Origin: Sulfurimonas sp. | GTDB lineage: Bacteria; Campylobacterota; Campylobacteria; Campylobacterales; Sulfurimonadaceae | NCBI RefSeq assembly: GCF_041583195.1 | Contig: NZ_JBFHGL010000001.1 | Span: 248,001-312,000, forward strand | DNA length: 64,000 bases | Direction: 5' to 3' | Shown: positions 1-64,000 of the stretch, one piece after another | Layout: every line of letters starts with the position of its first letter | How positions within the stretch are numbered: position 1 is the stretch's first letter | Notes under the pieces: model-generated | Databases searched by the model: none | What the model saw: the letters and a program-made list of their open reading frames with translations, nothing else | What the model was told of the DNA's origin: nothing | Made by a program: the position numbers and the translations under genes

Positions 1-847
1 AAGTGTTTACCGCACTTTGAATCAGAGAAAACCTATGATAGTCTTCACCAAAAGTATTTTGTTCAACTATATCCTCAAGAGGTTTTTCCGTTGATGCGAA
101 GACATCGTCTTTTTCATCTTCTTCATCAAAATCGTCTATATCATCAAAACTATCAAGATCATCTAGATCATCAAAATCATCAAGTGCATCTATATCGTCA
201 TCAACATCTATACCTTCAAGATCTACACTGTTGTTTTCTAACTCTTCAAGGATTAACTCCTCTTCATCGTCAACATCCATAACAAGCTCATCATCACCTT
301 CATCGTCTTGCTGCATATCTAATAAAGAAGCGAACTTTAACTTGGAACTATCAAATATACTTAGGGCCATATAGTCTTCATTTACTAAAATATAAAGAGA
401 TATTTCCCCTTTTACCTTATCGGCAAAAAAGTTTTTCAACATATAAAACGGTGAAAAAATAAAATCAAGTCCTGTTTTTTTATAGCGGCCCTTAATCTCT
501 AAAAGATCAAGTTTTGGAGTGTAGTATGTCCAATTACTATCCACACAGACATATTCATGATCGTCTAATTCACAATATTTTTTTATATCATCCAATGAAC
601 ACGTTGGTGCAGCTCCTTGAGAAAGTGATGGATCTAGTAAAGATATATAGCTAATTGGAGATTTTCTCATACAGAAATTAATAAATTCATATATATCTGA
701 TTTTTCCGAACTTTTAATTACCTCTTCGTAATTTTCACTAGAACCGTCATGACTAACTTCTTCTACATAAATTTTAGTATTTTTAGAGCTTTGAACAATG
801 TTTATATAAATGTTATTGTAGAGATATTTCTTTAACTTATCCAGCAC
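1..847 (-). CDS. Unrecognised protein with Asp-rich tract (3' end outside window)
   Basis: I do not recognise this protein. The frame is open from a GTG at 847 to the window edge (about 282 codons), so the C-terminus is missing. The first 170 residues are mixed and globular-looking. They are followed by a very acidic low-complexity stretch (roughly residues 195-265) dominated by DD, DDF, DDL and EED, with repeated units such as DDFDDLDD. The GTG overlaps the TAG stop of the upstream recombinase gene (TAGTG), which suggests translational coupling and membership of the operon that runs leftward from 4291. No signal peptide or membrane segment is visible. The acidic tract could bind cations or basic partners, but that is only a guess. 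Confidence 0.7.
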   Translation of the reverse strand, partial: MLDKLKKYLYNNIYINIVQSSKNTKIYVEEVSHDGSSENYEEVIKSSEKSDIYEFINFCMRKSPISYISLLDPSLSQGAAPTCSLDDIKKYCELDDHEYVCVDSNWTYYTPKLDLLEIKGRYKKTGLDFIFSPFYMLKNFFADKVKGEISLYILVNEDYMALSIFDSSKLKFASLLDMQQDDEGDDELVMDVDDEEELILEELENNSVDLEGIDVDDDIDALDDFDDLDDLDSFDDIDDFDEEDEKDDVFASTEKPLEDIVEQNTFGEDYHRFSLIQSAVNT

Positions 848-1680
848 TATTTAACTCCATCGTTTAATCCACAAAGCGGGTGGGCATTATTGTAGTTTTG
901 TTTTTTAAGTGCAGTTCCAAGTTTTGTATAAATTTGTGTTGTAGACATTGAAGAATGTCCTAAAAGTTCACTAACATCAGCTATCGGTGCATTATTATTT
1001 AACAGTTCTGTTGCATATGAATGTCTCAACTGATGAGGAGTTACCTTCAAATTTATCCTTTTAAAAACTTTATTGATTATATATCTTAGTGAGTTTTGGC
1101 TTAAAGGTTCATCATTTTTTTCAAAAAGAAACACTTTTGGGTTATTGTTTTGCTTATAACTCTCTATCATATCCCCAGTTTTTTTTAAAAGAGGTATATC
1201 TCTTTGCTTTGAACCCTTACCCAGAACTCTTACCCATCCTCTGCTAATATCATCAAGCTTTAAACTCTCTAGCTCTGAGATACGAAGACCTAATGTGTAA
1301 AGAAGTGAAACCACCAAAGCCTCCTGTTCATTTGCAAGTGATAGCGCTTCAACAATATGTTTATGAGACACAGGTTTTGGTAAAGTTTTTGCGACTTTTA
1401 CACTACTGTCAGACTTTAAAACAATTTTCATTCCTTTTTCATTTAAATACTCTGTAAATGATCGAATAGCAGATAGTTTTTTTGAAATTGTTTTAGGATT
1501 TAATTCTGAAATTTTAATTCTATAGGGCATAAGATTAAAAATGATTTCATTCGCATCTTCTATAATCTCAATATATTTAAACGCTTCTTTTATGGCATCA
1601 TCATAAGTTTTAACGCTAAGTTCGGAGTAGGATCTTATATTTTCTAAATATTCACAAAACTCTATGCGTTTTTTATCCAT
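847..1680 (-). CDS. Tyrosine recombinase, Xer type
   Basis: Site-specific tyrosine recombinase, probably a chromosome-dimer-resolution Xer enzyme. The N-terminal SAM-like DNA-binding domain covers about residues 1-95. The catalytic domain shows the expected residues: R in TLGLRISEL, K in GKGSKQRDIP, HxxR in HQLRHSYATEL, H in LGHSSMSTTQ and the nucleophile Y in IYTK. At 277 residues it is shorter than H. pylori XerH, so I give no symbol. I prefer the ATG at 1680 (protein start MDKKRIEF), which overlaps the stop of the TPR gene by 8 nt; a TTG eight codons earlier would give 285 residues and a longer overlap. The position inside a housekeeping operon, away from phage genes, favours a host role. 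Confidence 0.85.
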   Translation of the reverse strand: MDKKRIEFCEYLENIRSYSELSVKTYDDAIKEAFKYIEIIEDANEIIFNLMPYRIKISELNPKTISKKLSAIRSFTEYLNEKGMKIVLKSDSSVKVAKTLPKPVSHKHIVEALSLANEQEALVVSLLYTLGLRISELESLKLDDISRGWVRVLGKGSKQRDIPLLKKTGDMIESYKQNNNPKVFLFEKNDEPLSQNSLRYIINKVFKRINLKVTPHQLRHSYATELLNNNAPIADVSELLGHSSMSTTQIYTKLGTALKKQNYNNAHPLCGLNDGVK

Positions 1681-2128
1681 TAATTTTTTCAAGTAACTGC
1701 TCAAATCCGGTGTGATAATACGCTGCGCTTTCTACTAACTCTTTATCTGTAACTACGCTTGGAGCTAGTTTTATGTAAGAGCTTTTCATAATCTCACAAA
1801 TCAGTCTAATCTTAGCTTTATCACTGTCTTCTATCTTCTCTTTATTTACAATCTCATCAATCTGCTTCATATATTTTTTTGCTTCATTGATATACTTAAC
1901 ATACTTTAAAGAGATTAACGACTGAGCCATAATAGTAGCTGCCATACGATTGTATGAATCTAAACCAAAAGCTTCTTTAGCATGTGAATATGCTTCATCG
2001 TATTCGCTCATCTCATAATAATATTTAGCCTGCAGTGATTTTTGATACGAAGGGTTGAAAAAGAAGTACAAACCCATAAAGAGTATAGTTGATAATGATA
2101 ATAAAACTATAGTTACTTTAATGTTCAT
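1673..2128 (-). CDS. Membrane-anchored TPR-like protein
   Basis: A 151-residue protein with one N-terminal hydrophobic segment (about residues 5-24, [21 protein letters not shown]) that likely anchors it in the inner membrane. An alpha-helical region with a TPR-like pattern follows (YYEMSEYDEAYSHAKEAFGLD, about residues 37-60). Such proteins usually act as scaffolds, and no catalytic motif is present. It overlaps the acyltransferase gene upstream by 11 nt and the recombinase gene downstream by 8 nt, so it is part of a tightly packed operon. This gene also follows the DUF374 gene in other Campylobacterota as far as I recall; its function is unknown to me. Confidence 0.75.
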   Translation of the reverse strand: MNIKVTIVLLSLSTILFMGLYFFFNPSYQKSLQAKYYYEMSEYDEAYSHAKEAFGLDSYNRMAATIMAQSLISLKYVKYINEAKKYMKQIDEIVNKEKIEDSDKAKIRLICEIMKSSYIKLAPSVVTDKELVESAAYYHTGFEQLLEKING

Positions 2129-2750
2129 GTTTCAGCAATCCCTCTTTGATTAAATTTCTTGCTTCTTCAAATTCTAAACCATCTATATTTATCGGTTCAG
2201 ATATATAATAATCAACCACACCAAACGGTTTAGGTATAACAAATTTGTCCCAAGAGTTCAGTTGCCAATATTTAGTCGGTTTAATCTCTACAAGGACAAT
2301 TTTTTTCTTTGTTTTTTGTGCTATAGCTATTATACCATCTTGAACTTCATGACGAGGCCCCTTAGGACCATCTGGAGTTATCCCTATATCGGAGCCACCT
2401 TTTACATCTTTAATAGCTTGGATAAGAGCTTTTGCTCCACCACGCGTAGTTGAGCCCCTAATTGTGCCAAAACCAAAAAAACCAAGTGTTTTAGCTATAA
2501 GCTCACCGTCAAAATGTTCAGATATAAAAAGTTTTACATTCGGGATTTTTTTGTATCGCAGATACGCGTATGGTATAAGTAATAATTCACCGTGCCAACA
2601 TGCCATAATAAAGTTATCATCTCCAAGAGTATCTGGAGCATGAAACTTTTTTTTATTTGTAAAATATAGAAGTCTGATTATTAGTGAACCAATAAAAGGG
2701 ATTGTAAAAAGTGCTAATTTTCTTTTTTGCGCTTTAGTTAATAATTTCAC
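2118..2750 (-). CDS. Lysophospholipid acyltransferase-like protein (DUF374)
   Basis: A 210-residue LPLAT-superfamily protein of the DUF374 type (HP0270-like). One hydrophobic N-terminal segment (about 14-30) suggests inner-membrane association. The family histidine lies in [12 protein letters not shown] (about residue 54), and the conserved [18 protein letters not shown] block (about 123-140) forms the acyl-acceptor site region. Members are thought to transfer acyl chains in lipid A or phospholipid metabolism, but the exact substrate cannot be read from the sequence. It overlaps miaB by 17 nt and the TPR gene by 11 nt. Confidence 0.85.
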
Positions 2751-4035
2751 CGCTTAAAATACTCCTACCGATTGCAGTTATTTTAACCTTTTTAAATTCC
2801 CCTAAAAGGTCTTCACTTCCTTTAGCTTTAATAACTAAGTTGTTATCGCTTCTTCCGCTTACATATCCGTCTGCATTTAGATCTTCAAAGTAAACTTCAT
2901 AAACTTTTCCAAGATTAGCAGCCATTTTCTCATCTAAGATCTTTGTATGCAGGTCTTGTAAAAATGTAAGTCTTTGTGAAGCTACATCAGGATCTACCGT
3001 ATTTGTAAAATGCTCAGCTTCAGTTTCTGGACGCGGTGAATATTTAAAAGAAAATATCTGGTCAAAACGAACTTTTTCCATAACATCTATAGTATCTGCA
3101 AAATCTTCATCACTCTCACCTGGAAATGCCACTATAATATCCGTAGATATACTAACATCAGGAACCATTGAACGGAGTTTTTCAACACGGTTTAAAAACC
3201 ACTCTTTTGTGTAACCGCGCTTCATCTCTTTTAATATTTTCGTACTTCCACTTTGAAGCGGCATATGCATAGATTTACATATTTTAGGGTTTTTGGCAAA
3301 TTCTTCAATAAACTCATCATCCATATGAAAAGGGTGCGGAGATGTAAAACGGATACGCTTTAAACCTTCTATTTTACTAAGTTCTTGCAGTAGTTTTGTA
3401 AAGTTTACTTTTTCATGTTCACCCGTAAAGCGGCGACCATAATTATTTACATTTTGCCCCAGTAAGAAGATCTCTTTAGCTCCGCTATCAACTACGCGTT
3501 TTGCTTCATCAACTATAAGTTTTAAAGGTATACTTATCTCATCCCCACGTGTTTTTGGGACTATACAAAATGTACATTTTTTGTCACAACCTATTGAGAT
3601 ATTTATATATGCTTTATATGGTGATGTACGAAAATCTTTAAAAGCAAATTCACTCTCATCATAGTTGATGTCAACTTCAACTGATTTTGGTTTATGAAGT
3701 ACTTCTGTAATCTTACTAACGTTTCTCGCACCTAAAACAAAATCTACATAAGGTGCACGTTTTATTATATCTTTGCCTAAATGAGATGCCGTACAACCAC
3801 AAACACCTATTTTTGCATCTTCTTTTTTCTTTTTATTAAATACCCCAAGCTCAGAAAAAAGCTTTGAAACAGGTTTTTCTCTAACTGAACATGTGTTAAT
3901 TAAAATTAAGTCGGCTTCTTTAAAATCACTTGTTTGTGAATAATTTTCCTTTTCATTTAACTCAGCCAACATATGCTCTGTATCGCGCTCATTCATAGCG
4001 CAACCCAAAGTTTCAATAAATACTTTTTTACTCAA
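2734..4035 (-). CDS. miaB: tRNA-2-methylthio-N6-dimethylallyladenosine synthase
   Basis: Radical-SAM methylthiotransferase that converts i6A37 to ms2i6A37 in tRNAs reading UNN codons. The N-terminal UPF0004 domain carries the cluster cysteines (C12 in TLGCAMN, C49 in NTCSVREKP, and C81 in the VCGCTA stretch). The radical-SAM motif CDKKCTFC lies near residues 150-157. A C-terminal TRAM domain covers about 370-433. The length of 433 is normal. The protein start [12 protein letters not shown] fits the family. The order nusA / HP0268-like / miaB / DUF374 is a known Campylobacterota arrangement, which supports the call. Confidence 0.97.
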
Positions 4036-4045
4036 ATATACTCTC

Positions 4046-4291
4046 TTAGTCTATGATATGAACTTGGTACATGTACTCGTTGTCAGAAAGACCGAATTTA
4101 ACTTCATTCATATAAAAGCTTTTACCTTTTTCTTCAAAATAATCTTGAAGTTCTAAAAGATCTTTATGTGAGTTCTCTCTGTCAAAATAAAATATTACAC
4201 TTCCGTGTTTTTCAACACTTTCTTCTATCTTCTTAACATCAGCTTTTTTAGGTTTTGCATCTAATTCTGTTCTTGCAAATTTTAAATCCAT
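4046..4291 (-). CDS. HP0268-like small protein
   Basis: An 81-residue protein of the Campylobacterota-specific HP0268 family, recognised from its size, its sequence character ([10 protein letters not shown] at the start, [23 protein letters not shown] in the middle) and its place between nusA and miaB. The H. pylori member has been reported as a nicking endonuclease with purine-specific ribonuclease activity. Whether this protein shares that activity is not visible here. It is the first gene of the leftward operon, 10 nt ahead of miaB. Confidence 0.85.
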
Positions 4292-4383
4292 TCTATCATC
4301 CTTATTGTGTTTCTTAATATTGTTTGCATTATATAAAAAAAGTGATAAAAAACGTATTAAAGATGATTTTATAACTATTTTGG

Positions 4384-4389
4384 TATAAT
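4384..4389 (+). promoter_or_regulatory. Extended -10 promoter element of nusA
   Basis: TATAAT preceded by TGG gives a consensus extended -10 (TGGTATAAT). Transcription should start near 4396, about 70 nt before the nusA ATG. No clear -35 is seen, as is usual for sigma-70 promoters in this phylum. Confidence 0.65.
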
Positions 4390-4464
4390 TATAGACTTCA
4401 TAAGAAATCCCCTAAATTATTTAACATTGTTTTTTATGAACGACCTATATTAAGGACTATTATA

Positions 4465-5613
4465 ATGGAAAAAATATTAGATATCGTAGACGCTATTGCA
4501 CATGAAAAAGGTTTAACTCCAGAAAAAGTAAAAGAGGCACTAAAAACAGCATTTATTCAAACTGCCAAACGTGTAATCGATCCAAACTTTGCTTACGAAG
4601 CTACAATCAACGATGCAACAAAAACAATAGATTTAGTACAAATTATTACCGTAGTTGCCGATGATGATGAAAGACTAAATGATGAGGAGATTGCTCCAAC
4701 ACTTATGGCTATAAGTGAAGCAAGAGACTATGACGATCAGGTTGAACTTGACGATCAATTACAAGTTCCACATGACTTAGAAGAGTACGGTCGTACAGGT
4801 GCATCTCAACTTCACCGCGAAATAGAATATCATGTACAGCGTGCTGTAGAAGATGATGTATATAACAAATATAAATCTAAAGTAGGGACACTTGTAACAG
4901 GACGTGTAACAAGTGTAGATGCTCAAAACTCTACTTTTATAGATGTTGATGAGATCCGTGCAGTACTACCTATGAAAAGCCGTATTAAGGGTGAAAGCTT
5001 TGAGGTTGGGGATCACTTAAAAGCAGTAGTTCGCCGTGTAAATATGGACAAATATGACGGTATATCAATTGAGCTTTCACGTACATCTCCTAAATTTTTA
5101 GAAGAGCTTTTAACACTTGAAGTACCTGAGATCAAAGACGGTGCTGTTATTATTGAAAAATCAGCTCGTATACCTGGTCAACGTGCAAAAGTAGCACTAA
5201 TATCAACTCATCCACAAGTTGATGCAGTTGGGTCTACTGTTGGTGTTAAAGGTGTTCGTATTAACTCAGTAAGTGCTGAACTTCAAGGTGAGAACATTGA
5301 CTGTATAGAATACACATCTATTCCTGAGCTGTTTTTAAGCCGTGTTATGAGTCCTGCAATTATCTCAAGTGTAGAGATCGTAAAAGATGAAGAAGGAAAA
5401 GCTGTAAAAGCAATCGTTTCACTTCCTGCTGATCAAAAATCAAAAGCTATCGGTAAAAGCGGAATCAATATCCGTTTAGCATCTATGCTGACAGGTATGG
5501 AGATAGAACTTAACGAAATCGATGGAGCTACTACACCAACTGAAGGAGCTGAGAGTACAGAACCTGAAGAGAAAAAAGACGGTGTTGATGCACTAGAGGC
5601 TCTGTTTAACTAA
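4465..5613 (+). CDS. nusA: Transcription termination/antitermination factor NusA
   Basis: NusA binds RNA polymerase and nascent RNA to modulate pausing, termination and antitermination. The 382-residue protein shows the N-terminal polymerase-binding domain (MEKILDIVDAIAHEKGLTPEKVKEALKTAF), an S1 domain (about 135-205, starting GTLVTGRVTSVD) and two KH domains (ARIPGQRAKVALIS and the KAIGKSGINIRLA loop). A short acidic tail follows, with no C-terminal acidic repeats as in E. coli; this short form is normal for Campylobacterota. The leader is about 70 nt from the extended -10 at 4384. It is divergent from the HP0268-like operon. Confidence 0.97.
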   Translation: MEKILDIVDAIAHEKGLTPEKVKEALKTAFIQTAKRVIDPNFAYEATINDATKTIDLVQIITVVADDDERLNDEEIAPTLMAISEARDYDDQVELDDQLQVPHDLEEYGRTGASQLHREIEYHVQRAVEDDVYNKYKSKVGTLVTGRVTSVDAQNSTFIDVDEIRAVLPMKSRIKGESFEVGDHLKAVVRRVNMDKYDGISIELSRTSPKFLEELLTLEVPEIKDGAVIIEKSARIPGQRAKVALISTHPQVDAVGSTVGVKGVRINSVSAELQGENIDCIEYTSIPELFLSRVMSPAIISSVEIVKDEEGKAVKAIVSLPADQKSKAIGKSGINIRLASMLTGMEIELNEIDGATTPTEGAESTEPEEKKDGVDALEALFN

Positions 5614-5697
5614 AGTTCGTAATTTAAGGAGCACATATTTTTAAATATGTAGCCCGTAAAATTACTATAAATGAACTTTAGTTACTCCTTTAGGAGT
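5608..5697 (+). terminator. Structured 3' region of nusA, probable terminator
   Basis: The stop codon of nusA lies inside one arm of an 11-bp perfect inverted repeat (AACTAAAGTTC at 5608-5618, GAACTTTAGTT at 5673-5683). It encloses a second hairpin (ACATATTT/AAATATGT) and is followed by ACTCCTTTAGGAGT at 5684-5697. There is no long U-tract, so the termination mechanism is uncertain. Confidence 0.45.
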
Positions 5698-5753
5698 TTA
5701 CATCTACCCCAAAAATATCTAAGTACACAAAACGGCTTCACGGCGGGTGCCCA

Positions 5754-5855
5754 AAAATCAAAAGAATTATATAGTTACGAGGTGCGAAGAAGGAAGCATA
5801 CTTGATGTATGTGACGACTGAGCTAACGAAGTAAATGCCTTATTATTTTGATTTT
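5754..5855. repeat. MITE-like palindromic element candidate
   Basis: A 102-bp stretch is bounded by 10-bp terminal inverted repeats (AAAATCAAAA at 5754-5763 and TTTTGATTTT at 5846-5855) with an internal hairpin (CATAC-TTGAT-GTATG, about 5798-5812). The interior is more GC-rich than usual intergenic DNA here and has no convincing ORF. The right terminal repeat supplies the last codon base and stop region of the permease gene. No clear target-site duplication is seen. Confidence 0.35.
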
Positions 5856-6813
5856 AACCACGCTTGATATAAGGGTTTAGTTTTAGAAGTATTAGGTCCG
5901 CTACCATATTTCCTAATAACGTTAGAAATGCAGTTATAATAAGTATCCCCATAATAATTGGATAATCACGTGAGAGTGCAGACATAAAAAACAACTGCCC
6001 CATTCCCTCAATTCCGAAAATAGACTCTAAAATAACACTACCGCCTATTAGACCAGGAAGTGATAAACCCAAAAGTGTAATTATCGGTGGCAGTAAATTT
6101 GGAAATATGTAGTAACGCAAAAGTTCTTTTGAATTCAGTCCACGTGAGAGTGCAAAATAGTAATAATCACTTTTTAATATCTCTAAAGTAAGTGATCTTA
6201 TATATATTACCATACTTCCAAGTCCAACAAATATCATAACACCAACAGGCAATACCAAATGCCATACCATATCTGTATAATAAGATATACCCTCTTTTGC
6301 CTCTATTGAGTGTAGCCCTGCTATTGGAAACCAATCAAGTTGTAGAGAGAAAAAGATTATAAATAATAGTGCCAAATAGAAACTTGGCATGGAAAAAGAT
6401 ACTAAAGAGATTTGACGAACGATATAATCAGTTTTTTTCTCATAATTTAGTGCTGCTTTTATTCCAAGATATAAAGATATTATAAAAACTGCAATTAATG
6501 CAGTAAAGTTCATAATAAGCGTTATTGGCAAACGCTTTAAAATCTCATCACTTACCTCTTGACCACTTACAAAACTGATCCCAAATTTTAGAGTAAATAT
6601 ATTTTTTACCCAATCTATATATTGTTCAAATAAAGGCTTATCTAATCCATATACAGCTTTTAAATTAGCTATCGCTTCTTTTGTCATATTTGGATTTAAC
6701 TCACCTGCACTTAAAAAGCTGTTTGGAGCAGCATGAATTGCTAAAAAAGATATTATAGATATTAAAACAAGCATAAAAAATATGTAAGAAATTTTTTTTA
6801 GTAAATTTGACAT
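5854..6813 (-). CDS. Peptide/nickel-type ABC transporter permease (DppB-like)
   Basis: A 319-residue inner-membrane permease of the binding-protein-dependent type 1 family. An N-terminal membrane helix (about 8-27) is followed by a periplasmic loop carrying the DppB-type segment (YGLDKPLFEQYIDWVKNIFTLKFGISF). At least five further helices follow. The coupling EAA-like loop is ALSRGLNSKELLRYYIFPNLLPP (about 222-244), then SLPGLIGGSVILESIFGIEGMGQLF, typical of DppB/OppB. Substrate cannot be read. No dppC-like partner, ATPase or binding protein is adjacent, so it is an orphan here. Confidence 0.88.
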   Translation of the reverse strand: MSNLLKKISYIFFMLVLISIISFLAIHAAPNSFLSAGELNPNMTKEAIANLKAVYGLDKPLFEQYIDWVKNIFTLKFGISFVSGQEVSDEILKRLPITLIMNFTALIAVFIISLYLGIKAALNYEKKTDYIVRQISLVSFSMPSFYLALLFIIFFSLQLDWFPIAGLHSIEAKEGISYYTDMVWHLVLPVGVMIFVGLGSMVIYIRSLTLEILKSDYYYFALSRGLNSKELLRYYIFPNLLPPIITLLGLSLPGLIGGSVILESIFGIEGMGQLFFMSALSRDYPIIMGILIITAFLTLLGNMVADLILLKLNPYIKRG

Positions 6814-6897
6814 GAAGAAATTATAGCAGATTTAGGGGCTCCTATCCACAAAAAAGACGAATCTTTAAAACAGGTTATGGATAGGAACAAATTGAAT

Positions 6898-6932
6898 GAA
6901 AAAAAATTTGCGCCCCATGCTAGCATAGGGCG
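6898..6932 (-). terminator. Rho-independent terminator of the porin gene
   Basis: On the minus strand, 78 nt past the porin stop, a GC-rich hairpin (arms CGCCCTATGC and GCATGGGGCG, 6911-6932, one mismatch) is followed by CAAATTTTTTTT. This is a classical intrinsic terminator. Confidence 0.85.
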
Positions 6933-7009
6933 GCAATTGTTTTATACTATATACATTTTATATTCCGCTATAAACATGCATATAGTAATGTGTAATTTTT
7001 AACTACTAA

Positions 7010-8395
7010 TTAGAAGCTTAAAGTTAAAAAAGCTTGAATAGCAGTTGTGTCATCACCAGTAGTTGTTGCATCTTTATCATCAAGATCTGTATAGATGTAT
7101 GCTAAAGTAGCAGCTAAAGGACCAAACTCTTTACCAGCAGTTATAGTAACTTCTGTCATCTCTGTTTGATCAACAGGTAAACCTGCAGCATCTTTTTGAT
7201 CAGTATCAGTCATAGTAGCATAAAGACCTAAATCAACTATACCGTTTACTGGAGACTCTACAATTAAAGTAATAGCAGATGTATCAGCTTTTGTAACTTG
7301 ACCATAAGTCCACCATGCTTCAGTATATAATTTAGACGCACCAGTACCAGTTGCAACGTTAGCACCATGTAATGCACCTTTATCAGATGTTTGAGAGTAA
7401 GCTAATTTTACAGTTGCTGTATCTTTCATCTCATAACCAGCCATTAAAGCAAATGTTCCAGAAGCTTTAGCAGCTTTGTCTGATAAACCAAGAAATGTTT
7501 TTCCAGCACCATCAACATCAGTAGAAGTATATTGTGCACCAGCTAAAATACCGTCCATTGCTACATCAGCTTGTAACCAATATGCTGTAGCTAATTCTGA
7601 TACATCATAATACCATGCTTGTACAGTTAAAGGCTTAATAGTGTTGTTAATAATACCTGCTGCATATGCTCCATCAGTACCAAAAGTACCAAATTTACCG
7701 TCTGCATTTACAACACCACCAAAAGCTAAGCTTAAACCAGCAACATTACTTGTAAGGTCTTGTCCAAATGTTTCATTACCATTACCATTACCAACATAAG
7801 CAGCAACTACAGTTGTATCTGGGATATCGGTATTGATAATTGCAGCACCTTCAAATGTATTTTTCTCAATTGACCATGTTTCAGTAAAAGCTAATGGAGT
7901 ATCTAGTGCCATACGACCAAGTTTTGCAGTAGTTTTACCAGCTGATACAGTTACATAACCTTCATTTAACCATGAAGCATTTTCAACTTTTGCACCACCT
8001 AAAGCGTTACCATGTGCAGCACCAGCATAATCAGCACCTGTACCAGTTACGGCTCTGTGAGAACTACCCCATACATTTGATACGAAGTTATTTTCTAATC
8101 CTAAAGTAGATATCATTGAGTAACCAAGTCCACCACCTACTTTAATACCATCTTTTTCAACTAAATCAGCTGCTACGTTTAAGTTAAGACTAGCATCAGC
8201 TGCACTTGAATTTTTGCTAAAAAGTGATCCATTTGTATTACCAGCTAAAGCATCAGTAGTACCTACATTACTACCTCCAGCATCAGATGTGTGATAAAAA
8301 ATATTTAAATCACCACTAAACTCTACATTATCAACTGCAAAAGCACTTGTACTTACTAGTAAAGCTGCTGCTAAACTCATTTTAATCGATTTCAT
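7010..8395 (-). CDS. Outer-membrane porin
   Basis: A 461-residue beta-barrel porin. It has a clear signal peptide (MKSIKMSLAAALLVSTSAFA, cleavage after AFA). Glycine- and threonine-rich amphipathic strands follow, and the last residues FLTLSF end in aromatic F, as needed for BAM-dependent insertion. It resembles the OprD/MOMP-like porins of Campylobacterota. Substrate specificity is unknown. It is monocistronic, with a strong terminator downstream and a palindrome 62 nt upstream. Low-complexity Gly/Ala loops fit exposed loops. Confidence 0.85.
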   Translation of the reverse strand: MKSIKMSLAAALLVSTSAFAVDNVEFSGDLNIFYHTSDAGGSNVGTTDALAGNTNGSLFSKNSSAADASLNLNVAADLVEKDGIKVGGGLGYSMISTLGLENNFVSNVWGSSHRAVTGTGADYAGAAHGNALGGAKVENASWLNEGYVTVSAGKTTAKLGRMALDTPLAFTETWSIEKNTFEGAAIINTDIPDTTVVAAYVGNGNGNETFGQDLTSNVAGLSLAFGGVVNADGKFGTFGTDGAYAAGIINNTIKPLTVQAWYYDVSELATAYWLQADVAMDGILAGAQYTSTDVDGAGKTFLGLSDKAAKASGTFALMAGYEMKDTATVKLAYSQTSDKGALHGANVATGTGASKLYTEAWWTYGQVTKADTSAITLIVESPVNGIVDLGLYATMTDTDQKDAAGLPVDQTEMTEVTITAGKEFGPLAATLAYIYTDLDDKDATTTGDDTTAIQAFLTLSF

Positions 8396-8456
8396 TTTCT
8401 TCCTTTGTTTTTGTGTCAGAAAAATTATAATAAAAAGTCAAGTAGTTTTAAACATT

Positions 8457-8481
8457 AAACTGATTAATTTTTAATCAGTTT
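8457..8481. promoter_or_regulatory. Perfect palindrome upstream of the porin gene
   Basis: AAACTGATTAA-TTT-TTAATCAGTTT is an 11-bp perfect inverted repeat with a 3-nt centre, 62-86 nt upstream of the porin start. It may be an operator for a dimeric regulator. It also looks like a + strand hairpin followed by T residues, but no + strand gene lies upstream to terminate. Confidence 0.4.
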
Positions 8482-8600
8482 TTTGGTAATTATAAGTATA
8501 TCCTATTTTTATATCTTTGAAACAGCGTAAAATACAGAAATTGATATTTATTATATTTATTATAAGAAGATTTTTTATAATGATAATTTGTTACTAAAGT

Positions 8601-8628
8601 ACACACTATATTACTCAATATAGTGTGT
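8601..8628 (-). terminator. Hairpin after fabI, weak terminator
   Basis: A 12-bp perfect stem with a 4-nt loop (ACACACTATATT-ACTC-AATATAGTGTGT) begins 15 nt past the fabI stop. The minus-strand sequence after it (ACTTTAG) is only weakly U-rich. It lies between the tail of fabI and the porin promoter region and probably ends the gap-pgk-tpiA-fabI transcript. Confidence 0.5.
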
Positions 8629-8642
8629 ATTAAATTATATAT

Positions 8643-9470
<828 letters not shown>

Positions 9471-10181
9471 TTAATTGTTATTTAGTTCTTCAGCGAACTT
9501 TATCATTTGACAAAAATTTTCAACTTTTAGTGCACCACTTCCTACAAGTACACCATCAACACCATCACAGGCAAGAATATCACGAGCCGTTTCAACTTTT
9601 ACACTTCCACCATATAAAAGAGGTGCAGATGATTTTTCTTTTAGCTTTAAATGTATTTTTGATATATCTTCTAAAGTCGGTGTAAGCCCTGTTCCAATAG
9701 CCCAAACAGGTTCATAAGCTATTATCAGCTTATCGTAAGATGTATCAATCCCTTCATACTGAAGTTCAAGATACTTCATCATTACATCTTCACCCTGTTC
9801 TCTTACTTCTAAAGGCTCACCTACACAATATACAATTTTAAATCCATGTGATTTATAAAAGTTAAATTTCTCAACCAACTTTTCTTGAGACTCACCTAGT
9901 ATATGGCGTCTTTCAGAATGACCGATTAAAATAGTTTTTACATCAAACTCTTCTAGTTGCTCTAAACCTATCTCTCCTGTAAAAGCTCCGTTTTGTGTAG
10001 CATAAGCATTTTGTGCACCTTGAACTACTTTTCCATGATGTGGATTTAGTGAACTCTGTGCAGGAAAAACATATATTTCTTGGTCTGAGTTATTCTTATC
10101 TAAAAAATTTTCTACATCCATCAGGTAAGATATAGTTTTTTCACGAGTAAGATTAGTTTTAAGGTTAGATGCGATTATCAT
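9471..10181 (-). CDS. tpiA: Triose-phosphate isomerase
   Basis: Interconverts dihydroxyacetone phosphate and glyceraldehyde 3-phosphate in the cytosol. Catalytic residues are visible: K in ASNLKTN (about residue 8), H in IGHSERRH (about 84) and E in YEPVWAIGTG (about 146). The phosphate-binding LLYGGSVK is near the C-terminus. At 236 residues it is shorter than the usual 250, as in other Campylobacterota. It starts 2 nt after the pgk stop. Confidence 0.95.
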   Translation of the reverse strand: MIIASNLKTNLTREKTISYLMDVENFLDKNNSDQEIYVFPAQSSLNPHHGKVVQGAQNAYATQNGAFTGEIGLEQLEEFDVKTILIGHSERRHILGESQEKLVEKFNFYKSHGFKIVYCVGEPLEVREQGEDVMMKYLELQYEGIDTSYDKLIIAYEPVWAIGTGLTPTLEDISKIHLKLKEKSSAPLLYGGSVKVETARDILACDGVDGVLVGSGALKVENFCQMIKFAEELNNN

Positions 10182-10183
10182 AT

Positions 10184-11377
10184 TTATTCCTTTATAAGCT
10201 GAGCTACACCAGGAAGTACTTTACCCTCTAATAATTCAAGAGATGCTCCACCGCCTGTAGAGATAAAAGTCATCTCTTCACCAAGACCAACTCTTTGTAC
10301 TAAATCAGCAGTATCACCACCACCTACAACAGTAGTAGCATAGCTATCTGCTACAAAGTTAGCAATTTTGCTAGACCCTCGAGCAAATCTATCCATCTCA
10401 TAAACACCCATTGGACCATTCCATAGTACAGTTTGTACATCGTTAAGACCTTCGCGATAAAGTCTAACAGTTGCAGGACCTATATCAAGTCCCATCCACT
10501 CATGAGGAATCTCCTGAGCTGTAACTATTTTAATAACTGAATCAGCTTCAAACTTCTCAGCTGCAATAACATCTACAGGAAGATAAAACTTAACACCAAG
10601 TTTCTTAGCTTCATCCATAATTTTTTGAGCTTCTCCTAGAAGATCATCTTCAACAAGCGAAGCACCAATGTCGTAACCTAACTGTTTTAAGAAAGTAAAG
10701 GCCATACCGCCACCGATAAATATTTTATCAACTTTTGGTAGTAAATTTACAAGTGCTTCAAGTTTCCCTGAAACTTTACTTCCTCCTACAATAGCAGCAA
10801 ATGGACGAACAGGGTTTTCAATGATTTTTCCAAAGAATTGAATCTCTTTAGATAGTAAGAATCCTGCAGCTTTATGCTTATTGTCGAAAAACTTAGTTAT
10901 CCCTTCAACAGATGAGTGGGCACGGTGTGATACACCAAATGCATCATTTACATAGTACTCAGCCATAGATGCAAGTTTTTTAGACAGTTCTTCATCGTTG
11001 TTTGTTTCACCTGGCTCATAACGCAAATTCTCTAAAAGTAAAACTTCACCGCTCTTTAGAGCCTTAGCTTTAGCAATTGCATCTTCACCAACTACATCTT
11101 TAGCTATAACAACATCTCTTTTTAAAAGATGGTTAAGTCTGCGAGCGACAGGTGCCAATGAAAACTTTTCAACAACTTCACCTTTTGGACGACCTAAGTG
11201 AGAAGCTAAAATAACTGCACATTTTTGATCTAAACAATAGTTAATTGTAGCTATAGCTGAACGGATACGTCTGTCATCAGAGATATTTGAGTGTTCATCC
11301 ATAGGTACGTTAAAATCACAACGTATAAATACTTTTTTATTTTCTAAATCTAAATCTTTTATATTTAGTAATTCCAA
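10184..11377 (-). CDS. pgk: Phosphoglycerate kinase
   Basis: Transfers phosphate between 1,3-bisphosphoglycerate and ADP. The 397-residue two-domain protein has the N-terminal substrate motif ([20 protein letters not shown]), SHLGRPKGE, the hinge region and the C-terminal nucleotide motif ([11 protein letters not shown], then [14 protein letters not shown]). The start codon is a TTG preceded by a TAGGA-like Shine-Dalgarno, 11 nt past the gap stop. It is the second gene of the gap-pgk-tpiA-fabI operon. Confidence 0.96.
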
Positions 11378-11388
11378 ATCCTAAACCC

Positions 11389-12390
11389 TTATTTTGAAAT
11401 ATGTACAGCCATGTCTAGTAAACGCATAGAATAACCCCATTCGTTGTCATACCATGCCATAACTTTTACCATATCACCATCGATCACTTGAGTTAGATCT
11501 TCTGCAACTATTGAGCTGTACTCACAACCTACAAAGTCTTGAGATACACGCATATCTTTATCCATAAGTAAAAGGCCTTTTAAGTTAGTCTCTGCCGCTT
11601 TGTTAAATACGTCAGTAACTTCCTCTTTTGTAGTTTTTTTACCAACTACAACATTTAAATCAACCATAGATACATTAGGTGTAGGCACACGTACAGACTG
11701 ACCGTGTAGTTTTCCTAGAAGTTGAGGAAGAACTAAACCGATTGCTTTTGCAGCACCAGTAGTTGTAGGGATCATGTTGATGGCACCAGCACGAGCACGA
11801 CGCTTATCTTTTGAGTGCTTAACATCAAGGATGTTTTGATCATTAGTATATGAGTGAATAGTAGTCATAAGACCTTTCTCAATACCAAATGCATCATCAA
11901 GAACTTTTGCAACAGGACCTAAACAGTTTGTAGTACATGATGCATTAGACACTATCTTCTGTCCATCATATAAATGTTCATTTACACCCATAACAAAAGT
12001 AGCTGTTTCTTTATCTTTTGCAGGAGCTGAGAAAAGAACTTTTTCAACACCGTTATCAATATGAACTTGAGCAGATTCTTGAGTTAAAAATACACCTGTA
12101 CACTCTAAAACCATATCAGCACCACAAGATGCAAAATCCAATTTTTTAGGATCACGGTCACTGAATATACGAATATTTTGCCCATCAATTGAAATAGTAT
12201 TTTCATTAACTTGCTCAATATCACTACTAAACGTACCGTGAACTGAGTCATTTTTAAGAAGATACAACATCATATCTATACTAGCCATATCATTGATAGC
12301 TACAATTTCAACATCAGCTCTTGAAGCTGCTATTCTTGCAACACAACGACCTATTCTTCCAAAACCATTTATTGCTATTTTAAGTGCCAT
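11389..12390 (-). CDS. gap: Glyceraldehyde-3-phosphate dehydrogenase, type I
   Basis: Oxidises and phosphorylates glyceraldehyde 3-phosphate with NAD(P)+, or runs in reverse for gluconeogenesis, the likelier direction in an autotroph-like relative. The 333-residue protein has the Rossmann start INGFGRIGR, the catalytic cysteine in SNASCTTNCLGP (about residue 151), the catalytic H in TIHSYTNDQ, and the C-terminal AWYDNEWGYS block. It is the first gene of its operon, with a -10-like TAAAAT 29 nt upstream. Confidence 0.96.
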   Translation of the reverse strand: MALKIAINGFGRIGRCVARIAASRADVEIVAINDMASIDMMLYLLKNDSVHGTFSSDIEQVNENTISIDGQNIRIFSDRDPKKLDFASCGADMVLECTGVFLTQESAQVHIDNGVEKVLFSAPAKDKETATFVMGVNEHLYDGQKIVSNASCTTNCLGPVAKVLDDAFGIEKGLMTTIHSYTNDQNILDVKHSKDKRRARAGAINMIPTTTGAAKAIGLVLPQLLGKLHGQSVRVPTPNVSMVDLNVVVGKKTTKEEVTDVFNKAAETNLKGLLLMDKDMRVSQDFVGCEYSSIVAEDLTQVIDGDMVKVMAWYDNEWGYSMRLLDMAVHISK

Positions 12391-12418
12391 TTTAAATCCT
12401 GATTAAATAAATTCTCCA

Positions 12419-12442
12419 ATTTTAGCAAAACTTAGCTATAAT
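12419..12442. promoter_or_regulatory. Divergent gap / nadD promoter region
   Basis: On the minus strand TAAAAT (12419-12424) is a -10 for gap. On the plus strand a consensus TATAAT (12437-12442) is a -10 for nadD. The nadD transcript should start near 12449, only about 5 nt before its ATG, so it may be close to leaderless. Confidence 0.5.
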
Positions 12443-12453
12443 TGCGTTTAAAT

Positions 12454-12939
12454 ATGGAATCAATCGCACTTTTTGGTGGATCATTTGATCCCCCGCATAA
12501 CGGACATAAAGCTATTGTAGAAGCTGCACAAAATTTAAAAGAAATTGACAAGGTGGTAGTTATGCCAACCTATCTAAACCCTTTTAAATCAAAATCTCAT
12601 CTTAAAGCTGATCAAAGATTAAACTTAGTCAAAGAGATGTTCAAAGATTATGATAATGTTGAAGTATCAGATTTTGAAGTTTTAAAAAAACAAAAAACAG
12701 CTTCAATAGTAACTGTAAAACATCTGCTTAAAACGTACGATAAGATATACTTGATAATTGGTGCCGACAATCTTGCTTCATTAGATAAATGGCAGGATTA
12801 TGACCAACTAAAAAAGTTAGTTACTTTTATAGTAGCTACAAGAGATAATATTGAGATTCCAAAAAAATATATAACACTAAATGTTGATGAAAATATTTCA
12901 TCTACAGAAATTAGAGGTAAAATTGCAAAACAGAGTTAA
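12454..12939 (+). CDS. nadD: Nicotinate-nucleotide adenylyltransferase
   Basis: Adenylates nicotinate mononucleotide in NAD synthesis. The nucleotidyl-transferase motif GGSFDPPHNGH sits at residues 7-17, and the C-terminal ISSTEIR completes the ATP site. At 161 residues it is on the short side, as in other Campylobacterota. I choose the ATG at 12454 because MESIALFGGSFDPPH is the family start; an upstream TTG would begin inside the -10 region. It overlaps rsfS by 17 nt. Confidence 0.94.
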   Translation: MESIALFGGSFDPPHNGHKAIVEAAQNLKEIDKVVVMPTYLNPFKSKSHLKADQRLNLVKEMFKDYDNVEVSDFEVLKKQKTASIVTVKHLLKTYDKIYLIIGADNLASLDKWQDYDQLKKLVTFIVATRDNIEIPKKYITLNVDENISSTEIRGKIAKQS

Positions 12940-13252
12940 AAAAATAGTAGAAATTCTAGATAAAAACAAAGCTGAATCAATAGAAGTATTTGACTTAAGC
13001 GATAAAGAATACATAGTAGATACTGCGATTATAGCAACATCTTTAGGTGGCCGTCATACTTTAGCACTTCTTGACCATTTAAGAAAAGATTTAAAAGCTG
13101 ATGAAAAAATCAGCAATGTAGATGAAAGCGGTGACTGGGTTGTAGTTGACCTTGGAGATATACTGATCCACATAATGACACCCGAGTATCGTGTAAAATA
13201 CGATATGGAAACTTTTTTAAGCGAGATTGGTGAAACAAAAGAGGCTCTATAA
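12923..13252 (+). CDS. rsfS: Ribosome silencing factor
   Basis: RsfS (Iojap/YbeB family) binds uL14 on the 50S subunit and blocks subunit joining during starvation. The core is visible as DTAIIATSLGGRHTLALLDHLRKDLK and WVVVDLGDILIHIMTPEYRVKYDMETFL. The best start is a TTG at 12923, which lies 6 nt after an AGAGG Shine-Dalgarno inside nadD and gives 109 residues; an ATG further upstream gives an unlikely longer N-terminus. The nadD-rsfS pairing is a widespread gene order. Confidence 0.93.
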   Translation: MQNRVKKIVEILDKNKAESIEVFDLSDKEYIVDTAIIATSLGGRHTLALLDHLRKDLKADEKISNVDESGDWVVVDLGDILIHIMTPEYRVKYDMETFLSEIGETKEAL

Positions 13253-13267
13253 AAGAGCTCTTTTTTT
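13241..13267. terminator. Terminator between rsfS and the convergent porin
   Basis: GAGGCTCT-ATAAA-AGAGCTC followed by seven T residues on the plus strand forms an intrinsic terminator overlapping the end of rsfS. The porin gene on the other strand ends right beside it, so the hairpin may serve both. Confidence 0.65.
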
Positions 13268-14714
13268 AGAAGAAGTAGTTTAATTCAAAACGGTATTCGT
13301 TGTAAGATACATCTGTTTTGTATGATGTCCCGTTAGACTTTAATATTTTATCATCCGCACTTACTAAACCGACTCTAACTTTAGCCTGAAGATTATCACC
13401 TATATTTTGCATAGCATCTACATGTAATATATTTGTATCAGCCTGAACACTATCTTTTTTGTCATCAAAATCTTGAATTGCGTAACGTGCGAAAATATTA
13501 AAACCGTCTAATATTCCTGCTTTGTCAAAATCATACCCGACTCTTGCCATATAAGTTTTTGTATTTGCATACCAGTTATACTGTGCCATTGCACGAGTAA
13601 ACCCACCTGTTGGGAATCCACGCCAAGGAGCAATAATATCTGCTTCATCTGCAATTTCAGAGTAACCAAGTCTTGCTAAAAATGCTTTATCTTTAACATC
13701 TAATCTTAAGGCTAAAAGACTTGAGTCTAAATCTGTTGGTTTTTTATAACCGACTGTCTCATCTAAACCTTTTAAACAAGCTACGTTTGCAGTAGTATCT
13801 AAGTTATCGAACTGCTGCATATATCTAACACCTGGAACCACTTTAAAACTACCTACCGGTATCGCATAGTGGGCTTCTGCCGTTACGTTTGTAATAACAT
13901 CCGGTACATTTGCAACACTTAGGTTTGCTTTTAAATTATTAACAGAAGTATTTGTAATAGTTGCGATTATTAGTTCATTTTTATGTCCAATCAAAGTAGT
14001 TGTTAAACTTTTATTAATTGCTGAATCATCATTTTCAACCCATCCGTTTACTGCTAAGACGTCATGAGAACTTGTATGATCACGAAGCTTTTGTGCTGTA
14101 AAATATGCTAGCTGTATCGTAGTTTGAGGTAGTTCTTTTATAGTAGCACTAACACCGTCAAATGTATTTGGTATCATCTTTGTATCATTTGATTTTGTAA
14201 AAACAGATTCAAAAAGTTGACGTCCAACTTTAAGTGATGTTTTTGAAACGTCATATTGTAAATAAGCTTGACCAAGTACACTCATTCCAAATTTTCCGGT
14301 AGCATCAGTATCGTAGCGGCTAAAAGTATCTTTACCAGCTTTTACATCACCAACTTCATGAACTTCCATTCTATAAAAAGATGGATTTTGCGAAGTGTAT
14401 AAACCTACTGTTGCACTAAAGCCTGAAAGTTTAGCAGATTTATACACAAAACTACCTCCCACACCTAATGCTTTATTATCTAAGCCTGCTGCACTTTTAG
14501 ACCAGTCCCATTTGAAAGTATTTACTCTAAGTCTTCCATAGAATTCACCTTCTGAGAACATATCAGTTATTGAATCAACTGATTTTTGTCCTTTGTTATA
14601 TTGCAAAGTCATATTTGGTTTTAAAGTTATTTTATCGTTTTTTAAATCTGCTAAGGCATTACTGCTTGAAAGTAAAAGACCAATAGCTAGTAAGTTTAAA
14701 TTTTTTAGTTTCAT
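13266..14714 (-). CDS. OprD-like outer-membrane porin
   Basis: A 482-residue porin with an N-terminal signal peptide (MKLKNLNLLAIGLLLSSSNALA). The next part, SITDMFSEGEFYGRLRVNTFKWDW, is typical of the Opr family of Campylobacterota, and GLYTSQNPSFYR, LKVGRQLFESVF and FDGVSATIKELPQTTIQLAYF fit OprD-like strands. The terminal FELNYFF ends in F. Specificity is unknown; OprD relatives pass small or basic solutes. It stands alone between convergent rsfS and mltF. Confidence 0.85.
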   Translation of the reverse strand: MKLKNLNLLAIGLLLSSSNALADLKNDKITLKPNMTLQYNKGQKSVDSITDMFSEGEFYGRLRVNTFKWDWSKSAAGLDNKALGVGGSFVYKSAKLSGFSATVGLYTSQNPSFYRMEVHEVGDVKAGKDTFSRYDTDATGKFGMSVLGQAYLQYDVSKTSLKVGRQLFESVFTKSNDTKMIPNTFDGVSATIKELPQTTIQLAYFTAQKLRDHTSSHDVLAVNGWVENDDSAINKSLTTTLIGHKNELIIATITNTSVNNLKANLSVANVPDVITNVTAEAHYAIPVGSFKVVPGVRYMQQFDNLDTTANVACLKGLDETVGYKKPTDLDSSLLALRLDVKDKAFLARLGYSEIADEADIIAPWRGFPTGGFTRAMAQYNWYANTKTYMARVGYDFDKAGILDGFNIFARYAIQDFDDKKDSVQADTNILHVDAMQNIGDNLQAKVRVGLVSADDKILKSNGTSYKTDVSYNEYRFELNYFF

Positions 14715-14749
14715 CTTTATTTTCCTCTTTTTTAATTATTATGGCATTA

Positions 14750-14794
14750 TACAAGCATAAGTTTTAATGATTCTGAATAAAACTTATGCTTGTA
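14750..14794. terminator. Long hairpin downstream of mltF
   Basis: A 17-bp perfect inverted repeat (TACAAGCATAAGTTTTA at 14750-14766, its complement at 14778-14794) with an 11-nt loop starts 5 nt past the mltF stop. It lacks a good U-tract, so it may act as a processing or stabilising hairpin rather than a full terminator. It also lies upstream of the porin start. Confidence 0.5.
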
Positions 14795-14799
14795 TACCT

Positions 14800-16245
14800 T
14801 TATTGATTAACACTTATATTTTGATCACCTTGTTCATTTGTATAATTTTCTAATATATCTTTATAATCATAGATTGATTCAACATATCTCACAGGTTCAC
14901 TACCTCTTGCATAACCGTATTTTAAAGATCTGTAATATCTTTTTTGTGAAAGAAGCGGCAGTACCGCTTTTAAATCACTCCAAATATTTTTATCAAGACC
15001 GAATTTAGCAGCTAAAACTTGTGCATCTTTAATGTGTCCCATACCTATATTATATGCAGCTAATGCAAACTTTATACGGTTTTCACCCTCAACCTCAGGC
15101 GGTACTGCTTTGATCATCTGCTTAAGATGTCTTACTCCACCCATTATGCTCTGTTTCGGATCAAGCCTGTTTTTAACACCAAGATGTTTTGCAGTAGATA
15201 GTGTTAACATCATAAGTCCTCGAACACCTGTAAAGCTTTTAGCCCTAGGATTCCAATGTGATTCTTGATATGACTGAGCAGCAATCAGTTTCCAAGGTAT
15301 GCCATATTCCTTCTCAGCTTTTTGGAAATATTTTTCATATCTAGGTAATCTTGACTTAATACGCTTATAAAACATCTTTGTATCGTAGTAATCAAAATAT
15401 AAAATGTGTGAGTAGTAATGATCTTTTAACTCGGCCATACGACCGCTTTGGTTATAAGAATTTAACCATGAATACATATCTGCTTCAAGTTCTTTTGAAT
15501 TTGGTGCCAATACCCAGGCTAATTGTTCACGTCCGCTTATAGTAAAAGCTGAAGCTATCTCAGTGAAATATCTTTGATTTAATGAATATATATTTGAAGC
15601 AGCCAGTGTACAATCAATCTGCTCATTTGCTACCATTTCTAAAAGTTCTTCTGTAGAATACTCAGATGTAAAACTCGCATTTATATCAAAACCGTCATTT
15701 TGGAGAGATACTATTGTTTCACTGTAACTTGTATCTTCCCCTACCATTATTTTTAGCCCGTCTAAATCTTCAACTGTACGCGGAAACCTGCCGGACTTAA
15801 TCATAGCCCTGTTACAAATAACTTGTTCTTGAACCTCAAAATAAGATGGACCGAAGTTAAAACGTTTTTCCCTTTGAGGTGTTTTTGCCAAAGCTGATGA
15901 TGTAATATGTATATCTTCTTGTTTACTTAATTCTATTGCTTCTTTAACAGTATTTGCAGATGTTATATTTAACTTTACACCTAAATGGTTTGCATAATCT
16001 TTTAGCAGATCATATTCAAAACCTTGTGCTCCGCCTGCACCTATATAGTATGTACTAGGAGCATTTAACAGAACAACATTTAAAACTTTATTTTTTTTAA
16101 TTGTGTCTAAAACTGTAGGTTTTTTGATCTCATGCACAGGATAATAAGCAGAGTGACTAAGCCATCCAAACATAAAAAAAGAAAGAGGGAAAACGATAAA
16201 TATAATGAATTTAACGCGTTTTCTTAATTTTGCTAAATTTCTCAT
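14800..16245 (-). CDS. mltF: Membrane-bound lytic murein transglycosylase F
   Basis: MltF cleaves peptidoglycan glycan strands with 1,6-anhydro ring formation. The 481-residue protein has an N-terminal membrane segment (about 12-31, [22 protein letters not shown]), a periplasmic solute-binding-like domain (about 48-270, with [20 protein letters not shown]) and a C-terminal SLT domain (about 300-430). The catalytic E is in [16 protein letters not shown], with [13 protein letters not shown] and [11 protein letters not shown] following. E. coli MltF is a lipoprotein; here anchoring seems to be by a helix. It starts 23 nt after the kinase stop and may share its transcript. Confidence 0.93.
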
Positions 16246-16268
16246 TACGTTAGTTTACACATTTACTC

Positions 16269-17543
16269 TTACGCAAATATAAATCTATTCATTCCGTTTT
16301 CATATTCATGGGCTAGAACTCTGTTATGCGCCTTGAGTATGGAGTCTACCAGGTATAGTCCTAAGCCAAAACTATTTTTTGAAGGGTTCTCTTTTGTAAA
16401 CGGTTCTATATAAAATTTTAGTGGATGTTTTAAACACTCACCTTTACTCTCAAAAGAGAGTTCATTGTTGATCATCCTTATCTTAACTTTTTTATCCGGT
16501 GAGTATTTTATAGCATTGTCTATCATATTTTTTATAGCCGTAGTATAAAGCCTGTAGTTAACATTTACTTTTACACTTGTATCAATATCTACATCAACAC
16601 TCTCACGCTCAACCATAGCCATATCTATAGCACCATCTATTATGTCAACAACTCTATACTCTTTAAACTCTGTTTTATCACCTAAACTTGTAACTTCTTC
16701 TATTAAAGCAAATTCATTAACCAAACACTCCAGTCGCCCAAATATTGAGCTAAACCTGTCACGCTGTTTATCGGTTTTTAGCATCTGTGTTGCAATCGTT
16801 CCTTTTGCAATAGGTGTTTTTAGTTCATGCATAATATTTCTTAGAAACAGTGTACGAGAATCCATTATATTGTTAATCTTGTCTTTTGTAGCTTCAAGTT
16901 CATTTGCTATTGAAGCGATCTCATCATTCCCTTTCATCTTAAAACTTATATTCATATTTCCATCACCATATACGGCAATTTTTCTTCTTAAACGAATAAG
17001 TGGGCGTAACCTTTGAAGTATTAGAAAAAATGAGATAAATATAATAAGTAAAACTGTCGTATATGTATATAATAGATTAAAATATCTGTAAGGCTGTAAC
17101 TCTTCATCCTGTAAAAGAAGAGAACTATCAGGTGTTTGAAGATAAAAATATATTGTATTTTTATATGAGAACATAGAGGTTGTGTAGTCACGGACAATTT
17201 TTTTTGTTAAAAAACCTTGTGAATTCATTAGCATCTGGGTATCTACACTCTTTTCCCCTTTTTGTTTTAAGAACTCACCTTTTTCTAAAATATCTTCAAT
17301 TTTATTTTGATCTATTATGTTGATTTTATATACAGCCAAGTTTGCTTCAAGCATAATCTCTGAAGTGCTACGTTGTTTATGTTGTCTAAATATTTGAGAG
17401 ATTATGGCTTGTTTTGTAAAAATATGGTCTATGTATTGTTGTTTGTTAAGTTTATGAAACTCCCAAAAAACTGCACTTACACTTATAATAGACACTATAA
17501 GTGCAAATAGTACAGTTATTAAAACTCCGTGGCGTTGTATCAT
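16269..17543 (-). CDS. ArsS-like sensor histidine kinase
   Basis: A 424-residue inner-membrane kinase. Membrane helices lie near residues 8-28 and 155-176 and flank a periplasmic sensor. A HAMP-like linker and the HisKA box FLRNIMHELKTPIAKG (phosphoacceptor H near 238) follow. The ATPase region has KNMIDNAIKYSPDKK (N box) and NSFGLGLYLVDSIL (G box). The layout and sequence match the ArsS family of Campylobacterota; H. pylori ArsS senses acid. The gene abuts its regulator upstream with no gap. The signal sensed here is unknown. Confidence 0.92.
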   Translation of the reverse strand: MIQRHGVLITVLFALIVSIISVSAVFWEFHKLNKQQYIDHIFTKQAIISQIFRQHKQRSTSEIMLEANLAVYKINIIDQNKIEDILEKGEFLKQKGEKSVDTQMLMNSQGFLTKKIVRDYTTSMFSYKNTIYFYLQTPDSSLLLQDEELQPYRYFNLLYTYTTVLLIIFISFFLILQRLRPLIRLRRKIAVYGDGNMNISFKMKGNDEIASIANELEATKDKINNIMDSRTLFLRNIMHELKTPIAKGTIATQMLKTDKQRDRFSSIFGRLECLVNEFALIEEVTSLGDKTEFKEYRVVDIIDGAIDMAMVERESVDVDIDTSVKVNVNYRLYTTAIKNMIDNAIKYSPDKKVKIRMINNELSFESKGECLKHPLKFYIEPFTKENPSKNSFGLGLYLVDSILKAHNRVLAHEYENGMNRFIFA

Positions 17544-18206
17544 CTATTTAAGTAGCTTGTATCCGACACCGCGAACTGATTCAATTAGTGTTTTATCACC
17601 AAGTTTATTTCTAATACGCCCAACCATTACGTCTATACTTTTATTTGAAGAGTCTTCATTAATTGCATTTACATTATGGATTAAATCCTCACGGGATACT
17701 ACTAAACCTTGTTTTGAGATCATATATGAAAGTATTCCAAACTCTGCATTTGTAAGTTCAATATTTCTATTTTTATAAGTGATCGTCATTGAAGACTTAT
17801 CACATTTAAAATCCGATTTTGATTCCTCTTTAGCTTCTACTTTCGCAGCATAACGACGTAGAACCGACTGAATGCGAGCTTCAAGTTCTCTCGGGTCATA
17901 AGGTTTTGGTAGATAATCATCAGCTCCAAGTTCAAGAGCTTTTACTTTGTCCGTAACATCACTTCTTGCACTTGAGATAATTATAGGGATATCTTGACGC
18001 TCACGAATTGCTTCACAAACTTCTAAACCATCCATTCCCGGTAAAGTAAGGTCTAATATTACCAAGTCAAAAGGCTCTAGTTTTAATATACTTACTGCCT
18101 TAAAAGGGTCATCTTCTGTAATAACTTTAAACTCAAACTGCTCAAGATACTCTGTAAGTATCTCAGCAAGTTCAAGATCATCTTCTATCATTAGTATTTT
18201 TTTCAT
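17544..18206 (-). CDS. OmpR-family response regulator, ArsR-like
   Basis: A 220-residue regulator. The receiver domain (1-118) has the acidic pocket in MIEDD, the phosphoacceptor D in LVILDLTLPGMDG (about 52) and K in LPKPYDPREL. The C-terminal winged helix (about 130-220) shows FGILSYMISKQGLVVSREDLI and SIDVMVGRIRNKLGD. Directly followed by its kinase. It starts 30 nt after feoB, so it may be expressed with feoAB, which would link the system to iron supply; a separate promoter in this short gap cannot be excluded. Confidence 0.93.
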   Translation of the reverse strand: MKKILMIEDDLELAEILTEYLEQFEFKVITEDDPFKAVSILKLEPFDLVILDLTLPGMDGLEVCEAIRERQDIPIIISSARSDVTDKVKALELGADDYLPKPYDPRELEARIQSVLRRYAAKVEAKEESKSDFKCDKSSMTITYKNRNIELTNAEFGILSYMISKQGLVVSREDLIHNVNAINEDSSNKSIDVMVGRIRNKLGDKTLIESVRGVGYKLLK

Positions 18207-18236
18207 GAAAAGATTCTACCTTATTTAATTGTTATT

Positions 18237-20372
18237 TCAAATTAACATTGAAACAACATTATAAGTTATAAATCCTAACAGATATGCAACTATTGATGTA
18301 AATCCTAACAAATAAAAGAAATACTTTACATGTCCAGCTTCACGAGTAAACACTATAGATGCAGCTAAACATGGAAGATAAACCATAACTACTACTATAA
18401 ATGCCATTGCTGATGCAAAACTAATTTCATTTTTAATTATATTTTTAAGGGAGCGGTTTTCTTCATCAACACTATCACCAAGTGAATATAATACTCCTAA
18501 AGTCGAAACAACAACCTCTTTTGCAGCAAGTCCAGTTTGAAGTGCAACATTCATCTTCCAGTCAAACCCTAAAGGTGCAAATATAGGTTCTGTAAATTTA
18601 CCGATTTTACCTAGATAACTTTGTTCTAACAACTCTTCAGCTAAAGCATTTTCTAATCGAGCGGCTTCATCGTCACTTTTAGCTAGCTCAATCTTAGACT
18701 CAAAACTCTTCTCAAGTTCCAAATTATGTGGGTAGTTACTTAAAAACCAAATTAACATAGATGCAGCAGCTATAAAAGTACCTGCTTTTTTAAGATACAT
18801 CAACGTTTTTGTAACAACCGTGTGCCAAATTAGTTTTAATGACGGCAAACGATACTTTGGCATCTCCATAACAAAAGGCTCATCTACACCTTTAAACGCA
18901 GTAAGTTTTAGTATTTTAGCTGCTATTAAACCAAGTATAGCCCCACCTATATATATTCCAAATAGCACATTCCCTGCCATCTGTTCAGAGAAAAAAGCTC
19001 CTGCGAAAAGTACATATACAGGTAGTCTTGCACCACATGACATAAAACCTATAATAAACAGTGTTAAAAGTCTGTCACGATCATTTTTTAATATTCTTGC
19101 ACTCATATACGCTGGAATTGAACACCCAAAACCTGTTACAAGTGGTATAAAACTCTGTCCGTGCATTCCAAATCTATGGAAAAACCCATCTAATAAAAAT
19201 GCTACCCTTGCCATATAACCTGTTGACTCAAGAAGCGCTATACCTATAAATAAAATCACAATATTTGGAACAAAAAGTACAACTGCCCCTACTCCGGCAA
19301 TGAGACCATCAACCACAAGTGATCGAACATCATCATTTGCAATTGTTGCACCTATTGTTTCACCGGCCCAACCAAAAAAAGAGTCTATCCAGTCCATAGG
19401 AATCGAACCAATTTCAAATGTTAGTTGAAACAACGACCACATAAAAAATAAGAATATCGGTATACCAAAAAATTGATGGATCAAAACACTATCAATCTTT
19501 TCTGTTAAAGTCTTTTTTTCTTCGACTTTTTCTTGTATAAGAACTTCTGCAACTATACCTCTGTTAAAAGAAGCATATTCTTCTGCAAACGCCTCTTTAA
19601 CATCATCACTGTCATGATGCAGTTCTATGTGTTTTGTTGCTTCAAGTAAAACAGGCTGTAACTCTGTCCAAACAGGATCATCATGAAGTCTTGCATACGT
19701 TTGTTTATTATTCTTTAATAGATTAATAGCAATATTTCTATAAAGGTTTCTTGACTCAAATTTATGTTTTTCTAGATGAGTAGCGATTGTTGTGATCTCC
19801 TGCTCGACAGCCTCACTAAAAATTAACTTAGGAGTTTTAATCTCTTTTTGTGATTCTTCTAAAATCGCTTCTAGTAGATCATCTATACCTTTTTTTGTAG
19901 CAGCTGATACTTTTACACAAGGTACACCGACTAATTTAGACATATATTTTTCTAAAATGTTTATGCCCTCTTTTTCCGCTTCATCACTCATATTTAGTGC
20001 GATAACCAGATTCTTACCTAGAGTCATAAGCTCTGATGTAAGTTGCAGGTTTTTCTCTAAATTTGTTGAATCCACAACATTGACTATTAAGTCATACCCT
20101 TTATCACACAAATAGTCATGAGTAACTCTCTCTTCAATCGTATAATCTGTAAAAGCATAAGTACCAGGAAGATCAACTACCGTAAAATGGTAATCTTTAT
20201 AATCAAAAAGTACTTCTGATTTCTCAACCGTTACACCGGTAAAATTACCTACATGTAAGTGTGCATTTGAGATTGAGTTGATAAGCATACTCTTACCAAC
20301 ATTTGGTTGTCCAACTAGTGCTACCTTTATATGGTCAGCTGTTACAGGACAAACTTTTGGTTCTGTATTCAC
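18237..20372 (-). CDS. feoB: Ferrous iron transporter B
   Basis: FeoB imports Fe2+ across the inner membrane. The 711-residue protein has an N-terminal G domain with G1 GQPNVGKSM (about 21-29), G2 GNFTGVTVEKSE, G3 VVDLPGTYAF and G4 NMSD, a helical spacer, then a membrane part with two Gate motifs (FVPNIVILFIGIALLESTGYMAR and the C-terminal repeat). GFGCSIPAYMSARIL is the conserved cysteine-containing helix. It overlaps feoA by 4 nt (ATGA). A Fur-box-like site sits upstream of feoA. Confidence 0.97.
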   Translation of the reverse strand: MNTEPKVCPVTADHIKVALVGQPNVGKSMLINSISNAHLHVGNFTGVTVEKSEVLFDYKDYHFTVVDLPGTYAFTDYTIEERVTHDYLCDKGYDLIVNVVDSTNLEKNLQLTSELMTLGKNLVIALNMSDEAEKEGINILEKYMSKLVGVPCVKVSAATKKGIDDLLEAILEESQKEIKTPKLIFSEAVEQEITTIATHLEKHKFESRNLYRNIAINLLKNNKQTYARLHDDPVWTELQPVLLEATKHIELHHDSDDVKEAFAEEYASFNRGIVAEVLIQEKVEEKKTLTEKIDSVLIHQFFGIPIFLFFMWSLFQLTFEIGSIPMDWIDSFFGWAGETIGATIANDDVRSLVVDGLIAGVGAVVLFVPNIVILFIGIALLESTGYMARVAFLLDGFFHRFGMHGQSFIPLVTGFGCSIPAYMSARILKNDRDRLLTLFIIGFMSCGARLPVYVLFAGAFFSEQMAGNVLFGIYIGGAILGLIAAKILKLTAFKGVDEPFVMEMPKYRLPSLKLIWHTVVTKTLMYLKKAGTFIAAASMLIWFLSNYPHNLELEKSFESKIELAKSDDEAARLENALAEELLEQSYLGKIGKFTEPIFAPLGFDWKMNVALQTGLAAKEVVVSTLGVLYSLGDSVDEENRSLKNIIKNEISFASAMAFIVVVMVYLPCLAASIVFTREAGHVKYFFYLLGFTSIVAYLLGFITYNVVSMLI

Positions 20373-20596
20373 AGTTTTTCTACCTCTATCATTTTCGCTT
20401 CAGCACTTCTTAGTGCTAGTCTTGTTTTACCGACTTTAATCTCGATATTGCTTTTTGTAGTCGTATGTTCTAAAACATCTAAAATCGACTCTTTCATAAT
20501 TCCAAAAGAGATAAGTCTTTGCTTTAATTCTGTGTCAGCATATAGTTTAATAACTTTTACTTTGTCATCTTTTTTACAATCATATAGTGTTTTCAT
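20369..20596 (-). CDS. feoA: FeoA family protein
   Basis: A 75-residue SH3-like cytosolic partner of FeoB needed for ferrous iron uptake. The family pattern LYADTELKQRLISFGIMKESILDVLEHT, then IEIKVGKTRLALRSAEAKMIEV is complete. It is the first gene of feoAB and probably iron-regulated through the site at 20619. Confidence 0.93.
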   Translation of the reverse strand: MKTLYDCKKDDKVKVIKLYADTELKQRLISFGIMKESILDVLEHTTTKSNIEIKVGKTRLALRSAEAKMIEVEKL

Positions 20597-20618
20597 TTTG
20601 TTTCTTTAAAGTATTTTT

Positions 20619-20638
20619 ATAATGATAATGAATATCAT
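20619..20638. promoter_or_regulatory. Fur-box-like site upstream of feoAB
   Basis: ATAATGATAATGAATATCAT matches the classical Fur consensus (GATAATGATAATCATTATC) well in the left half and in the closing ATC, and lies 23 nt upstream of the feoA ATG. It is expected to repress feoAB when iron is plentiful. Confidence 0.7.
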
Positions 20639-20720
20639 ATTAAAAAAAGATAAAAATTGATAATAGTTTTCAAAATTATACTTTTTATATTACTGATATT
20701 ATCGATACAATATGTATTCC

Positions 20721-21932
20721 CTAAAAACTGTAACTAGCCATAACCCTTACATGTTCCCAGTCGTTTTCATTAGTTACACTGCTTAGTCTATCTTCACTCT
20801 TAACATAGATTACATAAGCTGCAAACTCATCATTGTAATTGTATTCTACACCCATATCTTGTTCTACAATATGTGCTTTATCTCCAACTGAATCCGGATC
20901 ACCTTTAAAATCACCGTAAGCATAAAATAGAGAAAAATCTCCCAATGCATATGAAGCACCGCCAACATAAGAAGTAGCATCTCTGTCTGCAGTGATCTCA
21001 TCAAGAATCATAATATCCATGCTCGTAAATAATGCACCACCTCCAAAACCTGAGAAACTGCTTTTGTTTTTCTCTTTTGAAGACTCATTATAAGCTGCAC
21101 CAACAGTTAAATCACTTACACTTAATTCTACCATTGCACCATATATATTTGCTTCAATTGCACTTTTATCTTGTTCAGACTCATTCAAGTATTGCGCTGC
21201 AACAGATAAACCTATATCTTCTGAAAACTCATGTGTATACGACAACTCTGCATAAACAGCGTGATTTGCATTTTCACCTCCGTTAATGCCGTAGTACCAA
21301 AGCTGAGCATCTATAATATTTGAATATGAAGCACCTATAAATGTAGTACCATTATGTCCAGTATTCACCCACTCATCATCAAGCCCAGCATCAACACCCT
21401 GCCATCTGTTAAGATAGCCCATAAATACATTTAAACTGTCTGATTTATATTCAGCAGTCACAGCTTCAAAACTGTTTTGTACCATACGTATATCATCACT
21501 GTCTGCAAGTGGTGTATCTATAACTTGACGACCAAACTTATAATCTAAAAAACGCCCTTCATATGCTAAATAAGCTTCACTTAGTTGTGCATATCTTCCA
21601 TCGCTTGATGAAAGTTCATCATTTCTTTTATTTTTATCCAAATCACCAGATGCTTTTTTGATGTCTTCAGAGTATGTTAAAGCAACTGCTCCATTTATAC
21701 CATTGTACTTAGCTGTTTCAAACTTCAAATAAGCACCTGCAGCTGTAGCATAAGTATCTGTTGCAGCTGTTTCTTTAGGATCTTGAGATACATACATAGC
21801 TCTAAGCTGACCGCTTGTTTTACCCTCTTGAAACATTGCTTTAAAACTATCAACCGAGTTAGAATCTTGTTCTGCACTTAGAGAACTTACTAATAAGCTA
21901 CACGTAACTATCGAATATACTATTTTTTTCAT
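20721..21932 (-). CDS. OprD-like outer-membrane porin, probably iron-regulated
   Basis: A 403-residue beta-barrel protein with a signal peptide (MKKIVYSIVTCSLLVSSLSA). The Opr-family start VDSFKAMFQEGKTSGQLRAMYVS and LDYKFGRQVIDTPLADSDDIRMVQNSFEAVTAEY are characteristic of Campylobacterota porins, and the C-terminus VRVMASYSF ends in F. Two Fur-box-like sites lie just upstream, and feoAB follows downstream in the same direction, which suggests a role in passage of iron or an iron-linked solute. That role is inferred. Confidence 0.85.
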   Translation of the reverse strand: MKKIVYSIVTCSLLVSSLSAEQDSNSVDSFKAMFQEGKTSGQLRAMYVSQDPKETAATDTYATAAGAYLKFETAKYNGINGAVALTYSEDIKKASGDLDKNKRNDELSSSDGRYAQLSEAYLAYEGRFLDYKFGRQVIDTPLADSDDIRMVQNSFEAVTAEYKSDSLNVFMGYLNRWQGVDAGLDDEWVNTGHNGTTFIGASYSNIIDAQLWYYGINGGENANHAVYAELSYTHEFSEDIGLSVAAQYLNESEQDKSAIEANIYGAMVELSVSDLTVGAAYNESSKEKNKSSFSGFGGGALFTSMDIMILDEITADRDATSYVGGASYALGDFSLFYAYGDFKGDPDSVGDKAHIVEQDMGVEYNYNDEFAAYVIYVKSEDRLSSVTNENDWEHVRVMASYSF

Positions 21933-21956
21933 AACTTTACCTCTTTTAATTTATGT

Positions 21957-22009
21957 AATGATAATTAATATCAAATTAAAGTATGCTTAATATTGATAGT
22001 AATTATCAT
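21957..22009. promoter_or_regulatory. Two Fur-box-like sites upstream of the porin
   Basis: AATGATAATTAATATCA (21957-21973) and TTGATAGTAATTATCAT (21993-22009) both resemble the Fur consensus and lie 25-77 nt upstream of the porin start. The second abuts the chemoreceptor stop codon. Confidence 0.6.
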
Positions 22010-23635
22010 TTATGTTTTAAATTTATCTATCTGCTCATTCAATTTACTAGTAAGATTTAATAAATGAGTAGATGCATCACTCATTTCACTTGCACTTGTA
22101 GCATTGCTTTGCGAGAACTCATTTATTTTATTAACCTCATCCCTGACTCTATTCATATGCTCACCTGTAACTATGAAGTTATTTGTTGATTCATCATTTG
22201 ACTCAACTGCTTTATTCATAACCTCAGTCACTTCTCCTATACTAGCTTGGATATTTTGAGAAACTATCGACAATTCTTCAATATCTTTTGAGTTACTATT
22301 CATTTCAGAACTGATTTCCATTATAGACTGCACAATTACGTTTATTGTTGCAGATATTTCTGAGAGTGATTTCTGTGTACGCTCAGCCAGTTTTCTAACC
22401 TCATCTGCAACAACAGCAAAACCTCGTCCGTGTTCACCTGCGCGAGCCGCTTCAATAGCTGCATTTAAAGCTAAAAGATTTGTTTGATCTGCGATATCAT
22501 TTATAACAGTTAAAACCTCTTTAACTTGTTCAGCTTCTTGAGAAAGTGTTTGAATTTTATGTGTAACTTCAGTTTCTAACTCTGAAGCTTTATGTACTTT
22601 TTGAGAAATATTTATGATCTCATTTTTAGCAACATTAAGTTTTTCATTAGCCTTAACTACTTCTTCTTTTGTTTTTTTAGCTTCTTCTACATAGACAACT
22701 ATTTCATCCTGTATATCTTTCGTAGTATTAGTTGTCTCTATAACAATATCACTTGATAATTTTATATTATTTCCAACAGCCATTGAAGATTTTGTTAACT
22801 GCTCTGATATTGAAACGTTTTCCTCAGATGTCTGATGTATAGAATATAGAACTTTCGATATCTCTTTTGTTACAGTATTTAATGAGATTGCAATATCTGC
22901 TATCTCATTTTTCCCTTCTATTTTCAATTCTTCAGAAAGGTCTAGTCCTTCCATCTTCTTTAAGTGTTCATGGATAGATTTTATACTTACTATAATTGCA
23001 CCTATTGCTAAAAATGCCGCTATTATAGTTACGATTAACAAGAATCCTGTTGTTAAAGTCTGATGTAAAATATACTCATTACTTTGAGCTATTTTATCGG
23101 CAGCTTTTTCGTTTTCCTCCATATGCTCTTTTATCCAGAATTCTAATTTGTTTGAAAGTTTTTCTGCATAAGGATCGAGTTCTAACATCATTTTGTTACC
23201 CTCTTCTGCACCAAAGTCAATATAGGTATGCGCCATTTTCTGACCTATTTTATAATAATTTGCAAAATTAGATTTAAAATCTTTTAGTTCCTGAACCATC
23301 TCAGGCTCTTGATACTTAATATGCTCAGCTATCATATGATCAAGCAGTTTATTACCGGCATTAAAATAGTTTTCGGCTTCACTAAACCCATCATCAAATC
23401 CCTCTTTTGCTCTTGTAGCAGATATATCCGTTAACCACTGCTGCACCTGAATCACATTTATTTTTAAATTTAAAAAATTAAATGCATGAGGCAATATCTC
23501 TGTTCTTTTTTCAACAATTTTATTTTTGACATCATTAACATTTGTAAAAGTTAGTATTAAGTTGATCATGATGACAGCTAAAACAACTCCAGCTGCTCCA
23601 TATAAAACAGTATTTATTTTTATATTTTTTAACAT
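22010..23635 (-). CDS. Methyl-accepting chemotaxis protein
   Basis: A 541-residue chemoreceptor. An N-terminal helix (about 10-30), a periplasmic four-helix-bundle-like sensor (about 35-185), a second helix (about 195-220), HAMP-like sequence and a cytoplasmic signalling domain follow. The hairpin tip is [42 protein letters not shown] (about 405-445). I choose the ATG at 23635, which follows a GGGAG Shine-Dalgarno; a longer frame to 23704 would add a non-membrane extension ahead of the first helix. The ligand is unknown. No pentapeptide receptor for CheR is visible at the C-terminus. Confidence 0.92.
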
Positions 23636-23753
23636 TAAGACTCCCATGTTATTAAAACTTCTTATACATTTTATTCCTAAATATATTACATTCAACTTAA
23701 ACATATATTGTTAATGTTTTAAAATATGTAAATAAACTTTTCTCTCTTTTTGA

Positions 23754-23759
23754 TATAAT
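23754..23759 (+). promoter_or_regulatory. -10 element of the pssA-like gene
   Basis: TATAAT within TTTGATATAATAACGCG, about 29 nt before the ATG at 23788, with an AAGG Shine-Dalgarno between them. Confidence 0.55.
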
Positions 23760-23787
23760 AACGCGATAAAATGCTTCAAGGTAACAA

Positions 23788-24345
23788 ATGAAATTTCTTT
23801 TTACTTCTTCTTCTCAATTTAATCTTGCAAACATGTTTACGTTTGTAAATATCACAGCTGGTCTATTAGCCGTTTATTTTATAACTGAACAAAACTTTTT
23901 TGTAGCAATTATTATGGCATGGATAGGCGGAGCTTTCGATATATTTGATGGAAAAATAGCTAGAAAATACGGTTTGTCAAATGAATTTGGAATTCAATTA
24001 GATAGTTTTGCAGACTTTTTAAGTTTTGTTCTCGTACCTGTATTTTTAATTTTTGAAGCTGTATATGCTAATGCAAATATTGGTAATCTAATTATAGTTG
24101 CTGGAGCAATAAGTATCTACTACGTTATATCAGGTTTAAGACGTCTTATATACTTTAATATAAATGCAGATGCAGGACAAGTTGAAAATTACTTTACAGG
24201 TGTACCTACTCCGCTTGGAGCTATACTATTATGGCTTGTTTATCTTGGGTATATATATTCTGTAATTCCAGTTTACTTAGTTATGGGGATAATGATTTTA
24301 ATTGGTTGGAGTTTAAATTCGAAGATCAAAGTAAAACATTTATAG
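23788..24345 (+). CDS. pssA: CDP-alcohol phosphatidyltransferase, PssA-like
   Basis: A 185-residue inner-membrane enzyme with about five or six helices. The signature DG-x2-AR-x8-G-x3-D-x3-D is complete (FDGKIARKYG to DSFADF, about residues 52-75). The block YFTGVPTPLGAILL (about 131-144) is typical of type II phosphatidylserine synthases, which make phosphatidylserine from CDP-diacylglycerol and serine as the precursor of phosphatidylethanolamine. It is shorter than many PssA proteins, so another CDP-alcohol transfer is possible. It converges on the DoxX gene with a 2-nt gap. Confidence 0.82.
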   Translation: MKFLFTSSSQFNLANMFTFVNITAGLLAVYFITEQNFFVAIIMAWIGGAFDIFDGKIARKYGLSNEFGIQLDSFADFLSFVLVPVFLIFEAVYANANIGNLIIVAGAISIYYVISGLRRLIYFNINADAGQVENYFTGVPTPLGAILLWLVYLGYIYSVIPVYLVMGIMILIGWSLNSKIKVKHL

Positions 24346-24347
24346 TT

Positions 24348-24737
24348 TTACTTTGCGTTTACTGCATATTTTCCACTACCTAACATAAAGATAGATATAC
24401 ACATAATTAGATATAAAAATGGGAGTTCAAAAGTAGGAGCACCGTGTTTTCCAAGCTCAAACAGAGTTGAACTATGAGCTAACAATATAGCCATTAACAT
24501 ATTAAACGCTAGTCCTACTGATGCTATTCTTGCATATAAACCTAAGATAATCAACACCGGAAAAACAAGCTCACCAATAAATACTCCATAAGCAAAAAAT
24601 TCCGGTAACCCTGCATTTGTCGTAAGATAACGAACACCGCTAATACCGTTGATCACTTTTTCAAAGCCGTGGAACAACATCAAAACACCTACACTTACTC
24701 TTAATAATAACTTTGCGATATCTGGGGAATAAAACAC
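24348..24737 (-). CDS. DoxX family membrane protein
   Basis: A 129-residue protein with four membrane helices and the DoxX pattern LLLRVSVGVLMLFHGFEKVINGISGV at the start, then FAYGVFIGELVFPVLIILGLYARIASVGLAFNML. DoxX proteins are loosely tied to thiol or quinone redox and sulfur oxidation, but most members have no proven role. The start is a GTG 6 nt after a GGAG Shine-Dalgarno. It is the last host gene before the prophage; its own promoter (TATAAA near 24755) is on the host side of the att core. Confidence 0.85.
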   Translation of the reverse strand: MFYSPDIAKLLLRVSVGVLMLFHGFEKVINGISGVRYLTTNAGLPEFFAYGVFIGELVFPVLIILGLYARIASVGLAFNMLMAILLAHSSTLFELGKHGAPTFELPFLYLIMCISIFMLGSGKYAVNAK

Positions 24738-24781
24738 TCTAACTCCTTCAAAACATTTTATAATTTATTTATTGATGTATA

Positions 24782-24796
24782 ATATCTAAAAGGAAA
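24782..24796. other. attL core candidate
   Basis: ATATCTAAAAGGAAA, repeated identically at 59043-59057. It overlaps the last two bases of a TATAAT (24778-24783) on the host side. Fusing the left flank to the right flank restores a -10, an AAAGGAAA Shine-Dalgarno and the ATG of the response regulator. Confidence 0.7.
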
Positions 24797-24901
24797 GAAT
24801 ACATACCTTAATATTTGTCATAGACAAAGCCTAAATTTAAAGTCAAATATTCTCTATAAACAACTTTGACTTATTTCTCTTGACATTCTATTGACAAAAA
24901 A

Positions 24902-24922
24902 AGGTACAAAAAAGGTACACTA
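24902..24922. other. Integrase arm-type repeats, left end
   Basis: AGGTACA occurs twice with 11-bp spacing (24902-24908 and 24913-24919) in a 21-bp block that is 20/21 identical to 58993-59013. The block overlaps the stop codon of the giant protein gene. The two blocks would flank the core on both sides in circular attP, as arm sites do. Confidence 0.55.
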
Positions 24923-27900
24923 CTGATCCTTTTTTATATAAAAATCTTTAATCTGTTTTATCTTTACTCCACTTTTTATTGCATCTCTGATCGCATCTTT
25001 ATTTTTCTTAGCATCATCATAACTTTGAATGTTCCATTTTTTACTCCACTCTTTAAGAGCTTGATTCTCTCTGAAACCTTTAACCATTTTTTTATAGCTT
25101 GATACATCCATGTGTTTTGCTTTAACAGCTTCTTTAGCAAAACGATAAAATCTATCTTGCTGATTTTTAGTATAGATGTTAGTTCCGCTATCTTTATACA
25201 TATTGATCACTTTGTATAGTGCAGCTTTTTCTCTTGTCTCTCCGACTGCTGCTCTCACAAAAGGAATTTTATTTACATCTAGGTCCTCACCTTTGTAAGA
25301 TTTTACTGCAGCATCTGCAGATCTGCTTATAAACTTACCTAATCCACCGGTAGCATATTCAAACAAATAATCTAATGTATTTGGTGATATGTCTATAGCT
25401 CCACTATTGAACTGATCACCGCCTGTAGCAGTATTTAGTGTTTTAGCTATACCTTTAGATGCTTCTGTAGCGTTTTTAGTATGGTTGTATGCTTCTGCTT
25501 TATTGTTTATAGCAAACGGATTATCATTTGGTTTGATGTTACCACCATAAAAGTTTTTATTCATAGCCAGGTCTTGAAAAGGTCTTGCTACAGTAGGTGT
25601 AAACATTTGTTCTAATTCCGGTGCAGTAGAGATAGGTGAAAAAGCATTAGCCATTAGACTAAGAACTCTTTTTGGTATATCACCTGCTTTTATTTCGCCT
25701 TTTTCATACTCTGCAGCTATATCTCCCATAGATTTAAACACATTATATCCGTATGGAATTTTGATAGTTTTATAGCTTCCATCTTCATTCATAAAGATAT
25801 ATGAAGTATCTTTTACATAGCTTGGAATTTTGTCGTATTCATCAGCATTAACACTTTGGTTATACATAGATAATCCATATCCTGTTCCGGCTATAGCTGC
25901 TGCTATACCTTTTGCTTTATTGCTATCTTTTAGTGCTTTGAACATTCTGGTAGTACCTTGAATACTTGCATTGTAGAACATATACATAGTATTCATAAGA
26001 GTACCTTTTTCACCTTTACGGTTGAAGTTTACAGTTAGATTTTTAGCTATTGATGCAGCCTTTTGTTTACTTAGTCCACTATCAAGTGCCATTTTATAAG
26101 CTACTGTTCTAACTCCATTTTCTACTGCAGTATTCATATCATCAACATATTGTAGAACTGCTTTAAACGCTTGTTTTGGTGCTAACTCTCCGTTATATTT
26201 ATCTATGATCGCTTGGCTTCTTGCTTTCATGTCAGATACATTGTACTGCTCTAACCATCCTGTAGTACCACCGTTTCGCTTCATATCCATGAAGATTTTG
26301 CTCCACTCGTTAGAGTTTCTACCTCTTTCTGCTCCAAATATACCTTTTATTGCAGGTCCTACATCTTTTAATATCTTAGCTCTATTGACTTTGATATTAT
26401 CCGGCATATTGATCATAGCTGTTTGTAAGTCTCTCTCAAAGTTTGATACTACGAACTCCGGATTGTATTGTGTATTTACAGATGCTAAAAATCTAACTAC
26501 TTTTTGCACCCCTCTCATTAGACTACCCATCTGTTCAGCATTTAGGTTTTTAAAAGCACTTGCAAGTGCAGGATCGTGAATCACTATCTCTTTAGTTTTT
26601 CCATCTACTTTAACGTGCATAACATTATCAGCTAATTGGTAGTTAGGATTCATACCTACTACCTCACCCATATTATTATACATAGGTGTGTGTCTTACTC
26701 CGCTAACTTCATATAAGCTTTGATCAGGGTATTTTTCTATGAAGTCTAGGAATGACTTACCAACTTTGTTTTTCTCTGCTCTTATGATTGTTTCCTGGTA
26801 TGCTAAGATTGAGTGCATAAGTGGCGATTCTACTGCTCTATCACTACCTTTAGCACGTTTGATCTCTTTACCTTTTACATCAAAACCTCTACCTGTACGC
26901 ATAGCAGGACCATTATTATCCATAATACGCTTTAGAGGTACATAGTTATCGTAAGTTTCATCTATTTTTCTGATAAAATCTTCATTCTCTAATCCCTCTG
27001 TGTAAAGAAGTTTCAATCTGTCACTGTTCATCTTGTAAACCATTTGAGCAACTTCATTAAGTTCTTTATTGTCAGCATATTTTCTGATGATCGCTTCTGC
27101 TAAATCATCACGCATACCACTACCAAACTCTTTTCCGTTAAGCTCGTATATACGTTTGTTACGCTCAATAGCGTGTCTTGCATGAAGATACTCATCTAAA
27201 TCATCTATAGACACTTTAGAAGCAGCTATCTTTTGCATAATAGGCTCTACTGTATCAGCTTCAAAGTCTGATATTCTAGCTTCCACTTTACCATGATATA
27301 GTTCTTCTGTTTGATAAGGATTTATAGCATCTGCTATCTCATCACTACCTGCTTTTGTTTTAATAAGCTGCTTAACTCTGTTGAATTTATCCTGCATCAT
27401 ACGCTGTGCAAACTGCAGCTTAGTCTCATCTGGAAGTGTACCTGCTTCCGGTAGTTTACCGGCTTTGAATTTTCTGTACGCTTTATATGAAGCATAGCCA
27501 CCTGCAGTTACTGCTAAACCTGCAAGTGCTTTAGTTGGATCAAAAGTTAAGTTACCATCTTCATCCTCACCGAAACCTGCAATAGCTCCACTAAATGATG
27601 GTGATGCCATAGCTACCATTCCATCAGGTTGTTTTTCTGGTGACCATCCCCATTCATGTATAGAGTTTCCATCTGTGTAAAGGTCTTTAGCTTTAACTTT
27701 CATTTCTAAAATTTTATAGTTTCCATTAAGAGGACCATCCCCATGCTCTATAGCATAAGTCTTACTTGTTGTCACCCAATCATCAGGATTTATTTTTACA
27801 TCAAGATCTTTAGGAACTGCTCTATATATTGTAACATCAGCGTATGGCTTACCTCTTACTGCTTGAATAATTTTTACAGATTCATCATCCATATTTTTAT

Positions 27901-30900
27901 TGCCATGTCCAAAATATCTTGCAGCATTTGGAGAATATATATCTTCTCCATAAACATCCGTTAGGTCTTGTGCAGCAGTTCCGCTATCTTTAGATGGAGC
28001 TGTGTGATCCATTTTGTAAGTATCTTTTTTTGATGCTTCTCTGGCTTCTGATTCTTTTACTGCTTGTTTAAATGCTTCATCATCCGCTAGTTGCTTCTCT
28101 TTAAAGGCTTTAACTCCGTTATCATGGATATATTTAATGTCTTTTCTAATATCTTCATTTGGCATCTCTCTCCACTTACCTCTTGCTTCAAAGTAAACAG
28201 TATCACTTTCTGGATGATAAAAGTAGTTTTTATCTCTATCCGGATAATAAACCTTTCTTCCACCTGTCTCCGGAAGTCCTTGTTCTAAGCGTTGAGCTTT
28301 CTTTTTCTCTAATAAGCTATTTTGTGGTATAATTGTCTTATTAGGAGAGGTTGAAGTAATTGCTGCCGGTGAAGCAGCACCCTCTCCCATATTTCTATCA
28401 GAATAGTAAGTAATTACTCTTTCTTTTCCATTTTTCGTATTACCTGTTACAACTTTAAAGCTAACGCCATCTTGTGTAAGTTCATATACATTTTTTCCGT
28501 AGCTTTCACTTATATCACCTTTGCGAATTACCTCACCAATCTGTAGTAATTCCTCTTTGCTAACTGCTCCTACACTTCCATTATCTAAGTGTTTTTCAAC
28601 ATGTAAAGCTCCAAAGCCTTTTCCGTTACTTTCAAAACCTTTTTCGTATTTAATTATTGAATCAAGATCGCTTTTTCTTACTTCTGTTGCATTTTTACCA
28701 TTAAATGTTACATTCCAGATACCTCTTTTTTCTTTTTGAGCTTTTGATTTAACAGGTGACATCATAGCTACACCATCATCATATTTAATGATAGGATCTT
28801 CATATTTACCCTCTGCTTTAGCAAGTGTTTCAGTCCATGCTTCACCTTGTCTCTGTTTAGATGAATAATCCATACGGTGTTCTGTAGCTCTTGACTGTTG
28901 TTCACCCCATAGTTTCTGATAATTTTTATATTTTTGATGAGATTTTGCGGTTTGAAACTCGTCTCTTATTACTTCAAGTTCTGTCTCTGTGAATTTATAC
29001 TCTTGATATTTTTCATCTATTATCTTTTGATCTAGTTCATCCCATTTAGCTTGATAATATGCAGCATAATCGTCTTTAACTTTTTTATCAAGTCTTGAAA
29101 TTTCTTTACGGTAGAAGTTTTCCATACCGTTAGATAGTTGCTCACTTGAAGTTAAAGGACTGCCACCTCTCGCCCATCCCTCTTGTTTTTGAACTGCGTG
29201 TTGCACTTCATGTAGGAGTGTAGATTTTAAATCTTTTTCGCCTTGCCAATCACCTACATTTAATGTTATTTTATTCTCTCTAGGATTATAACTTGCTCCG
29301 GACTTTCCTGCACTTCTATCAAACGATACTTTTACATCATTTATATCGTTGTATTTATTCACTAATTCTTCATGTTGAAATATATCACCTAACTTTACTT
29401 CTTGATCTGAATTAATTACTTTGTATAGATTTTCTTTGAACTTAGCAGCATTATCATCTATCTCTCTCATAGTCTTTTTGGTAGCTACATCACTAAAAGC
29501 ACCAATTTCATCACCTTTAGCACCCACAAACATAGAATTTAAGCTATTGCCCTGCTTTTGTATCTCTGGATTAAAATTCACTTTGTTTACTGCATCAGTT
29601 AGAATATCTTTTAGCTTACCTCTAACCTGCTTATTTTTAAGTGCTGTTTTTACTACAGTATATCCACCTAAACCAATGATGAATTTTTCAGGATCTAAAG
29701 TAATATTCCCATCTTCGTCTATTTCTACACCGGCATAAGTAGCTACTGCTGCATTATCCAACCCTCTGCTAAAGAGCATATTAGCTTTTTCCCAATCTTG
29801 ATCAAACGGATTAGGCTCTGCATCCAACTCATCTAATTTAGTTTTATAGTCTATTTCATTAACAGGTTTTTGATTCCAATTAGGATCGTTTTTTAAAGTA
29901 GATAAATCCGCTTCTAGCTTACTTAGTAGGTCCTCTGTGATTTTTCCGTTTTCAAAGTCTTTCACATCTTGTTTTGTAGTGTGGAAGTCATAATTATAGT
30001 TTTTTTCATAAGTTGCCGGTGTAACATCTACTTCATAGCCTTTGCCGGTGTTTTGAGTATTTATCTGTCTTGCAGTTATAAGATTGTTAGGATTTTGGCT
30101 CTCTTTTGCAGATACACCTCTACGCATCTCTAATAACTCATTAAAGCGATCATCTTTAGTGATGTTGTCTATTCTAGTATCAAAATTTGCATTAGCTTGA
30201 ACATTTATAGGATCTATAGTCTGAGAAGTAGGCTCTAAATTGTTCAATCCTAAATCATCACTAGCTTTAGTGGCTTTGGTTTTAGTTAGGAACTCTGCTA
30301 CATCAAAACCCTCGTTTTGTAGTGCTTCTTCTGCATCTTGTGGAGATACTTTACCACTTTTTACTGCTTCACCCAATTTAGCATATTTTTCAAGGTGTGC
30401 TTTTTCAGCTTTGTAACCTGCATAGCCACCAAATAACAGTCCTGTACCCATCTGAATAATTCCGGCAGTAAGAGGGTATTCTTGTTGAAAGTCTTTACCC
30501 ATAAGATCATTAGTAGCATTTATAGCACCTGTAGCTGCTACGTTACCTACTATATCACCTTTAGCAAAAGCACTTCCTACAGCTATTGACTTTTCTGCTG
30601 CTTGTCTAGCATCATCTGTTTTAGCTATAGCTTTACCGAATAAACCTGTTCCTGCTTTTGTTAGTCCACCTGCAGCAAAGGCAAAATCAAGTGTAGTATC
30701 TTGTAAAGGCTGATTTTCAGCTTCAAACCTATTAAAATCTTGGCGATATTCAGCCTGTTTTTTTGCTTCTATACCTGCAGATATTGCTTCTTCTTTAGTT
30801 TGTGGAAGCTGATTAAAAGGATTATCCATCTCTGCAATAGGCTTATTGAAGCCCATATCTGTTTTATATTCAGTAACTTTTTTGTTAAATTTATCTTCTA

Positions 30901-31036
30901 TTTTTGCTAAATCTGCATCACTAAAATCTTGATCTGCTGTATATGAATCCCAAACTCTTTTAAGTGCTACATCCTGCTTTTCAGGTGTTAGTTTTTCAAA
31001 TCTTGGATCGTATATAGTCTCTTGTAATAAGCTCAT
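24920..31036 (-). CDS. Giant polyvalent ejection-type protein (2038 aa)
   Basis: Resembles the large polyvalent proteins that phages package and eject with DNA. Seen, in order: Gly/Ala-rich hydrophobic stretches (about 120-210); a DEDGN-TxDP motif followed by a Gly-rich hydrophobic helix (near 440); a zincin motif LLHEVQHAVQ (near 611); a segment like Barnase/EndoU-type nucleases (about 800-880, with FGALHVEKHL and TKNGKERVITYYSDR); an ART-like segment (about 1060-1130, with TIYRAVP, WVTTSKTY, SIHEWGW); a second DEDGN motif (near 1157); and a helical C-terminal half like LPD38-type regions (MYMFYNASIQGTTRMFKAL near 1690). It is last in the virion operon. Activities are inferred from motifs only. 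Confidence 0.8.
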   Translation of the reverse strand: MSLLQETIYDPRFEKLTPEKQDVALKRVWDSYTADQDFSDADLAKIEDKFNKKVTEYKTDMGFNKPIAEMDNPFNQLPQTKEEAISAGIEAKKQAEYRQDFNRFEAENQPLQDTTLDFAFAAGGLTKAGTGLFGKAIAKTDDARQAAEKSIAVGSAFAKGDIVGNVAATGAINATNDLMGKDFQQEYPLTAGIIQMGTGLLFGGYAGYKAEKAHLEKYAKLGEAVKSGKVSPQDAEEALQNEGFDVAEFLTKTKATKASDDLGLNNLEPTSQTIDPINVQANANFDTRIDNITKDDRFNELLEMRRGVSAKESQNPNNLITARQINTQNTGKGYEVDVTPATYEKNYNYDFHTTKQDVKDFENGKITEDLLSKLEADLSTLKNDPNWNQKPVNEIDYKTKLDELDAEPNPFDQDWEKANMLFSRGLDNAAVATYAGVEIDEDGNITLDPEKFIIGLGGYTVVKTALKNKQVRGKLKDILTDAVNKVNFNPEIQKQGNSLNSMFVGAKGDEIGAFSDVATKKTMREIDDNAAKFKENLYKVINSDQEVKLGDIFQHEELVNKYNDINDVKVSFDRSAGKSGASYNPRENKITLNVGDWQGEKDLKSTLLHEVQHAVQKQEGWARGGSPLTSSEQLSNGMENFYRKEISRLDKKVKDDYAAYYQAKWDELDQKIIDEKYQEYKFTETELEVIRDEFQTAKSHQKYKNYQKLWGEQQSRATEHRMDYSSKQRQGEAWTETLAKAEGKYEDPIIKYDDGVAMMSPVKSKAQKEKRGIWNVTFNGKNATEVRKSDLDSIIKYEKGFESNGKGFGALHVEKHLDNGSVGAVSKEELLQIGEVIRKGDISESYGKNVYELTQDGVSFKVVTGNTKNGKERVITYYSDRNMGEGAASPAAITSTSPNKTIIPQNSLLEKKKAQRLEQGLPETGGRKVYYPDRDKNYFYHPESDTVYFEARGKWREMPNEDIRKDIKYIHDNGVKAFKEKQLADDEAFKQAVKESEAREASKKDTYKMDHTAPSKDSGTAAQDLTDVYGEDIYSPNAARYFGHGNKNMDDESVKIIQAVRGKPYADVTIYRAVPKDLDVKINPDDWVTTSKTYAIEHGDGPLNGNYKILEMKVKAKDLYTDGNSIHEWGWSPEKQPDGMVAMASPSFSGAIAGFGEDEDGNLTFDPTKALAGLAVTAGGYASYKAYRKFKAGKLPEAGTLPDETKLQFAQRMMQDKFNRVKQLIKTKAGSDEIADAINPYQTEELYHGKVEARISDFEADTVEPIMQKIAASKVSIDDLDEYLHARHAIERNKRIYELNGKEFGSGMRDDLAEAIIRKYADNKELNEVAQMVYKMNSDRLKLLYTEGLENEDFIRKIDETYDNYVPLKRIMDNNGPAMRTGRGFDVKGKEIKRAKGSDRAVESPLMHSILAYQETIIRAEKNKVGKSFLDFIEKYPDQSLYEVSGVRHTPMYNNMGEVVGMNPNYQLADNVMHVKVDGKTKEIVIHDPALASAFKNLNAEQMGSLMRGVQKVVRFLASVNTQYNPEFVVSNFERDLQTAMINMPDNIKVNRAKILKDVGPAIKGIFGAERGRNSNEWSKIFMDMKRNGGTTGWLEQYNVSDMKARSQAIIDKYNGELAPKQAFKAVLQYVDDMNTAVENGVRTVAYKMALDSGLSKQKAASIAKNLTVNFNRKGEKGTLMNTMYMFYNASIQGTTRMFKALKDSNKAKGIAAAIAGTGYGLSMYNQSVNADEYDKIPSYVKDTSYIFMNEDGSYKTIKIPYGYNVFKSMGDIAAEYEKGEIKAGDIPKRVLSLMANAFSPISTAPELEQMFTPTVARPFQDLAMNKNFYGGNIKPNDNPFAINNKAEAYNHTKNATEASKGIAKTLNTATGGDQFNSGAIDISPNTLDYLFEYATGGLGKFISRSADAAVKSYKGEDLDVNKIPFVRAAVGETREKAALYKVINMYKDSGTNIYTKNQQDRFYRFAKEAVKAKHMDVSSYKKMVKGFRENQALKEWSKKWNIQSYDDAKKNKDAIRDAIKSGVKIKQIKDFYIKKDQ

Positions 31037-31045
31037 ATACTACTC

Positions 31046-31936
31046 CTATAAATTATTTAATATATCATCAACCGTTTTTTTCTTAGTTTGTGGTTTTTGT
31101 TTTGGTGCTTCTTGCTTATCATCCATCTCATTAATGATAGATGCTGTTAAAGGATCTTTTTTTAGTGCTAGAAAGTCTGTATATGTTCCTTTATAGCCTT
31201 GATTCTTAACAGCATAGTCATACTCTCTTATAGATGATGGAGCAGCGTTATCTCTTTGTTTTTTAAATTTTAAGAAGTCTGTGTAAGTGCCTTTATAGCC
31301 ATGATCTTTAACAGCATATTTATATTCAGTCATTGAAGTAGGTGTTTTCCCTTGACTGAATAGACCACTATATTTATTGTAATTATCCTCTGTTTTGTCT
31401 ATTCCAAAATCATCAAACTGTTTACCAATATTTGATTGTGAAGTATTAATCTCTTTTTCATACTTCTGTTTTTTAAGACCAAAGAGTGTAGTGTCTTGCT
31501 CTAATTTAGCAGCTTGTTGTTTGATACCAAAAAGCTTATTAGCTACACCATTTGCTAACATATAGGTATTATCATTGATTTTTCCACCATTAGCTTTATA
31601 CTCTTGCATTATTAAATTTGTCATATCTCCAGGCGAAGCATTAGAAAATAGCTTTAATTGCTCTTGTGCTTGTGTAGCTCTTTGCTGTAGTATATCTTCT
31701 TCTACTCTTAGTTCATCAGATAAATTGTTATACCACTCTTGATCTCTTTGATAGTTAGCATCATTGTATAGTTGAGCTTGTTTTTCACCATAAGCATTAA
31801 AGAGGTTATTGGTAGTTTTTTCTTTTTGTTGAGCTTGGTTAAATAACTTTGATCTTTGAGCAGTATTTATTATATTGCTCATCATATTTGATCCTGCATT
31901 CATTCCTTGTGCAAATCCGCTTCCATAAGATGCCAT
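31046..31936 (-). CDS. Phage structural protein with tandem YKGTYTDFL repeats
   Basis: I do not recognise the family. The 296-residue protein starts with a Gly/Ser/Asn-rich part and then long helical Gln-rich segments (about 25-170). Near residues 199-228 and 236-262 it has two copies of a repeat (EYKYAVKDHGYKGTYTDFL and EYDYAVKNQGYKGTYTDFL). Such repeats occur in phage virion proteins of unknown role. The Lys-rich tail ends KKTVDDILNNL. It lies between the S74 protein and the giant protein, separated by 1 and 9 nt, so it is probably a virion or internal core component. Confidence 0.7.
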   Translation of the reverse strand: MASYGSGFAQGMNAGSNMMSNIINTAQRSKLFNQAQQKEKTTNNLFNAYGEKQAQLYNDANYQRDQEWYNNLSDELRVEEDILQQRATQAQEQLKLFSNASPGDMTNLIMQEYKANGGKINDNTYMLANGVANKLFGIKQQAAKLEQDTTLFGLKKQKYEKEINTSQSNIGKQFDDFGIDKTEDNYNKYSGLFSQGKTPTSMTEYKYAVKDHGYKGTYTDFLKFKKQRDNAAPSSIREYDYAVKNQGYKGTYTDFLALKKDPLTASIINEMDDKQEAPKQKPQTKKKTVDDILNNL

Positions 31937-31937
31937 G

Positions 31938-33368
31938 CTATACTCCTAGTACCATTGAATAATTAACTCTGTAGTAGCCATCATCTGCCATAATTACAGC
32001 TTCCGGCATAACATCTTTAACCTCTTGTGCTATTACACCTATGTTTGGAATATTAGCTACACCTATTTGTTTAGCTTTATCGTTCCAAGTCCACACATAA
32101 ATGTTGAATCCGTTATATTCACTCACTTTTTGAATATTAGATTTTAATCTAGCATCAGATGCAGCGGCAGCCGGACCCATGATAGAAGCTGCACCTAATG
32201 TAGCACCTGCTCCAACCAATGATCCACCCATAGCACCTTTTCCAGATGCAGCTTGTGCATCAGCATTCCACATACTAGAATTATATTGATTGTTTAGTCC
32301 ACCTATACCTGAAAACATACTACCTGCACCACTAGCAGCATTTGAATATGATTGACTAGCTTGTCCTAAATAGTTTTGTGCAGTTCCTGACATTCCACGA
32401 CCTAATTGAGTATAACCTGTTAAATTAGCTACTCTTTGCTGTCTGTAAGCATCTCCTGACTGAACAGCTTGGTTATATGCTTGATTATTAGCCTGTGCCA
32501 TAGCTCCGGCTTTTTGTCCTGCTAAGTCTGTATATGATTTAGCAGCTATTCCGCTATTAGCTATACCTCTTTTAGCTAATGTGCTAGTAAGGTTATTTTC
32601 TGCTTGTGTATAGTTTGAATCTAAACCATTGAATAAGTTTGCTTTTTGTCTATCATAAACACCCTGGTCTACAGTTCCTAGCTGCTCATTAGCTTGTAGC
32701 ATAGCTTCACGAAGATTTGAATTTGGATCGGCATTGTAGATCTGTTTATTTTCCCATGAAGTTTTATTGCCATTCATCTTCTTTTTTAAAGCATCTATTT
32801 CTTTTTGATATTTATTCGCCTGGTGCATATACTTTTCATTATACGTTACAGTATTATCTTTAGAAGAATTGTTATTGAAAAGATTACTATTTCTTCTAAC
32901 CATTATTCCGTTTCGGAATTCAAAATTAGCATCAGTAGCTAATGGATCATTATTTTGACCTTTGTTTAGCAGTTCAAAATTATAATTAGGATTGCTTTGT
33001 GTTGTTGTTTTTGATTTATCATAATTACCAATAGCTTTATCATATTTATTCTGTAAGAGTTTTAATTGTCGCTCATTAGCAGTTCTTGTATTGTTATAAT
33101 CTCGTTGAGCTTGTTCATAAGCATCTCTCGTAAGAATGTTATCATTTGAAAATCCATTTTCCCTAGAAGCATTCGTGGAAACACCGCCTGTTTCCATCTG
33201 TCTATAGGTATTATTCCAATCCATTTGATTTTGCTCAGATAAATCTTGCTGCCTACCGGCTATATCTATCACAGAATTAATAGCATCTTTATTAGTGTCT
33301 ATTAAATCTAGCTCATTTTGAGTTAATGGTCTTTGAACACTTGTGCTTCCGCCTTTTCCGCCACCCAT
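31938..33368 (-). CDS. Phage protein with C-terminal S74 chaperone domain
   Basis: A 476-residue protein whose C-terminus is a peptidase S74 intramolecular chaperone (about 405-476): SDARLKSNIQKVSEYNGFNIYVWTW, then IGVIAQEVKDVMPEAV and YYRVNYSMVLGV. S74 domains help trimerise tail spikes and fibres and then cut themselves off. The N-terminal part is Asn/Gln/Gly/Ala-rich and helical, with no beta-helix evident, so it may be an internal or connector protein rather than a fibre. The N-terminus GGGKGGSTSVQRPLT is also seen in such phage proteins. Confidence 0.75.
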   Translation of the reverse strand: MGGGKGGSTSVQRPLTQNELDLIDTNKDAINSVIDIAGRQQDLSEQNQMDWNNTYRQMETGGVSTNASRENGFSNDNILTRDAYEQAQRDYNNTRTANERQLKLLQNKYDKAIGNYDKSKTTTQSNPNYNFELLNKGQNNDPLATDANFEFRNGIMVRRNSNLFNNNSSKDNTVTYNEKYMHQANKYQKEIDALKKKMNGNKTSWENKQIYNADPNSNLREAMLQANEQLGTVDQGVYDRQKANLFNGLDSNYTQAENNLTSTLAKRGIANSGIAAKSYTDLAGQKAGAMAQANNQAYNQAVQSGDAYRQQRVANLTGYTQLGRGMSGTAQNYLGQASQSYSNAASGAGSMFSGIGGLNNQYNSSMWNADAQAASGKGAMGGSLVGAGATLGAASIMGPAAAASDARLKSNIQKVSEYNGFNIYVWTWNDKAKQIGVANIPNIGVIAQEVKDVMPEAVIMADDGYYRVNYSMVLGV

Positions 33369-33821
33369 CTACTGCTCCTTGATATGATTTGTTTTGAAGT
33401 GTATAAACTCCGGTGTACCAAATTTTGATTGAATTTTATCAACGCTATTTTTATTTCCGTTGCCTACAAAAGCTCTTGCTTCTACTTCTAAACCTAATTG
33501 CTTTGCATAATTAACAACATTATTATAAAGAAGATATGCTGCTCTTGTTTTTCTAAAGTGTGGTTTTATGTATGCTATATCACCGTAATAATAGGGATTT
33601 ATATATCCTAGATCTTGTATGTAAGCTAAAGTAAATCCTGCTATCTCATCATCTTTTTCTGCAATAACAATATCTTTTCCGCTTCTAAACCAATCCATAA
33701 CAGCACCATGAAAAAAAATATCATCTTTAAGTTGGTTGCTGTGATATACAGTCTTGATTAAGTCTTTAAACATCTCTACCAACTCTGTAAAATCTGCTGT
33801 AGTGGCTTGTCTAATATTCAC
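33369..33821 (-). CDS. Phage GNAT acetyltransferase
   Basis: A 150-residue GNAT-fold protein: N-terminal NIRQATTADFTELVEMFKDL, core strand DIVIAEKDDEIAGFTLAYIQ, and the acetyl-CoA loop as HFRKTRAAYLLYNNVVNYAKQLG. The substrate may be a protein or small molecule and cannot be told. It starts with GTG overlapping the stop of the 55-residue gene upstream (GTGA). Its place inside the virion operon suggests late expression, perhaps to modify a virion or host protein. Confidence 0.8.
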   Translation of the reverse strand: MNIRQATTADFTELVEMFKDLIKTVYHSNQLKDDIFFHGAVMDWFRSGKDIVIAEKDDEIAGFTLAYIQDLGYINPYYYGDIAYIKPHFRKTRAAYLLYNNVVNYAKQLGLEVEARAFVGNGNKNSVDKIQSKFGTPEFIHFKTNHIKEQ

Positions 33822-33985
33822 TTTAGTTTTCCTGTAATCTTATTGATTGCTCTTGCTATAGTTTTTGTGTTTTCATTTACAGGCTCTATAGACTTTATTC
33901 TCTCTATCTCATCTATAATCTCAGATAAAATACCCCTAATAACACTATCTTGTACAAATTTTAGTTTGTTTTTAGCCTGTTTCAT
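33818..33985 (-). CDS. Small phage protein, 55 aa
   Basis: A 55-residue ORF (MKQAKNKLKFVQDS at the start, NKITGKLK at the end) rich in Lys, Ile and Glu, predicted as two helices. It has a GAGGAA Shine-Dalgarno 9 nt ahead of the ATG, and its TGA overlaps the GTG of the GNAT gene. It fills the only gap between the tail-hub-like gene and the GNAT gene. Function is not recognised. Confidence 0.65.
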   Translation of the reverse strand: MKQAKNKLKFVQDSVIRGILSEIIDEIERIKSIEPVNENTKTIARAINKITGKLK

Positions 33986-33999
33986 AGTATCGGTTTCCT

Positions 34000-35559
34000 C
34001 TATTTTAAAACTTCATAATCATAAGCTACTGCTTTTACTTTTGCAAATTCTGTAGTTTTTATTAAGAAAGAAATATGTTTTCCTACTGTGCCTTGTGGCA
34101 GATATATTTTATCTGTTATAGTAGTAATAATTTCCTTATCATCTACAAGCACTATAACTTGGTAGTTTCCTGTGGCATTTACTCTTACTACTCTATATGC
34201 TTTTGTTTGTGTGAAAGTTCCATCGTGGAATTGCTTTGTGCGATATGATATAGATCTGTAGTTTGAATAATCCGGATAATATTCATACTCTTTTCCACCC
34301 TCAATAGTGAAAAATGAGCCTTGTTTTAAGTATGCACTATCTATTGTATCTGTTGCATATTTTATTTTTCCATTGTCCTGGAAGTCAATAATTATTGTTC
34401 TGCCATTAGTGAATAGATAATATTTATTGTGTACTGCTGCAGAATTTTTAAAATCGTAATTGAAAGTGCTATAAACTTCTGTTGAATAATCATCAAAACA
34501 ACTTTCACCGATTACAGGTGCATTAAAGTTAGTAGCAGTTTTAGTTAATACTACTGCATTAGCACCATCAAAAGATAAAATAGCATCGTTATCATCTATA
34601 GTGGATAGCCATATTAACCTACCTGCTAAATTCTGAACAGATCTTTTATCTTTGCAACCATAGTTGTATGGGAGTTTATTAAGTGATATGTTAGACATAT
34701 TAGAGCCGGATAGCAAATACATACTATCTGCTGTAAATATAACTATACCATTACCAATTACCCCTAATCCTGTGATAGTTTGTGGAACAGGTACAAAATT
34801 GTAGGCACTCCAATACTCCGGCTGCCCCTCTAAACTAAAATATACTTTATTGCCTAACGCACCAAAAAATGTTCCGTTTTGCTGAACTAGCATATCTAGG
34901 TTTGCAGGAGGAGCATCATGTAAATGCGTTGTTAATTCTTCTCTGCTTATAAAGAAGTCGTAAATAGAATCTGTATAAGCTGTAGTGGCTATAGGGATTG
35001 TAGCAACTAAATTAAAAGATGGATTTAAACCTCCGGAACGATATAACTTTCTTTGTGTTGCTGTGCCTGGTGGTGAATCTGAAAAGGTGATATTAGCTTC
35101 TGTATCAGTTAAAGTAACTTTCACATATCCCGCAGGAGGAGATTCAAATAAATCGTCATGCACATAAGTGTAAGTGTACCAATAAGTACCGTTTAATAAT
35201 CCTGGACTTCCTGCTGCTGCTCCCAAAGCAGTAGTAGGTGCAGCATGATTTCCTAAATCTGATGTTGTAGTTCCATCATATCTTTTCATTATCCCTGCAC
35301 TATTGGACCAATACAAAAACCCTCCAAACTCTACAAAAAATCTATCTTCATCTGTAGTAATAAGTTGATTTTGTTCTTTATAATAAAATCCATACTTCCC
35401 ACTAATTGTAGTAGTGGTTTCTCTTTTTGATCTTTGGGATTTCAAGCTTCCGGATTGAAAATCTGCATTTATACTAATTGGTGATTCATTATCTGCTATA
35501 AGGTGAGCATCTATTAAATTATTAACACCACCGTTAAAAAGTGCTATTTCTCTTGTCAT
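34000..35559 (-). CDS. Phage tail-hub or nozzle-like protein
   Basis: A 519-residue, beta-strand-rich protein. It starts REIALFNGGVNNLIDAHLI and has many aromatic strand pairs (YGFYYKEQNQLIT, YWYTYTYVHDDLFES, VYFSLEGQPEYWSAYNFVPV, LAGRLIWLSTID). The pattern resembles propeller-like podovirus tail proteins such as P22 gp10 or nozzle proteins that sit below the portal and adaptor; no specific family is claimed. It follows the lysis cassette by 9 nt in the late operon. A structural role is likely, the exact one uncertain. Confidence 0.7.
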   Translation of the reverse strand: MTREIALFNGGVNNLIDAHLIADNESPISINADFQSGSLKSQRSKRETTTTISGKYGFYYKEQNQLITTDEDRFFVEFGGFLYWSNSAGIMKRYDGTTTSDLGNHAAPTTALGAAAGSPGLLNGTYWYTYTYVHDDLFESPPAGYVKVTLTDTEANITFSDSPPGTATQRKLYRSGGLNPSFNLVATIPIATTAYTDSIYDFFISREELTTHLHDAPPANLDMLVQQNGTFFGALGNKVYFSLEGQPEYWSAYNFVPVPQTITGLGVIGNGIVIFTADSMYLLSGSNMSNISLNKLPYNYGCKDKRSVQNLAGRLIWLSTIDDNDAILSFDGANAVVLTKTATNFNAPVIGESCFDDYSTEVYSTFNYDFKNSAAVHNKYYLFTNGRTIIIDFQDNGKIKYATDTIDSAYLKQGSFFTIEGGKEYEYYPDYSNYRSISYRTKQFHDGTFTQTKAYRVVRVNATGNYQVIVLVDDKEIITTITDKIYLPQGTVGKHISFLIKTTEFAKVKAVAYDYEVLK

Positions 35560-35568
35560 TTTATGCTC

Positions 35569-35976
35569 CTATGCGGTAAATAAAACAATCTGATCTTCAT
35601 TTCTCACATCAATATGCAACCAACTCACTCCAAGCTCCATTCCTTTGATATGTGGAAAATCTTTTAAATTATCTAATATATAATTTCTTACTTCTTCGGC
35701 TGTATAGTCACTAAATACAATATCTAAAGCATTAGCGAAAGAGTGTTGTGAGCCATAGCTATAATGTGGACTGTCCGGTGTTCTTATTCCGCTCCATTCA
35801 CGATTGCCATTCCAATAATAATTATTGATAGTCATAGTTCCTAAGTTAAAATGTTCTTTTAGTTTGTCTATACTTTCAATCAGTCTTACATCAACATATC
35901 GCCATGCTTTTTCTCCATACTTTTCATACATAGCTTTTGGTACTAATTCGTGAACTTTGAAATGTTTAGATTTCAT
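35569..35976 (-). CDS. M15-type peptidase endolysin
   Basis: A 135-residue zinc peptidase that would cut peptide links in peptidoglycan. Zinc ligands are visible: H and D in SQHSFANALDIVF and H in WLHIDVR. There is no signal peptide, so it needs the holin to reach the periplasm. It overlaps the o-spanin gene by 4 nt and closes the lysis cassette. DD-carboxypeptidase-like or L,D-endopeptidase specificity cannot be separated from the sequence. Confidence 0.85.
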   Translation of the reverse strand: MKSKHFKVHELVPKAMYEKYGEKAWRYVDVRLIESIDKLKEHFNLGTMTINNYYWNGNREWSGIRTPDSPHYSYGSQHSFANALDIVFSDYTAEEVRNYILDNLKDFPHIKGMELGVSWLHIDVRNEDQIVLFTA

Positions 35977-36206
35977 CTACATCCCTCATTAGCTTTTATC
36001 AACTCTCTATTACACAACATCAATTCTTCTTGTTGTGATTTACCTGTATGCTTAAATCTGTTACAATCCACTTTAGGAACTTTACATGGTACAGTTATGT
36101 ATGTTTTTTTATACTTTACAACTATGTGATCTTTACTAGCACACCCAACACTACTTATTCCAATCAAGCATATAAGTATTGCGTTCAATAGTTTTGTATT
36201 CTTCAC
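35973..36206 (-). CDS. Rz1-like o-spanin lipoprotein
   Basis: A 77-residue lipoprotein: signal sequence LLNAILICLIGISSVGC with a lipobox ending at C22, then a short periplasmic part with further cysteines. It overlaps the Rz-like gene by 56 nt in another frame, the nested layout typical of Rz/Rz1. It should sit in the inner leaflet of the outer membrane and join the i-spanin to fuse the two membranes at lysis. Confidence 0.85.
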   Translation of the reverse strand: MKNTKLLNAILICLIGISSVGCASKDHIVVKYKKTYITVPCKVPKVDCNRFKHTGKSQQEELMLCNRELIKANEGCR

Positions 36207-36528
36207 AGCTTCTCTCCTCTCTTGGTTTTGTAGTGTTTACATCTTTGTAGATGATTTTTGTTTCGACTTTTACTTCACGAGGTAATTTCTTGTAAGCTTC
36301 AAAATCTTTGCGTGTTTTGTCTGCATCTATCGCTAAGAACTGTATAGCCTCATTCTGTTCTGTCAGCGTTTCATCACACTCTGTAAAGTTTACACCTGTT
36401 ATAAGGTGGGCTTTTTCCAAGTTTGACACATCTGTATTTAGAGAACTGATCATGTATTCTCTATGTCCTACATATAGTAAGATCAATAAACCAATGGCTA
36501 TGTATAGATACTGTTTAATGTCTATCAT
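36151..36528 (-). CDS. Rz-like i-spanin
   Basis: A 125-residue protein with one N-terminal membrane helix (about 7-24, YLYIAIGLLILLYVGHREY) and a helical periplasmic part with cysteines (FTECDETLTEQNEAI, RSCEEYKTIE). It fits an inner-membrane spanin. The ATG overlaps the holin stop by 4 nt and its end overlaps the o-spanin gene out of frame. Confidence 0.82.
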   Translation of the reverse strand: MIDIKQYLYIAIGLLILLYVGHREYMISSLNTDVSNLEKAHLITGVNFTECDETLTEQNEAIQFLAIDADKTRKDFEAYKKLPREVKVETKIIYKDVNTTKPREERSCEEYKTIERNTYMLDWNK

Positions 36529-36974
36529 GCTTTTTCACCTGCAAGTCTGATAAGAAAAGTTCTTATCTTTCCACCTATCATAGCTATGGCATCATATTCA
36601 GGTAGTTCTCCACCACTTTTGATTGTGTACATATTTCCGATGATGCTGTAAACTTCACTTAAAACAAGGATAGTCATACACACATCAAGTATAGTTTTAA
36701 ACTCAACTCCTACAGCTTTTGCACCAAGAGCCAAAACTATAGGCATCAGCAAAAGCATAAGCTTTGTGAGTATTCCATATTTCATTCTTACACTTGTTCT
36801 AGGCTCACCAAGTTTTCCTGCTTTGATCCAACCTGTAAAAAGGTCTATTATCAAAAGAACAGCATATATAGAATAAGTCTCTACCTCTATGTCTAGATAC
36901 ACCAAGAACGATGCAGCACAAACAGTAAAAAAATTAAATACAGTTTTTGCTATTGAACTTTCAGCTATCATCAT
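36525..36974 (-). CDS. Phage holin (Phage_holin_4 type)
   Basis: A 149-residue protein with about four hydrophobic segments and the family blocks YSIYAVLLIIDLFTGWIKAGK, TSVRMKYGILTKL and ILVLSEVYSIIGNMYTI. It should form the inner-membrane hole that frees the endolysin. Its start overlaps the stop of the PLA2-like gene (TAATG). Confidence 0.85.
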   Translation of the reverse strand: MMIAESSIAKTVFNFFTVCAASFLVYLDIEVETYSIYAVLLIIDLFTGWIKAGKLGEPRTSVRMKYGILTKLMLLLMPIVLALGAKAVGVEFKTILDVCMTILVLSEVYSIIGNMYTIKSGGELPEYDAIAMIGGKIRTFLIRLAGEKA

Positions 36975-37186
36975 TAAACCCTTTTAAACATCTTAGATGT
37001 GTATTTCGCCCAACAGCCTATTGCACCGCCTAGCGTTATGTAAGTTGCGTGGAATATTCCAAGCTTTTTCTTTAAACATCCGAAGAACTTTGATGTACTG
37101 CAAGTCATGTCGTGCAGTCTGCAGCATGATGATATTTTGATCCCTCTCCATACTTCAGGGAAAGCAGTACAATAGTCTTTTTTCAT
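36974..37186 (-). CDS. Cys-rich PLA2-like mini-protein in the lysis cassette
   Basis: A 70-residue protein starting at the ATG at 37186, which overlaps the stop of the gene upstream (TAATG). The N-terminal half reads DYCTAFPEVWRGIKIS then SCCRLHDMTC, with CC-x2-HD as in the catalytic helix of phospholipase A2; the following C is one residue further away than in the classical CCxxHDxC. Similar short CC-x2-HD proteins occur near phage lysis genes. A hydrophobic C-terminal segment (ATYITLGGAIGCWAKY) may touch a membrane. Lipase activity is an inference. Confidence 0.65.
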   Translation of the reverse strand: MKKDYCTAFPEVWRGIKISSCCRLHDMTCSTSKFFGCLKKKLGIFHATYITLGGAIGCWAKYTSKMFKRV

Positions 37187-37617
37187 TACTGAGCCTTTAA
37201 GAAGTCTGTATATGTAGTCCAAATGTTTTCTGCTTGTGCTATACCGCTATTTAGACATTCTTGCATTTCTGCAACCGTTAAAGTTCTTATAGTATTGTTT
37301 TTAAGTACCCAATCTTTTGATACACCTAAAGATATAGCCATCTCAAAATTCATTACATCTTGTGGTCTTACTTGTACAATAGCACCATCAGCTAAAGTGT
37401 GAGTAATAGCTTGTAAATAATTATCTCTAGTTGTCTTTGCATTAACTCTAGCTACTTCTTTATCAGCCAATCCTTGTCTAGTTGTATCTACATCATAAAT
37501 ACCACTTGTCATGGTAGATAAGATATAATCAAATTCTCTACCATCAGCATCTTTAGGTACTAAATCTCTATCAATTAATGTTTTTACACCGTCTTTATAC
37601 ACTTCTAATTTAATCAT
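37186..37617 (-). CDS. Tail-fibre-associated protein (DUF4376-like)
   Basis: A 143-residue protein directly after the tail fibre gene (4-nt overlap). Its C-terminal half (about 50-143) has TRDNYLQAITHTLADGAIVQVRPQDVMNFEMAI and TVAEMQECLNSGIAQAENIWTTYTDFLKA, like the DUF4376 region found next to phage tail fibres. It may aid fibre assembly or be a fibre part; the family call is tentative. Confidence 0.65.
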   Translation of the reverse strand: MIKLEVYKDGVKTLIDRDLVPKDADGREFDYILSTMTSGIYDVDTTRQGLADKEVARVNAKTTRDNYLQAITHTLADGAIVQVRPQDVMNFEMAISLGVSKDWVLKNNTIRTLTVAEMQECLNSGIAQAENIWTTYTDFLKAQ

Positions 37618-40526
37618 TTTGTAGCTCCTACATAAGTTAAAATTACCCTAGCTGGTGCTGAAGCTATAACACTCCCATCACTAGATGTACCTCCATAAGT
37701 AGAACTATCAACAGCTAGGTATGTAGATGCAGTTCTAACACATACTCCCTCTTTCAATGATGCTACCTCCACACCAACATAGGCATTAACAGTAGAAACG
37801 CCTGATGTTGAACTTACGCTTGCAGTTTCAGCCCATTCATCAATAGCAGAATGGTAAATTTCTATTTTAGCTTCATAATCCTCAGCATTACCACTATAAT
37901 CAGGGAAGAAATATCTATGATCAATTTTATATCTGTTATTATTATAAATAGTGCCTATCTCTTTAATAACTCTGTTGCCTTGAATTTTTGGTTTGTATAA
38001 TTCAGGATAAGCCATGAAATTTTCAGATACTTTTTGATTGTAATCTATGTACTGAGCAGTATTACTATTAATCATAACAGGATGAGTAATTAAACTTATA
38101 GGTGTAGTTAATGCTGTATCTAGTGTTGCCTCTTTTTTGTAGATTTCTATATCATCTAAATATCCAGTAGCAGTAGCAGTAAAAGTAATGGTTGGATTAT
38201 CTGTTTGAGCTACAAATTCAAAAGTATCACTTCCAGTAAATGTTTTAGAAGTAGTACCATCAGTTACTACTAGAGTTCCAGTAGACCATGTAAAATCAAC
38301 ACTTATTCTATCACCTGCACTAGCTGTATGTACTTTTTCAATATATCCATCTGCACCAGTTAGCAAACATTGACCACTAGATATAGATGGAGTTGTAGTT
38401 CCACCAATAGTCCAAGCTGACAAGTCTGTACTAAAATCTTCTGTAAAAGCATTAGCATCAGCAGTAGAATACCACTTACCATCATCTTTATTAAATACTA
38501 ATCTGTTATCATCTGCAAACTTTTTATCATATAGACCGTAACTAGGTTTATAATCAAAAGCTACAAAATCACCAGTCATATCAGGAAACTCTTTAACAAT
38601 ACTTCCAGTTGAGCCTTTTAGCTTATTAACCCACTTGAACCCATCACTTACATTAGCAAAGTCTAGTTGTCTAGTAGCTACCGCCTCGCTTGTGAGCTTA
38701 TAACCTGTTTCATCTTTACCCTCACAGTAATTAAATTCTGCATTGGTTAAAGTCAGGTTTGCATCATCCACTGGAAAGTTAAAGTAACCATCATCAGGAC
38801 TACCTGCTACAGCTTTTGTATCAAATTCACCTATTAGTATGTATTGTACTCCACTACCATTATGTACAGCAGATGTATCATTTATAGTAATACCATTTGA
38901 AGTTACAGTAAAAGAATATGAAATATCTTCAATGGCAGATGTATTAAATCTGATATACTTATTATCCCCTCTATTCGTATCACCAGTCATATAATCATTA
39001 CTAGCACTTATAGCTTTAATAGTAAATCTTCTGAGTTTTCTAGGTACTCCATTAACATCTTTAGTTTCTATAAAGTTGCCTGCTACAGTACCTTGAAATA
39101 GTACGATAGTCCAATTCTCGGACTTACATTTGTAATACATGATGTGTTCTTCATCTGCTGTATTAGTATTTGTATTAGCATTAAGTGTTAGAACATTAGT
39201 GTCATTTGTTACTGCATAAGATGTACTAGGAGTAAAAGCATTTGGAAGATTTAAAGAAAGATACCCATCTTCATGGTAACTCGTTTGTGTTATCCAATTT
39301 ATAACACCATTTTCTAAGTTCTTAATATCCCAGTAATCTAACTTTACACCCATACTATGAGGTAACGAATGCCCTGCTAAACCACTCCCTCTATAAAGCT
39401 CAATACCTTGTTTAATAATAGGATTAAATGCTTCAATATATAATTTACCTTGATTAGTTTTACCACCTGATAAGTGAGTGTATAAAGTAAAATAAGCTAC
39501 ATATTTTTCATTTAATGTATTAACTTTAACATCTTGTCCAATCGTCACACTGCCATTATTGAAAGATATTAATGTATCTACATCAGCAGTTTCAATTGTT
39601 GTATTTGAAGTATCTAAATATTTAGTAGCACCTCTCAGTCCATCAAATCTTTGATGCACATCCGCAGCATCCCTATTTTTAATGTGAACATCAGCTATAC
39701 CTTTATTAGTTCCCCAGTCAGCAGTCCAAGCCCCAGTAATTGTTACACCTGCATTAGTTTCACCAGTACATATTTTAATTACACTAGGGGTAACGCTTCT
39801 ATCATGGAAAATCTTTTGACCTACATAAGATGCACTATCTTTACAAGTTGTGAGTGTCGGACAGTTTGTGTTATCATCTACTGTAAAATCAGTTGTATTC
39901 ATTGAATTAACTATATTCCAAGTAGTATCAGCATTGTCTGTTAGTGTAGCACTGGCATTTTGACCAGTATAACTTACAGTAGCAAAACCTACTGTTTCTA
40001 GCCATGACTCCATAGTTAATGAAGTTGGATTAAGTAAAACTGATGAAGCAACAGTTGAAATTTTAGTGCTTAGTCTTTCTTCTATCTCTACTTTATCATA
40101 ACCCTCATTAGGTAGCCCACTTCCATTTTTATGAATGATATTATCAGCATCAACACTAGCTGCACTTACAGCAGCATCTTGTGCATATTTTTTAGCACTA
40201 TATTCTGTACCATCAGCTTGTTCAACACCATCTATATAAGTGTTTACAACTCCACCTATTTTGTTAGCCCAATCCTGCGATTCTAAATTACTATCTTCCG
40301 CACTATTTGCACTATCAGATACTGCAGCAGCTATTGCTTCCGCTTCTGTTTTTAAATATGTAGGTATTTTTCCTAATTCTGTATTTACATGATTTTTTAA
40401 AGAGTTAGCATTGTTCGTAACTAAATCATTTACTGCATCATCTAAACCGCTAATTAAATCACTTTCTGTAATAGTAACCGGTGAGGTCCAACTAGCTATT
40501 ATTAAATCACCTGCAACATAAGCCAT
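37614..40526 (-). CDS. Phage tail fibre protein
   Basis: A 970-residue protein. The N-terminal 160 residues are helical and Ala-rich (NLESQDWANKIGGVVNTYIDG, SAKKYAQDAAVSAASVD), a virion-attachment pattern typical of fibres. The rest is Thr/Asn/Gly-rich beta structure (for example TETADVDTLISFNNGSVTIGQDVKV), with a carbohydrate-binding-like jelly-roll segment (about 695-790, GQCLLTGADGYIEKVHTASAGDRISVDFTW). It likely sets host range. It is followed by a DUF4376-like gene, as often seen for fibres. No S74 domain is present. Confidence 0.82.
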   Translation of the reverse strand: MAYVAGDLIIASWTSPVTITESDLISGLDDAVNDLVTNNANSLKNHVNTELGKIPTYLKTEAEAIAAAVSDSANSAEDSNLESQDWANKIGGVVNTYIDGVEQADGTEYSAKKYAQDAAVSAASVDADNIIHKNGSGLPNEGYDKVEIEERLSTKISTVASSVLLNPTSLTMESWLETVGFATVSYTGQNASATLTDNADTTWNIVNSMNTTDFTVDDNTNCPTLTTCKDSASYVGQKIFHDRSVTPSVIKICTGETNAGVTITGAWTADWGTNKGIADVHIKNRDAADVHQRFDGLRGATKYLDTSNTTIETADVDTLISFNNGSVTIGQDVKVNTLNEKYVAYFTLYTHLSGGKTNQGKLYIEAFNPIIKQGIELYRGSGLAGHSLPHSMGVKLDYWDIKNLENGVINWITQTSYHEDGYLSLNLPNAFTPSTSYAVTNDTNVLTLNANTNTNTADEEHIMYYKCKSENWTIVLFQGTVAGNFIETKDVNGVPRKLRRFTIKAISASNDYMTGDTNRGDNKYIRFNTSAIEDISYSFTVTSNGITINDTSAVHNGSGVQYILIGEFDTKAVAGSPDDGYFNFPVDDANLTLTNAEFNYCEGKDETGYKLTSEAVATRQLDFANVSDGFKWVNKLKGSTGSIVKEFPDMTGDFVAFDYKPSYGLYDKKFADDNRLVFNKDDGKWYSTADANAFTEDFSTDLSAWTIGGTTTPSISSGQCLLTGADGYIEKVHTASAGDRISVDFTWSTGTLVVTDGTTSKTFTGSDTFEFVAQTDNPTITFTATATGYLDDIEIYKKEATLDTALTTPISLITHPVMINSNTAQYIDYNQKVSENFMAYPELYKPKIQGNRVIKEIGTIYNNNRYKIDHRYFFPDYSGNAEDYEAKIEIYHSAIDEWAETASVSSTSGVSTVNAYVGVEVASLKEGVCVRTASTYLAVDSSTYGGTSSDGSVIASAPARVILTYVGATK

Positions 40527-40536
40527 ATTCTATTCC

Positions 40537-41064
40537 TTATTTAAAAAAGTCGCTTTTATCCGGCATAACATCTTCGTCACCATGCCATCTAGTCATATTT
40601 TCACTAATGTAAGAGATGTATTTATCTTGGAAATAAATAGCTTTATTGAAGTTTTCAGCTATATCTTCTTTTTCGTATGCTTTACTTAATACAAAGTATT
40701 TAAGGGCATCTATAATATCTATATCCTCATCTATATCTGTTGTTACTGCATCTGGATAGGCATAGTAAGTAACAGTTATATCTTCATCTCTTGGATTAGT
40801 GAAAAGTAGAGTATCTTTGGTAGGTTGTGTAAATTGCTGATATGAATTTACACTATACACCTTGATAGGCTCTTTTGTTAGAGTGTAAGTAGTTTGAGTA
40901 GATAGAACACTAATATCCTCATCTATCTTATTGTAGAAAGTTCTTACTGCAATATCTCTCAAACCCTCATTAGTATAGTCTAGCAGCTCCACATCAGTCC
41001 ATCTATTTTTAGCTTCATCTTGAAGTTTGTAACGAATTGAAGTGTTAAAATCCTGGACTGTCAT
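40537..41064 (-). CDS. Head-tail adaptor-like protein
   Basis: A 175-residue protein with MTVQDFNTSIRYKLQDEAKNRWTDVELLDYTNEGLRDIA at the start and DIIDALKYFVLSKAYEKEDIAENFNKAIYFQDKYISYI near the end. This helix-strand-helix layout matches phage adaptor proteins that extend the portal ring (T7 gp11 or P22 gp4 type). It lies between capsid and fibre genes. The role is inferred from pattern and place. Confidence 0.72.
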   Translation of the reverse strand: MTVQDFNTSIRYKLQDEAKNRWTDVELLDYTNEGLRDIAVRTFYNKIDEDISVLSTQTTYTLTKEPIKVYSVNSYQQFTQPTKDTLLFTNPRDEDITVTYYAYPDAVTTDIDEDIDIIDALKYFVLSKAYEKEDIAENFNKAIYFQDKYISYISENMTRWHGDEDVMPDKSDFFK

Positions 41065-41074
41065 GGCTTACTCC

Positions 41075-41446
41075 CTATACTTTTTCTACGATGTATCTTG
41101 CTTTTTTCTTTCGAGTGATTTTGCCGGTAGGCTCACCTTTTTTATCTTTCTCTGCAATATGCACTACTTCAGTTGCATTTTTCAGATTATTGATAACACC
41201 TTGTGGAACTTCCACTTCTTCACCAAGTTTGATTTGGTAGCCTTTACCATTCACACCAACAAAAACTTCCGTTTCTTTTTCATCTTTTGAGTGAATAATC
41301 ACCTTTACCTTTTTTGGCTCTTTTGGCTTTTGTGATGCAATAAAATCATTGTATTTGTTCTTTAATGTATCATCACCAATGTTACCTGCTACTGTCTGCC
41401 CTGCTTCTTTTAGAGCTGCGATCATTTCGTCTCTTGATAGTGACAT
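41075..41446 (-). CDS. Phage protein of unknown function, 123 aa
   Basis: Not recognised. N-terminal SAP-like helical part (LSRDEMIAALKEAGQTVAGNIGDDTLKNKYNDFIA, about 2-37), a charged linker, then a small beta part (VNGKGYQIKLGEEVEVPQGVINNLKNA) and a Lys-rich C-terminus. Its place right after the major capsid suggests a head completion or capsid accessory protein. Confidence 0.6.
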   Translation of the reverse strand: MSLSRDEMIAALKEAGQTVAGNIGDDTLKNKYNDFIASQKPKEPKKVKVIIHSKDEKETEVFVGVNGKGYQIKLGEEVEVPQGVINNLKNATEVVHIAEKDKKGEPTGKITRKKKARYIVEKV

Positions 41447-41476
41447 TTCTATATCCTTTGGATAGGTTTATTTTGT

Positions 41477-41513
41477 AGGCTGTATAGCCTTGATAACACA
41501 CTCTCAAAGAGAG
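41477..41513 (-). terminator. Hairpins downstream of the capsid gene
   Basis: In the 85-nt gap after the capsid stop, the minus strand shows CTCTC-TTT-GAGAG (41501-41513) and AGGCT-ATAC-AGCCT (41477-41490). Neither has a U-tract. They may attenuate or process the transcript so that capsid is made in excess. Confidence 0.4.
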
Positions 41514-41531
41514 TATGCTACAAAGCTACAC

Positions 41532-42494
41532 TTATGCTGATTCGTAACGAATCATAAATGCATCGTTTAAGATTTTCGCAGTAGCCCATACTTTCCAACC
41601 TACAGTTGCACGTTGGTTAAGTGGATCATCACCGCTACCTAATGGCTTAACGATTGTTTGGATGTTGCGGTTTCCTTTGATACCAACTACACCATAAGCG
41701 TTTTTACCTAAGATAAGAGTAGAGTAAACATCTACACCTGCAGCACCTGCACCTGTGAATACTTTTGCATTTGTAGTTTCAACAAAACGGATAGATTTGT
41801 AAGCACCTGCTTCACATAAATCTACTTCACTTTGAGATGCGTATTCTTCAACAGATTTCCACCCTGTTAAAGCTTCAAGTTCTTCAACTTTATCAGTATG
41901 AGTAATAGCCATAAACGCAGGGCGAATAGGGTATGTGTTGATTTTGTTAGAGCCTTGAATCATGCTAGTGAACTTCTTAGCTTTTTGACCTTTAAGTGCT
42001 GTAATACAAGCATCTAAATCTTTAGCTAATGGAGCAGATGCAACCTCTACACGAGTATCAATAGTAGTTGTATCTATTGATCCTGCGTAGAACACATTCG
42101 TACCTGCATTTAGCACATCACGATAAACCTGGTCCACCGTATCACCTGCTTGTTCACCTAGTACGTCTGTAGCTTCAGTGATCACATTATCTTCTACAGT
42201 TAAATTAACTGTGTCAGTAATAGTTACAAAGTCACCATATTGTGCTACAGTTGCTGTAACATCCGTAATGCTTAATTGAGAGCCACTTGGTGTTACACCC
42301 TCTGTTAATGGTGTTGTAGCTGCAGTAAGACCGTTATAACGTCTAAACTTAATAGAATCAGATCCACCTTTAGGGATGTTTCTCATCTGTCCGTATTTGT
42401 CATGTACCAATTCAGGTGTAGCACGTTCTAATAGGTTTCTATCGTAAAACGCTTGAACACCTGCAGGTATTTGAGTTGTAGTTGTTGCTGCCAT
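41532..42494 (-). CDS. Major capsid protein, N4-gp56 family
   Basis: A 320-residue HK97-fold capsid protein of the N4-gp56 family. The characteristic start (VQAFYDRNLLERATPELVHDKYGQ), the PKGGSDSIKFRRYNGL block and the TEGVTPSGSQLSITDVTATVAQYGDFVTITD block are present. Its gene follows a scaffold-like gene and precedes adaptor genes, as expected for a podovirus head module. Confidence 0.92.
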   Translation of the reverse strand: MAATTTTQIPAGVQAFYDRNLLERATPELVHDKYGQMRNIPKGGSDSIKFRRYNGLTAATTPLTEGVTPSGSQLSITDVTATVAQYGDFVTITDTVNLTVEDNVITEATDVLGEQAGDTVDQVYRDVLNAGTNVFYAGSIDTTTIDTRVEVASAPLAKDLDACITALKGQKAKKFTSMIQGSNKINTYPIRPAFMAITHTDKVEELEALTGWKSVEEYASQSEVDLCEAGAYKSIRFVETTNAKVFTGAGAAGVDVYSTLILGKNAYGVVGIKGNRNIQTIVKPLGSGDDPLNQRATVGWKVWATAKILNDAFMIRYESA

Positions 42495-42509
42495 AGTTTT
42501 TTACCTCTT

Positions 42510-43610
42510 TTATTGGCTTCTTACTCTCTGTAAGATTCTGTGATACTCATCATCATCTGAAAAAGCATCTTTAATAACTTGCACTTGGCGGTCAGCAGTC
42601 TTAGACTTCTTAATACCAACATCTGCAAGATTTGGCTTCTCTTTTTTAGGTTTAGAAGCATTTACCTCTTGTTCCTGTGCAGGTGCTTGTGGTTGCACTT
42701 GCTGATTTCCAAAAAGCTCGTTTTTTGTTTGAATATATAAATTCACATAAGCATCTTGGTTTTGTTCTACGAAAGCTCTATCAAGCTCACTCATTGATGA
42801 TAACTTCATTTGTAATCTCGGCATTACTTGATCAAAGCTGCCAGATTCCACTTCACTTACTACACCATATAGAACATTTGCATCTTGTGCCATTGTATTA
42901 ATCACAGCATTTGGGAGATATTCTTCGACTTGCTGCATACGATTATGCAGTTCCGGATTTCTCTCTATCTGTTCGATTAAAGGTTTTACATTTTCAGATA
43001 TTACTATGTTCGTATCTTCATTTTGTAGTATCGGTTTAGGATTTTCTACTTCCGCTACATCATAAGCATCAAGCCCTGTTTGCTTCATCATGTAAGCCAT
43101 AGCTTCTTTGTCACCTGCTTTTACTTTAGAGAGTAACTCTATATCTTCATCAGATATACCGGCTTCATCCATTTTTTCAAAGCGTTTTTTGTATTTAGAT
43201 AGAGTTTGAGATTTGAACGTATAATCAAAACCCATTTGTGCCAGGTTTCTAAGTTCTTCCTCTGATACCTCGACCTCTTTACCTTTCCACTTGATAGTAG
43301 TTTTTTTGGCTTCTACTTCATCAGGTGTATTGCTTGGATCACTCTCCTCTTGACTGTCTGCCTGTTCGCTATCCACATCATCAGCACCATCTTGATCAGC
43401 TTCTGTGTTTTCTGCAGCATCTTCACCGGCAGTATCATCAAGTGCTGATTCTTCTGCTTCTTGATTCTCATTACCGGTAATCTCATCATTTTGTTCTGTT
43501 TCTTCAACATCATCACCTTGCTCATCTAACACCTCCTGATCGTTTGTGCTATCTTTTCCACCAAAGAACACTTCTTCGTATTCTTCTTCGTATGTTTTTT
43601 CTTTACTCAT
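42510..43610 (-). CDS. Scaffold-like acidic protein
   Basis: A 366-residue protein whose first 110 residues are strongly acidic and low in complexity (EEEYEEVFFGG, then many E, D, Q, N). A helical middle (KSQTLSKYKKRFEKMDEAGISDEDIELLSKVKAG) and a basic C-terminus (DVGIKKSKTADRQ) follow. This charge pattern and the place immediately before the capsid gene fit a scaffolding protein, which guides procapsid assembly and then leaves. Confidence 0.78.
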   Translation of the reverse strand: MSKEKTYEEEYEEVFFGGKDSTNDQEVLDEQGDDVEETEQNDEITGNENQEAEESALDDTAGEDAAENTEADQDGADDVDSEQADSQEESDPSNTPDEVEAKKTTIKWKGKEVEVSEEELRNLAQMGFDYTFKSQTLSKYKKRFEKMDEAGISDEDIELLSKVKAGDKEAMAYMMKQTGLDAYDVAEVENPKPILQNEDTNIVISENVKPLIEQIERNPELHNRMQQVEEYLPNAVINTMAQDANVLYGVVSEVESGSFDQVMPRLQMKLSSMSELDRAFVEQNQDAYVNLYIQTKNELFGNQQVQPQAPAQEQEVNASKPKKEKPNLADVGIKKSKTADRQVQVIKDAFSDDDEYHRILQRVRSQ

Positions 43611-43965
43611 TTTCCTGCTCCTCTTTTATAGCTTGGTCTATTTCTTTGACTGCTTCTCTTGCTTCTGCAGCATCTGATTTAATGCGGTTGATGAATCTTT
43701 CAAAGATTAATCTTGCTTGTACTTCTGTTTCAAATCTCTCTATGTTTTCTACTCTTGCAGTACCTTTTTCCAACATATCAGCTTCTTTATAAGCTTTGAT
43801 GTTTTCCCATAGGAGAGTTTTGCCATCTTCTACAAACAGCTTATATATCTCTTTGAACTCTTTTTTCTTTTCAAGTCTCTCTAATAGTTCGCCTAAATTG
43901 ATGCTCTGTTGAGCTTCTTCTTTTAGTGCTACTAATTGTTCGATAGTTACTTCTTTTTCTTCCAT
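43603..43965 (-). CDS. Phage protein of unknown function, helical, 120 aa
   Basis: Not recognised. A 120-residue, highly charged, probably all-helical protein (LVALKEEAQQSINLGELLERLEKKKEF, AAEAREAVKEIDQAIKEEQENE). It lies between portal and scaffold genes and overlaps the latter by 8 nt. A head assembly or connector role is likely by place only. Confidence 0.65.
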   Translation of the reverse strand: MEEKEVTIEQLVALKEEAQQSINLGELLERLEKKKEFKEIYKLFVEDGKTLLWENIKAYKEADMLEKGTARVENIERFETEVQARLIFERFINRIKSDAAEAREAVKEIDQAIKEEQENE

Positions 43966-43978
43966 CTTGTATTTATCC

Positions 43979-45799
43979 TTACATTTGTTGTGGTTGTTGT
44001 GTCATACCTGGCGGTACTCCATCTTGCGGTTGCGGTTGTTGAGCTTCCATGTGCTCTAACTCTGCCTGTAGTTCAGATGCCATATCTTTAAAATCCCATA
44101 TCTCAACTAATTTGATAAACAGTTTTGCGATATATACAGGTTTTAAAGCTCCTGCTTGAACAAGCGGTGCTGCTTGTTGTATTAACTGTATGATGTTTTG
44201 TGCTTTTTGTTCTTTACCTCCTGCTAAAGTTACATTGATTTTCAGATCATAATTACCTCCAATATCATCTGGATTTAGTTGTTCAAACTTATCACCTGCT
44301 ACTCTAAAAGCTACAGATTCAGATAGCCACTCTTGGTTATAAGCTATCCATTTACGCATTTGTGGTTTTAGGAAATTCTCTGCAAATAGTGTAGAGCTTT
44401 CCCACATACGCATTTGAGATTGAGACATGATCATGTTGATACCGGTAGCTGTCTTATTAAGTGACTTCGCATCAAGTCCTTGATTGTATCTTGTAACACC
44501 GCTTTCATTCTCACCCTCTGCAGTAAAGAGTTCAAACATTTTTAGCAGGTCCGATGGTATTTCATTTTTAGTGTCTTTATAGAAACCATCCAGATTTTTC
44601 CACTCTACTACACTACCTATCTTGGCTGCTCTTAATCTTCTGATGTTTAATGCATCTATGCTACCTTTTTGAACGTGCTTCATCCCATTAGTGCTATTTG
44701 CCATAAGATCCACAAAAGTACGCATGATTGCAGTTTTAACATTTTGAACATCTACTAAGAACTCAGTAAGAGCATCACCCCAAAACATAAATGCTTTTTT
44801 ACTAAATGGTGCAGCTACAAAAGGTGGCTCTTTATCAGGGAAAGGATTTTTACCTATTTTTAGAACAGTATTACCACTAAATACACACACAATAGGCTCT
44901 GCTATACCTGTACCATCTATATCTATATTTCCATAATATTCGTATATGGTTACTTTTTGTCTTGATTGGTCCTCTGTTTTAAGAGTTGAATCCTGCCCTT
45001 GTTCTTGCTTCTGTGTATATCTGTCTGATTCCAAAGAGGATTGTTCCTCGTTACCATCAGTATTGATAAGATTATCTACGTTTGTATAGATACCATTTTC
45101 ATTGTAAGCTTTATCTTGCTTTCTTAGCTCACTTAGAGTAGTGTCTATCTTTTGAATACAGGCATCTGCACTATCAATAGAATCACCTAGTATAAAGAAG
45201 TCCTCATTTTTAAGTATCTCTGCAGTAGGTCTTTGATCTCTGATAGTTTCTTTTTTATAGATGCCTTTATAAACCATTCCATTTTCAGTAGGTATTTCTT
45301 CTTCAACTTCAATACTATCTACTTCTTGGCTTAGAGCTATAAGCTGTTCTTGAGTAAGTGCTTCAAAATTCTCACTAATAGTTTCTACATCTTGCAACCA
45401 TCCTTGTCTTGCTACTACTGTACCCTCAGTAGCACCGATGAACATAGCTTGATGTATGTAGTTAAAGCGGTTAAACTTATTTCCAAACTGATAATTAAGT
45501 AAAGCAGATTGCGATTTTGCTCTACTCGTAGCATCTCCGGAACGGGGAGTAGCTTCTACAATGTTCTCTGTGCTTACAAAAGGCTTGATCGCATTAGGAA
45601 TAAACCAATGAATAGCTTTTTTAACATCTTTACTTACAAAGTTGCTTCTTCCTGGTATCTCTTTATCCGGTTTACCCTCGTATGCTTCTCTCCAAGCTAC
45701 CATCTTGGTTTCAATAGCTGCTTTGGCTGTTCTTGCATTCTCTAAGTCTGTTTTGACTATCTGCAGTATTTCATCTTCTGTTAGTTTTTTTCTTTCCAT
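43979..45799 (-). CDS. Phage portal protein
   Basis: A 606-residue portal, which forms the dodecameric DNA channel at one vertex. The N-terminal wing (about 10-115) contains RSNFVSKDVKKAIHWFIPNAIKPFVS, the middle GDALTEFLVDVQNVKTAIMRTFVDLMANSTNG, and the stem/crown YNQGLDAKSLNKTATGINMIMSQSQMR. This pattern is typical of portals in podoviruses with N4-gp56-type capsids. The C-terminus is Pro/Gln-rich (QPQPQDGVPPGMTQQPQQM), perhaps disordered. It starts 9 nt after the terminase gene. Confidence 0.88.
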   Translation of the reverse strand: MERKKLTEDEILQIVKTDLENARTAKAAIETKMVAWREAYEGKPDKEIPGRSNFVSKDVKKAIHWFIPNAIKPFVSTENIVEATPRSGDATSRAKSQSALLNYQFGNKFNRFNYIHQAMFIGATEGTVVARQGWLQDVETISENFEALTQEQLIALSQEVDSIEVEEEIPTENGMVYKGIYKKETIRDQRPTAEILKNEDFFILGDSIDSADACIQKIDTTLSELRKQDKAYNENGIYTNVDNLINTDGNEEQSSLESDRYTQKQEQGQDSTLKTEDQSRQKVTIYEYYGNIDIDGTGIAEPIVCVFSGNTVLKIGKNPFPDKEPPFVAAPFSKKAFMFWGDALTEFLVDVQNVKTAIMRTFVDLMANSTNGMKHVQKGSIDALNIRRLRAAKIGSVVEWKNLDGFYKDTKNEIPSDLLKMFELFTAEGENESGVTRYNQGLDAKSLNKTATGINMIMSQSQMRMWESSTLFAENFLKPQMRKWIAYNQEWLSESVAFRVAGDKFEQLNPDDIGGNYDLKINVTLAGGKEQKAQNIIQLIQQAAPLVQAGALKPVYIAKLFIKLVEIWDFKDMASELQAELEHMEAQQPQPQDGVPPGMTQQPQQM

Positions 45800-45808
45800 G
45801 TCTGTTTC

Positions 45809-47179
45809 CTATACTAGATTTGGTATGTCTATATCATCATCATAGTAGTTGCCTAGTTCAGATGAAGATTCCTCTTTGTGAATTTGCGTAAAAAAAGTAA
45901 GTGCTAGTGCATCTGCTTTATCCGGTGATCGTCCTAACTCATCTTTAATTTCTTCTTTTGGTTTAATCTTGATTTTTCCCTTTTCAGTAAAACTGTATGT
46001 GATACATACTAATTCTTCTAGTAGTTCATCATCATCTGGAAGTGATAATCCTTTATCTAATGATTCTCTTAACCTAAAGAAGCATTCAGCCCTCTTGTTT
46101 AGATATGTATCTTCATCAGCACTTAATCCAAAGTTACCATCTATGCAGTAATAACCTTGATTGGTTATTTGGTCATATACTCCTGCACCTATTCCGATAG
46201 TATCTACAACAGTTCCATCTATCTTATGCTTGTTAATAGCGTTAATGGTCCATCCTGTAGTTTCTGTAGTGCTTTGTTTAGCCCTCATTTCAAAAGGGTG
46301 TGTATATAATCCCTCTCTCCTACAATGAGCAGATTTATCATCACCATATCTAGCTACATCAACTGCTAAAACATGAGGACCGGATTTATCTCCAATTCTA
46401 TTCATAGCTCTTTCAACAATATCTGTACTAAATAATCCGGAGTTATTTGTCTTAGGAAACTTACCTTTAACACGCACTCTAAAAACATCAGAATCCTCTC
46501 CGTACTTTTCAGCCATTTGAGCTACCCATTTTTTGTTTACGTTTTTAGATTTAGATGAATCAAAATGCAGACACTTGTAGTTTTTTCTCTTTTTATTGTG
46601 GCTATCAAAGAAAGTACCTGTAGTTCTTGTAGGATTAGAAGTCATAATAAAGAGATAATTATCTCCTGTTAATGCTCCCTCTATTACATCAAATACTGCC
46701 TGATCAATACCACTTGCTTCATCCACTATATAAACAACTAAAGAAGCATGAACACCTGCTAGTGCTTCTGTATTCTCTTTTCTAGCTGTTCTAGCGAAAC
46801 AATGATTCCCATTTGCAAACTTTACATCTAGGCTTTGTACTTCTACTAAAGCAGCCATAGGTGGGAAAGATCTTTTATTCCATTTACTTACCTCTGGAAG
46901 TAGGATATTTGTTAATTGTGCAGAAACAGGTGCAGTTGTTGGCATCTTTACATCTTTAAAACAATGTCCTATCCAAAGAATAAGCCATGCCAAACCTGCT
47001 GTTTTACCTGTACCATGTCCGGACCTAATAGAGATATTAGGATTTCCATTACCATCTATTGCATCTTGAACAGCATCTATGAACTCTTGCTGCTCATCAT
47101 TAGGATCAGCTTTAAGAGCTTTTCTAACAAAGTAATCAAATGATTTTGAGCAGTTAATAGCAAATTCTTTTTTAGTCAC
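45809..47179 (-). CDS. Terminase large subunit
   Basis: The DNA-packaging motor and nuclease. The N-terminal ATPase has Walker A SGHGTGKT (about 54-61) and Walker B VVYIVDEAS (about 149-157), with the coupling motif IMTSNPTRT. The RNase-H-like nuclease has acidic residues in LAVDVARYGDDKS, TVVDTIGIGAG and GRSPDKADALAL. At 456 residues it is complete. It overlaps the small subunit gene by 8 nt. Confidence 0.94.
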   Translation of the reverse strand: MTKKEFAINCSKSFDYFVRKALKADPNDEQQEFIDAVQDAIDGNGNPNISIRSGHGTGKTAGLAWLILWIGHCFKDVKMPTTAPVSAQLTNILLPEVSKWNKRSFPPMAALVEVQSLDVKFANGNHCFARTARKENTEALAGVHASLVVYIVDEASGIDQAVFDVIEGALTGDNYLFIMTSNPTRTTGTFFDSHNKKRKNYKCLHFDSSKSKNVNKKWVAQMAEKYGEDSDVFRVRVKGKFPKTNNSGLFSTDIVERAMNRIGDKSGPHVLAVDVARYGDDKSAHCRREGLYTHPFEMRAKQSTTETTGWTINAINKHKIDGTVVDTIGIGAGVYDQITNQGYYCIDGNFGLSADEDTYLNKRAECFFRLRESLDKGLSLPDDDELLEELVCITYSFTEKGKIKIKPKEEIKDELGRSPDKADALALTFFTQIHKEESSSELGNYYDDDIDIPNLV

Positions 47180-47684
47180 GTTGTAGCCACTCCATTAAAT
47201 CATCTGATAAACTGTGTTCTACTTTGTCTTTAAACATTCCTAGGTGTCTGCCTAAAAGCTCTAAGGTTTTTGTTTTGTCATATCTCTTATATTCATCTAC
47301 GGTTTTTTCCATAGGATCATCAACACCACCTATCTGGATAGATGAAGCTTTGAAAGATGAAATACTTGCTGCTGTTTTAGCATCTAGTTCGTGTGGCTGT
47401 AATAATCTCCCATCTTCGTTGTATAGTTTTCTTACATCTCCAAATGCTATTTTTGCAAGTTCTTCCACTACCATATCTGCTGTTACTTCTGTTCTTTTTG
47501 AACGCTCTGATTGTTTTTCAGCTATGTAGTCTTTGATATTAGGTTTATTAAGGTTTTCACTTGCTGTTACTGCTGCAGTCTTTTTTGAGTAACCTGCTCT
47601 TATAGCAGCTTGTGTAGCATTGAGGTCAATAAGATATTCTTCACAAAATTTCTTTTGTTTAGCTGTGAGTTTAGGAGTTGCCAA
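47172..47684 (-). CDS. Terminase small subunit
   Basis: A 170-residue Terminase_2-type protein. The N-terminal helix-turn-helix (LTAKQKKFCEEYLIDLNATQAAIRAGYSKKTAAVTASENL, about 6-45) is the family signature and binds the packaging start site. A helical oligomerisation part follows. It is the first gene of the virion module. Confidence 0.93.
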   Translation of the reverse strand: MATPKLTAKQKKFCEEYLIDLNATQAAIRAGYSKKTAAVTASENLNKPNIKDYIAEKQSERSKRTEVTADMVVEELAKIAFGDVRKLYNEDGRLLQPHELDAKTAASISSFKASSIQIGGVDDPMEKTVDEYKRYDKTKTLELLGRHLGMFKDKVEHSLSDDLMEWLQRD

Positions 47685-47733
47685 AACTAAGTCCTTTGAT
47701 GGTTGCTTATTTTGACTGTATTTTATTTATTTA

Positions 47734-47907
47734 TTAAGGTGCTTTTGTAGTATCACTTTTAATATCATTCAGATAATCTTTCAAAGCTTCTCTGAAACAG
47801 TAAGCGTATGTTTTATTTTTTTTATCAGCTATCTCTTGTACTTTAGAGATAGTTTGCATCTCTGCTACCCAACGTGGAGTTTTTTTATACTTCTTCTTTT
47901 TTGACAT
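47734..47907 (-). CDS. Small RHH-like protein, 57 aa
   Basis: A 57-residue ORF, basic at the start (MSKKKKYKKTPRWVAEM), then KVQEIADKKNKTYAYCFREALKDYL, which resembles the two helices of a ribbon-helix-helix DNA-binding fold. It overlaps the preceding RHH-like gene by 23 nt in another frame. A role in late gene control just ahead of terminase is possible. Confidence 0.5.
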   Translation of the reverse strand: MSKKKKYKKTPRWVAEMQTISKVQEIADKKNKTYAYCFREALKDYLNDIKSDTTKAP

Positions 47908-48043
47908 AGCGGTCCAATGCTTCTTGAATTATTACAGATGGTTTTACCCTCCTGGATTTAGCTAAAGCTATAATCTCGTTAATGGTTTCTTCTTCTGCTC
48001 TTGTTACCGGCATATTCATTTTCTTTTTATTATAGTCCACCAT
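47885..48043 (-). CDS. Small RHH-like protein, 52 aa
   Basis: A 52-residue ORF with an AAAGGAA Shine-Dalgarno. NMPVTRAEEETINEIIALAKSRRVKPSVIIQEALDRYV fits the strand-helix-helix of CopG/Arc-type regulators. It is followed by a second RHH-like gene that overlaps it by 23 nt. Confidence 0.55.
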   Translation of the reverse strand: MVDYNKKKMNMPVTRAEEETINEIIALAKSRRVKPSVIIQEALDRYVKKEEV

Positions 48044-48054
48044 CTGTAATTCCT

Positions 48055-48207
48055 TTAGATTTGTTTTGCTATTTCCCTTGTAAGATAAGATAGCCTTGAT
48101 TGTCTGCTTTGTTTAGCTTTCTTAGCTATAGAATCCACTTTATGTTGATCTACTTCTGCAAGTCCTAATTGAGCAAGATCTACTTTTTGTTTAGTAGTTA
48201 GTTTCAT
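48055..48207 (-). CDS. Small phage protein, 50 aa
   Basis: A 50-residue basic, helical ORF (KLTTKQKVDLAQLGLAEVD, SRQSRLSYLTREIAKQI). Its ATG overlaps the stop of the membrane-protein gene upstream (TGATG). Function is not recognised. Confidence 0.5.
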   Translation of the reverse strand: MKLTTKQKVDLAQLGLAEVDQHKVDSIAKKAKQSRQSRLSYLTREIAKQI

Positions 48208-48395
48208 CACACCACCACCTTTAAATCATATTGTTTGATCATTCTGTCTTTTTGAATAGTTACACCTGCCATGAAAGAGATAGCAGATATTAAAATACAG
48301 AGAGCTATAATCTCTATTACAAAATCTGCTTTACTATTCTCTTGCTTTTGAAGTGCTGTTAGTTCTTTAAGTGCTTTGTTGTGTATAGTCATCAT
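48207..48395 (-). CDS. Small single-span membrane protein, 62 aa
   Basis: A 62-residue protein with one membrane helix (about 25-45, FVIEIIALCILISAISFMAGV) between charged ends. It sits in the early leftward operon. Function is not recognised. Confidence 0.55.
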   Translation of the reverse strand: MMTIHNKALKELTALQKQENSKADFVIEIIALCILISAISFMAGVTIQKDRMIKQYDLKVVV

Positions 48396-48397
48396 CT

Positions 48398-48602
48398 CTA
48401 TGCCTTTATCAAATACTGATAATATCTTTCATAGTCTTTTATCTTTGTTGCTTCTTTTTCAACAGCATCTTTGTTGGCTATTCTCAATCTGTATTTCATG
48501 GCTGTGATTTTCGCCCATACTGCAAGTTCTTCTTTGGAGTTGTCTAATCTTTGCTATCTTATTTTTCTTTTCTGCAAGTTCTCTAAATTCTGATGCTTTC
48601 AT
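48398..48602 (-). pseudogene. Frameshifted small phage gene
   Basis: The ATG at 48602 overlaps the methyltransferase stop (ATGA). The frame reads MKASEFRELAEKKNKIAK and then turns into unlikely sequence, stopping near 48459. One nucleotide over, the frame reads RLDNSKEELAVWAKITAMKY and on to KDYERYYQYLIKA, ending at 48398, with no start codon of its own. Together they look like one protein of about 67 residues with a +1 shift near 48548-48555. A sequencing error or a natural mutation are both possible. Confidence 0.45.
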
Positions 48603-49399
48603 ACTGATACCTCCAATTTCTCAAATAATCCAACTTGACCTAAAGCTCTTCTTACTCTTTCAGTAGCTATTTCAGCAAAAGGTTTTTTTGTAAATTCACA
48701 TATTCCATTATCAAACCCTATAAAATCTCTTTTTTGTCTTACACAACCTACAGGAGTAGTACCACTTCCCACACAATTATCTAAAACAATTTCACCTTCG
48801 TTTGAATAGGTCTTTATGAAGTACTCGATTAGTGCTAATGGTTTTTGTGTTGGATGTAAATGCTCAATTTGTTTATCTTTAGAAAATTTAATAACACTTC
48901 TTGGGTATCTTTCAGTACTGCAGTAATCTTTAGTATAAAGTTGCTTTCCATAAGAAGTACTCATTTTACACTTAGCTTTGCTTTCTTTTTTACTTTCTTT
49001 TTTATGCCCTTTTGTTTTTATGGGATTGTATGTTGGTAAGCTTTTATAAAACACTAAAATATTCTCATGTGCTTTCATAGGCATTTTTTCAGCATTTAAA
49101 AAGCCTGTAGCTTCTGGTTTTTCCCAAATCCATTCATGTCTAAAGAGTTTCATATTAGAACAGGCGAGTACTTTATCAAAAGGGGATTGAGCAAATAATA
49201 GAATTGCACCATCATCTTTTATTATTCTTTCATACTGTTCCCATAGTTTTTCAAGATCTATGACTGAATCCCATTTATTTTTAGTTGTTCCATAAGGAAG
49301 ATCACATAAAATTAAGTCTATTGACTTGTCTTTTATCATCTGCATTCCTAATAAGCAATCCATATTAAATATTTTGTTGATGTAATTTGTTTCTTTCAT
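48599..49399 (-). CDS. Site-specific DNA methyltransferase (N6/N4, beta order)
   Basis: A 266-residue amino-methyltransferase. The catalytic motif IV DLPYGTTKNKWDS (about 35-47) lies ahead of the SAM-binding motif I LDNCVGSGTTPVGCVRQKRDFIGFD (about 210-234), the beta-class order. HPTQKPLALIEYFIKTYSNEGE sits between them. It probably methylates phage DNA to evade host restriction or to mark replication or packaging sites. It overlaps the MTase-like gene upstream by 4 nt. No restriction gene is beside it. Confidence 0.9.
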   Translation of the reverse strand: MKETNYINKIFNMDCLLGMQMIKDKSIDLILCDLPYGTTKNKWDSVIDLEKLWEQYERIIKDDGAILLFAQSPFDKVLACSNMKLFRHEWIWEKPEATGFLNAEKMPMKAHENILVFYKSLPTYNPIKTKGHKKESKKESKAKCKMSTSYGKQLYTKDYCSTERYPRSVIKFSKDKQIEHLHPTQKPLALIEYFIKTYSNEGEIVLDNCVGSGTTPVGCVRQKRDFIGFDNGICEFTKKPFAEIATERVRRALGQVGLFEKLEVSV

Positions 49400-49899
49400 A
49401 ACACATACACCCCACTATCTCTTTTAATCACTTCTGACTTATCCCAACAAAACCATGCGTACTCTGTGCTGTCTGTACCCTTACCTGTAAATGATGGTCT
49501 TTTACTAAGTACAAAAATATGTGATGGTGGATTGTCATTCCAAAACTGCTTACGCTTTTGTGAGCCTAAAAAATTAAGTCTAAGAAGATATACAACTGTC
49601 TTTGCTTCATTAAGTGACTTCTCTAAAAATTCAAGTGCTTCGCTAAAAGGTGGATTAGTTACAATCAGGTCTGCTTCATAATCTTTTTCAAGGTAGTTAA
49701 TACCCTCACGAATCTCTGCATAATCAAGGCGATCAACACCTGCAAAATGCTTTAATATTGCGTTATCACCTCTGCATGGCTCACAAAATGAAGATACTTT
49801 GCTTAGGTCTAGTTCATTTAAAAGCAATTCAATCGGCTCTTGTGGAGTTGCGTAAAAGTCATGTGCATTTCTAACTGCACCTCTATTTGTGCTACTCAT
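49396..49899 (-). CDS. DNA N6-adenine methyltransferase-like protein, short
   Basis: A 167-residue protein with SAM-dependent methyltransferase features: a motif I-like FCEPCRGDNAILKHF (about 38-52) and motif IV TNPPF (about 82-86), followed by SEALEFLEKSLNEAKTVVYLLRLNFL. It is short and has no obvious target recognition domain, like phage Dam-type minimal enzymes. It overlaps both neighbours by 4 nt, so it is co-translated with the replication gene and the second methyltransferase. Confidence 0.8.
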   Translation of the reverse strand: MSSTNRGAVRNAHDFYATPQEPIELLLNELDLSKVSSFCEPCRGDNAILKHFAGVDRLDYAEIREGINYLEKDYEADLIVTNPPFSEALEFLEKSLNEAKTVVYLLRLNFLGSQKRKQFWNDNPPSHIFVLSKRPSFTGKGTDSTEYAWFCWDKSEVIKRDSGVYVL

Positions 49900-50783
49900 G
49901 CTTCTCTCCTTAACATATCAAGAACACCTTGATCAATGTTCTCATCATTTTTGAGTGTTTGTGCTGCAGGTGCAGCTTGTGGTCTAGTATCTGATTTACA
50001 AGTTCCTAAAAACTTTAATTCGTTAGGACAGTAGATATTATTTGTTCCATACTCTTGCAACATTAAGTCATTTGTTACCGGATGGTGATGTTCTATGATG
50101 TATCTAGCAGGTACAAACTTATCAAACTTAATAGAGTTACTTATCCAGGTATTGTAAGCTCTACTCCAATCTTTAAAAGTGCTGCCTTTAGCTATGTGAT
50201 GATCCAAAAACTTCTCAAAGTTATATGCACCATCTTTTGTAACAGCGTATGCTTTTAGTTTCTCTTGATACTCTTTGCTTATATTTTCAAACTGTGAAGT
50301 TTTAGTAAGTGAAAAAGTAAAATCTTTTTTTATATTTTTTTTACTCTTATCCTTTGTAGCTCTAATAGGATTAGTATTCTTATATGTCGGATTTATTTCC
50401 GAGTTTTTTTCGGATTTATTTCCGAGTTTTTTCGGATTTATTTCCGAGTTTTCATCAAATTCGGATTTATTTCCGACATAGTAACTTTTACCTTTTTCAG
50501 TAAGTTTTACACAGTCTTTTTTCCCATGTTTTACATAGTCTATTAATCCTATTTCTGATAGTGCTTTTAAGTGTCTATATACACTATCTGCTTTAAGGTC
50601 CAGGAGAGGTAATTCTTCTGCTATTTTTTGTCTAGCGGTCCAATAATAAACCTCTGTATCTATAACCTCATGAGTAGCCCAACTATGAGCATCAGCAATA
50701 AGCCCTAATATTACTGCTTGATTAACATTAGTTAATCCTAGTTCTAGTGCTTGTTTTTGATTTATAGTTAAAGTATATTTCAC
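49896..50783 (-). CDS. Phage replication initiator-like winged-helix protein
   Basis: A 295-residue protein. The N-terminal part (about 1-100) is a winged helix (TARQKIAEELPLLDLKADSVYRHLKALSEIGLIDYVKH) as in phage O-type and DnaD-like replication proteins. A repetitive linker (about 103-132) is encoded by the iterons at 50387-50476. The C-terminal part (about 155-235, YNFEKFLDHHIAKGSTFKDWSRAYNTWISNSIKF) resembles the helicase-loader contact region of such proteins. Origin iterons inside the initiator gene are the lambda O arrangement. Initiator function is inferred. Confidence 0.75.
   Translation of the reverse strand: MKYTLTINQKQALELGLTNVNQAVILGLIADAHSWATHEVIDTEVYYWTARQKIAEELPLLDLKADSVYRHLKALSEIGLIDYVKHGKKDCVKLTEKGKSYYVGNKSEFDENSEINPKKLGNKSEKNSEINPTYKNTNPIRATKDKSKKNIKKDFTFSLTKTSQFENISKEYQEKLKAYAVTKDGAYNFEKFLDHHIAKGSTFKDWSRAYNTWISNSIKFDKFVPARYIIEHHHPVTNDLMLQEYGTNNIYCPNELKFLGTCKSDTRPQAAPAAQTLKNDENIDQGVLDMLRREA
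50311..50476. other. Candidate prophage replication origin with four iterons
   Basis: Four perfect copies of the 16-bp dyad TCGGATTTATTTCCGA (arms TCGGA/TCCGA) start at 50387, 50410, 50432 and 50461. Spacings of 23, 22 and 29 bp mean they are read in two alternating frames, so conservation is at DNA level. A run of A/T (about 50311-50347) on one side could be the unwinding element. Confidence 0.7.
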
Positions 50784-50786
50784 TCC

Positions 50787-51212
50787 CTACCCCCTAAACT
50801 CATAAGAGGTATGAACTACTGTAGGCTCTGGAAGCTTCTCTATTAATCCACCTGCTAAATAATCAGATAAATGGGATATATTAGATAATACTTTATCTGC
50901 AAATCTCTGAAAAGTTTTGTGAGCTTCATGCGGATTGAAGTGTTTAGCTAAATCACTACAACTCTTTTGATCTTTGAAGAACTCTACAGTTTTTTGTGGA
51001 AGCATCTGCTTTTCAGTAGATTTATGTTCTGCTATTCTAAGTCTAGTTACCGGAGCATCAAACATAACTATTCTACAAAAGAAGTCGTGTATCTGTAGAA
51101 GCCCTGCTAACTGCAGATCATTAAGATTATATTTTGATTGAGCTATGAGAGCTTCTTTTTCTATCTCTATGGATGGTTGTTTTCCATAAAATCTAAATGC
51201 TGTATTCATCAC
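50787..51212 (-). CDS. Phage protein of unknown function, 141 aa
   Basis: Not recognised. A helical 141-residue protein (SIEIEKEALIAQSKYNLNDLQLAGLLQIHDFFCRIV, then HEAHKTFQRFADKVLSNISHL). No zinc or nucleotide motif is clear. It sits directly before the replication gene (3-nt gap) and could assist replication. Confidence 0.65.
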   Translation of the reverse strand: MMNTAFRFYGKQPSIEIEKEALIAQSKYNLNDLQLAGLLQIHDFFCRIVMFDAPVTRLRIAEHKSTEKQMLPQKTVEFFKDQKSCSDLAKHFNPHEAHKTFQRFADKVLSNISHLSDYLAGGLIEKLPEPTVVHTSYEFRG

Positions 51213-51478
51213 GCTACCGCCAATTCAACTAAAGTAACCGTTTTGTGACTGATAGGACAAGTAACCTTTTCATCATCCACAACATAGTGAATCTTTTTAA
51301 GGTCGTTTACTCTTGCAGATACTGTAGATGTTTCAAGTTCTAGTTCTTTAGCTATCTCTCTACGTGTAGCTTTACCATTATGGTTTTTTAAAAAGTCAAT
51401 GATTAAAACTTTTTGTGTTCCTGCTTTGCCTGTGAAGTTTACACCTCTGTAAGCTTCTAGTGATGTATCTCTGATCAT
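51209..51478 (-). CDS. Winged-helix DNA-binding protein, early operon
   Basis: An 89-residue protein from the ATG at 51478, which follows an AAGGACC Shine-Dalgarno by about 5 nt. The helix-turn-helix is KVLIIDFLKNHNGKATRREIAKELELETSTVSARVNDLKKI (about 22-62), like MarR/LexA-type winged helices. A six-codon-longer start is possible but has no ribosome site. The leader can fold so as to hide this ribosome site (see 51483-51565). Confidence 0.7.
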   Translation of the reverse strand: MIRDTSLEAYRGVNFTGKAGTQKVLIIDFLKNHNGKATRREIAKELELETSTVSARVNDLKKIHYVVDDEKVTCPISHKTVTLVELAVA

Positions 51479-51482
51479 TTTG

Positions 51483-51565
51483 TGGTCCTTTTGCACTTAG
51501 AAAAACCAACAAGCCGATACACCAAAGGACCAACTTTGATATAATTCGTGTTCGGCTTTTCTAAG
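51483..51565 (-). promoter_or_regulatory. Leader with possible Shine-Dalgarno-masking pseudoknot
   Basis: On the minus strand a long hairpin (CTTAGAAAA with TTTTCTAAG, and AAGCCGA with TCGGCTT, ends 51496 and 51565) ends just before the ribosome site of the winged-helix gene. Its loop contains TGGTCCTTT (complement at 51524-51532), which is perfectly complementary to the ribosome site AAAGGACCA (complement at 51483-51491). Loop-to-ribosome-site pairing would be an H-type pseudoknot that blocks translation. Confidence 0.45.
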
Positions 51566-51579
51566 TCGAATTTAGATTT

Positions 51580-51624
51580 GAGGTTATGCGGAGTTCCTCG
51601 CCAAAGTAACTAACCGCATAGCCT
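51580..51624. other. GC-richer hairpin in the early intergenic region
   Basis: GAGGTTATGCGG (51580-51591) pairs with CCGCATAGCCTC (51613-51624), with one G-T type pair, around a 21-nt loop. It lies in the 182-nt gap between the RHH gene and the winged-helix gene. A TATAAT on the plus strand at 51540-51545 could drive a small antisense-like RNA through it; not proven. Confidence 0.4.
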
Positions 51625-51660
51625 CTATAGAACACTTACAGGTGTAAATGCTCTAAGAAG

Positions 51661-51885
51661 CTACTTATCTCTCATCTTGTCTAATGCTTTTTTCATAGGG
51701 TTTTGAAAATCGTCTAATGCTTCAAGTAGAAGCTTTCTAGCGATTGATGCCATTGAAACACCACTTACCTTTTGCATCTCTAACAGTCTTTCATAATCTT
51801 CTAATGTGAGATTGATCGTTACTTTCTCAGAGTGCTTTGCTGCGTTTTCTTCCATTTCTGAACATCCTGAAACATTTTCATTCAT
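51661..51885 (-). CDS. RHH-type regulator, 74 aa
   Basis: A 74-residue protein with a ribbon-helix-helix core (EKVTINLTLEDYERLLEMQKVSGVSMASIARKLLLEALDDF, about 20-60). The N-terminal 19 residues look disordered. It follows the Cro-like gene by 3 nt, so it belongs to the immediate-early leftward transcript and may control early genes. Confidence 0.7.
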   Translation of the reverse strand: MNENVSGCSEMEENAAKHSEKVTINLTLEDYERLLEMQKVSGVSMASIARKLLLEALDDFQNPMKKALDKMRDK

Positions 51886-51888
51886 TTG

Positions 51889-52116
51889 TTAATTCCCTTG
51901 AACACTATTTTGAGGTGTGTTATTGTTCTCTTGTAAGTAAGATTTACCGAGATATTTAATCTGTACTTCTGCTTTTTCAAATATTGTGATAGGAAATTTC
52001 ATTGTATTTGCAATTTCTCTAGCAACAGATAGCTTAATCGGTCTTGCATGACTAAGCCATCTAACAATATTTACGGATGAATGGTTTGTCTTTTTTTCTA
52101 TGTCAATAATTTTCAT
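51889..52116 (-). CDS. Cro-like regulator
   Basis: A 75-residue protein divergent from the CI-like gene. The HTH-like part is MKIIDIEKKTNHSSVNIVRWLSHARPIKLSVAREIANTMKFPITIFE, as in short XRE-type phage regulators. Divergent placement over shared palindromes (52126-52189) is the Cro hallmark. Operator O1 lies 10-24 nt ahead of its ATG and probably overlaps its promoter. Confidence 0.7.
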   Translation of the reverse strand: MKIIDIEKKTNHSSVNIVRWLSHARPIKLSVAREIANTMKFPITIFEKAEVQIKYLGKSYLQENNNTPQNSVQGN

Positions 52117-52125
52117 AAGAAAATA

Positions 52126-52189
52126 TTACCAAATTGGAAATAAAATATTTCTTAAATACTTTCCTTTTTGGAAATTTCCTATGTGGTAA
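52126..52189. promoter_or_regulatory. CI/Cro operator region with three palindromes
   Basis: Three matches to TTWCC-N5-GGWAA: TTACCAAATTGGAAA (52126-52140), TTTCCTTTTTGGAAA (52160-52174) and TTTCCTATGTGGTAA (52175-52189), the last two head to tail. A -10 for the repressor gene (TAAAAT, 52187-52192) overlaps the third, so the repressor probably controls itself. Confidence 0.72.
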
Positions 52190-52214
52190 AATTCAATTAT
52201 ATTAAGGATTCAAC

Positions 52215-52862
52215 ATGTTGTTACAAAAAATTAATGATCTTCTCGAAATAAAAGGTAGGGGTACACAAAAGAAATTAGCTGATTTTATAGGTGAAACTCC
52301 GGTCAATGTAAACAGATATATAAAAGGGAGTAGAGATATTCCTGTAGAGATAATTCCCAAGATTGCAGAATTTTTTAATGTTTCAACGGATTATTTACTA
52401 GGAAATGATATTATAAAGTCACAAGTTAAAACAATTCCCATTATAGGTACTACAAGTTGTGGAGGAACAGAGTTGAGTAATCATGTAGAAATTGGTGCTG
52501 TTTGTTATTATAATGGTGCTTACTATAAAGATAGTCTCTATTGTGTTGTTGCTAATGGGGATAGCATGGCTCCGGAGATCGAAGATGGAGATGAAATAAT
52601 TTGTGATCCTGATGTAGTACCTGAAAATGGTGATATGGTGCATTATACAATCGAAAATGAAAGTGCTGTAAAGGTATTTGTTAAAGATGAAGATGCTTAT
52701 ATTATCCAATTTATTCCATATAATGCCAACGAAAATTTTAAAACAAGAACTTTTAGATTAGATGATGAATATACAGCTAATCTGAAAATAGCTAAAGTAG
52801 TAGCAGTAAATAAATTAAAGTACAACAATAGAGCTGCAAGATTAAGAATGATAGGAAGATAG
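52215..52862 (+). CDS. CI-like repressor with S24 autoprotease
   Basis: A 215-residue repressor. The N-terminal HTH is TQKKLADFIGETPVNVNRYIKGSRDIPVEIIPKIAEFFNVSTDYLL (about 17-62). The C-terminal LexA-type domain has a Cys-Gly cleavage site in GTTSCGGTEL (about 78-87), the nucleophile Ser in VANGDSMAPEI and the general-base Lys in AVKVF. It should hold lysogeny and be cleaved in a RecA-dependent way after DNA damage. An AAGGA ribosome site precedes the ATG. The lipoprotein gene follows 1 nt after its stop. Confidence 0.92.
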   Translation: MLLQKINDLLEIKGRGTQKKLADFIGETPVNVNRYIKGSRDIPVEIIPKIAEFFNVSTDYLLGNDIIKSQVKTIPIIGTTSCGGTELSNHVEIGAVCYYNGAYYKDSLYCVVANGDSMAPEIEDGDEIICDPDVVPENGDMVHYTIENESAVKVFVKDEDAYIIQFIPYNANENFKTRTFRLDDEYTANLKIAKVVAVNKLKYNNRAARLRMIGR

Positions 52863-52863
52863 T

Positions 52864-53133
52864 ATGAAATATATATTAGTAATTATGGGTTTATCTTTAT
52901 TTTTTAGTGGCTGTAGTCGCACTATTGAGCCTATTCCATTTACATCTCCTGAGGGGAAACAAGGATATTCTTTATATTGTGGAAAAACAGTTGTTAATTG
53001 CTACAAGATAGCTCCTAAAATATGTAAAGGAGAGTATAAGGTGTTAGATACTACTTCTCAAATGCAAACATTGAAAACTCAATATTCAGTTTTAAATGTA
53101 ACTACATATAATATGTCTATAGAGTGCAAATAA
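52864..53133 (+). CDS. Lipoprotein expressed with the repressor (moron candidate)
   Basis: An 89-residue lipoprotein: signal ILVIMGLSLFFSGC with the lipobox Cys at 17, then a mature part with five further Cys (for example YSLYCGKTVVNCYKIAPKICKG). An AGGAAG ribosome site lies inside the end of the repressor gene, so it should be made in the lysogen. Surface lipoproteins made by prophages often block superinfection or change the cell surface; that role is inferred. It converges on the gene at 53135. Confidence 0.75.
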   Translation: MKYILVIMGLSLFFSGCSRTIEPIPFTSPEGKQGYSLYCGKTVVNCYKIAPKICKGEYKVLDTTSQMQTLKTQYSVLNVTTYNMSIECK

Positions 53134-53134
53134 C

Positions 53135-53461
53135 TTATTGAGTTTTGTTCTTTTTTTGTGAACTCATTATCATAGATCTTTCTTTTTCGCAGTTTCCTGG
53201 ACTTTCAGATAAAAACATATCTTGCTTTTTTTCTATATTGTTAAAAAAATAACATTCATACATGATCTTTTGCATCTGATTATAGCCATCTTTCGTTTGA
53301 ATGATTTGCCATAGTTCCCCTGTCTTTGTATCTAACATATATGTATCTGCTCTTACTTTTCCATTAACATTTCCGAACACATACCTGCCACCATCTGATG
53401 ATAAAGAACTAGCATTCGCACAAATGTATATCAGCAATACTATATAAATAAATTTCATCAA
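53135..53461 (-). CDS. Secreted protein of unknown function (moron candidate)
   Basis: A 108-residue protein (ATG ATG start) with a signal peptide (KFIYIVLLIYICANA). The mature part has DGGRYVFGNVNGKVRADTYMLDTKTGELWQIIQTKDG, a strand pattern seen in small secreted proteins, and two or three Cys. It converges with the lipoprotein gene with a 1-nt gap. Its promoter region lies beside operators O4 and O5, so it may be controlled by the repressor. Function is unknown. Confidence 0.65.
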   Translation of the reverse strand: MMKFIYIVLLIYICANASSLSSDGGRYVFGNVNGKVRADTYMLDTKTGELWQIIQTKDGYNQMQKIMYECYFFNNIEKKQDMFLSESPGNCEKERSMIMSSQKKNKTQ

Positions 53462-53504
53462 TTACTCTTTTTTAGAAAATTAAAATTATTCTAGCTTAAC
53501 TTTA

Positions 53505-53553
53505 TTTCCAATTTGGTAATAATTTAAGTTTCCTTTTATTTCCAATTTGGTAA
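53505..53553. promoter_or_regulatory. Second operator pair for the CI/Cro regulators
   Basis: Two identical copies of TTTCCAATTTGGTAA (53505-53519 and 53539-53553), 34 bp apart, match the operator consensus at 52126-52189. They lie between the secreted-protein gene (leftward) and the recombination operon (rightward); the TAATAAT running from the first copy could be a rightward -10. Confidence 0.72.
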
Positions 53554-53618
53554 CATTTTCCTATCAGATTTATTTGATGTGTTCAATAAATTACAACTGT
53601 CAAAATAATAGTTTATAA

Positions 53619-53870
53619 AGCAAGTAGATAAAGTCAAGCAAAACGGCAACTTTCTCCTTAAAAAAGAAATTTAACTACTAAGCAATTTTAGATACATAAC
53701 CTTATTAGGTATGTCTTTGGGTAGGGCTTTAGCCTTTCTACTTGCTCTATAAGCTATTAGTAAAGGCGATACGATAAAGGTCAGAAAAAATGATGCTGTT
53801 CAGAGAAGTAGATGCAGCAAAGCTAATAGCGGTTTTAGTTGAGAGTGCAGCAACACTCTCTTAGTCTTTA
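53619..53870 (+). ncRNA. Structured non-coding region, RNA candidate
   Basis: No credible ORF fills 53462-53908. Long-range pairing is visible: AGCAAGTAGA (53619-53628) with TCTACTTGCT (53737-53746), enclosing smaller hairpins (ACATAACC-TTATT-AGGTATGT, GGGCTTTAGCC); and GCTATTAG (53753-53760) with CTAATAGC (53824-53831). It ends in a perfect hairpin GAGAGTG-CAGCAA-CACTCTC (53842-53861) then TTAGTCTTT, a likely terminator. It is either a separate RNA or the folded leader of the recombination operon. Confidence 0.45.
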
Positions 53871-53908
53871 AAAATAAAAACACGAAATTATACCATAAGG
53901 AGAAAGAT

Positions 53909-54076
53909 ATGGTTGATGATGGAACAAAAGCGATCATAGTGATTCTTTCTTTATGTCTAGGAGCTTTGTTTTATGCTCTTATAGAAGATAAGACGGAAGC
54001 AATAGTGACCGCTTGGAAGATAAAAAGCTTCTTTCAAATGGTAAGAATAAAACTACTGTTAAGGGAGTTAAGATGA
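53909..54076 (+). CDS. Small membrane protein, 55 aa
   Basis: A 55-residue ORF with an AAGGAG ribosome site. One membrane helix (about 8-25, AIIVILSLCLGALFYALI) is followed by a basic C-terminus. Its stop overlaps the ATG of the RecE-like gene (ATGA). It is the first gene of the rightward operon. Function is not recognised. Confidence 0.6.
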   Translation: MVDDGTKAIIVILSLCLGALFYALIEDKTEAIVTAWKIKSFFQMVRIKLLLRELR

Positions 54077-54879
54077 GTAAGATAGAAAAATACAAAGGGT
54101 GCATGAAAGTATCTGATGAAGAATACTTTAAAATCCCTGCACTTTCAAATAGTGACTTTAGACTATTAAAAGAGAGTGTTTTACACTATGAAAATAAAGA
54201 TTTATTCCAATTAAGCGGATCATCTTTAGAGTTAGGTAGTGCAGTTCATAAGTTGGTATTAGAGCCGGACACATTTAATGAAGATTTTGTAATCGAAGAT
54301 TTTAAGGGTGCGGAACTAAACAAAAACTCTAAAGCGTACAAAGAAGCAAAAGCTGCATGGGAAGATGGTGTTAAAGGTAGAAAAATTCTATCTAAAGACC
54401 TTTTTGAGCAAGTTACTTTAATGGCTAAAAATGTAAAAGCTATTGCCGGTGGACTGCTTCAAGGTGGTATAGCTGAAAATGCTTTTATATCAGAGTTTGA
54501 TGGTATGCCGGTTAAATGTAAAGCTGATTACTATAGACAAGATGCAGGTGTAGTTATTGATTTAAAGACTACTAAGAGCATTAAAGACTTTAAAAAGTCT
54601 ATCCTGGAATATGGCTACGGTACACAATCGGCATTTTACTTAGATGTAATCAATAAAGCAGGTTATAAAGCAGATAGATTCATATTTATCTTGGTTGAAA
54701 CTTCTGCTCCTTACATGGTAAGTGTGCAGGAAATGAGTTTAGAGAGTATTGAGGAGGGTAGAGCTATTTATAGTGAGCTTCTTCAAACTTGGAAAAACTA
54801 CAAAAATGATGGTGTAGTTAATGTTGTTAAAACTACAGGCTATCCGGAATGGTATTTAGAACAAAGGAGAGGTGCGTAA
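54073..54879 (+). CDS. RecE-like exonuclease (PD-(D/E)XK)
   Basis: A 268-residue nuclease. ALSNSDFRLLKESVLHYENKD (about 22-42) and SSLELGSAVHKLVLEPDTF are typical of RecE / exodeoxyribonuclease VIII. The catalytic core is VIDLKTTKSIKDF (about 162-174) with YGTQSAFYLDVINKAG, then the metal ligand D and K of the family. It should chew 5' ends to give 3' tails for the RecT partner. I prefer the ATG at 54073 (GGGAG ribosome site) over one 60 nt upstream that runs through the preceding gene. Confidence 0.88.
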   Translation: MSKIEKYKGCMKVSDEEYFKIPALSNSDFRLLKESVLHYENKDLFQLSGSSLELGSAVHKLVLEPDTFNEDFVIEDFKGAELNKNSKAYKEAKAAWEDGVKGRKILSKDLFEQVTLMAKNVKAIAGGLLQGGIAENAFISEFDGMPVKCKADYYRQDAGVVIDLKTTKSIKDFKKSILEYGYGTQSAFYLDVINKAGYKADRFIFILVETSAPYMVSVQEMSLESIEEGRAIYSELLQTWKNYKNDGVVNVVKTTGYPEWYLEQRRGA

Positions 54880-55748
54880 TGAATAATTTACAAGTAAGAG
54901 AAGATCAAATTAAACAAGGTCTTGTAGCTCAACAAAAAATGGTAAAAAGTCTCTTTGGAGACAAAGCAAAAGCAGATAAGTTCTTAGCAACTGCTGCAAA
55001 GGTGGCAACAGATTATAAGTTAGCTAACTGTAATGTAAACAGTATTATAGATGCTTGTGTAACTGTAGCTCAATTAAACCTTGATCTTAGTCCGGCACTA
55101 TCTCATGCTTACATAGTTCCGTTTAAACAATCGGTGCAGTTAATTGTTTCTGCAAGAGGTTACACAGCTTTACTTGCTCGTAACGGTTGGAAGCTAAAGA
55201 GCTACATAGTAAATGAAGCTGATGATTTTGAGTATGTGATAGATGGCTTTGAAGAAACTATCAGATTTGTTAAAAACATTGATGATATGGATGAGAAGTT
55301 TAGATATGCAGTAGCATTAGCTCAATCTCCGGATGGTACTCTTTACATTGAAGTAATGAACGCTAAACAAATTGATAAACATCGTTTAGTTAGCTCAAAC
55401 CAAAAAGGTAGCAAACCTACAGGTGTATGGGCTGATTGGTTTAATGAGATGGCAAAAAAGACTGTTATCAAAAAGCTTGTTAAGCAACTTCCACTTGGTG
55501 AGGAAATAATGACTGCAGTAGCTAAAGATGATAAACCTATTGAAGCGGAGATCATAGCTGATGAAAAAGAGACTGTAGATATAAACTCTATGATTACTAG
55601 CCCTGCTACTCCTGAACATGATGAACTCACAGGAGAAGTATATCAAGATAAAGATATTGAAAGACCTGTTACTCAAAAGCCTGATATGTCACTACTTGAT
55701 GGTGTTAATGCTGATTGTACAGATAAAGAGATGGAGGAAGCTGTTTAG
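54879..55748 (+). CDS. recT: RecT-like single-strand annealing protein
   Basis: A 289-residue annealing protein. The family blocks FLATAAKVATDYKLANCNVNSIIDACVTVAQLNLDLSPALSHAYIVPF and VQLIVSARGYTALLARNGWKL, then NEMAKKTVIKKLVKQLPL, match RecT. It pairs with the RecE-like exonuclease to recombine phage DNA. The ATG at 54879 overlaps the exonuclease stop (TAATG). The C-terminus is acidic. Confidence 0.93.
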   Translation: MNNLQVREDQIKQGLVAQQKMVKSLFGDKAKADKFLATAAKVATDYKLANCNVNSIIDACVTVAQLNLDLSPALSHAYIVPFKQSVQLIVSARGYTALLARNGWKLKSYIVNEADDFEYVIDGFEETIRFVKNIDDMDEKFRYAVALAQSPDGTLYIEVMNAKQIDKHRLVSSNQKGSKPTGVWADWFNEMAKKTVIKKLVKQLPLGEEIMTAVAKDDKPIEAEIIADEKETVDINSMITSPATPEHDELTGEVYQDKDIERPVTQKPDMSLLDGVNADCTDKEMEEAV

Positions 55749-55785
55749 GCTTCTTCTTCAAATAAAAATCAAAGGAAAATAACTA

Positions 55786-56139
55786 ATGAAAAAAAGACTA
55801 GCGGTAGCAAACGGAACATATCAAAATAGTGTCGGTGAGACTAAAACAAGATGGGTAAATGTTGGTGTGATAGGTATAGCAGCTAATGGTAAAGATTATA
55901 TGCTTATCGATCCTACTATTAACTTTGCAGCTTTCCCAAGAGAACAGGGTAAGGATATGGTTATGGTAGGTATGTTTGAAGATGAACAAAATGCAGGACA
56001 GCAACAGCAGCCACAGCAAGGTTATCAACAGCCACAACATCAAACACCTGTTCAAGTATATAAAAATGCTGCAGGACAACTTACTGATCCGCAAGGTAAT
56101 TTACTTCTTGATGCAAATGGTCAGCCACGTTATCAGTAA
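55786..56139 (+). CDS. Phage protein with Gln-rich tail, perhaps ssDNA-binding
   Basis: A 117-residue protein. The first 65 residues form short strands (KRLAVANGTYQNSVGETKTRWVNVGVIGI, KDYMLIDPTINFAAF) that could be a small OB-like fold. The rest is Gln/Pro-rich and disordered. Its place after RecE/RecT suggests a single-strand DNA-binding or accessory role, but no family is certain. Confidence 0.55.
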   Translation: MKKRLAVANGTYQNSVGETKTRWVNVGVIGIAANGKDYMLIDPTINFAAFPREQGKDMVMVGMFEDEQNAGQQQQPQQGYQQPQHQTPVQVYKNAAGQLTDPQGNLLLDANGQPRYQ

Positions 56140-56267
56140 TGAGTGCCTTTAACAAAGTCCTTGAAGCAATACAAGGTAAACCACAAAACGGTCATGCACT
56201 AGCTAACTTGCAAAACAAAGCAAGTTTGGCTAAAGCTAAAAAAGAGATTGAGGAGATGTTGAGATGA
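56139..56267 (+). CDS. Small phage protein, 42 aa
   Basis: A 42-residue ORF whose ATG overlaps the stop before it (TAATG) and whose TGA overlaps the next ATG (ATGA). The helical C-terminus is NKASLAKAKKEIEEMLR. Tight coupling on both sides supports it as a real gene. Function is not recognised. Confidence 0.55.
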   Translation: MSAFNKVLEAIQGKPQNGHALANLQNKASLAKAKKEIEEMLR

Positions 56268-56956
56268 AAAACATACTTATGAATACTGAAATGACTAAAG
56301 CTATCTTAGAGGGTAGGAAAACACAGACTAGGAGAGTATTGTTAGACTGTAAAGAGTTTGATATTGAAGAACATGAAAGTGGATTTAACTTAATTCACGA
56401 TTACAAATGTAGAATTGAGAATGTCGGTATTTTTTCAACTAAAAAATTATTGATGAGATATTTTTCAGATAAATATTCTAAATATAAAATAGGCGATATT
56501 CTTTATGTTCGTGAAACTTTTGTAAGAGGTGTTGAACATGATGAAAATGATTGTCCTTTAACTACAGAGGACGGTAGCGATTGGATATGGAGAACTTACT
56601 ATCGTGCAGATGATGAACTTATAGAATGGGTAGATGAAGATGGAGAAAATGTAAATGTACCATGGAAACCATCTATCCATATGCCTAAAGAGTATGCTCG
56701 CATCTTCTTAAAAGTCACGGATGTAAGAGTTGAGAGGTTGCATGATATAACTTATGCAGATGTAAAGAAAGAAGGATTACCTTTACATATAGACATACCG
56801 AAAGAACACTACAACAACAAAATAGCAAATGGGCTATCTATAAATCCAATAGAACATTGGTGGATAAACCTTTGGAACTCAACAGCTAAAGACGGTTACA
56901 AGTGGGAAGATAATCCTTATGTATTCGTATATGAATTTGAAAGGGTAGAGAGATGA
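56264..56956 (+). CDS. ASCH-domain phage protein
   Basis: A 230-residue protein of the common phage ASCH type. The blocks MTKAILEGRKTQTRRV (about 10-25), YKIGDILYVRETFVRG, WKPSIHMPKEYARIFLKVTDVRVERLHDI (about 132-160) and WEDNPYVFVYEFERV fit the family. ASCH proteins are PUA-like and thought to bind nucleic acid or nucleotides; their phage role is unknown. It overlaps the YopX gene by 4 nt. Confidence 0.85.
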   Translation: MKNILMNTEMTKAILEGRKTQTRRVLLDCKEFDIEEHESGFNLIHDYKCRIENVGIFSTKKLLMRYFSDKYSKYKIGDILYVRETFVRGVEHDENDCPLTTEDGSDWIWRTYYRADDELIEWVDEDGENVNVPWKPSIHMPKEYARIFLKVTDVRVERLHDITYADVKKEGLPLHIDIPKEHYNNKIANGLSINPIEHWWINLWNSTAKDGYKWEDNPYVFVYEFERVER

Positions 56957-57354
56957 ATGAGTTTATAGTGTGGGATGAAAAACAAAAAAAGTTTATACAG
57001 CCTAGTCGTGAAATAGTAATGACTACAAAAGATGGTTTACTAAAAGGTATAAATGGTGGCAATGGTTTTGTTGAACAATGGAAACCATTTTCGTACATAG
57101 GCAAAACAGACATAAACAACAAAAAGATTTATGCTGATTGTTCTATTCTTGAGTTTAAAATGTACGGAACTAAAAGTGTTGTTTCTGTAAAAGGGTATTT
57201 TTATTGGAGTTGCGAAAAATTAAGATATAAGTTTATGTCTTTAGTTGTTGATAATTATCCAAGAAAAGAAAAAAATATAGAATGGAATAGAGCTATTGGT
57301 CAAAGATTTAAAATCATAGACACTATCCAAGAAAATAAACTTGGATTAATTTAA
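56953..57354 (+). CDS. YopX-like phage protein
   Basis: A 133-residue protein with the start EFIVWDEKQKKFI and the block KPFSYIGKTDINNKKIYADCSILEF seen in the YopX family of phages, whose role is unknown. It overlaps the ASCH gene by 4 nt. Confidence 0.75.
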   Translation: MNEFIVWDEKQKKFIQPSREIVMTTKDGLLKGINGGNGFVEQWKPFSYIGKTDINNKKIYADCSILEFKMYGTKSVVSVKGYFYWSCEKLRYKFMSLVVDNYPRKEKNIEWNRAIGQRFKIIDTIQENKLGLI

Positions 57355-57383
57355 AATCTATTCATTTTGATATAGATGATGCC

Positions 57384-57653
57384 TTGCAAATAGCTCTTAA
57401 AAGAAAAGAGAAATACATATCTCAAAATAAAGAGTTTAAATATCAAGCATATCTTGATGTTCTTGCAAAAGTCAAACAGGACTTTATAAAGTATGGAGAC
57501 AAAGTTCCTTTTACTTCTGATGAGTGGGATGATAGTTTGGTGTATCATAGAGAGCAAAAAAAAGAAGTAAAAAACTATTATCTGATCATCGGAAACAAAG
57601 AGTTAGAGAAAAAAGAAAAAAACAAAGAAAGTTTGTTAAAACTTTTAAATTAG
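57384..57653 (+). CDS. Small phage protein with uncertain start
   Basis: About 89 residues from a TTG; the frame is open a little further upstream (to 57339) but without ATG or GTG. It is Lys/Glu-rich and helical (EFKYQAYLDVLAKVKQDFIKYGD, ELEKKEKNKESLLKLL). No ribosome site is clear at the TTG, so it may be made by an unusual start or be a remnant. Function is not recognised. Confidence 0.4.
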   Translation: MQIALKRKEKYISQNKEFKYQAYLDVLAKVKQDFIKYGDKVPFTSDEWDDSLVYHREQKKEVKNYYLIIGNKELEKKEKNKESLLKLLN

Positions 57654-57668
57654 AGATGGGGTGGTAAT

Positions 57669-57965
57669 ATGGACACAAAAGCATTTGAAAATTTAGAGCT
57701 TATTCCGCAGCTTCTGCAAAAAATAGAATCTATGGAAGAAAGATTGAAAAAATTTACACCTGCAGTTACTACAAAAAAAGAGGTCGCTAAATTTTTAAAT
57801 CGTTCCGAAAGAACTATAAATAGGTATATAGCGGAGGGCTTTCTTAAAGAGGGCTATCATTTTGACCGAAAAAGTGATAAACTTCTAGTGTTTATAGAGG
57901 ATAAAATCTTAGAATTTAGGGATCAACTAAACAGAGGTATTATCAATGAAAAAATTGCGGTTTAA
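57669..57965 (+). CDS. Helix-turn-helix protein, excisionase candidate
   Basis: A 98-residue protein with TTKKEVAKFLNRSERTINRYIAEGFLKEGYHFDRKSDKLLVFIEDKILEF (about 38-86), the MerR-like winged helix of AlpA/Xis-type proteins. It overlaps the integrase gene by 20 nt, the usual place for xis. The GTGG ribosome region precedes the ATG. It may direct excision and also regulate the operon. Confidence 0.7.
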   Translation: MDTKAFENLELIPQLLQKIESMEERLKKFTPAVTTKKEVAKFLNRSERTINRYIAEGFLKEGYHFDRKSDKLLVFIEDKILEFRDQLNRGIINEKIAV

Positions 57966-59022
57966 AAATCGTAACGGTGTTTTGTATTTTGGTTTTGATG
58001 GTAAGTTTAAATCATCTAAATTAAAAGATACAAATGTAAACAGGAACATTATAAAAGGTAAGTTCCTTAGAGGTGAGCTAAATAGTGATCTAAGTATAAA
58101 TGAGCATAAATCGCCTTTGATTAAAGATTTAGTTAAAGAGGTTTTTATAGACAAAAGTAAACATCTTAAACGAAAAACTTTAAAGGCTTATGCTACTGCT
58201 AAAGACAAGCATATTTTACCGTATTTTGGCGATAAAATGGTAACGGATATAAAACCGATTGACATTAAAAACTTTCAAGATGATTTAGTAGCTAAAGGAT
58301 TAAACTCATCTTCGATAAGGTTTCCAAGAGTAATTCTAAAAGAAGCATTTAACTTAGCTATACTTAGTGAGCATATAATCTCTAATCCTATTGTAATGGT
58401 AGGTGTTCCAAAGATAAAGAAAAAAGAGCAAAAACCAAAGCCCTTTACACTAGATGAGATTGATTTGATTTTATCTTCTGCTGCCGGTCCTCTTAGAAAC
58501 TTTTTAGGAATATCTTTTTTTACAGGTATGAGATCAGGTGAACTGTTAGCTTTAAAATGGGAAGATGTAGATTTTGAAACAGAAACTATCACTATCAATA
58601 AAACTATTGCTGATGGTGCGATAAATTCTGCTAAAACAAAATCGAGTGAGCGTGACATAGAAATGATACCACAAGTTATAGAGTTTTTTAAAGCACAGCA
58701 GCTTGTGACTTTTTTAAATGGTAGCTATGTTTTTCTAAATGCTAGAAATAATCATTATGGAAACAATATGACTATGTATAGCAAATATCAAGATTTATTG
58801 AAAAAATTAAAACTTGAAAAAAGAAGTTTACATAATACAAGACATACTTTTGCAAGTATTATGTTAAATAACGGAATTGATCCTCTTTGGGTATCAAACA
58901 CACTAGGACATAGTAACTTACAGATCACATTAAAGATCTATACTCACTATATGCCTAAAAAAGAAAAAATGAAGTTACCTTTTTTAGAAAAGAGGTACAA
59001 AACAGGTACACTATCCTTATAA
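57946..59022 (+). CDS. int: Phage integrase (tyrosine recombinase)
   Basis: A 358-residue integrase. The N-terminal arm-binding part (about 1-55) is followed by the core-binding domain (about 60-150) and the catalytic domain (about 165-358): R in TGMRSGELLALKWEDV, K in TKSSERDIEM, HxxR in HNTRHTFASIML, H in LGHSNLQ and the Y nucleophile in IYTHYM. It lies at the prophage's right end, and its last codons contain the right-hand AGGTACA arm repeats. It reads toward the host response regulator. Confidence 0.95.
   Translation: MKKLRFKNRNGVLYFGFDGKFKSSKLKDTNVNRNIIKGKFLRGELNSDLSINEHKSPLIKDLVKEVFIDKSKHLKRKTLKAYATAKDKHILPYFGDKMVTDIKPIDIKNFQDDLVAKGLNSSSIRFPRVILKEAFNLAILSEHIISNPIVMVGVPKIKKKEQKPKPFTLDEIDLILSSAAGPLRNFLGISFFTGMRSGELLALKWEDVDFETETITINKTIADGAINSAKTKSSERDIEMIPQVIEFFKAQQLVTFLNGSYVFLNARNNHYGNNMTMYSKYQDLLKKLKLEKRSLHNTRHTFASIMLNNGIDPLWVSNTLGHSNLQITLKIYTHYMPKKEKMKLPFLEKRYKTGTLSL
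58993..59013. other. Integrase arm-type repeats, right end
   Basis: AGGTACA at 58993-58999 and 59004-59010 (11-bp spacing), within the 3' end of int; the 21-bp block differs from 24902-24922 at one base. Confidence 0.55.
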
Positions 59023-59042
59023 AGCCCTATATTAGGAGCAAT

Positions 59043-59057
59043 ATATCTAAAAGGAAA
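59043..59057. other. attR core candidate
   Basis: ATATCTAAAAGGAAA, identical to 24782-24796. It holds the AAAGGAAA ribosome site of the response regulator starting at 59065. The upstream -10 in the lysogen is phage DNA (TATAAA at 59018-59023 or TATATT at 59028-59033). Confidence 0.7.
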
Positions 59058-59064
59058 TTAAACC

Positions 59065-59751
59065 ATGATAGATTTACTTAAAAACTTTACTCTGCTTTAT
59101 GTAGAAGACGATGAGATGGTTAGAAAAAATGCCGTCGAATATCTAAGCAGAATTTCCAAAAAAGTCCTTGAAGCACAAGACGGCAAAGAAGCAATACAAA
59201 TATGGAAAGATGAGAAGCCTGATATTATAATTACGGATATATCTATGCCAAAACTAAATGGTTTGGACATGGCAAGCTATATACGCTCAATAGATAAAAA
59301 AGTTCAGATTATTGTAGCTACCGCTCATTCTGATACCGAGTATTTGATGCAGGCAGTTGAATTGCAACTTGTAAAATATATAATCAAGCCTGTGACAAAA
59401 GAGAAACTTATAGACGCACTAAACAGATCTATGGACTTAATAGAAGACAAAAGTAAATTCAATCTAAAACTATCTGAGAATACTTTCTACAATGGATTTG
59501 AAAAAATTATTTTGGAAGATGATAAGCAGATCAAACTTACAAAAAACGAAACACTTTTTTTAGATCTTCTCGCACATCATCACACACGTGTAGTCACATA
59601 TGAAGAGATTGAAGATGCTATATGGCCGATTGAGGGGATGAGTCAAGATGCCGTACGTTCACTTGTAAGAGGTATTCGTAAGAAGATACCAGAAGGTGTT
59701 ATAGAGAACATAAGCGGAAGCGGATACAAGTTAAATATCTATACAAATTAG
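59065..59751 (+). CDS. OmpR-like response regulator next to attR
   Basis: A 228-residue regulator. The receiver domain has VEDDEMVRK, D in DIIITDISMPKLNG (about 55) and K in YIIKPVTKEK. A C-terminal winged helix (about 150-228) shows LTKNETLFLDLLAHHHTRVVTYEEIEDAIW and VRSLVRGIRKKIPEGVIENISGSGYKL. It converges on the histidine kinase gene with 4-nt overlap, probably its partner. Its natural promoter appears to be left behind at 24778, 34 kb away, so its expression may now depend on phage sequence or read-through from int. Confidence 0.9.
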   Translation: MIDLLKNFTLLYVEDDEMVRKNAVEYLSRISKKVLEAQDGKEAIQIWKDEKPDIIITDISMPKLNGLDMASYIRSIDKKVQIIVATAHSDTEYLMQAVELQLVKYIIKPVTKEKLIDALNRSMDLIEDKSKFNLKLSENTFYNGFEKIILEDDKQIKLTKNETLFLDLLAHHHTRVVTYEEIEDAIWPIEGMSQDAVRSLVRGIRKKIPEGVIENISGSGYKLNIYTN

Positions 59752-61622
59752 AGAATAATTTTAAAACTAACTCCGCCATCTATATTTTCAACAACTATTT
59801 TTCCACCTAGATGCTCTTCAACAATCATCTTAGACATATATAGTCCAAGTCCTGTTCCATGTTGTGCATCTTTAGTAGTGAAATATGGTTCAAATATTTT
59901 ATCTATAATTTTTGGATCAATACCACCACCATTATCTCTAACCTCAACAAAAGTCACATCTTTATCGCACTGAGTTATTATCTCAATTTTTGGATTTTTA
60001 ACCTTGTTTTGAAACAGAGCATCTTTTGAATTTTTGACAAGGTTTAATATCACTTGAACAAATTCATTGACATATATATCTACATCATTATCACATCTAT
60101 CTATATGTACTATCTCTACCTCGGAATTTTCTAACGGTTTTTTCATCAACTCCAAACCGCGTTTAACTACATTACCGATATTTACCATCTCTTTTTTCTG
60201 ATCAGGTTTAAAATAATCTCTAAAATCATCGATAGTTACACTCATAAACTCTAAAAGGTTATTTGCTTCTTTGATCTTTTCATCCATATACTTTTTATCA
60301 AGCTCTTTATACTCATATGCAGAATCTATGTTCATAAGTACATAACTAAGCTGGTTAAGCGGTTGTCTCCACTGATGTGCAATCATACTGATCATATCAC
60401 CCATATCAGCCATCTTTGCCTTTTGTATCAGCATCTTATCTTTTTGTCTTAAGTTATGAAGCTCACGTGCTACTCTTTGCTCTAGCGATGCATTTAAAAA
60501 CTCAAGTTGTTGTTGACGCGATTTTACATTTTGCTGATACGATAAAAACATATGGTTAATTGCACGTGAGAGAAGAACCGATAAAATTAAAACCAACACA
60601 ACAATGATTATAGATATGTTTCTTATAAACTCAAGTTCTTTATTAACAAGACTTTGAATCTGCTGCTGTTTTTTGAGCTCACTTTCACTCATTTTGGAGA
60701 TGTTGAAAGCATAAACTATATGCCAGTTGAAATCAGGAATATATCTGTCATAGTAAAGATGCCCGGATATGCTCTCTTCATACCAGTTTGACTCCATACT
60801 CAATCTGCCTTGTATGTCATCAAGTGATTCTTTGCTAAAAAGTTCTCTGATCTTTGGAGAGAAATATATCGGTTTTTTATCTTCGTATATGATCATAAAA
60901 TCATCTTGCTGTATAGGGCTTGATCTTATGATCTCTAAAGAATCGTTTTTTATAAATTCCAGCTGTTGTATATCAAATATACTTGAGCCTATATACCAAT
61001 CGTAAAAGCCAAGGTCTTTAACATATATGGTTTTTATGCCTCCGCCTTTATAATGCTTGCTTTTTATAAAACCTTCTTTATATTTTCTCACCTTTGTGAT
61101 CTCTTCTAATACAACAGATCTGCCATCAGCATCCGTATAATCAAGTATATTTTTATTTTGAGATTCACGCGAACCGCTGAGTATACTGTTTCCATCAAAC
61201 GAGCTTATAAAAATATAATTTTTCTTATCGTTAAAAGACATCTTTAAAAGTGCATCTTTGATACGGTTCTTTATATCCTCTTTTGAATGTGTATTTTTAT
61301 ATTTATCGTATATATATTTAGCGCTCTCATATGCAAGTTCAACTCTTACTTTCAATTCATGTTTTATCGACTCATCTATTGAAGAGCTTTTATACTGAAT
61401 TAAAGAGCGTAGTTGATTAACCCATATCTCGCTCTCTTTTTTCTTGTTTATAATATATTCGTTAATAGAGTTCTTTCTCGCCTGTTCAAAATGTTGTTCA
61501 AGCTTGTCTATATAAAACGTACTCATAAATATTCCGACTACCAATACTAACAACGATGGAATAACGATGATCAGTTTTGGCAGTAGTTTTGTTTTGTCAA
61601 AAAAACTGTTTTTATTACGCAT
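59748..61622 (-). CDS. Cache-domain sensor histidine kinase
   Basis: A 624-residue inner-membrane kinase. A membrane helix near 15-35 and another near 335-358 enclose a periplasmic Cache sensor (FIKSKHYKGGGIKTIYVKDLGFYDWYIGSSIF is typical). The HisKA box MISMIAHQWRQPLNQLSYVLMNID (phosphoacceptor H near 413) is the Campylobacterota AHQWRQPLN type. HATPase boxes are VILNLVKNSKDALFQ and DNGGGIDPKI, then GTGLGLYMSKMIV. I choose the ATG at 61622, which overlaps the rmuC stop by 8 nt; a GTG three codons earlier is possible. Confidence 0.92.
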   Translation of the reverse strand: MRNKNSFFDKTKLLPKLIIVIPSLLVLVVGIFMSTFYIDKLEQHFEQARKNSINEYIINKKKESEIWVNQLRSLIQYKSSSIDESIKHELKVRVELAYESAKYIYDKYKNTHSKEDIKNRIKDALLKMSFNDKKNYIFISSFDGNSILSGSRESQNKNILDYTDADGRSVVLEEITKVRKYKEGFIKSKHYKGGGIKTIYVKDLGFYDWYIGSSIFDIQQLEFIKNDSLEIIRSSPIQQDDFMIIYEDKKPIYFSPKIRELFSKESLDDIQGRLSMESNWYEESISGHLYYDRYIPDFNWHIVYAFNISKMSESELKKQQQIQSLVNKELEFIRNISIIIVVLVLILSVLLSRAINHMFLSYQQNVKSRQQQLEFLNASLEQRVARELHNLRQKDKMLIQKAKMADMGDMISMIAHQWRQPLNQLSYVLMNIDSAYEYKELDKKYMDEKIKEANNLLEFMSVTIDDFRDYFKPDQKKEMVNIGNVVKRGLELMKKPLENSEVEIVHIDRCDNDVDIYVNEFVQVILNLVKNSKDALFQNKVKNPKIEIITQCDKDVTFVEVRDNGGGIDPKIIDKIFEPYFTTKDAQHGTGLGLYMSKMIVEEHLGGKIVVENIDGGVSFKIIL

Positions 61623-62805
61623 CTTCTTCACTTCTTATACTCAAACTTTTTTTAGGTTTCAACCCTAAACCTACAAGGTTTTGAGCACGTTTAATAACAT
61701 TACCACGACCTGATTTTAGTCTGTTCATTGCTATGTCGTAACTCTCTTTTGTTTTATCGATCTGAGTCCCGATTTTTTTCATCTCATCTACAAAACCCAC
61801 AAGTTTATCATACATTGCCTCAGCTTCACTTGCAATTTTTTTTGCATTTTCTTCTTGTCTTTGAGTACGCCAGATATGCTCAATTGTACGAAGTGTTACC
61901 ATAAGAGTAGATGGTGATACTACAAGAATATTACTCTCGTATGCACGTTTGAAAAACTCACCGTCATATTCGAGTGCTAACAAAAAAGCACCCTCTATCG
62001 GCATAAACATAAGTACATAATCCAGTGTATTTATATTTTCAAGTTTTTCATACTGCTTTGTGCTTAGCTCATCTATATGTTTGATTATTGAGTTTATATG
62101 CTCTTTTAATGCCTTATCTTTTTGCTCATTATCATCTATAGCTATAAAACGCTCATACGCAGTTAAAGAAACTTTTGAGTCAACTATAATATCTCTATTT
62201 TGCGGCATATGAATCACAACATCTGGAAGGTATCTTTTTCCATTCTCATCTTTGAGATGCATTTGAAGTTCATACTCTTCACCTTTGCGAAGTCCTGATT
62301 CTTCAAGAATTCTCTCAAGTACTATCTCACCCCAGTTACCCTGTGTTTTACTCTCACCCTTTAGTGCATTTGTAAGATTAAGTGCATCTTGGCTTAACTG
62401 CTCATTCATCTGTTTTAATCGTTTTAACTCATCTTTTAACAGATGTCTGTCTTTTAATTCCTCTTGAAACTGTTCTTGGGAGAGTTTTGAGAAGTTGCTT
62501 ATCTGTTCACGAAAAGGTTTCAACATCATTTCAAACTGTTTTTCATGTGCTAAGTCAAAGCTTTTTGTTTTATCTTCAAATATCTTATTTGCCAAAATTT
62601 TAAATTCGTTTGAAAGTTCATCTTTAGCACTTTGTAGCACGCTTAACTTCTCTTTTGAGGATTTTATCTCATGATCATATTTTGTTTGTAATACTGCATA
62701 ATTTAACTCTAGCTCTTTAAAAGAGTTGTTCTGTTTTAAAAATAAAATAACAAAAATAATCGCAATAACAACAGAAATTATAAAGAGCATAGGATACAGT
62801 TCCAA
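61615..62805 (-). CDS. rmuC: DNA recombination protein RmuC
   Basis: A 396-residue RmuC-family protein, which limits DNA inversions and rearrangements. An N-terminal membrane helix (about 5-24, MLFIISVVIAIIFVILFLK) is followed by a coiled coil (about 28-150). The nuclease-like core follows: GNWGEIVLERILEESGLRKGEEYELQ, RYLPDVVIHMPQNRDIIVDSKVSLTAYERF and DYVLMFMPIEGAFLLAL. The start is a TTG with an AAAGG ribosome site. It is followed by the kinase gene with overlap. Confidence 0.93.
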   Translation of the reverse strand: MELYPMLFIISVVIAIIFVILFLKQNNSFKELELNYAVLQTKYDHEIKSSKEKLSVLQSAKDELSNEFKILANKIFEDKTKSFDLAHEKQFEMMLKPFREQISNFSKLSQEQFQEELKDRHLLKDELKRLKQMNEQLSQDALNLTNALKGESKTQGNWGEIVLERILEESGLRKGEEYELQMHLKDENGKRYLPDVVIHMPQNRDIIVDSKVSLTAYERFIAIDDNEQKDKALKEHINSIIKHIDELSTKQYEKLENINTLDYVLMFMPIEGAFLLALEYDGEFFKRAYESNILVVSPSTLMVTLRTIEHIWRTQRQEENAKKIASEAEAMYDKLVGFVDEMKKIGTQIDKTKESYDIAMNRLKSGRGNVIKRAQNLVGLGLKPKKSLSIRSEEDA

Positions 62806-62944
62806 ATTAAAACCTTTAGATTAAAATATAACAATTATACAATAATGATATTAGATTTGAAACACCAATTCTTAAGCGGTTTCATATCTGTTATGACTTC
62901 AACTCTAACTTTGCTTAACTTAGATACAATTCCGAACAAATTTT

Positions 62945-63021
62945 AGGGGACGGTGTCAGTCCTATGATAAGAAGCCAACATATACAAAATATATAAATTA
63001 AGCTCACTTGCGTCATCCCCT
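62945..63021 (+). promoter_or_regulatory. Structured leader of the DEAD-box helicase gene
   Basis: A -10-like TACAAT lies at 62925-62930. The leader has AGGGGACG (62945-62952) able to pair with CGTCATCCCCT (63011-63021, two-nt bulge), closing a domain of about 75 nt just before the AAAGG ribosome site. It may give cold or autoregulatory control; no known riboswitch class is recognised. Confidence 0.4.
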
Positions 63022-63035
63022 CAATATAAAGGTAA

Positions 63036-64000
63036 ATGATGCAAGAGAATGCACAAAACGAAACAACTGAGCAAGAAGCTCAACCAACACTAACGTTCCA
63101 AGACCTTGGTCTTAAAAAACAGATCTTAAACTCTATTAAAAAAGCAGGTTTTACTGCTCCAAGCCCTATCCAAGCTCAAGCAATTCCTGTTGTTCTAAGT
63201 GGTCGTGATATGGTAGGCCAAGCTCATACCGGTACTGGTAAAACAGCAGCGTTTGGACTTCCTGCACTTAACAACATGAAAAGAGAATCAGGTGTTGAAG
63301 TACTAGTTATCACACCAACACGTGAACTTGCTACTCAGGTAAGTGACGAACTGTTCAAATATGGTAAAGACTTAGGTGTTAAAACTACAACTATTTATGG
63401 TGGTAGCTCTTATAAGCGCCAGATAGATCTCATTAAACGTGGAGCTGGTATCGTAGTAGCTACACCTGGTCGCTTGTTAGATATCTTAAAGCGTGACATG
63501 TTAGAAGACTTTGCACCTAGCATGGTTATTCTTGATGAAGCTGATGAGATGCTTGATATGGGATTTTTGGATGATATTAATGAGATTTTCTCATACCTTC
63601 CAACAGATCGTCAAACTCTTTTATTCTCAGCTACTATGCCAAAACCTATTAAACTTTTAGCTGAGCGCATTTTAGAAAATCCTGAATTTATATCAATCAC
63701 AAAAGGTGAGACTACAAACGCAGATATTACTCAACAATATTATGTAATTGATGAGAGTGAGCGTGATGATGCTATTATCCGTTTAATGGATGCAGAAGAG
63801 ACTGGTAAAAGTGTAGTATTTTGCCGTACAAAAAGTGAAGTTGATAGACTAAGTAATGTTTTAAGCAATGCAGGTTACTTGGCAAACGGTCTTCATGGAG
63901 ATATGGAGCAACGCCAACGTGAAACTGTGATCAGCGGATTTAAGAAAAATTCTGTAAAAGTACTGGTTGCAACTGACGTTGCAGCACGTGGTATTCATGT
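63036..64000 (+). CDS. DEAD-box RNA helicase (3' end outside window)
   Basis: About 321 codons are present; the C-terminus lies past the window. Motifs in order: Q motif (FTAPSPIQAQAIPVVLSG), I AHTGTGKT, Ia PTRELA, Ib TPGR, II DEAD (LDEADEMLDMG), III SAT, IV VVFCRTK, V TDVAARGIH. It unwinds RNA duplexes in ribosome assembly or mRNA decay. Sequence start MMQENAQNETTEQEAQPTLTFQDLGL; the second Met is an equal choice. It has an AAAGG ribosome site and a structured leader. Confidence 0.95.
   Translation, partial: MMQENAQNETTEQEAQPTLTFQDLGLKKQILNSIKKAGFTAPSPIQAQAIPVVLSGRDMVGQAHTGTGKTAAFGLPALNNMKRESGVEVLVITPTRELATQVSDELFKYGKDLGVKTTTIYGGSSYKRQIDLIKRGAGIVVATPGRLLDILKRDMLEDFAPSMVILDEADEMLDMGFLDDINEIFSYLPTDRQTLLFSATMPKPIKLLAERILENPEFISITKGETTNADITQQYYVIDESERDDAIIRLMDAEETGKSVVFCRTKSEVDRLSNVLSNAGYLANGLHGDMEQRQRETVISGFKKNSVKVLVATDVAARGIH

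Follow-up and report, generated by a model that had tools for sequence, protein, structure and literature searches.

Integrated elements that part a bacterial gene from its promoter are already known, including a case with a rescue promoter within an integrase pseudogene, and the examples below are given as excerpts of the cited reports present them. In Streptococcus pyogenes, integration of SpyCI islands at mutL parts the gene from its promoter and excision restores the arrangement (PMC3430984, PMC4129442). These are small islands for which growth-dependent excision is reported, whose attachment (att) site lies where mutL begins, at its 5' end, inside an operon; for SpyCIM5, a rescue promoter in the integrase pseudogene is described (PMC4129442). 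In Escherichia coli, the HK022 prophage lies between torS and torT, where a phage promoter near the junction raises torS and 73 bp separate the int stop from the junction (PMC6814406). PMC4129442 also cites lambda at a secondary site in the guaB promoter and SpnCI in that of uvrA; these involve other genes and integrases, not two-component systems. For the Sulfurimonas prophage SNW-1, no att sites were detected and the phage is thought to be extrachromosomal (PMC11290706).

Here we describe a 64,000-nucleotide stretch of a Sulfurimonas genome (NCBI RefSeq assembly GCF_041583195.1, contig NZ_JBFHGL010000001.1, positions 248,001 to 312,000; hereafter the window), in which a prophage lies ahead of a response regulator (RR) gene. 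Similar to HK022 at torS, int is the last prophage gene and reads outward, and the insertion precedes a two-component gene. Unlike HK022 as excerpted, the window prophage has a 20-nt gap between int and the att core that shows no promoter, and it targets a response regulator gene, cutting the -10 hexamer itself. No phage promoter for the host gene was recognised at the junction: no -10 above chance lies within 70 nt, and one candidate is located further inside int. As with the SpyCI islands, a gene is parted from its promoter in a manner restorable upon excision; unlike those islands in the parts of the reports cited, the window element is a full prophage at a 5' leader site, with no evidence of regulated excision. 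It shares with lambda at guaB and SpnCI at uvrA its integration in a host promoter, and SNW-1, as reported, is a different case from the window prophage, which has att sites. When the literature was searched for prophages that part a response regulator from its promoter, the exact combination gave no match, and no regulator-cutting case was noticed among the listed titles and abstract openings on Sulfurimonas prophages. What the window appears to add is a response regulator target, a cut inside a shared -10 and the lack of a junction promoter.

Results

Both prophage-host junctions lie on a single contig, of which the window is a continuous part (contig C1). As the initial annotation had claimed, a 15-bp repeat, ATATCTAAAAGGAAA, stands at both ends of the element (Table 1). 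The repeat is exact, by eye cannot be extended on either side, and has only two exact copies in the whole 2,379,408-base (2.38 Mb) assembly, compared to ~0.02 copies per 2.38 Mb expected from base composition and 0 in a reversed-sequence control. Allowing up to 2 mismatches added one site, at 3040. Because mismatch-tolerant matches also arise in shuffled sequence (3 of 100 shuffles contain 3 or more two-mismatch matches), the weight rests on the repeat being exact and on where it lies. Joining the flanks yields TGTATAAT-ATCTAAAAGGAAA-TTAAACC-ATG (full joined site, TGTATAATATCTAAAAGGAAATTAAACCATG), and places the TATAAT hexamer 26 nt before the RR start, as the annotation had also proposed; from this -10, native transcription would begin roughly 13 nt ahead of the ATG. 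The repeat core starts with the last two bases of this hexamer and has the RR ribosome site inside it. The further claim that the prophage sits between the promoter and the ribosome site of a response regulator gene is supported, with the refinement that the core begins within the -10; the expectation that excision would restore the native start likewise agrees with the joined flanks, which rebuild it exactly.

The DNA between the repeats matches phage families in Pfam and PHROGs, namely terminase, portal, capsid, repressor, Exo/RecT and Int, together with a weak match to Xis. The late genes are arranged leftward, the S24 repressor gene begins at 52215, and Exo, RecT, the weak Xis match and Int read rightward. 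An integrase gene, direct end repeats, and structural as well as lysogeny genes are all present, as in a site-specific temperate prophage. By its sequence, the element is a complete-looking temperate prophage of a podovirus-like phage of a Sulfurimonas-type bacterium. Relatives of its portal protein in a phage collection were below 60% identity in 751 of 751 records, and the best of them belonged to phages with podovirus-marking names. The prophage also carries an N6/N4 DNA methylase gene at 48599-49399.

Table 1. Features of the prophage and its host flanks, in window coordinates.
Feature	Position	Strand	Evidence or remark
DoxX family gene, left host neighbour	24348..24737	-	Pfam DoxX E=2.4e-19
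Native RR -10 (TATAAT)	24778..24783	+	Stranded at attL, now points into phage; joined-site score 10.76 bits
DoxX -10 (TATTAT), opposite strand, overlaps RR -10	24779..24784	-	Unaltered by insertion, 5.5 bits in attB and attL
attL core ATATCTAAAAGGAAA	24782..24796	+	Exact repeat; left arm spacing matches related elements
Left attP arm: TATAAA box and two GGTACA repeats	24854..24920	+	58, 107 and 118 nt from core, as in G162
Large polyvalent protein LPD38, 2038 aa, last leftward gene	24920..31036	-	Pfam LPD38 E=1e-43
Virion/packaging genes: tail/ejection, internal virion protein, capsid (41532), portal (43979), TerL (45809), TerS (47172)	31938..47684	-	PHROGs
Predicted repressor operator copy 1, TTTCCAATTTGGTAA	52126..52140	-	Three exact genome copies, all in prophage
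HTH and S24 peptidase lysogeny repressor	52215..52862	+	Pfam; PHROG 4 E=4.6e-26
Predicted operator copies 2 and 3	53505..53553	+	Copy 3 overlaps predicted -10 TAACAT (53551) ahead of exo-recT-xis-int
Exonuclease VIII-like and RecT-like genes, same strand ahead of int	54013..55748	+	PHROGs E=6.3e-56, 5.1e-53
Xis-like gene	57669..57965	+	PHROG excisionase E=3.6e-4, weak; homologue directly before int in related loci
Tyrosine integrase, last gene, reads outward	57946..59022	+	Pfam Phage_integrase E=8.3e-25; PHROG 1 E=1e-67
Candidate -10 inside int, directed into RR	58233..58238	+	9.95 bits (9.948)
Right attP arm: two GGTACA repeats and core-proximal arm	58994..59042	+	49 and 38 nt to core, matching G162 and G080
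attR core with RR ribosome site AAAAGGAAA	59043..59057	+	Exact repeat
OmpR-type response regulator (RR), ORF intact	59065..59751	+	Pfam Response_reg and Trans_reg_C
dCache histidine kinase, convergent neighbour of RR	59748..61631	-	Pfam dCache_2, HATPase_c

The att sites were compared with those of eight elements in seven genomes of the same genus for which both ends were resolved, and whose integrases are 56-69% identical to the prophage Int. These elements, of 3.6-8.9 kb each, are not the same phage. Of the further integrase contigs, G015 alone could be counted among the sites, as the one with both ends resolved; integrase rows L263 and L266 are partial, and L270 duplicates G142. The core sequences of the eight elements differ from the prophage core; the arm layout is common to all. 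On the left, TATAAA lies 55-62 nt and the GGTACA repeats 103-121 nt inside the core, while on the right the GGTACA repeats lie 47-52 and 36-41 nt before the core, with the exceptions that G080 has a single left GGTACA and that one right repeat of G162 reads GGCACA. The distance from the int stop to the core ranges from 9 to 23 nt across elements. Each of the prophage arm spacings (Table 1), together with the 20 nt from int stop to core, is identical to its counterpart in G162. Arm-type sites in the arrangement of this integrase family are therefore present at both ends of nine elements, the window prophage included, and the prophage boundaries are secure because this layout is shared with the eight related elements.

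One related element encodes a replication protein of the phage GPA type, and by eye the others listed also carry Rep, Xis-like and Int genes. The 3.6-8.9 kb elements (L037, L143, L151, L152, L153 and L257) share an xis-int-attP module with the 34-kb prophage, suggesting that tailed phages and minimal rolling-circle elements exchange modules. The 8.9 kb element (L143:10224-15103) encodes a DUF4917/PDC-S21 protein along with a pair resembling retron type II-A (matches to NDT_II-A and RT_II-A), cargo that is likely defensive.

Target sites were named from a reading of translations by eye (rplU, tyrA, proC, FlhB-like and nanoRNase). Three related elements lie just upstream of the -10 of the gene read as rplU, one lies upstream of the gene read as tyrA, whose TATAAT scores only 2.6 bits, and one lies upstream of a 651-aa gene that retains a 12.1-bit -10. 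Two elements (L152 and L153) are inserted at the 3' end of another OmpR-type response regulator gene, also named by eye, and their cores preserve the gene end. The G080 element, at the 3' end of the FlhB-like gene, could sever a co-oriented downstream gene from its operon promoter. Promoter severing as a general strategy of this integrase family was unsupported, as it was seen in 1 of 9 resolved elements only, namely the window prophage.

Regarding the host locus, the dCache histidine kinase convergent with the RR is its likely partner, and a histidine kinase homologue lies within about 7 kb of the RR in all 3 of the longer orthologous stretches (L034-L036). A close RR orthologue (E<=1e-80) is present in 28 of 135 genus genomes, including the genome analysed here, and in 19 of 79 of good quality. 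With the own genome excluded, 27 orthologues were compared, each with up to 1.5 kb of upstream sequence; the starts of the G085 and G114 orthologues are ambiguous, and that of G107 is preceded by only 191 nt. DoxX is divergent from the RR in 23 of these 27 loci, in one of them 1,060 nt off, and the window integrase was found in the fetched upstream sequence (up to 1.5 kb) of none of the 27. Prophage-free relatives with DoxX and the regulator adjacent, which the initial annotation had proposed to look for, do exist: in the closest orthologues, G014 and G074 (84% identity), 75 and 74 nt, respectively, separate the divergent starts of DoxX and the RR, compared to 66 nt in the joined window, and TGTATAAT is at -26 in all three. 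This direct adjacency is seen in the two closest relatives only, because a conserved short antiparallel ORF (MxIQTQYNYEKTW..., 62-74 aa), absent in G014 and G074, lies directly ahead of the RR in 21 of the 27 orthologues (L006 and 20 others).

Promoters were scored with a matrix of 17 columns, obtained by expectation-maximisation seeded with TATAAT from 112 host upstream regions (window plus stretches totalling 396 kb), the RR excluded; it detects sigma-70-like -10 sites only. The joined site, at 10.76 bits, scored above 88% of the host best scores, and this value was reached in 0 of 560 mononucleotide shuffles. In the lysogen, the best score in the last 70 nt before the RR was 0.64 bits, which is above 17% of host bests and was reached by 78% of shuffles. 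The boxes that the initial annotation had put forward as replacement promoters, TATAAA (59018-59023) and TATATT (59028-59033), do occur, but at -3.65 and -5.37 bits, respectively, they were rejected on score. Among the orthologues, TATAAT occurs within 62 nt of the RR start in 22 of 27, and 21 of 27 have a best matrix score of at least 5 bits, compared to a background of 37 of 112 general host upstream regions with TATAAT within 60 nt. Five carry no TATAAT in that 62-nt interval, six stay under 5 bits (two of these with an ambiguous start), and some of the orthologue TATAATs may lie off the homologous place. At -26 the RR hexamer is nearer the start than usual: 28 of the 49 TATAAT occurrences within 120 nt in host upstream regions fall at -31 to -50, and 5 of the 49 fall in the bin of the RR hexamer. 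Judged by these scores, the RR is very probably cut from its own promoter in the lysogen.

The TATTAT of DoxX that lies over the RR -10 is also found in G014 (7.2 bits) and G074 (6.9 bits). The top DoxX-side score of the joined site (7.7 bits, at -64) belongs to a site that is gone in attL and was not seen in G014 or G074; given this loss, DoxX may not be untouched by the insertion. A scan of window 24300-25300 gave no terminator-like site separating DoxX from the leftward late genes, and late-gene read-through into DoxX is possible from this arrangement.

On the other side of the prophage, 42 nt separate the int stop from the RR start. The idea of a terminator separating the two was dropped, as no terminator-like site was found between them. 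The predicted int-operon promoter (53551, 8.2 bits) overlaps one of the three exact copies of TTTCCAATTTGGTAA, which are found next to the repressor gene and in front of the int operon; allowing two mismatches gave 8 matches, a number that 7 of 100 shuffles also attained and that does not clearly exceed chance. The int operon is likely repressed by the S24 repressor in the lysogen, at operators predicted from this repetition. Self-cleavage during the SOS response is a property of S24 repressors of this kind; a Cys-Gly and candidate Ser/Lys positions can be seen in the repressor translation. Read-through to the RR may be weakened by two hairpins resembling terminators on the int strand, one at 53841-53860 and one inside the Xis-like gene at 57837-57855. 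We consider int-operon read-through or a promoter inside int a likelier source of RR transcripts than the junction boxes named by the initial annotation, which had also mentioned int read-through. In the modelled read-through RNA (window 59014-59055; z -2.26; 5 of 200 shuffles), a phage-derived UCCU may pair with AGGA in the ribosome site of the RR, a weak lead.

No second lysogen at the RR site was found in the 135 genus genomes or in viral contigs, and the viral contigs held neither an RR relative nor a core joined to the RR leader. Besides its own genome, the portal protein had one match among the 135 genus genomes, at 34% identity. Capsid relatives in viral contigs, for the best 80 of 108, were at most 54% identical to that of the prophage, and neither this integrase nor the RR (E<=1e-8) was found in the stretches fetched around those 80 of 108 or around the G110 portal locus.

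Discussion

We favor, with a probability of roughly 0.7, the reading that integration within a shared -10 deprives the RR of its native promoter and leaves it to phage transcription, as a by-product of the site rather than an evolved switch. The tyrosine integrase would have inserted the phage at a 15-bp attB that starts inside the RR -10 and contains the RR ribosome site, within a back-to-back promoter common to the RR and DoxX. In the lysogen the ribosome site would stay with the RR and the promoter would not, and DoxX would retain its conserved -10. The RR would then be transcribed from phage DNA only, by outward read-through of the int operon or from a promoter within int, such that the quiet lysogen would express little of it and its expression would be tied to prophage induction, and excision would bring back the native start exactly. 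The insertion, its att sites, the loss of the conserved -10 and the lack of a recognisable junction promoter are read directly from the sequence, and from these we infer the RR expression level, operator function, read-through and excision competence. That the cut is a by-product of the integration site is most likely; it looks incidental because no comparable cut is visible in the related elements.

A bolder version of events, possible but on the whole unlikely, is that lysogeny shifts the RR to the repressor-controlled int operon, such that the output of the two-component system would act as an SOS-linked reporter of induction, with the divergent DoxX promoter sharing the -10 staying in place. 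It is unlikely that the RR instead stays expressed in the lysogen from the promoter inside int (58233), a promoter swap resembling SpyCIM5. In the 30,210 nt of sense coding DNA scanned (18 window genes), two sites score this high; the candidate ranks second, behind a host-gene site at 10.49 bits, and excerpted precedents are the SpyCIM5 rescue promoter within an integrase pseudogene (PMC4129442) and the HK022 phage promoter near the junction (PMC6814406). However, the site is intragenic, the score threshold was chosen post hoc, and chance alone should yield one or two such sites somewhere. Among the aligned integrases, only G147 and G154 share the hexamer, and the leader through int would be about 820 nt.

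We find it quite unlikely that the insertion is neutral, either with TATAAT not being the RR promoter or with an RR that is unused. Although the RR is absent from 107 of the 135 genus genomes (E<=1e-80) and other RR-like genes are plentiful (46 matches in G000), TATAAT precedes the start in most RR orthologues, and the RR ORF is intact, with 77 synonymous-only and 37 amino-acid-changing codon differences to G014 over 226 codons. Active lysogeny, in which regulated excision and reintegration would switch the RR off and on to the benefit of host and phage, is very unlikely: the site would be restored exactly upon excision, the prophage has Int and a weak Xis match, and SpyCIM1 at mutL offers a precedent in the part of PMC3430984 cited, but none of the 8 other att-resolved elements, at five other sites, visibly parts a -10 from a gene, recurrent occupation of the site (a supporting, not strictly defining, criterion) is not seen, with the integrase in the fetched upstream sequence of 0 of 27 orthologous RR genes and no RR relative found in viral contigs, and the RR is accessory, such that tolerance of its loss suffices. 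No positive evidence supports a beneficial, regulated switch, and reversibility is apparent at the level of sequence only.

The favored reading, loss of the native RR promoter as a by-product of the integration site, predicts that RR mRNA would be low in the quiet lysogen, elevated on induction, and native after excision. If this reading is true, a prophage can cut off a regulator within a shared -10 while leaving its coding sequence and ribosome site untouched.

Follow-up and report, generated by a model that had tools for sequence, protein, structure and literature searches.

The window (the whole 64,000-nt stretch of Sulfurimonas DNA that was analysed) carries a prophage whose replication initiator gene contains four copies of one short DNA sequence (Table 1). 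Besides the repressor and integrase of Table 1, the prophage encodes RecT, a DUF3799/exonuclease VIII-like nuclease, a terminase and an SU10-type portal. A Campylobacterota host, as an earlier note on this DNA had it, is consistent with the closest named relative, a Campylobacterales MAG; the podovirus-like character also given there may be hinted at by the SU10-type portal. Downstream of the initiator, two overlapping methyltransferase-like ORFs (48599–49899, minus strand) match parts of phrog_799 and phrog_67, and the late region includes a 2038-aa ORF (24920–31036, minus strand).

Table 1. The initiator gene, its repeats and its prophage setting, in coordinates of the window
Feature	Position	Strand	Basis or detail
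Replication initiator gene, 295 aa, GTG start	49896..50783	-	ORF and PHROG matches
Codons of N-terminal winged-helix domain, residues 1–104	50472..50783	-	AlphaFold pLDDT 93–97 (residues 11–100); MarR/Fur/TubR-like PDB folds
Codons of recognition helix region, K64-x-D66-S67-x-Y69-R70 (helix 65–78)	50550..50594	-	Columns almost invariant among 17 divergent relatives; tracks iteron
Iteron 1 (first in gene order)	50461..50476		Frame 1, VGNKSE
Iteron 2	50432..50447		Frame 0, SEINPK
Iteron 3	50410..50425		Frame 1, LGNKSE
Iteron 4	50387..50402		Frame 0, SEINPT
Codons of predicted disordered linker, residues 105–160	50304..50471	-	pLDDT <60 from about residue 105
Putative DNA-unwinding element	50342..50386 (approx.)	-	TACTAAT at 50370–50376; 73–83% A+T over 90 nt past last iteron
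Further A/T-rich run, from the earlier note	50311..50345		Sequence
Codons of C-terminal helical domain, residues 162–218	50130..50300	-	Helices in AlphaFold model; 55% identical module in L001/L002
S24/HTH CI-like repressor, divergent from initiator's operon	52215..52862	+	Pfam/PHROG matches
Tyrosine integrase (prophage context)	57946..59022	+	Pfam/PHROG matches

AlphaFold and comparison with PDB structures make residues 1–104 of the initiator a confidently modelled winged helix, and several of the viral models that clearly match it are named replisome organizer or replication initiator; a search of the PDB by sequence returned no matching entries. The strongest PHROG matches of the protein, 25527 and 11527, are of unknown function; others are 678 and 345 (‘replication initiation O-like’) and 186 (‘DnaD-like helicase loader’). 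Winged helices of the family described below match 25527 and 11527 in 17 of 17 cases, and 428 (replication initiation protein) in 15. Neither Pfam nor the two PHROGs that match it most strongly assign the family a function. The linker codons contain iterons 2–4 and the A/T-rich element, iteron 1 overlapping their start, and the C-terminal domain is an exchangeable module, presumed to recruit helicase or primase.

The repeat, TCGGATTTATTTCCGA, occurs four times without a mismatch, always inside the 295-aa ORF and at spacings of 23, 22 and 29 bp, exactly as the earlier note had reported. What that note called a 16-bp dyad is one only in its 5-bp arms, TCGGA and TCCGA, the 6 bp between them having no palindromic symmetry. 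On the coding (minus) strand the repeat reads TCGGAAATAAATCCGA, and in gene order it falls in frames 1, 0, 1 and 0. This variant could not occupy the third frame, where its centre would read as a TAA stop. By chance, 0.41 matches with three or fewer mismatches would be expected in the whole window, and elsewhere in the 2.38-Mb host genome the pattern is absent. Shuffling the gene 20,000 times, with protein and codon usage preserved, never produced more than two dyads; the repeats, then, are no by-product of the peptide. The same DNA kept in two frames had been taken to mean sites that act as DNA, and the frames and the shuffles both bear this out.

Relatives were gathered in two ways. Starting from DNA, we scanned the 2.9 million viral contigs of IMG/VR for two TCGGA-W6-TCCGA dyads 3–33 bp apart. 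At least 120 contigs matched, and a letter-reversed control pattern matched none. Among the 120 matches listed, the dyads lie within an ORF with the matching N-terminal winged helix, recognized by profile, in 110; nine more are near the end of a stretch, part of any gene there being missing. In the last (L077) the dyads, at 4481–4543 and 5884–5930, adjoin an S24 repressor gene and are apparently operators, the same half-sites in unrelated use. In the genes among these listed matches, iteron copies are spread over all three reading frames (329, 112 and 122) and give SE[KI]xP, GxKSE or RKKIR as peptides; in 98 of 117 genes four codons separate the winged helix from the start of the first iteron, and the most frequent spacings are 22, 35 and 23 bp. 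Variation that keeps the dyad and changes the codons, which the earlier note had proposed to look for, is thus plentiful: the arms persist in three frames and across five phyla with differing peptides and A/T centres. The 10-bp dyad stays unchanged, in at least 120 viral contigs, while the initiator diverges to 26–45% identity.

To avoid circularity, relatives were also gathered by protein alone, and scored for two or more sites, each allowed one arm mismatch, just after the winged helix. Sites in that number follow 34 of the 38 winged helices with the recognition motif [KRT]xD[ST]xYR, and none follows nine of the ten scored without it, although these counts, coming from members that share ancestry, are not independent. 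The four exceptions are a contig end (L174), two genes with a single exact site (L162 and L164) and one with degenerate sites (L144); the odd one of the ten is L157, in which a frameshift hides the helix. L155 (4001–4560) and L157, from Aggregatibacter and Schmidhempelia genomes, are broken initiator ORFs that still keep their DNA sites. We define the family by this helix motif with two or more TCGGA-N6-TCCGA sites behind it; the window, with KADSVYR and four sites, belongs to it, and so do Pseudomonas phages of the F116 type. In F116 itself (L163, NC_006552) the initiator ORF is open throughout 2372–3514. The record annotates only small ORFs there (p31 and p32), so that the winged helix and most of the iterons are absent from the annotation. 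The hosts of the protein-found relatives are Campylobacterota, Gammaproteobacteria, Bacteroidota and Fusobacteriota, together with one Bacillota plasmid, whose protein is 26% identical and has one exact site. Scans of a phylum sample of Bacteroidota and a class sample of Gammaproteobacteria added one new member; the family is therefore sparse per genome. At the level of sequence, then, we have the repeats, selection on them as DNA in three frames, and coupling of iteron to recognition helix.

Might the repeats matter as peptide instead—GNKSE and SEINP kept for the sake of the protein—or be a recent tandem duplication with no role at all? The identity of the window's four copies would suit either idea. 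We think both very improbable: the same DNA yields different peptides in three frames, synonymous shuffles fall short of the dyad count, the linker is predicted to be disordered, and L155 and L157 keep their sites in broken ORFs. Just as hard to credit is that the repeats are RNA or DNA hairpins, controlling expression or extruding as cruciforms. A 5-bp TCGGA/TCCGA stem with a 6-nt loop could form in each copy, but the letters of the arms are fixed across five phyla, single mismatches break the stem, and the arms track the recognition helix. The arms are perfect in 628 sites and have a single mismatch in 34; no compensated change occurs. A set of 276 apparent ‘compensated’ cases turned out to be merely the register shifted by 11 bp, TCCGA-N6-TCGGA, between neighbouring iterons.

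Directly past the last iteron, at a fixed distance, the relatives share a second element, ACA-NAT-MAN-NNT-ACY-ART-NAT-MAN-NNT-ACY-ART, in which the motif TACYARTNAT recurs with a period of about 15 bp; the window holds one clear copy (TACTAAT), not two. In GC-rich genes, the ratio of AAT to AAC among Asn codons past the iterons is 186:0, against 179:496 in the codons of the winged helix and C-terminus, a comparison of related sequences for which we claim no P value. ACC and CAG codons are retained within the element in these genes, and avoidance of AAC while ACC and CAG are kept implies more than mere enrichment in A/T. A set of 35 distinct genes, no two more than 70% alike in this stretch, has 33 hits to [AG]NTACYART, where synonymous resampling gives 4.4 (sd 1.8) and never more than 11. 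Since 41 of 45 copies share one frame, it is codon choice that excludes protein selection here, rather than frame. Codon choice shows this second element, too, to be under selection as DNA, and the order winged helix, iterons, A/T element is fixed.

This element is the best candidate for the site of melting. The A/T run to which the earlier note gave that role does exist, but the element that relatives conserve lies nearer the iterons. More tentatively, and with rather more doubt than conviction, we suggest that the stretch past the iterons could be a sequence-specific docking site, its TACYARTNAT read in single-stranded form by the initiator or a partner during melting, much as the 13-mers of oriC and RK2 or the DnaA-trios function. 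We do not claim identity with DnaA-trios (consensus 3′-GAT-5′, PMC10721633), since the Pseudomonas members do not fit. Repeats resembling T-A-Y-Y-A seem to trail other classes of iteron as well, so that phage initiators whose DNA-binding domains differ could have this module in common.

We consider it highly probable that the four repeats constitute an intragenic replication origin, bound by the prophage's own initiator and situated inside that initiator's gene. GC skew gives no help in placing the origin, since across the window it tracks gene direction. The chief competitor makes the dyads operators and the protein a transcription regulator, which would bind inside its gene and there either repress its own operon or block transcription. 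The MarR/Fur-like fold would suit a regulator, and the half-sites of L077 beside the S24 repressor look operator-like. We nevertheless judge this improbable: the dyads lie within the gene, not at a promoter; the gene after the initiator in some relatives encodes DnaB helicase, lambda P or DnaC, that is, a helicase or loader; the PHROG matches are to O-like and other replication initiators; the C-terminal modules are exchangeable; and beside the array lies an A/T element with the marks of selection as DNA. Autorepression may be an additional role of the initiator.

The putative origin is of a known architectural kind, within what appears to be an initiator family of its own. In lambda, the O gene contains four iterons, each symmetrically inverted about an A-rich centre, with an A/T-rich stretch on their C-terminal side (PMC7466680). 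The window matches lambda in its N-terminal DNA-binding domain, in iterons within the gene some 20–24 bp apart and in shifting frames, and in an exchangeable C-terminus: its dyad iterons lie in the initiator gene past the DNA-binding domain (with one spacing of 29 among the three), and an A/T-rich stretch, recognized by composition and DNA-level selection, lies C-terminal of them. The layout of lambda ori, which the earlier note had seen here, can be retained as regards iterons, domain order and A/T stretch; but the protein is outside the Pfam family of lambda O, and the alternation of frames is not special, lambda's own iterons occupying frames 0, 2, 2 and 1. The N-terminal domain of lambda O matches PF04492 (Phage_rep_O) at 5.7e-36; of the 17 family winged helices and the full proteins tested, not one does, and comparison of that domain with the family winged helix by hhalign detected no similarity (probability 0.2%). 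The arms differ, too: ATCCCTC..GAGGGA in lambda, TCGGA..TCCGA here.

A second parallel is Rep of pSK41-type plasmids, a RepA_N protein whose N-terminal domain of about 120 aa binds, through a winged HTH, four Rep boxes central in rep; the origin encodes its linker, its C-terminal domain contacts DnaG primase, and pPR9, a chimaera with a phage-like N-terminal domain, shows that modules are exchanged (PMC5703833). Shared with the window are the winged helix, the sites within the initiator gene and the linker encoded by the origin. RepA_N (pfam06970) is absent from the Pfam matches of the window protein (E ≤ 1) and of 17 relatives (E ≤ 0.01), and no relation between the C-terminal domains was recognized. 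The RepA_N initiators of PLE satellites provide a precedent for coupling of DNA-binding domain and iteron: the two covary, while the C-terminus is kept (PMC8263062). The PLE origin is intergenic, however, and its iterons are of about 30 bp. For the second element, the models are TrfA of RK2 and RepE of F, winged-helix initiators that bind both iterons and repeats in single-stranded, A/T-rich DNA (PMC4081077). Their iterons and their A/T-rich repeats (13-mers and 8-mers) differ in sequence from those here. The origins of RK2 and F are not located among the codons of the DNA-binding linker. A palindrome of the Pf-5 island, CTGAGTTCGGAATCCGAACTCAGT (PMC2647930), lacks the 6-bp centre and belongs to another system.

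Dimer binding, melting, helicase recruitment and the start of replication we infer from the sequences, and the mechanism that we propose is modeled upon lambda O (PMC7466680), pSK41 Rep (PMC5703833) and the RK2 and F initiators (PMC4081077). The N-terminal winged helix would bind each TCGGA-N6-TCCGA dyad, probably in dimeric form, each 5-bp arm taking one recognition helix. A spacing of 22 bp puts half-sites every 11 bp, roughly one per helical turn, so that several dimers might line up on one face of the DNA and build a complex resembling the O-some. This complex would then strain or capture the A/T-rich element past the last iteron, melting it, and the exchangeable C-terminal domain would bring in the replicative helicase, directly or by way of a loader. 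Since no loader was recognized among the prophage's genes, a host helicase may be engaged directly.

Intragenic origins (lambda, pSK41) and alternating frames (lambda) are already known. The initiator family, its conserved site across five phyla and the second element seem to be undescribed in the open-licence literature searched; neither 16-mer, TCGGAAATAAATCCGA or TCGGAAAAAAATCCGA, was found there. If our reading is correct, this is a family of origins whose start site could be read off the sequence, and its matched recognition helices and DNA sites are material for working out a recognition code. The second element, for its part, offers a direct way of testing how winged-helix initiators that lack an AAA+ domain melt their origins.

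This set of helix–site pairs is enlarged by relatives whose helices and dyads differ from those above. A natural swap, L001/L002, has a C-terminus 55% identical to that of the window protein, a different winged helix, and a different iteron, CATCGGGACAAAATGACCCGATG; it is evidently the winged helix, and not the C-terminus, that the iteron accompanies. A sister class with an xxRR helix (L175, L176, L178–L180, L185–L190 and L192) bears GACTNAAAAGTC dyads in the linker, mostly 22–24 bp apart and in several members in shifting frames, and relatives with further helices bear GGACAAAATGACC and other dyads. The GQNDP/DKMT peptide repeats of phage replication proteins prove to be one dyad, GACAAAATGACC, read in two frames; it is carried by L001, L194, L196, L199, L201, L202 and L204, behind yet other winged helices. 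An A-rich centre is common to these dyads and lambda's.
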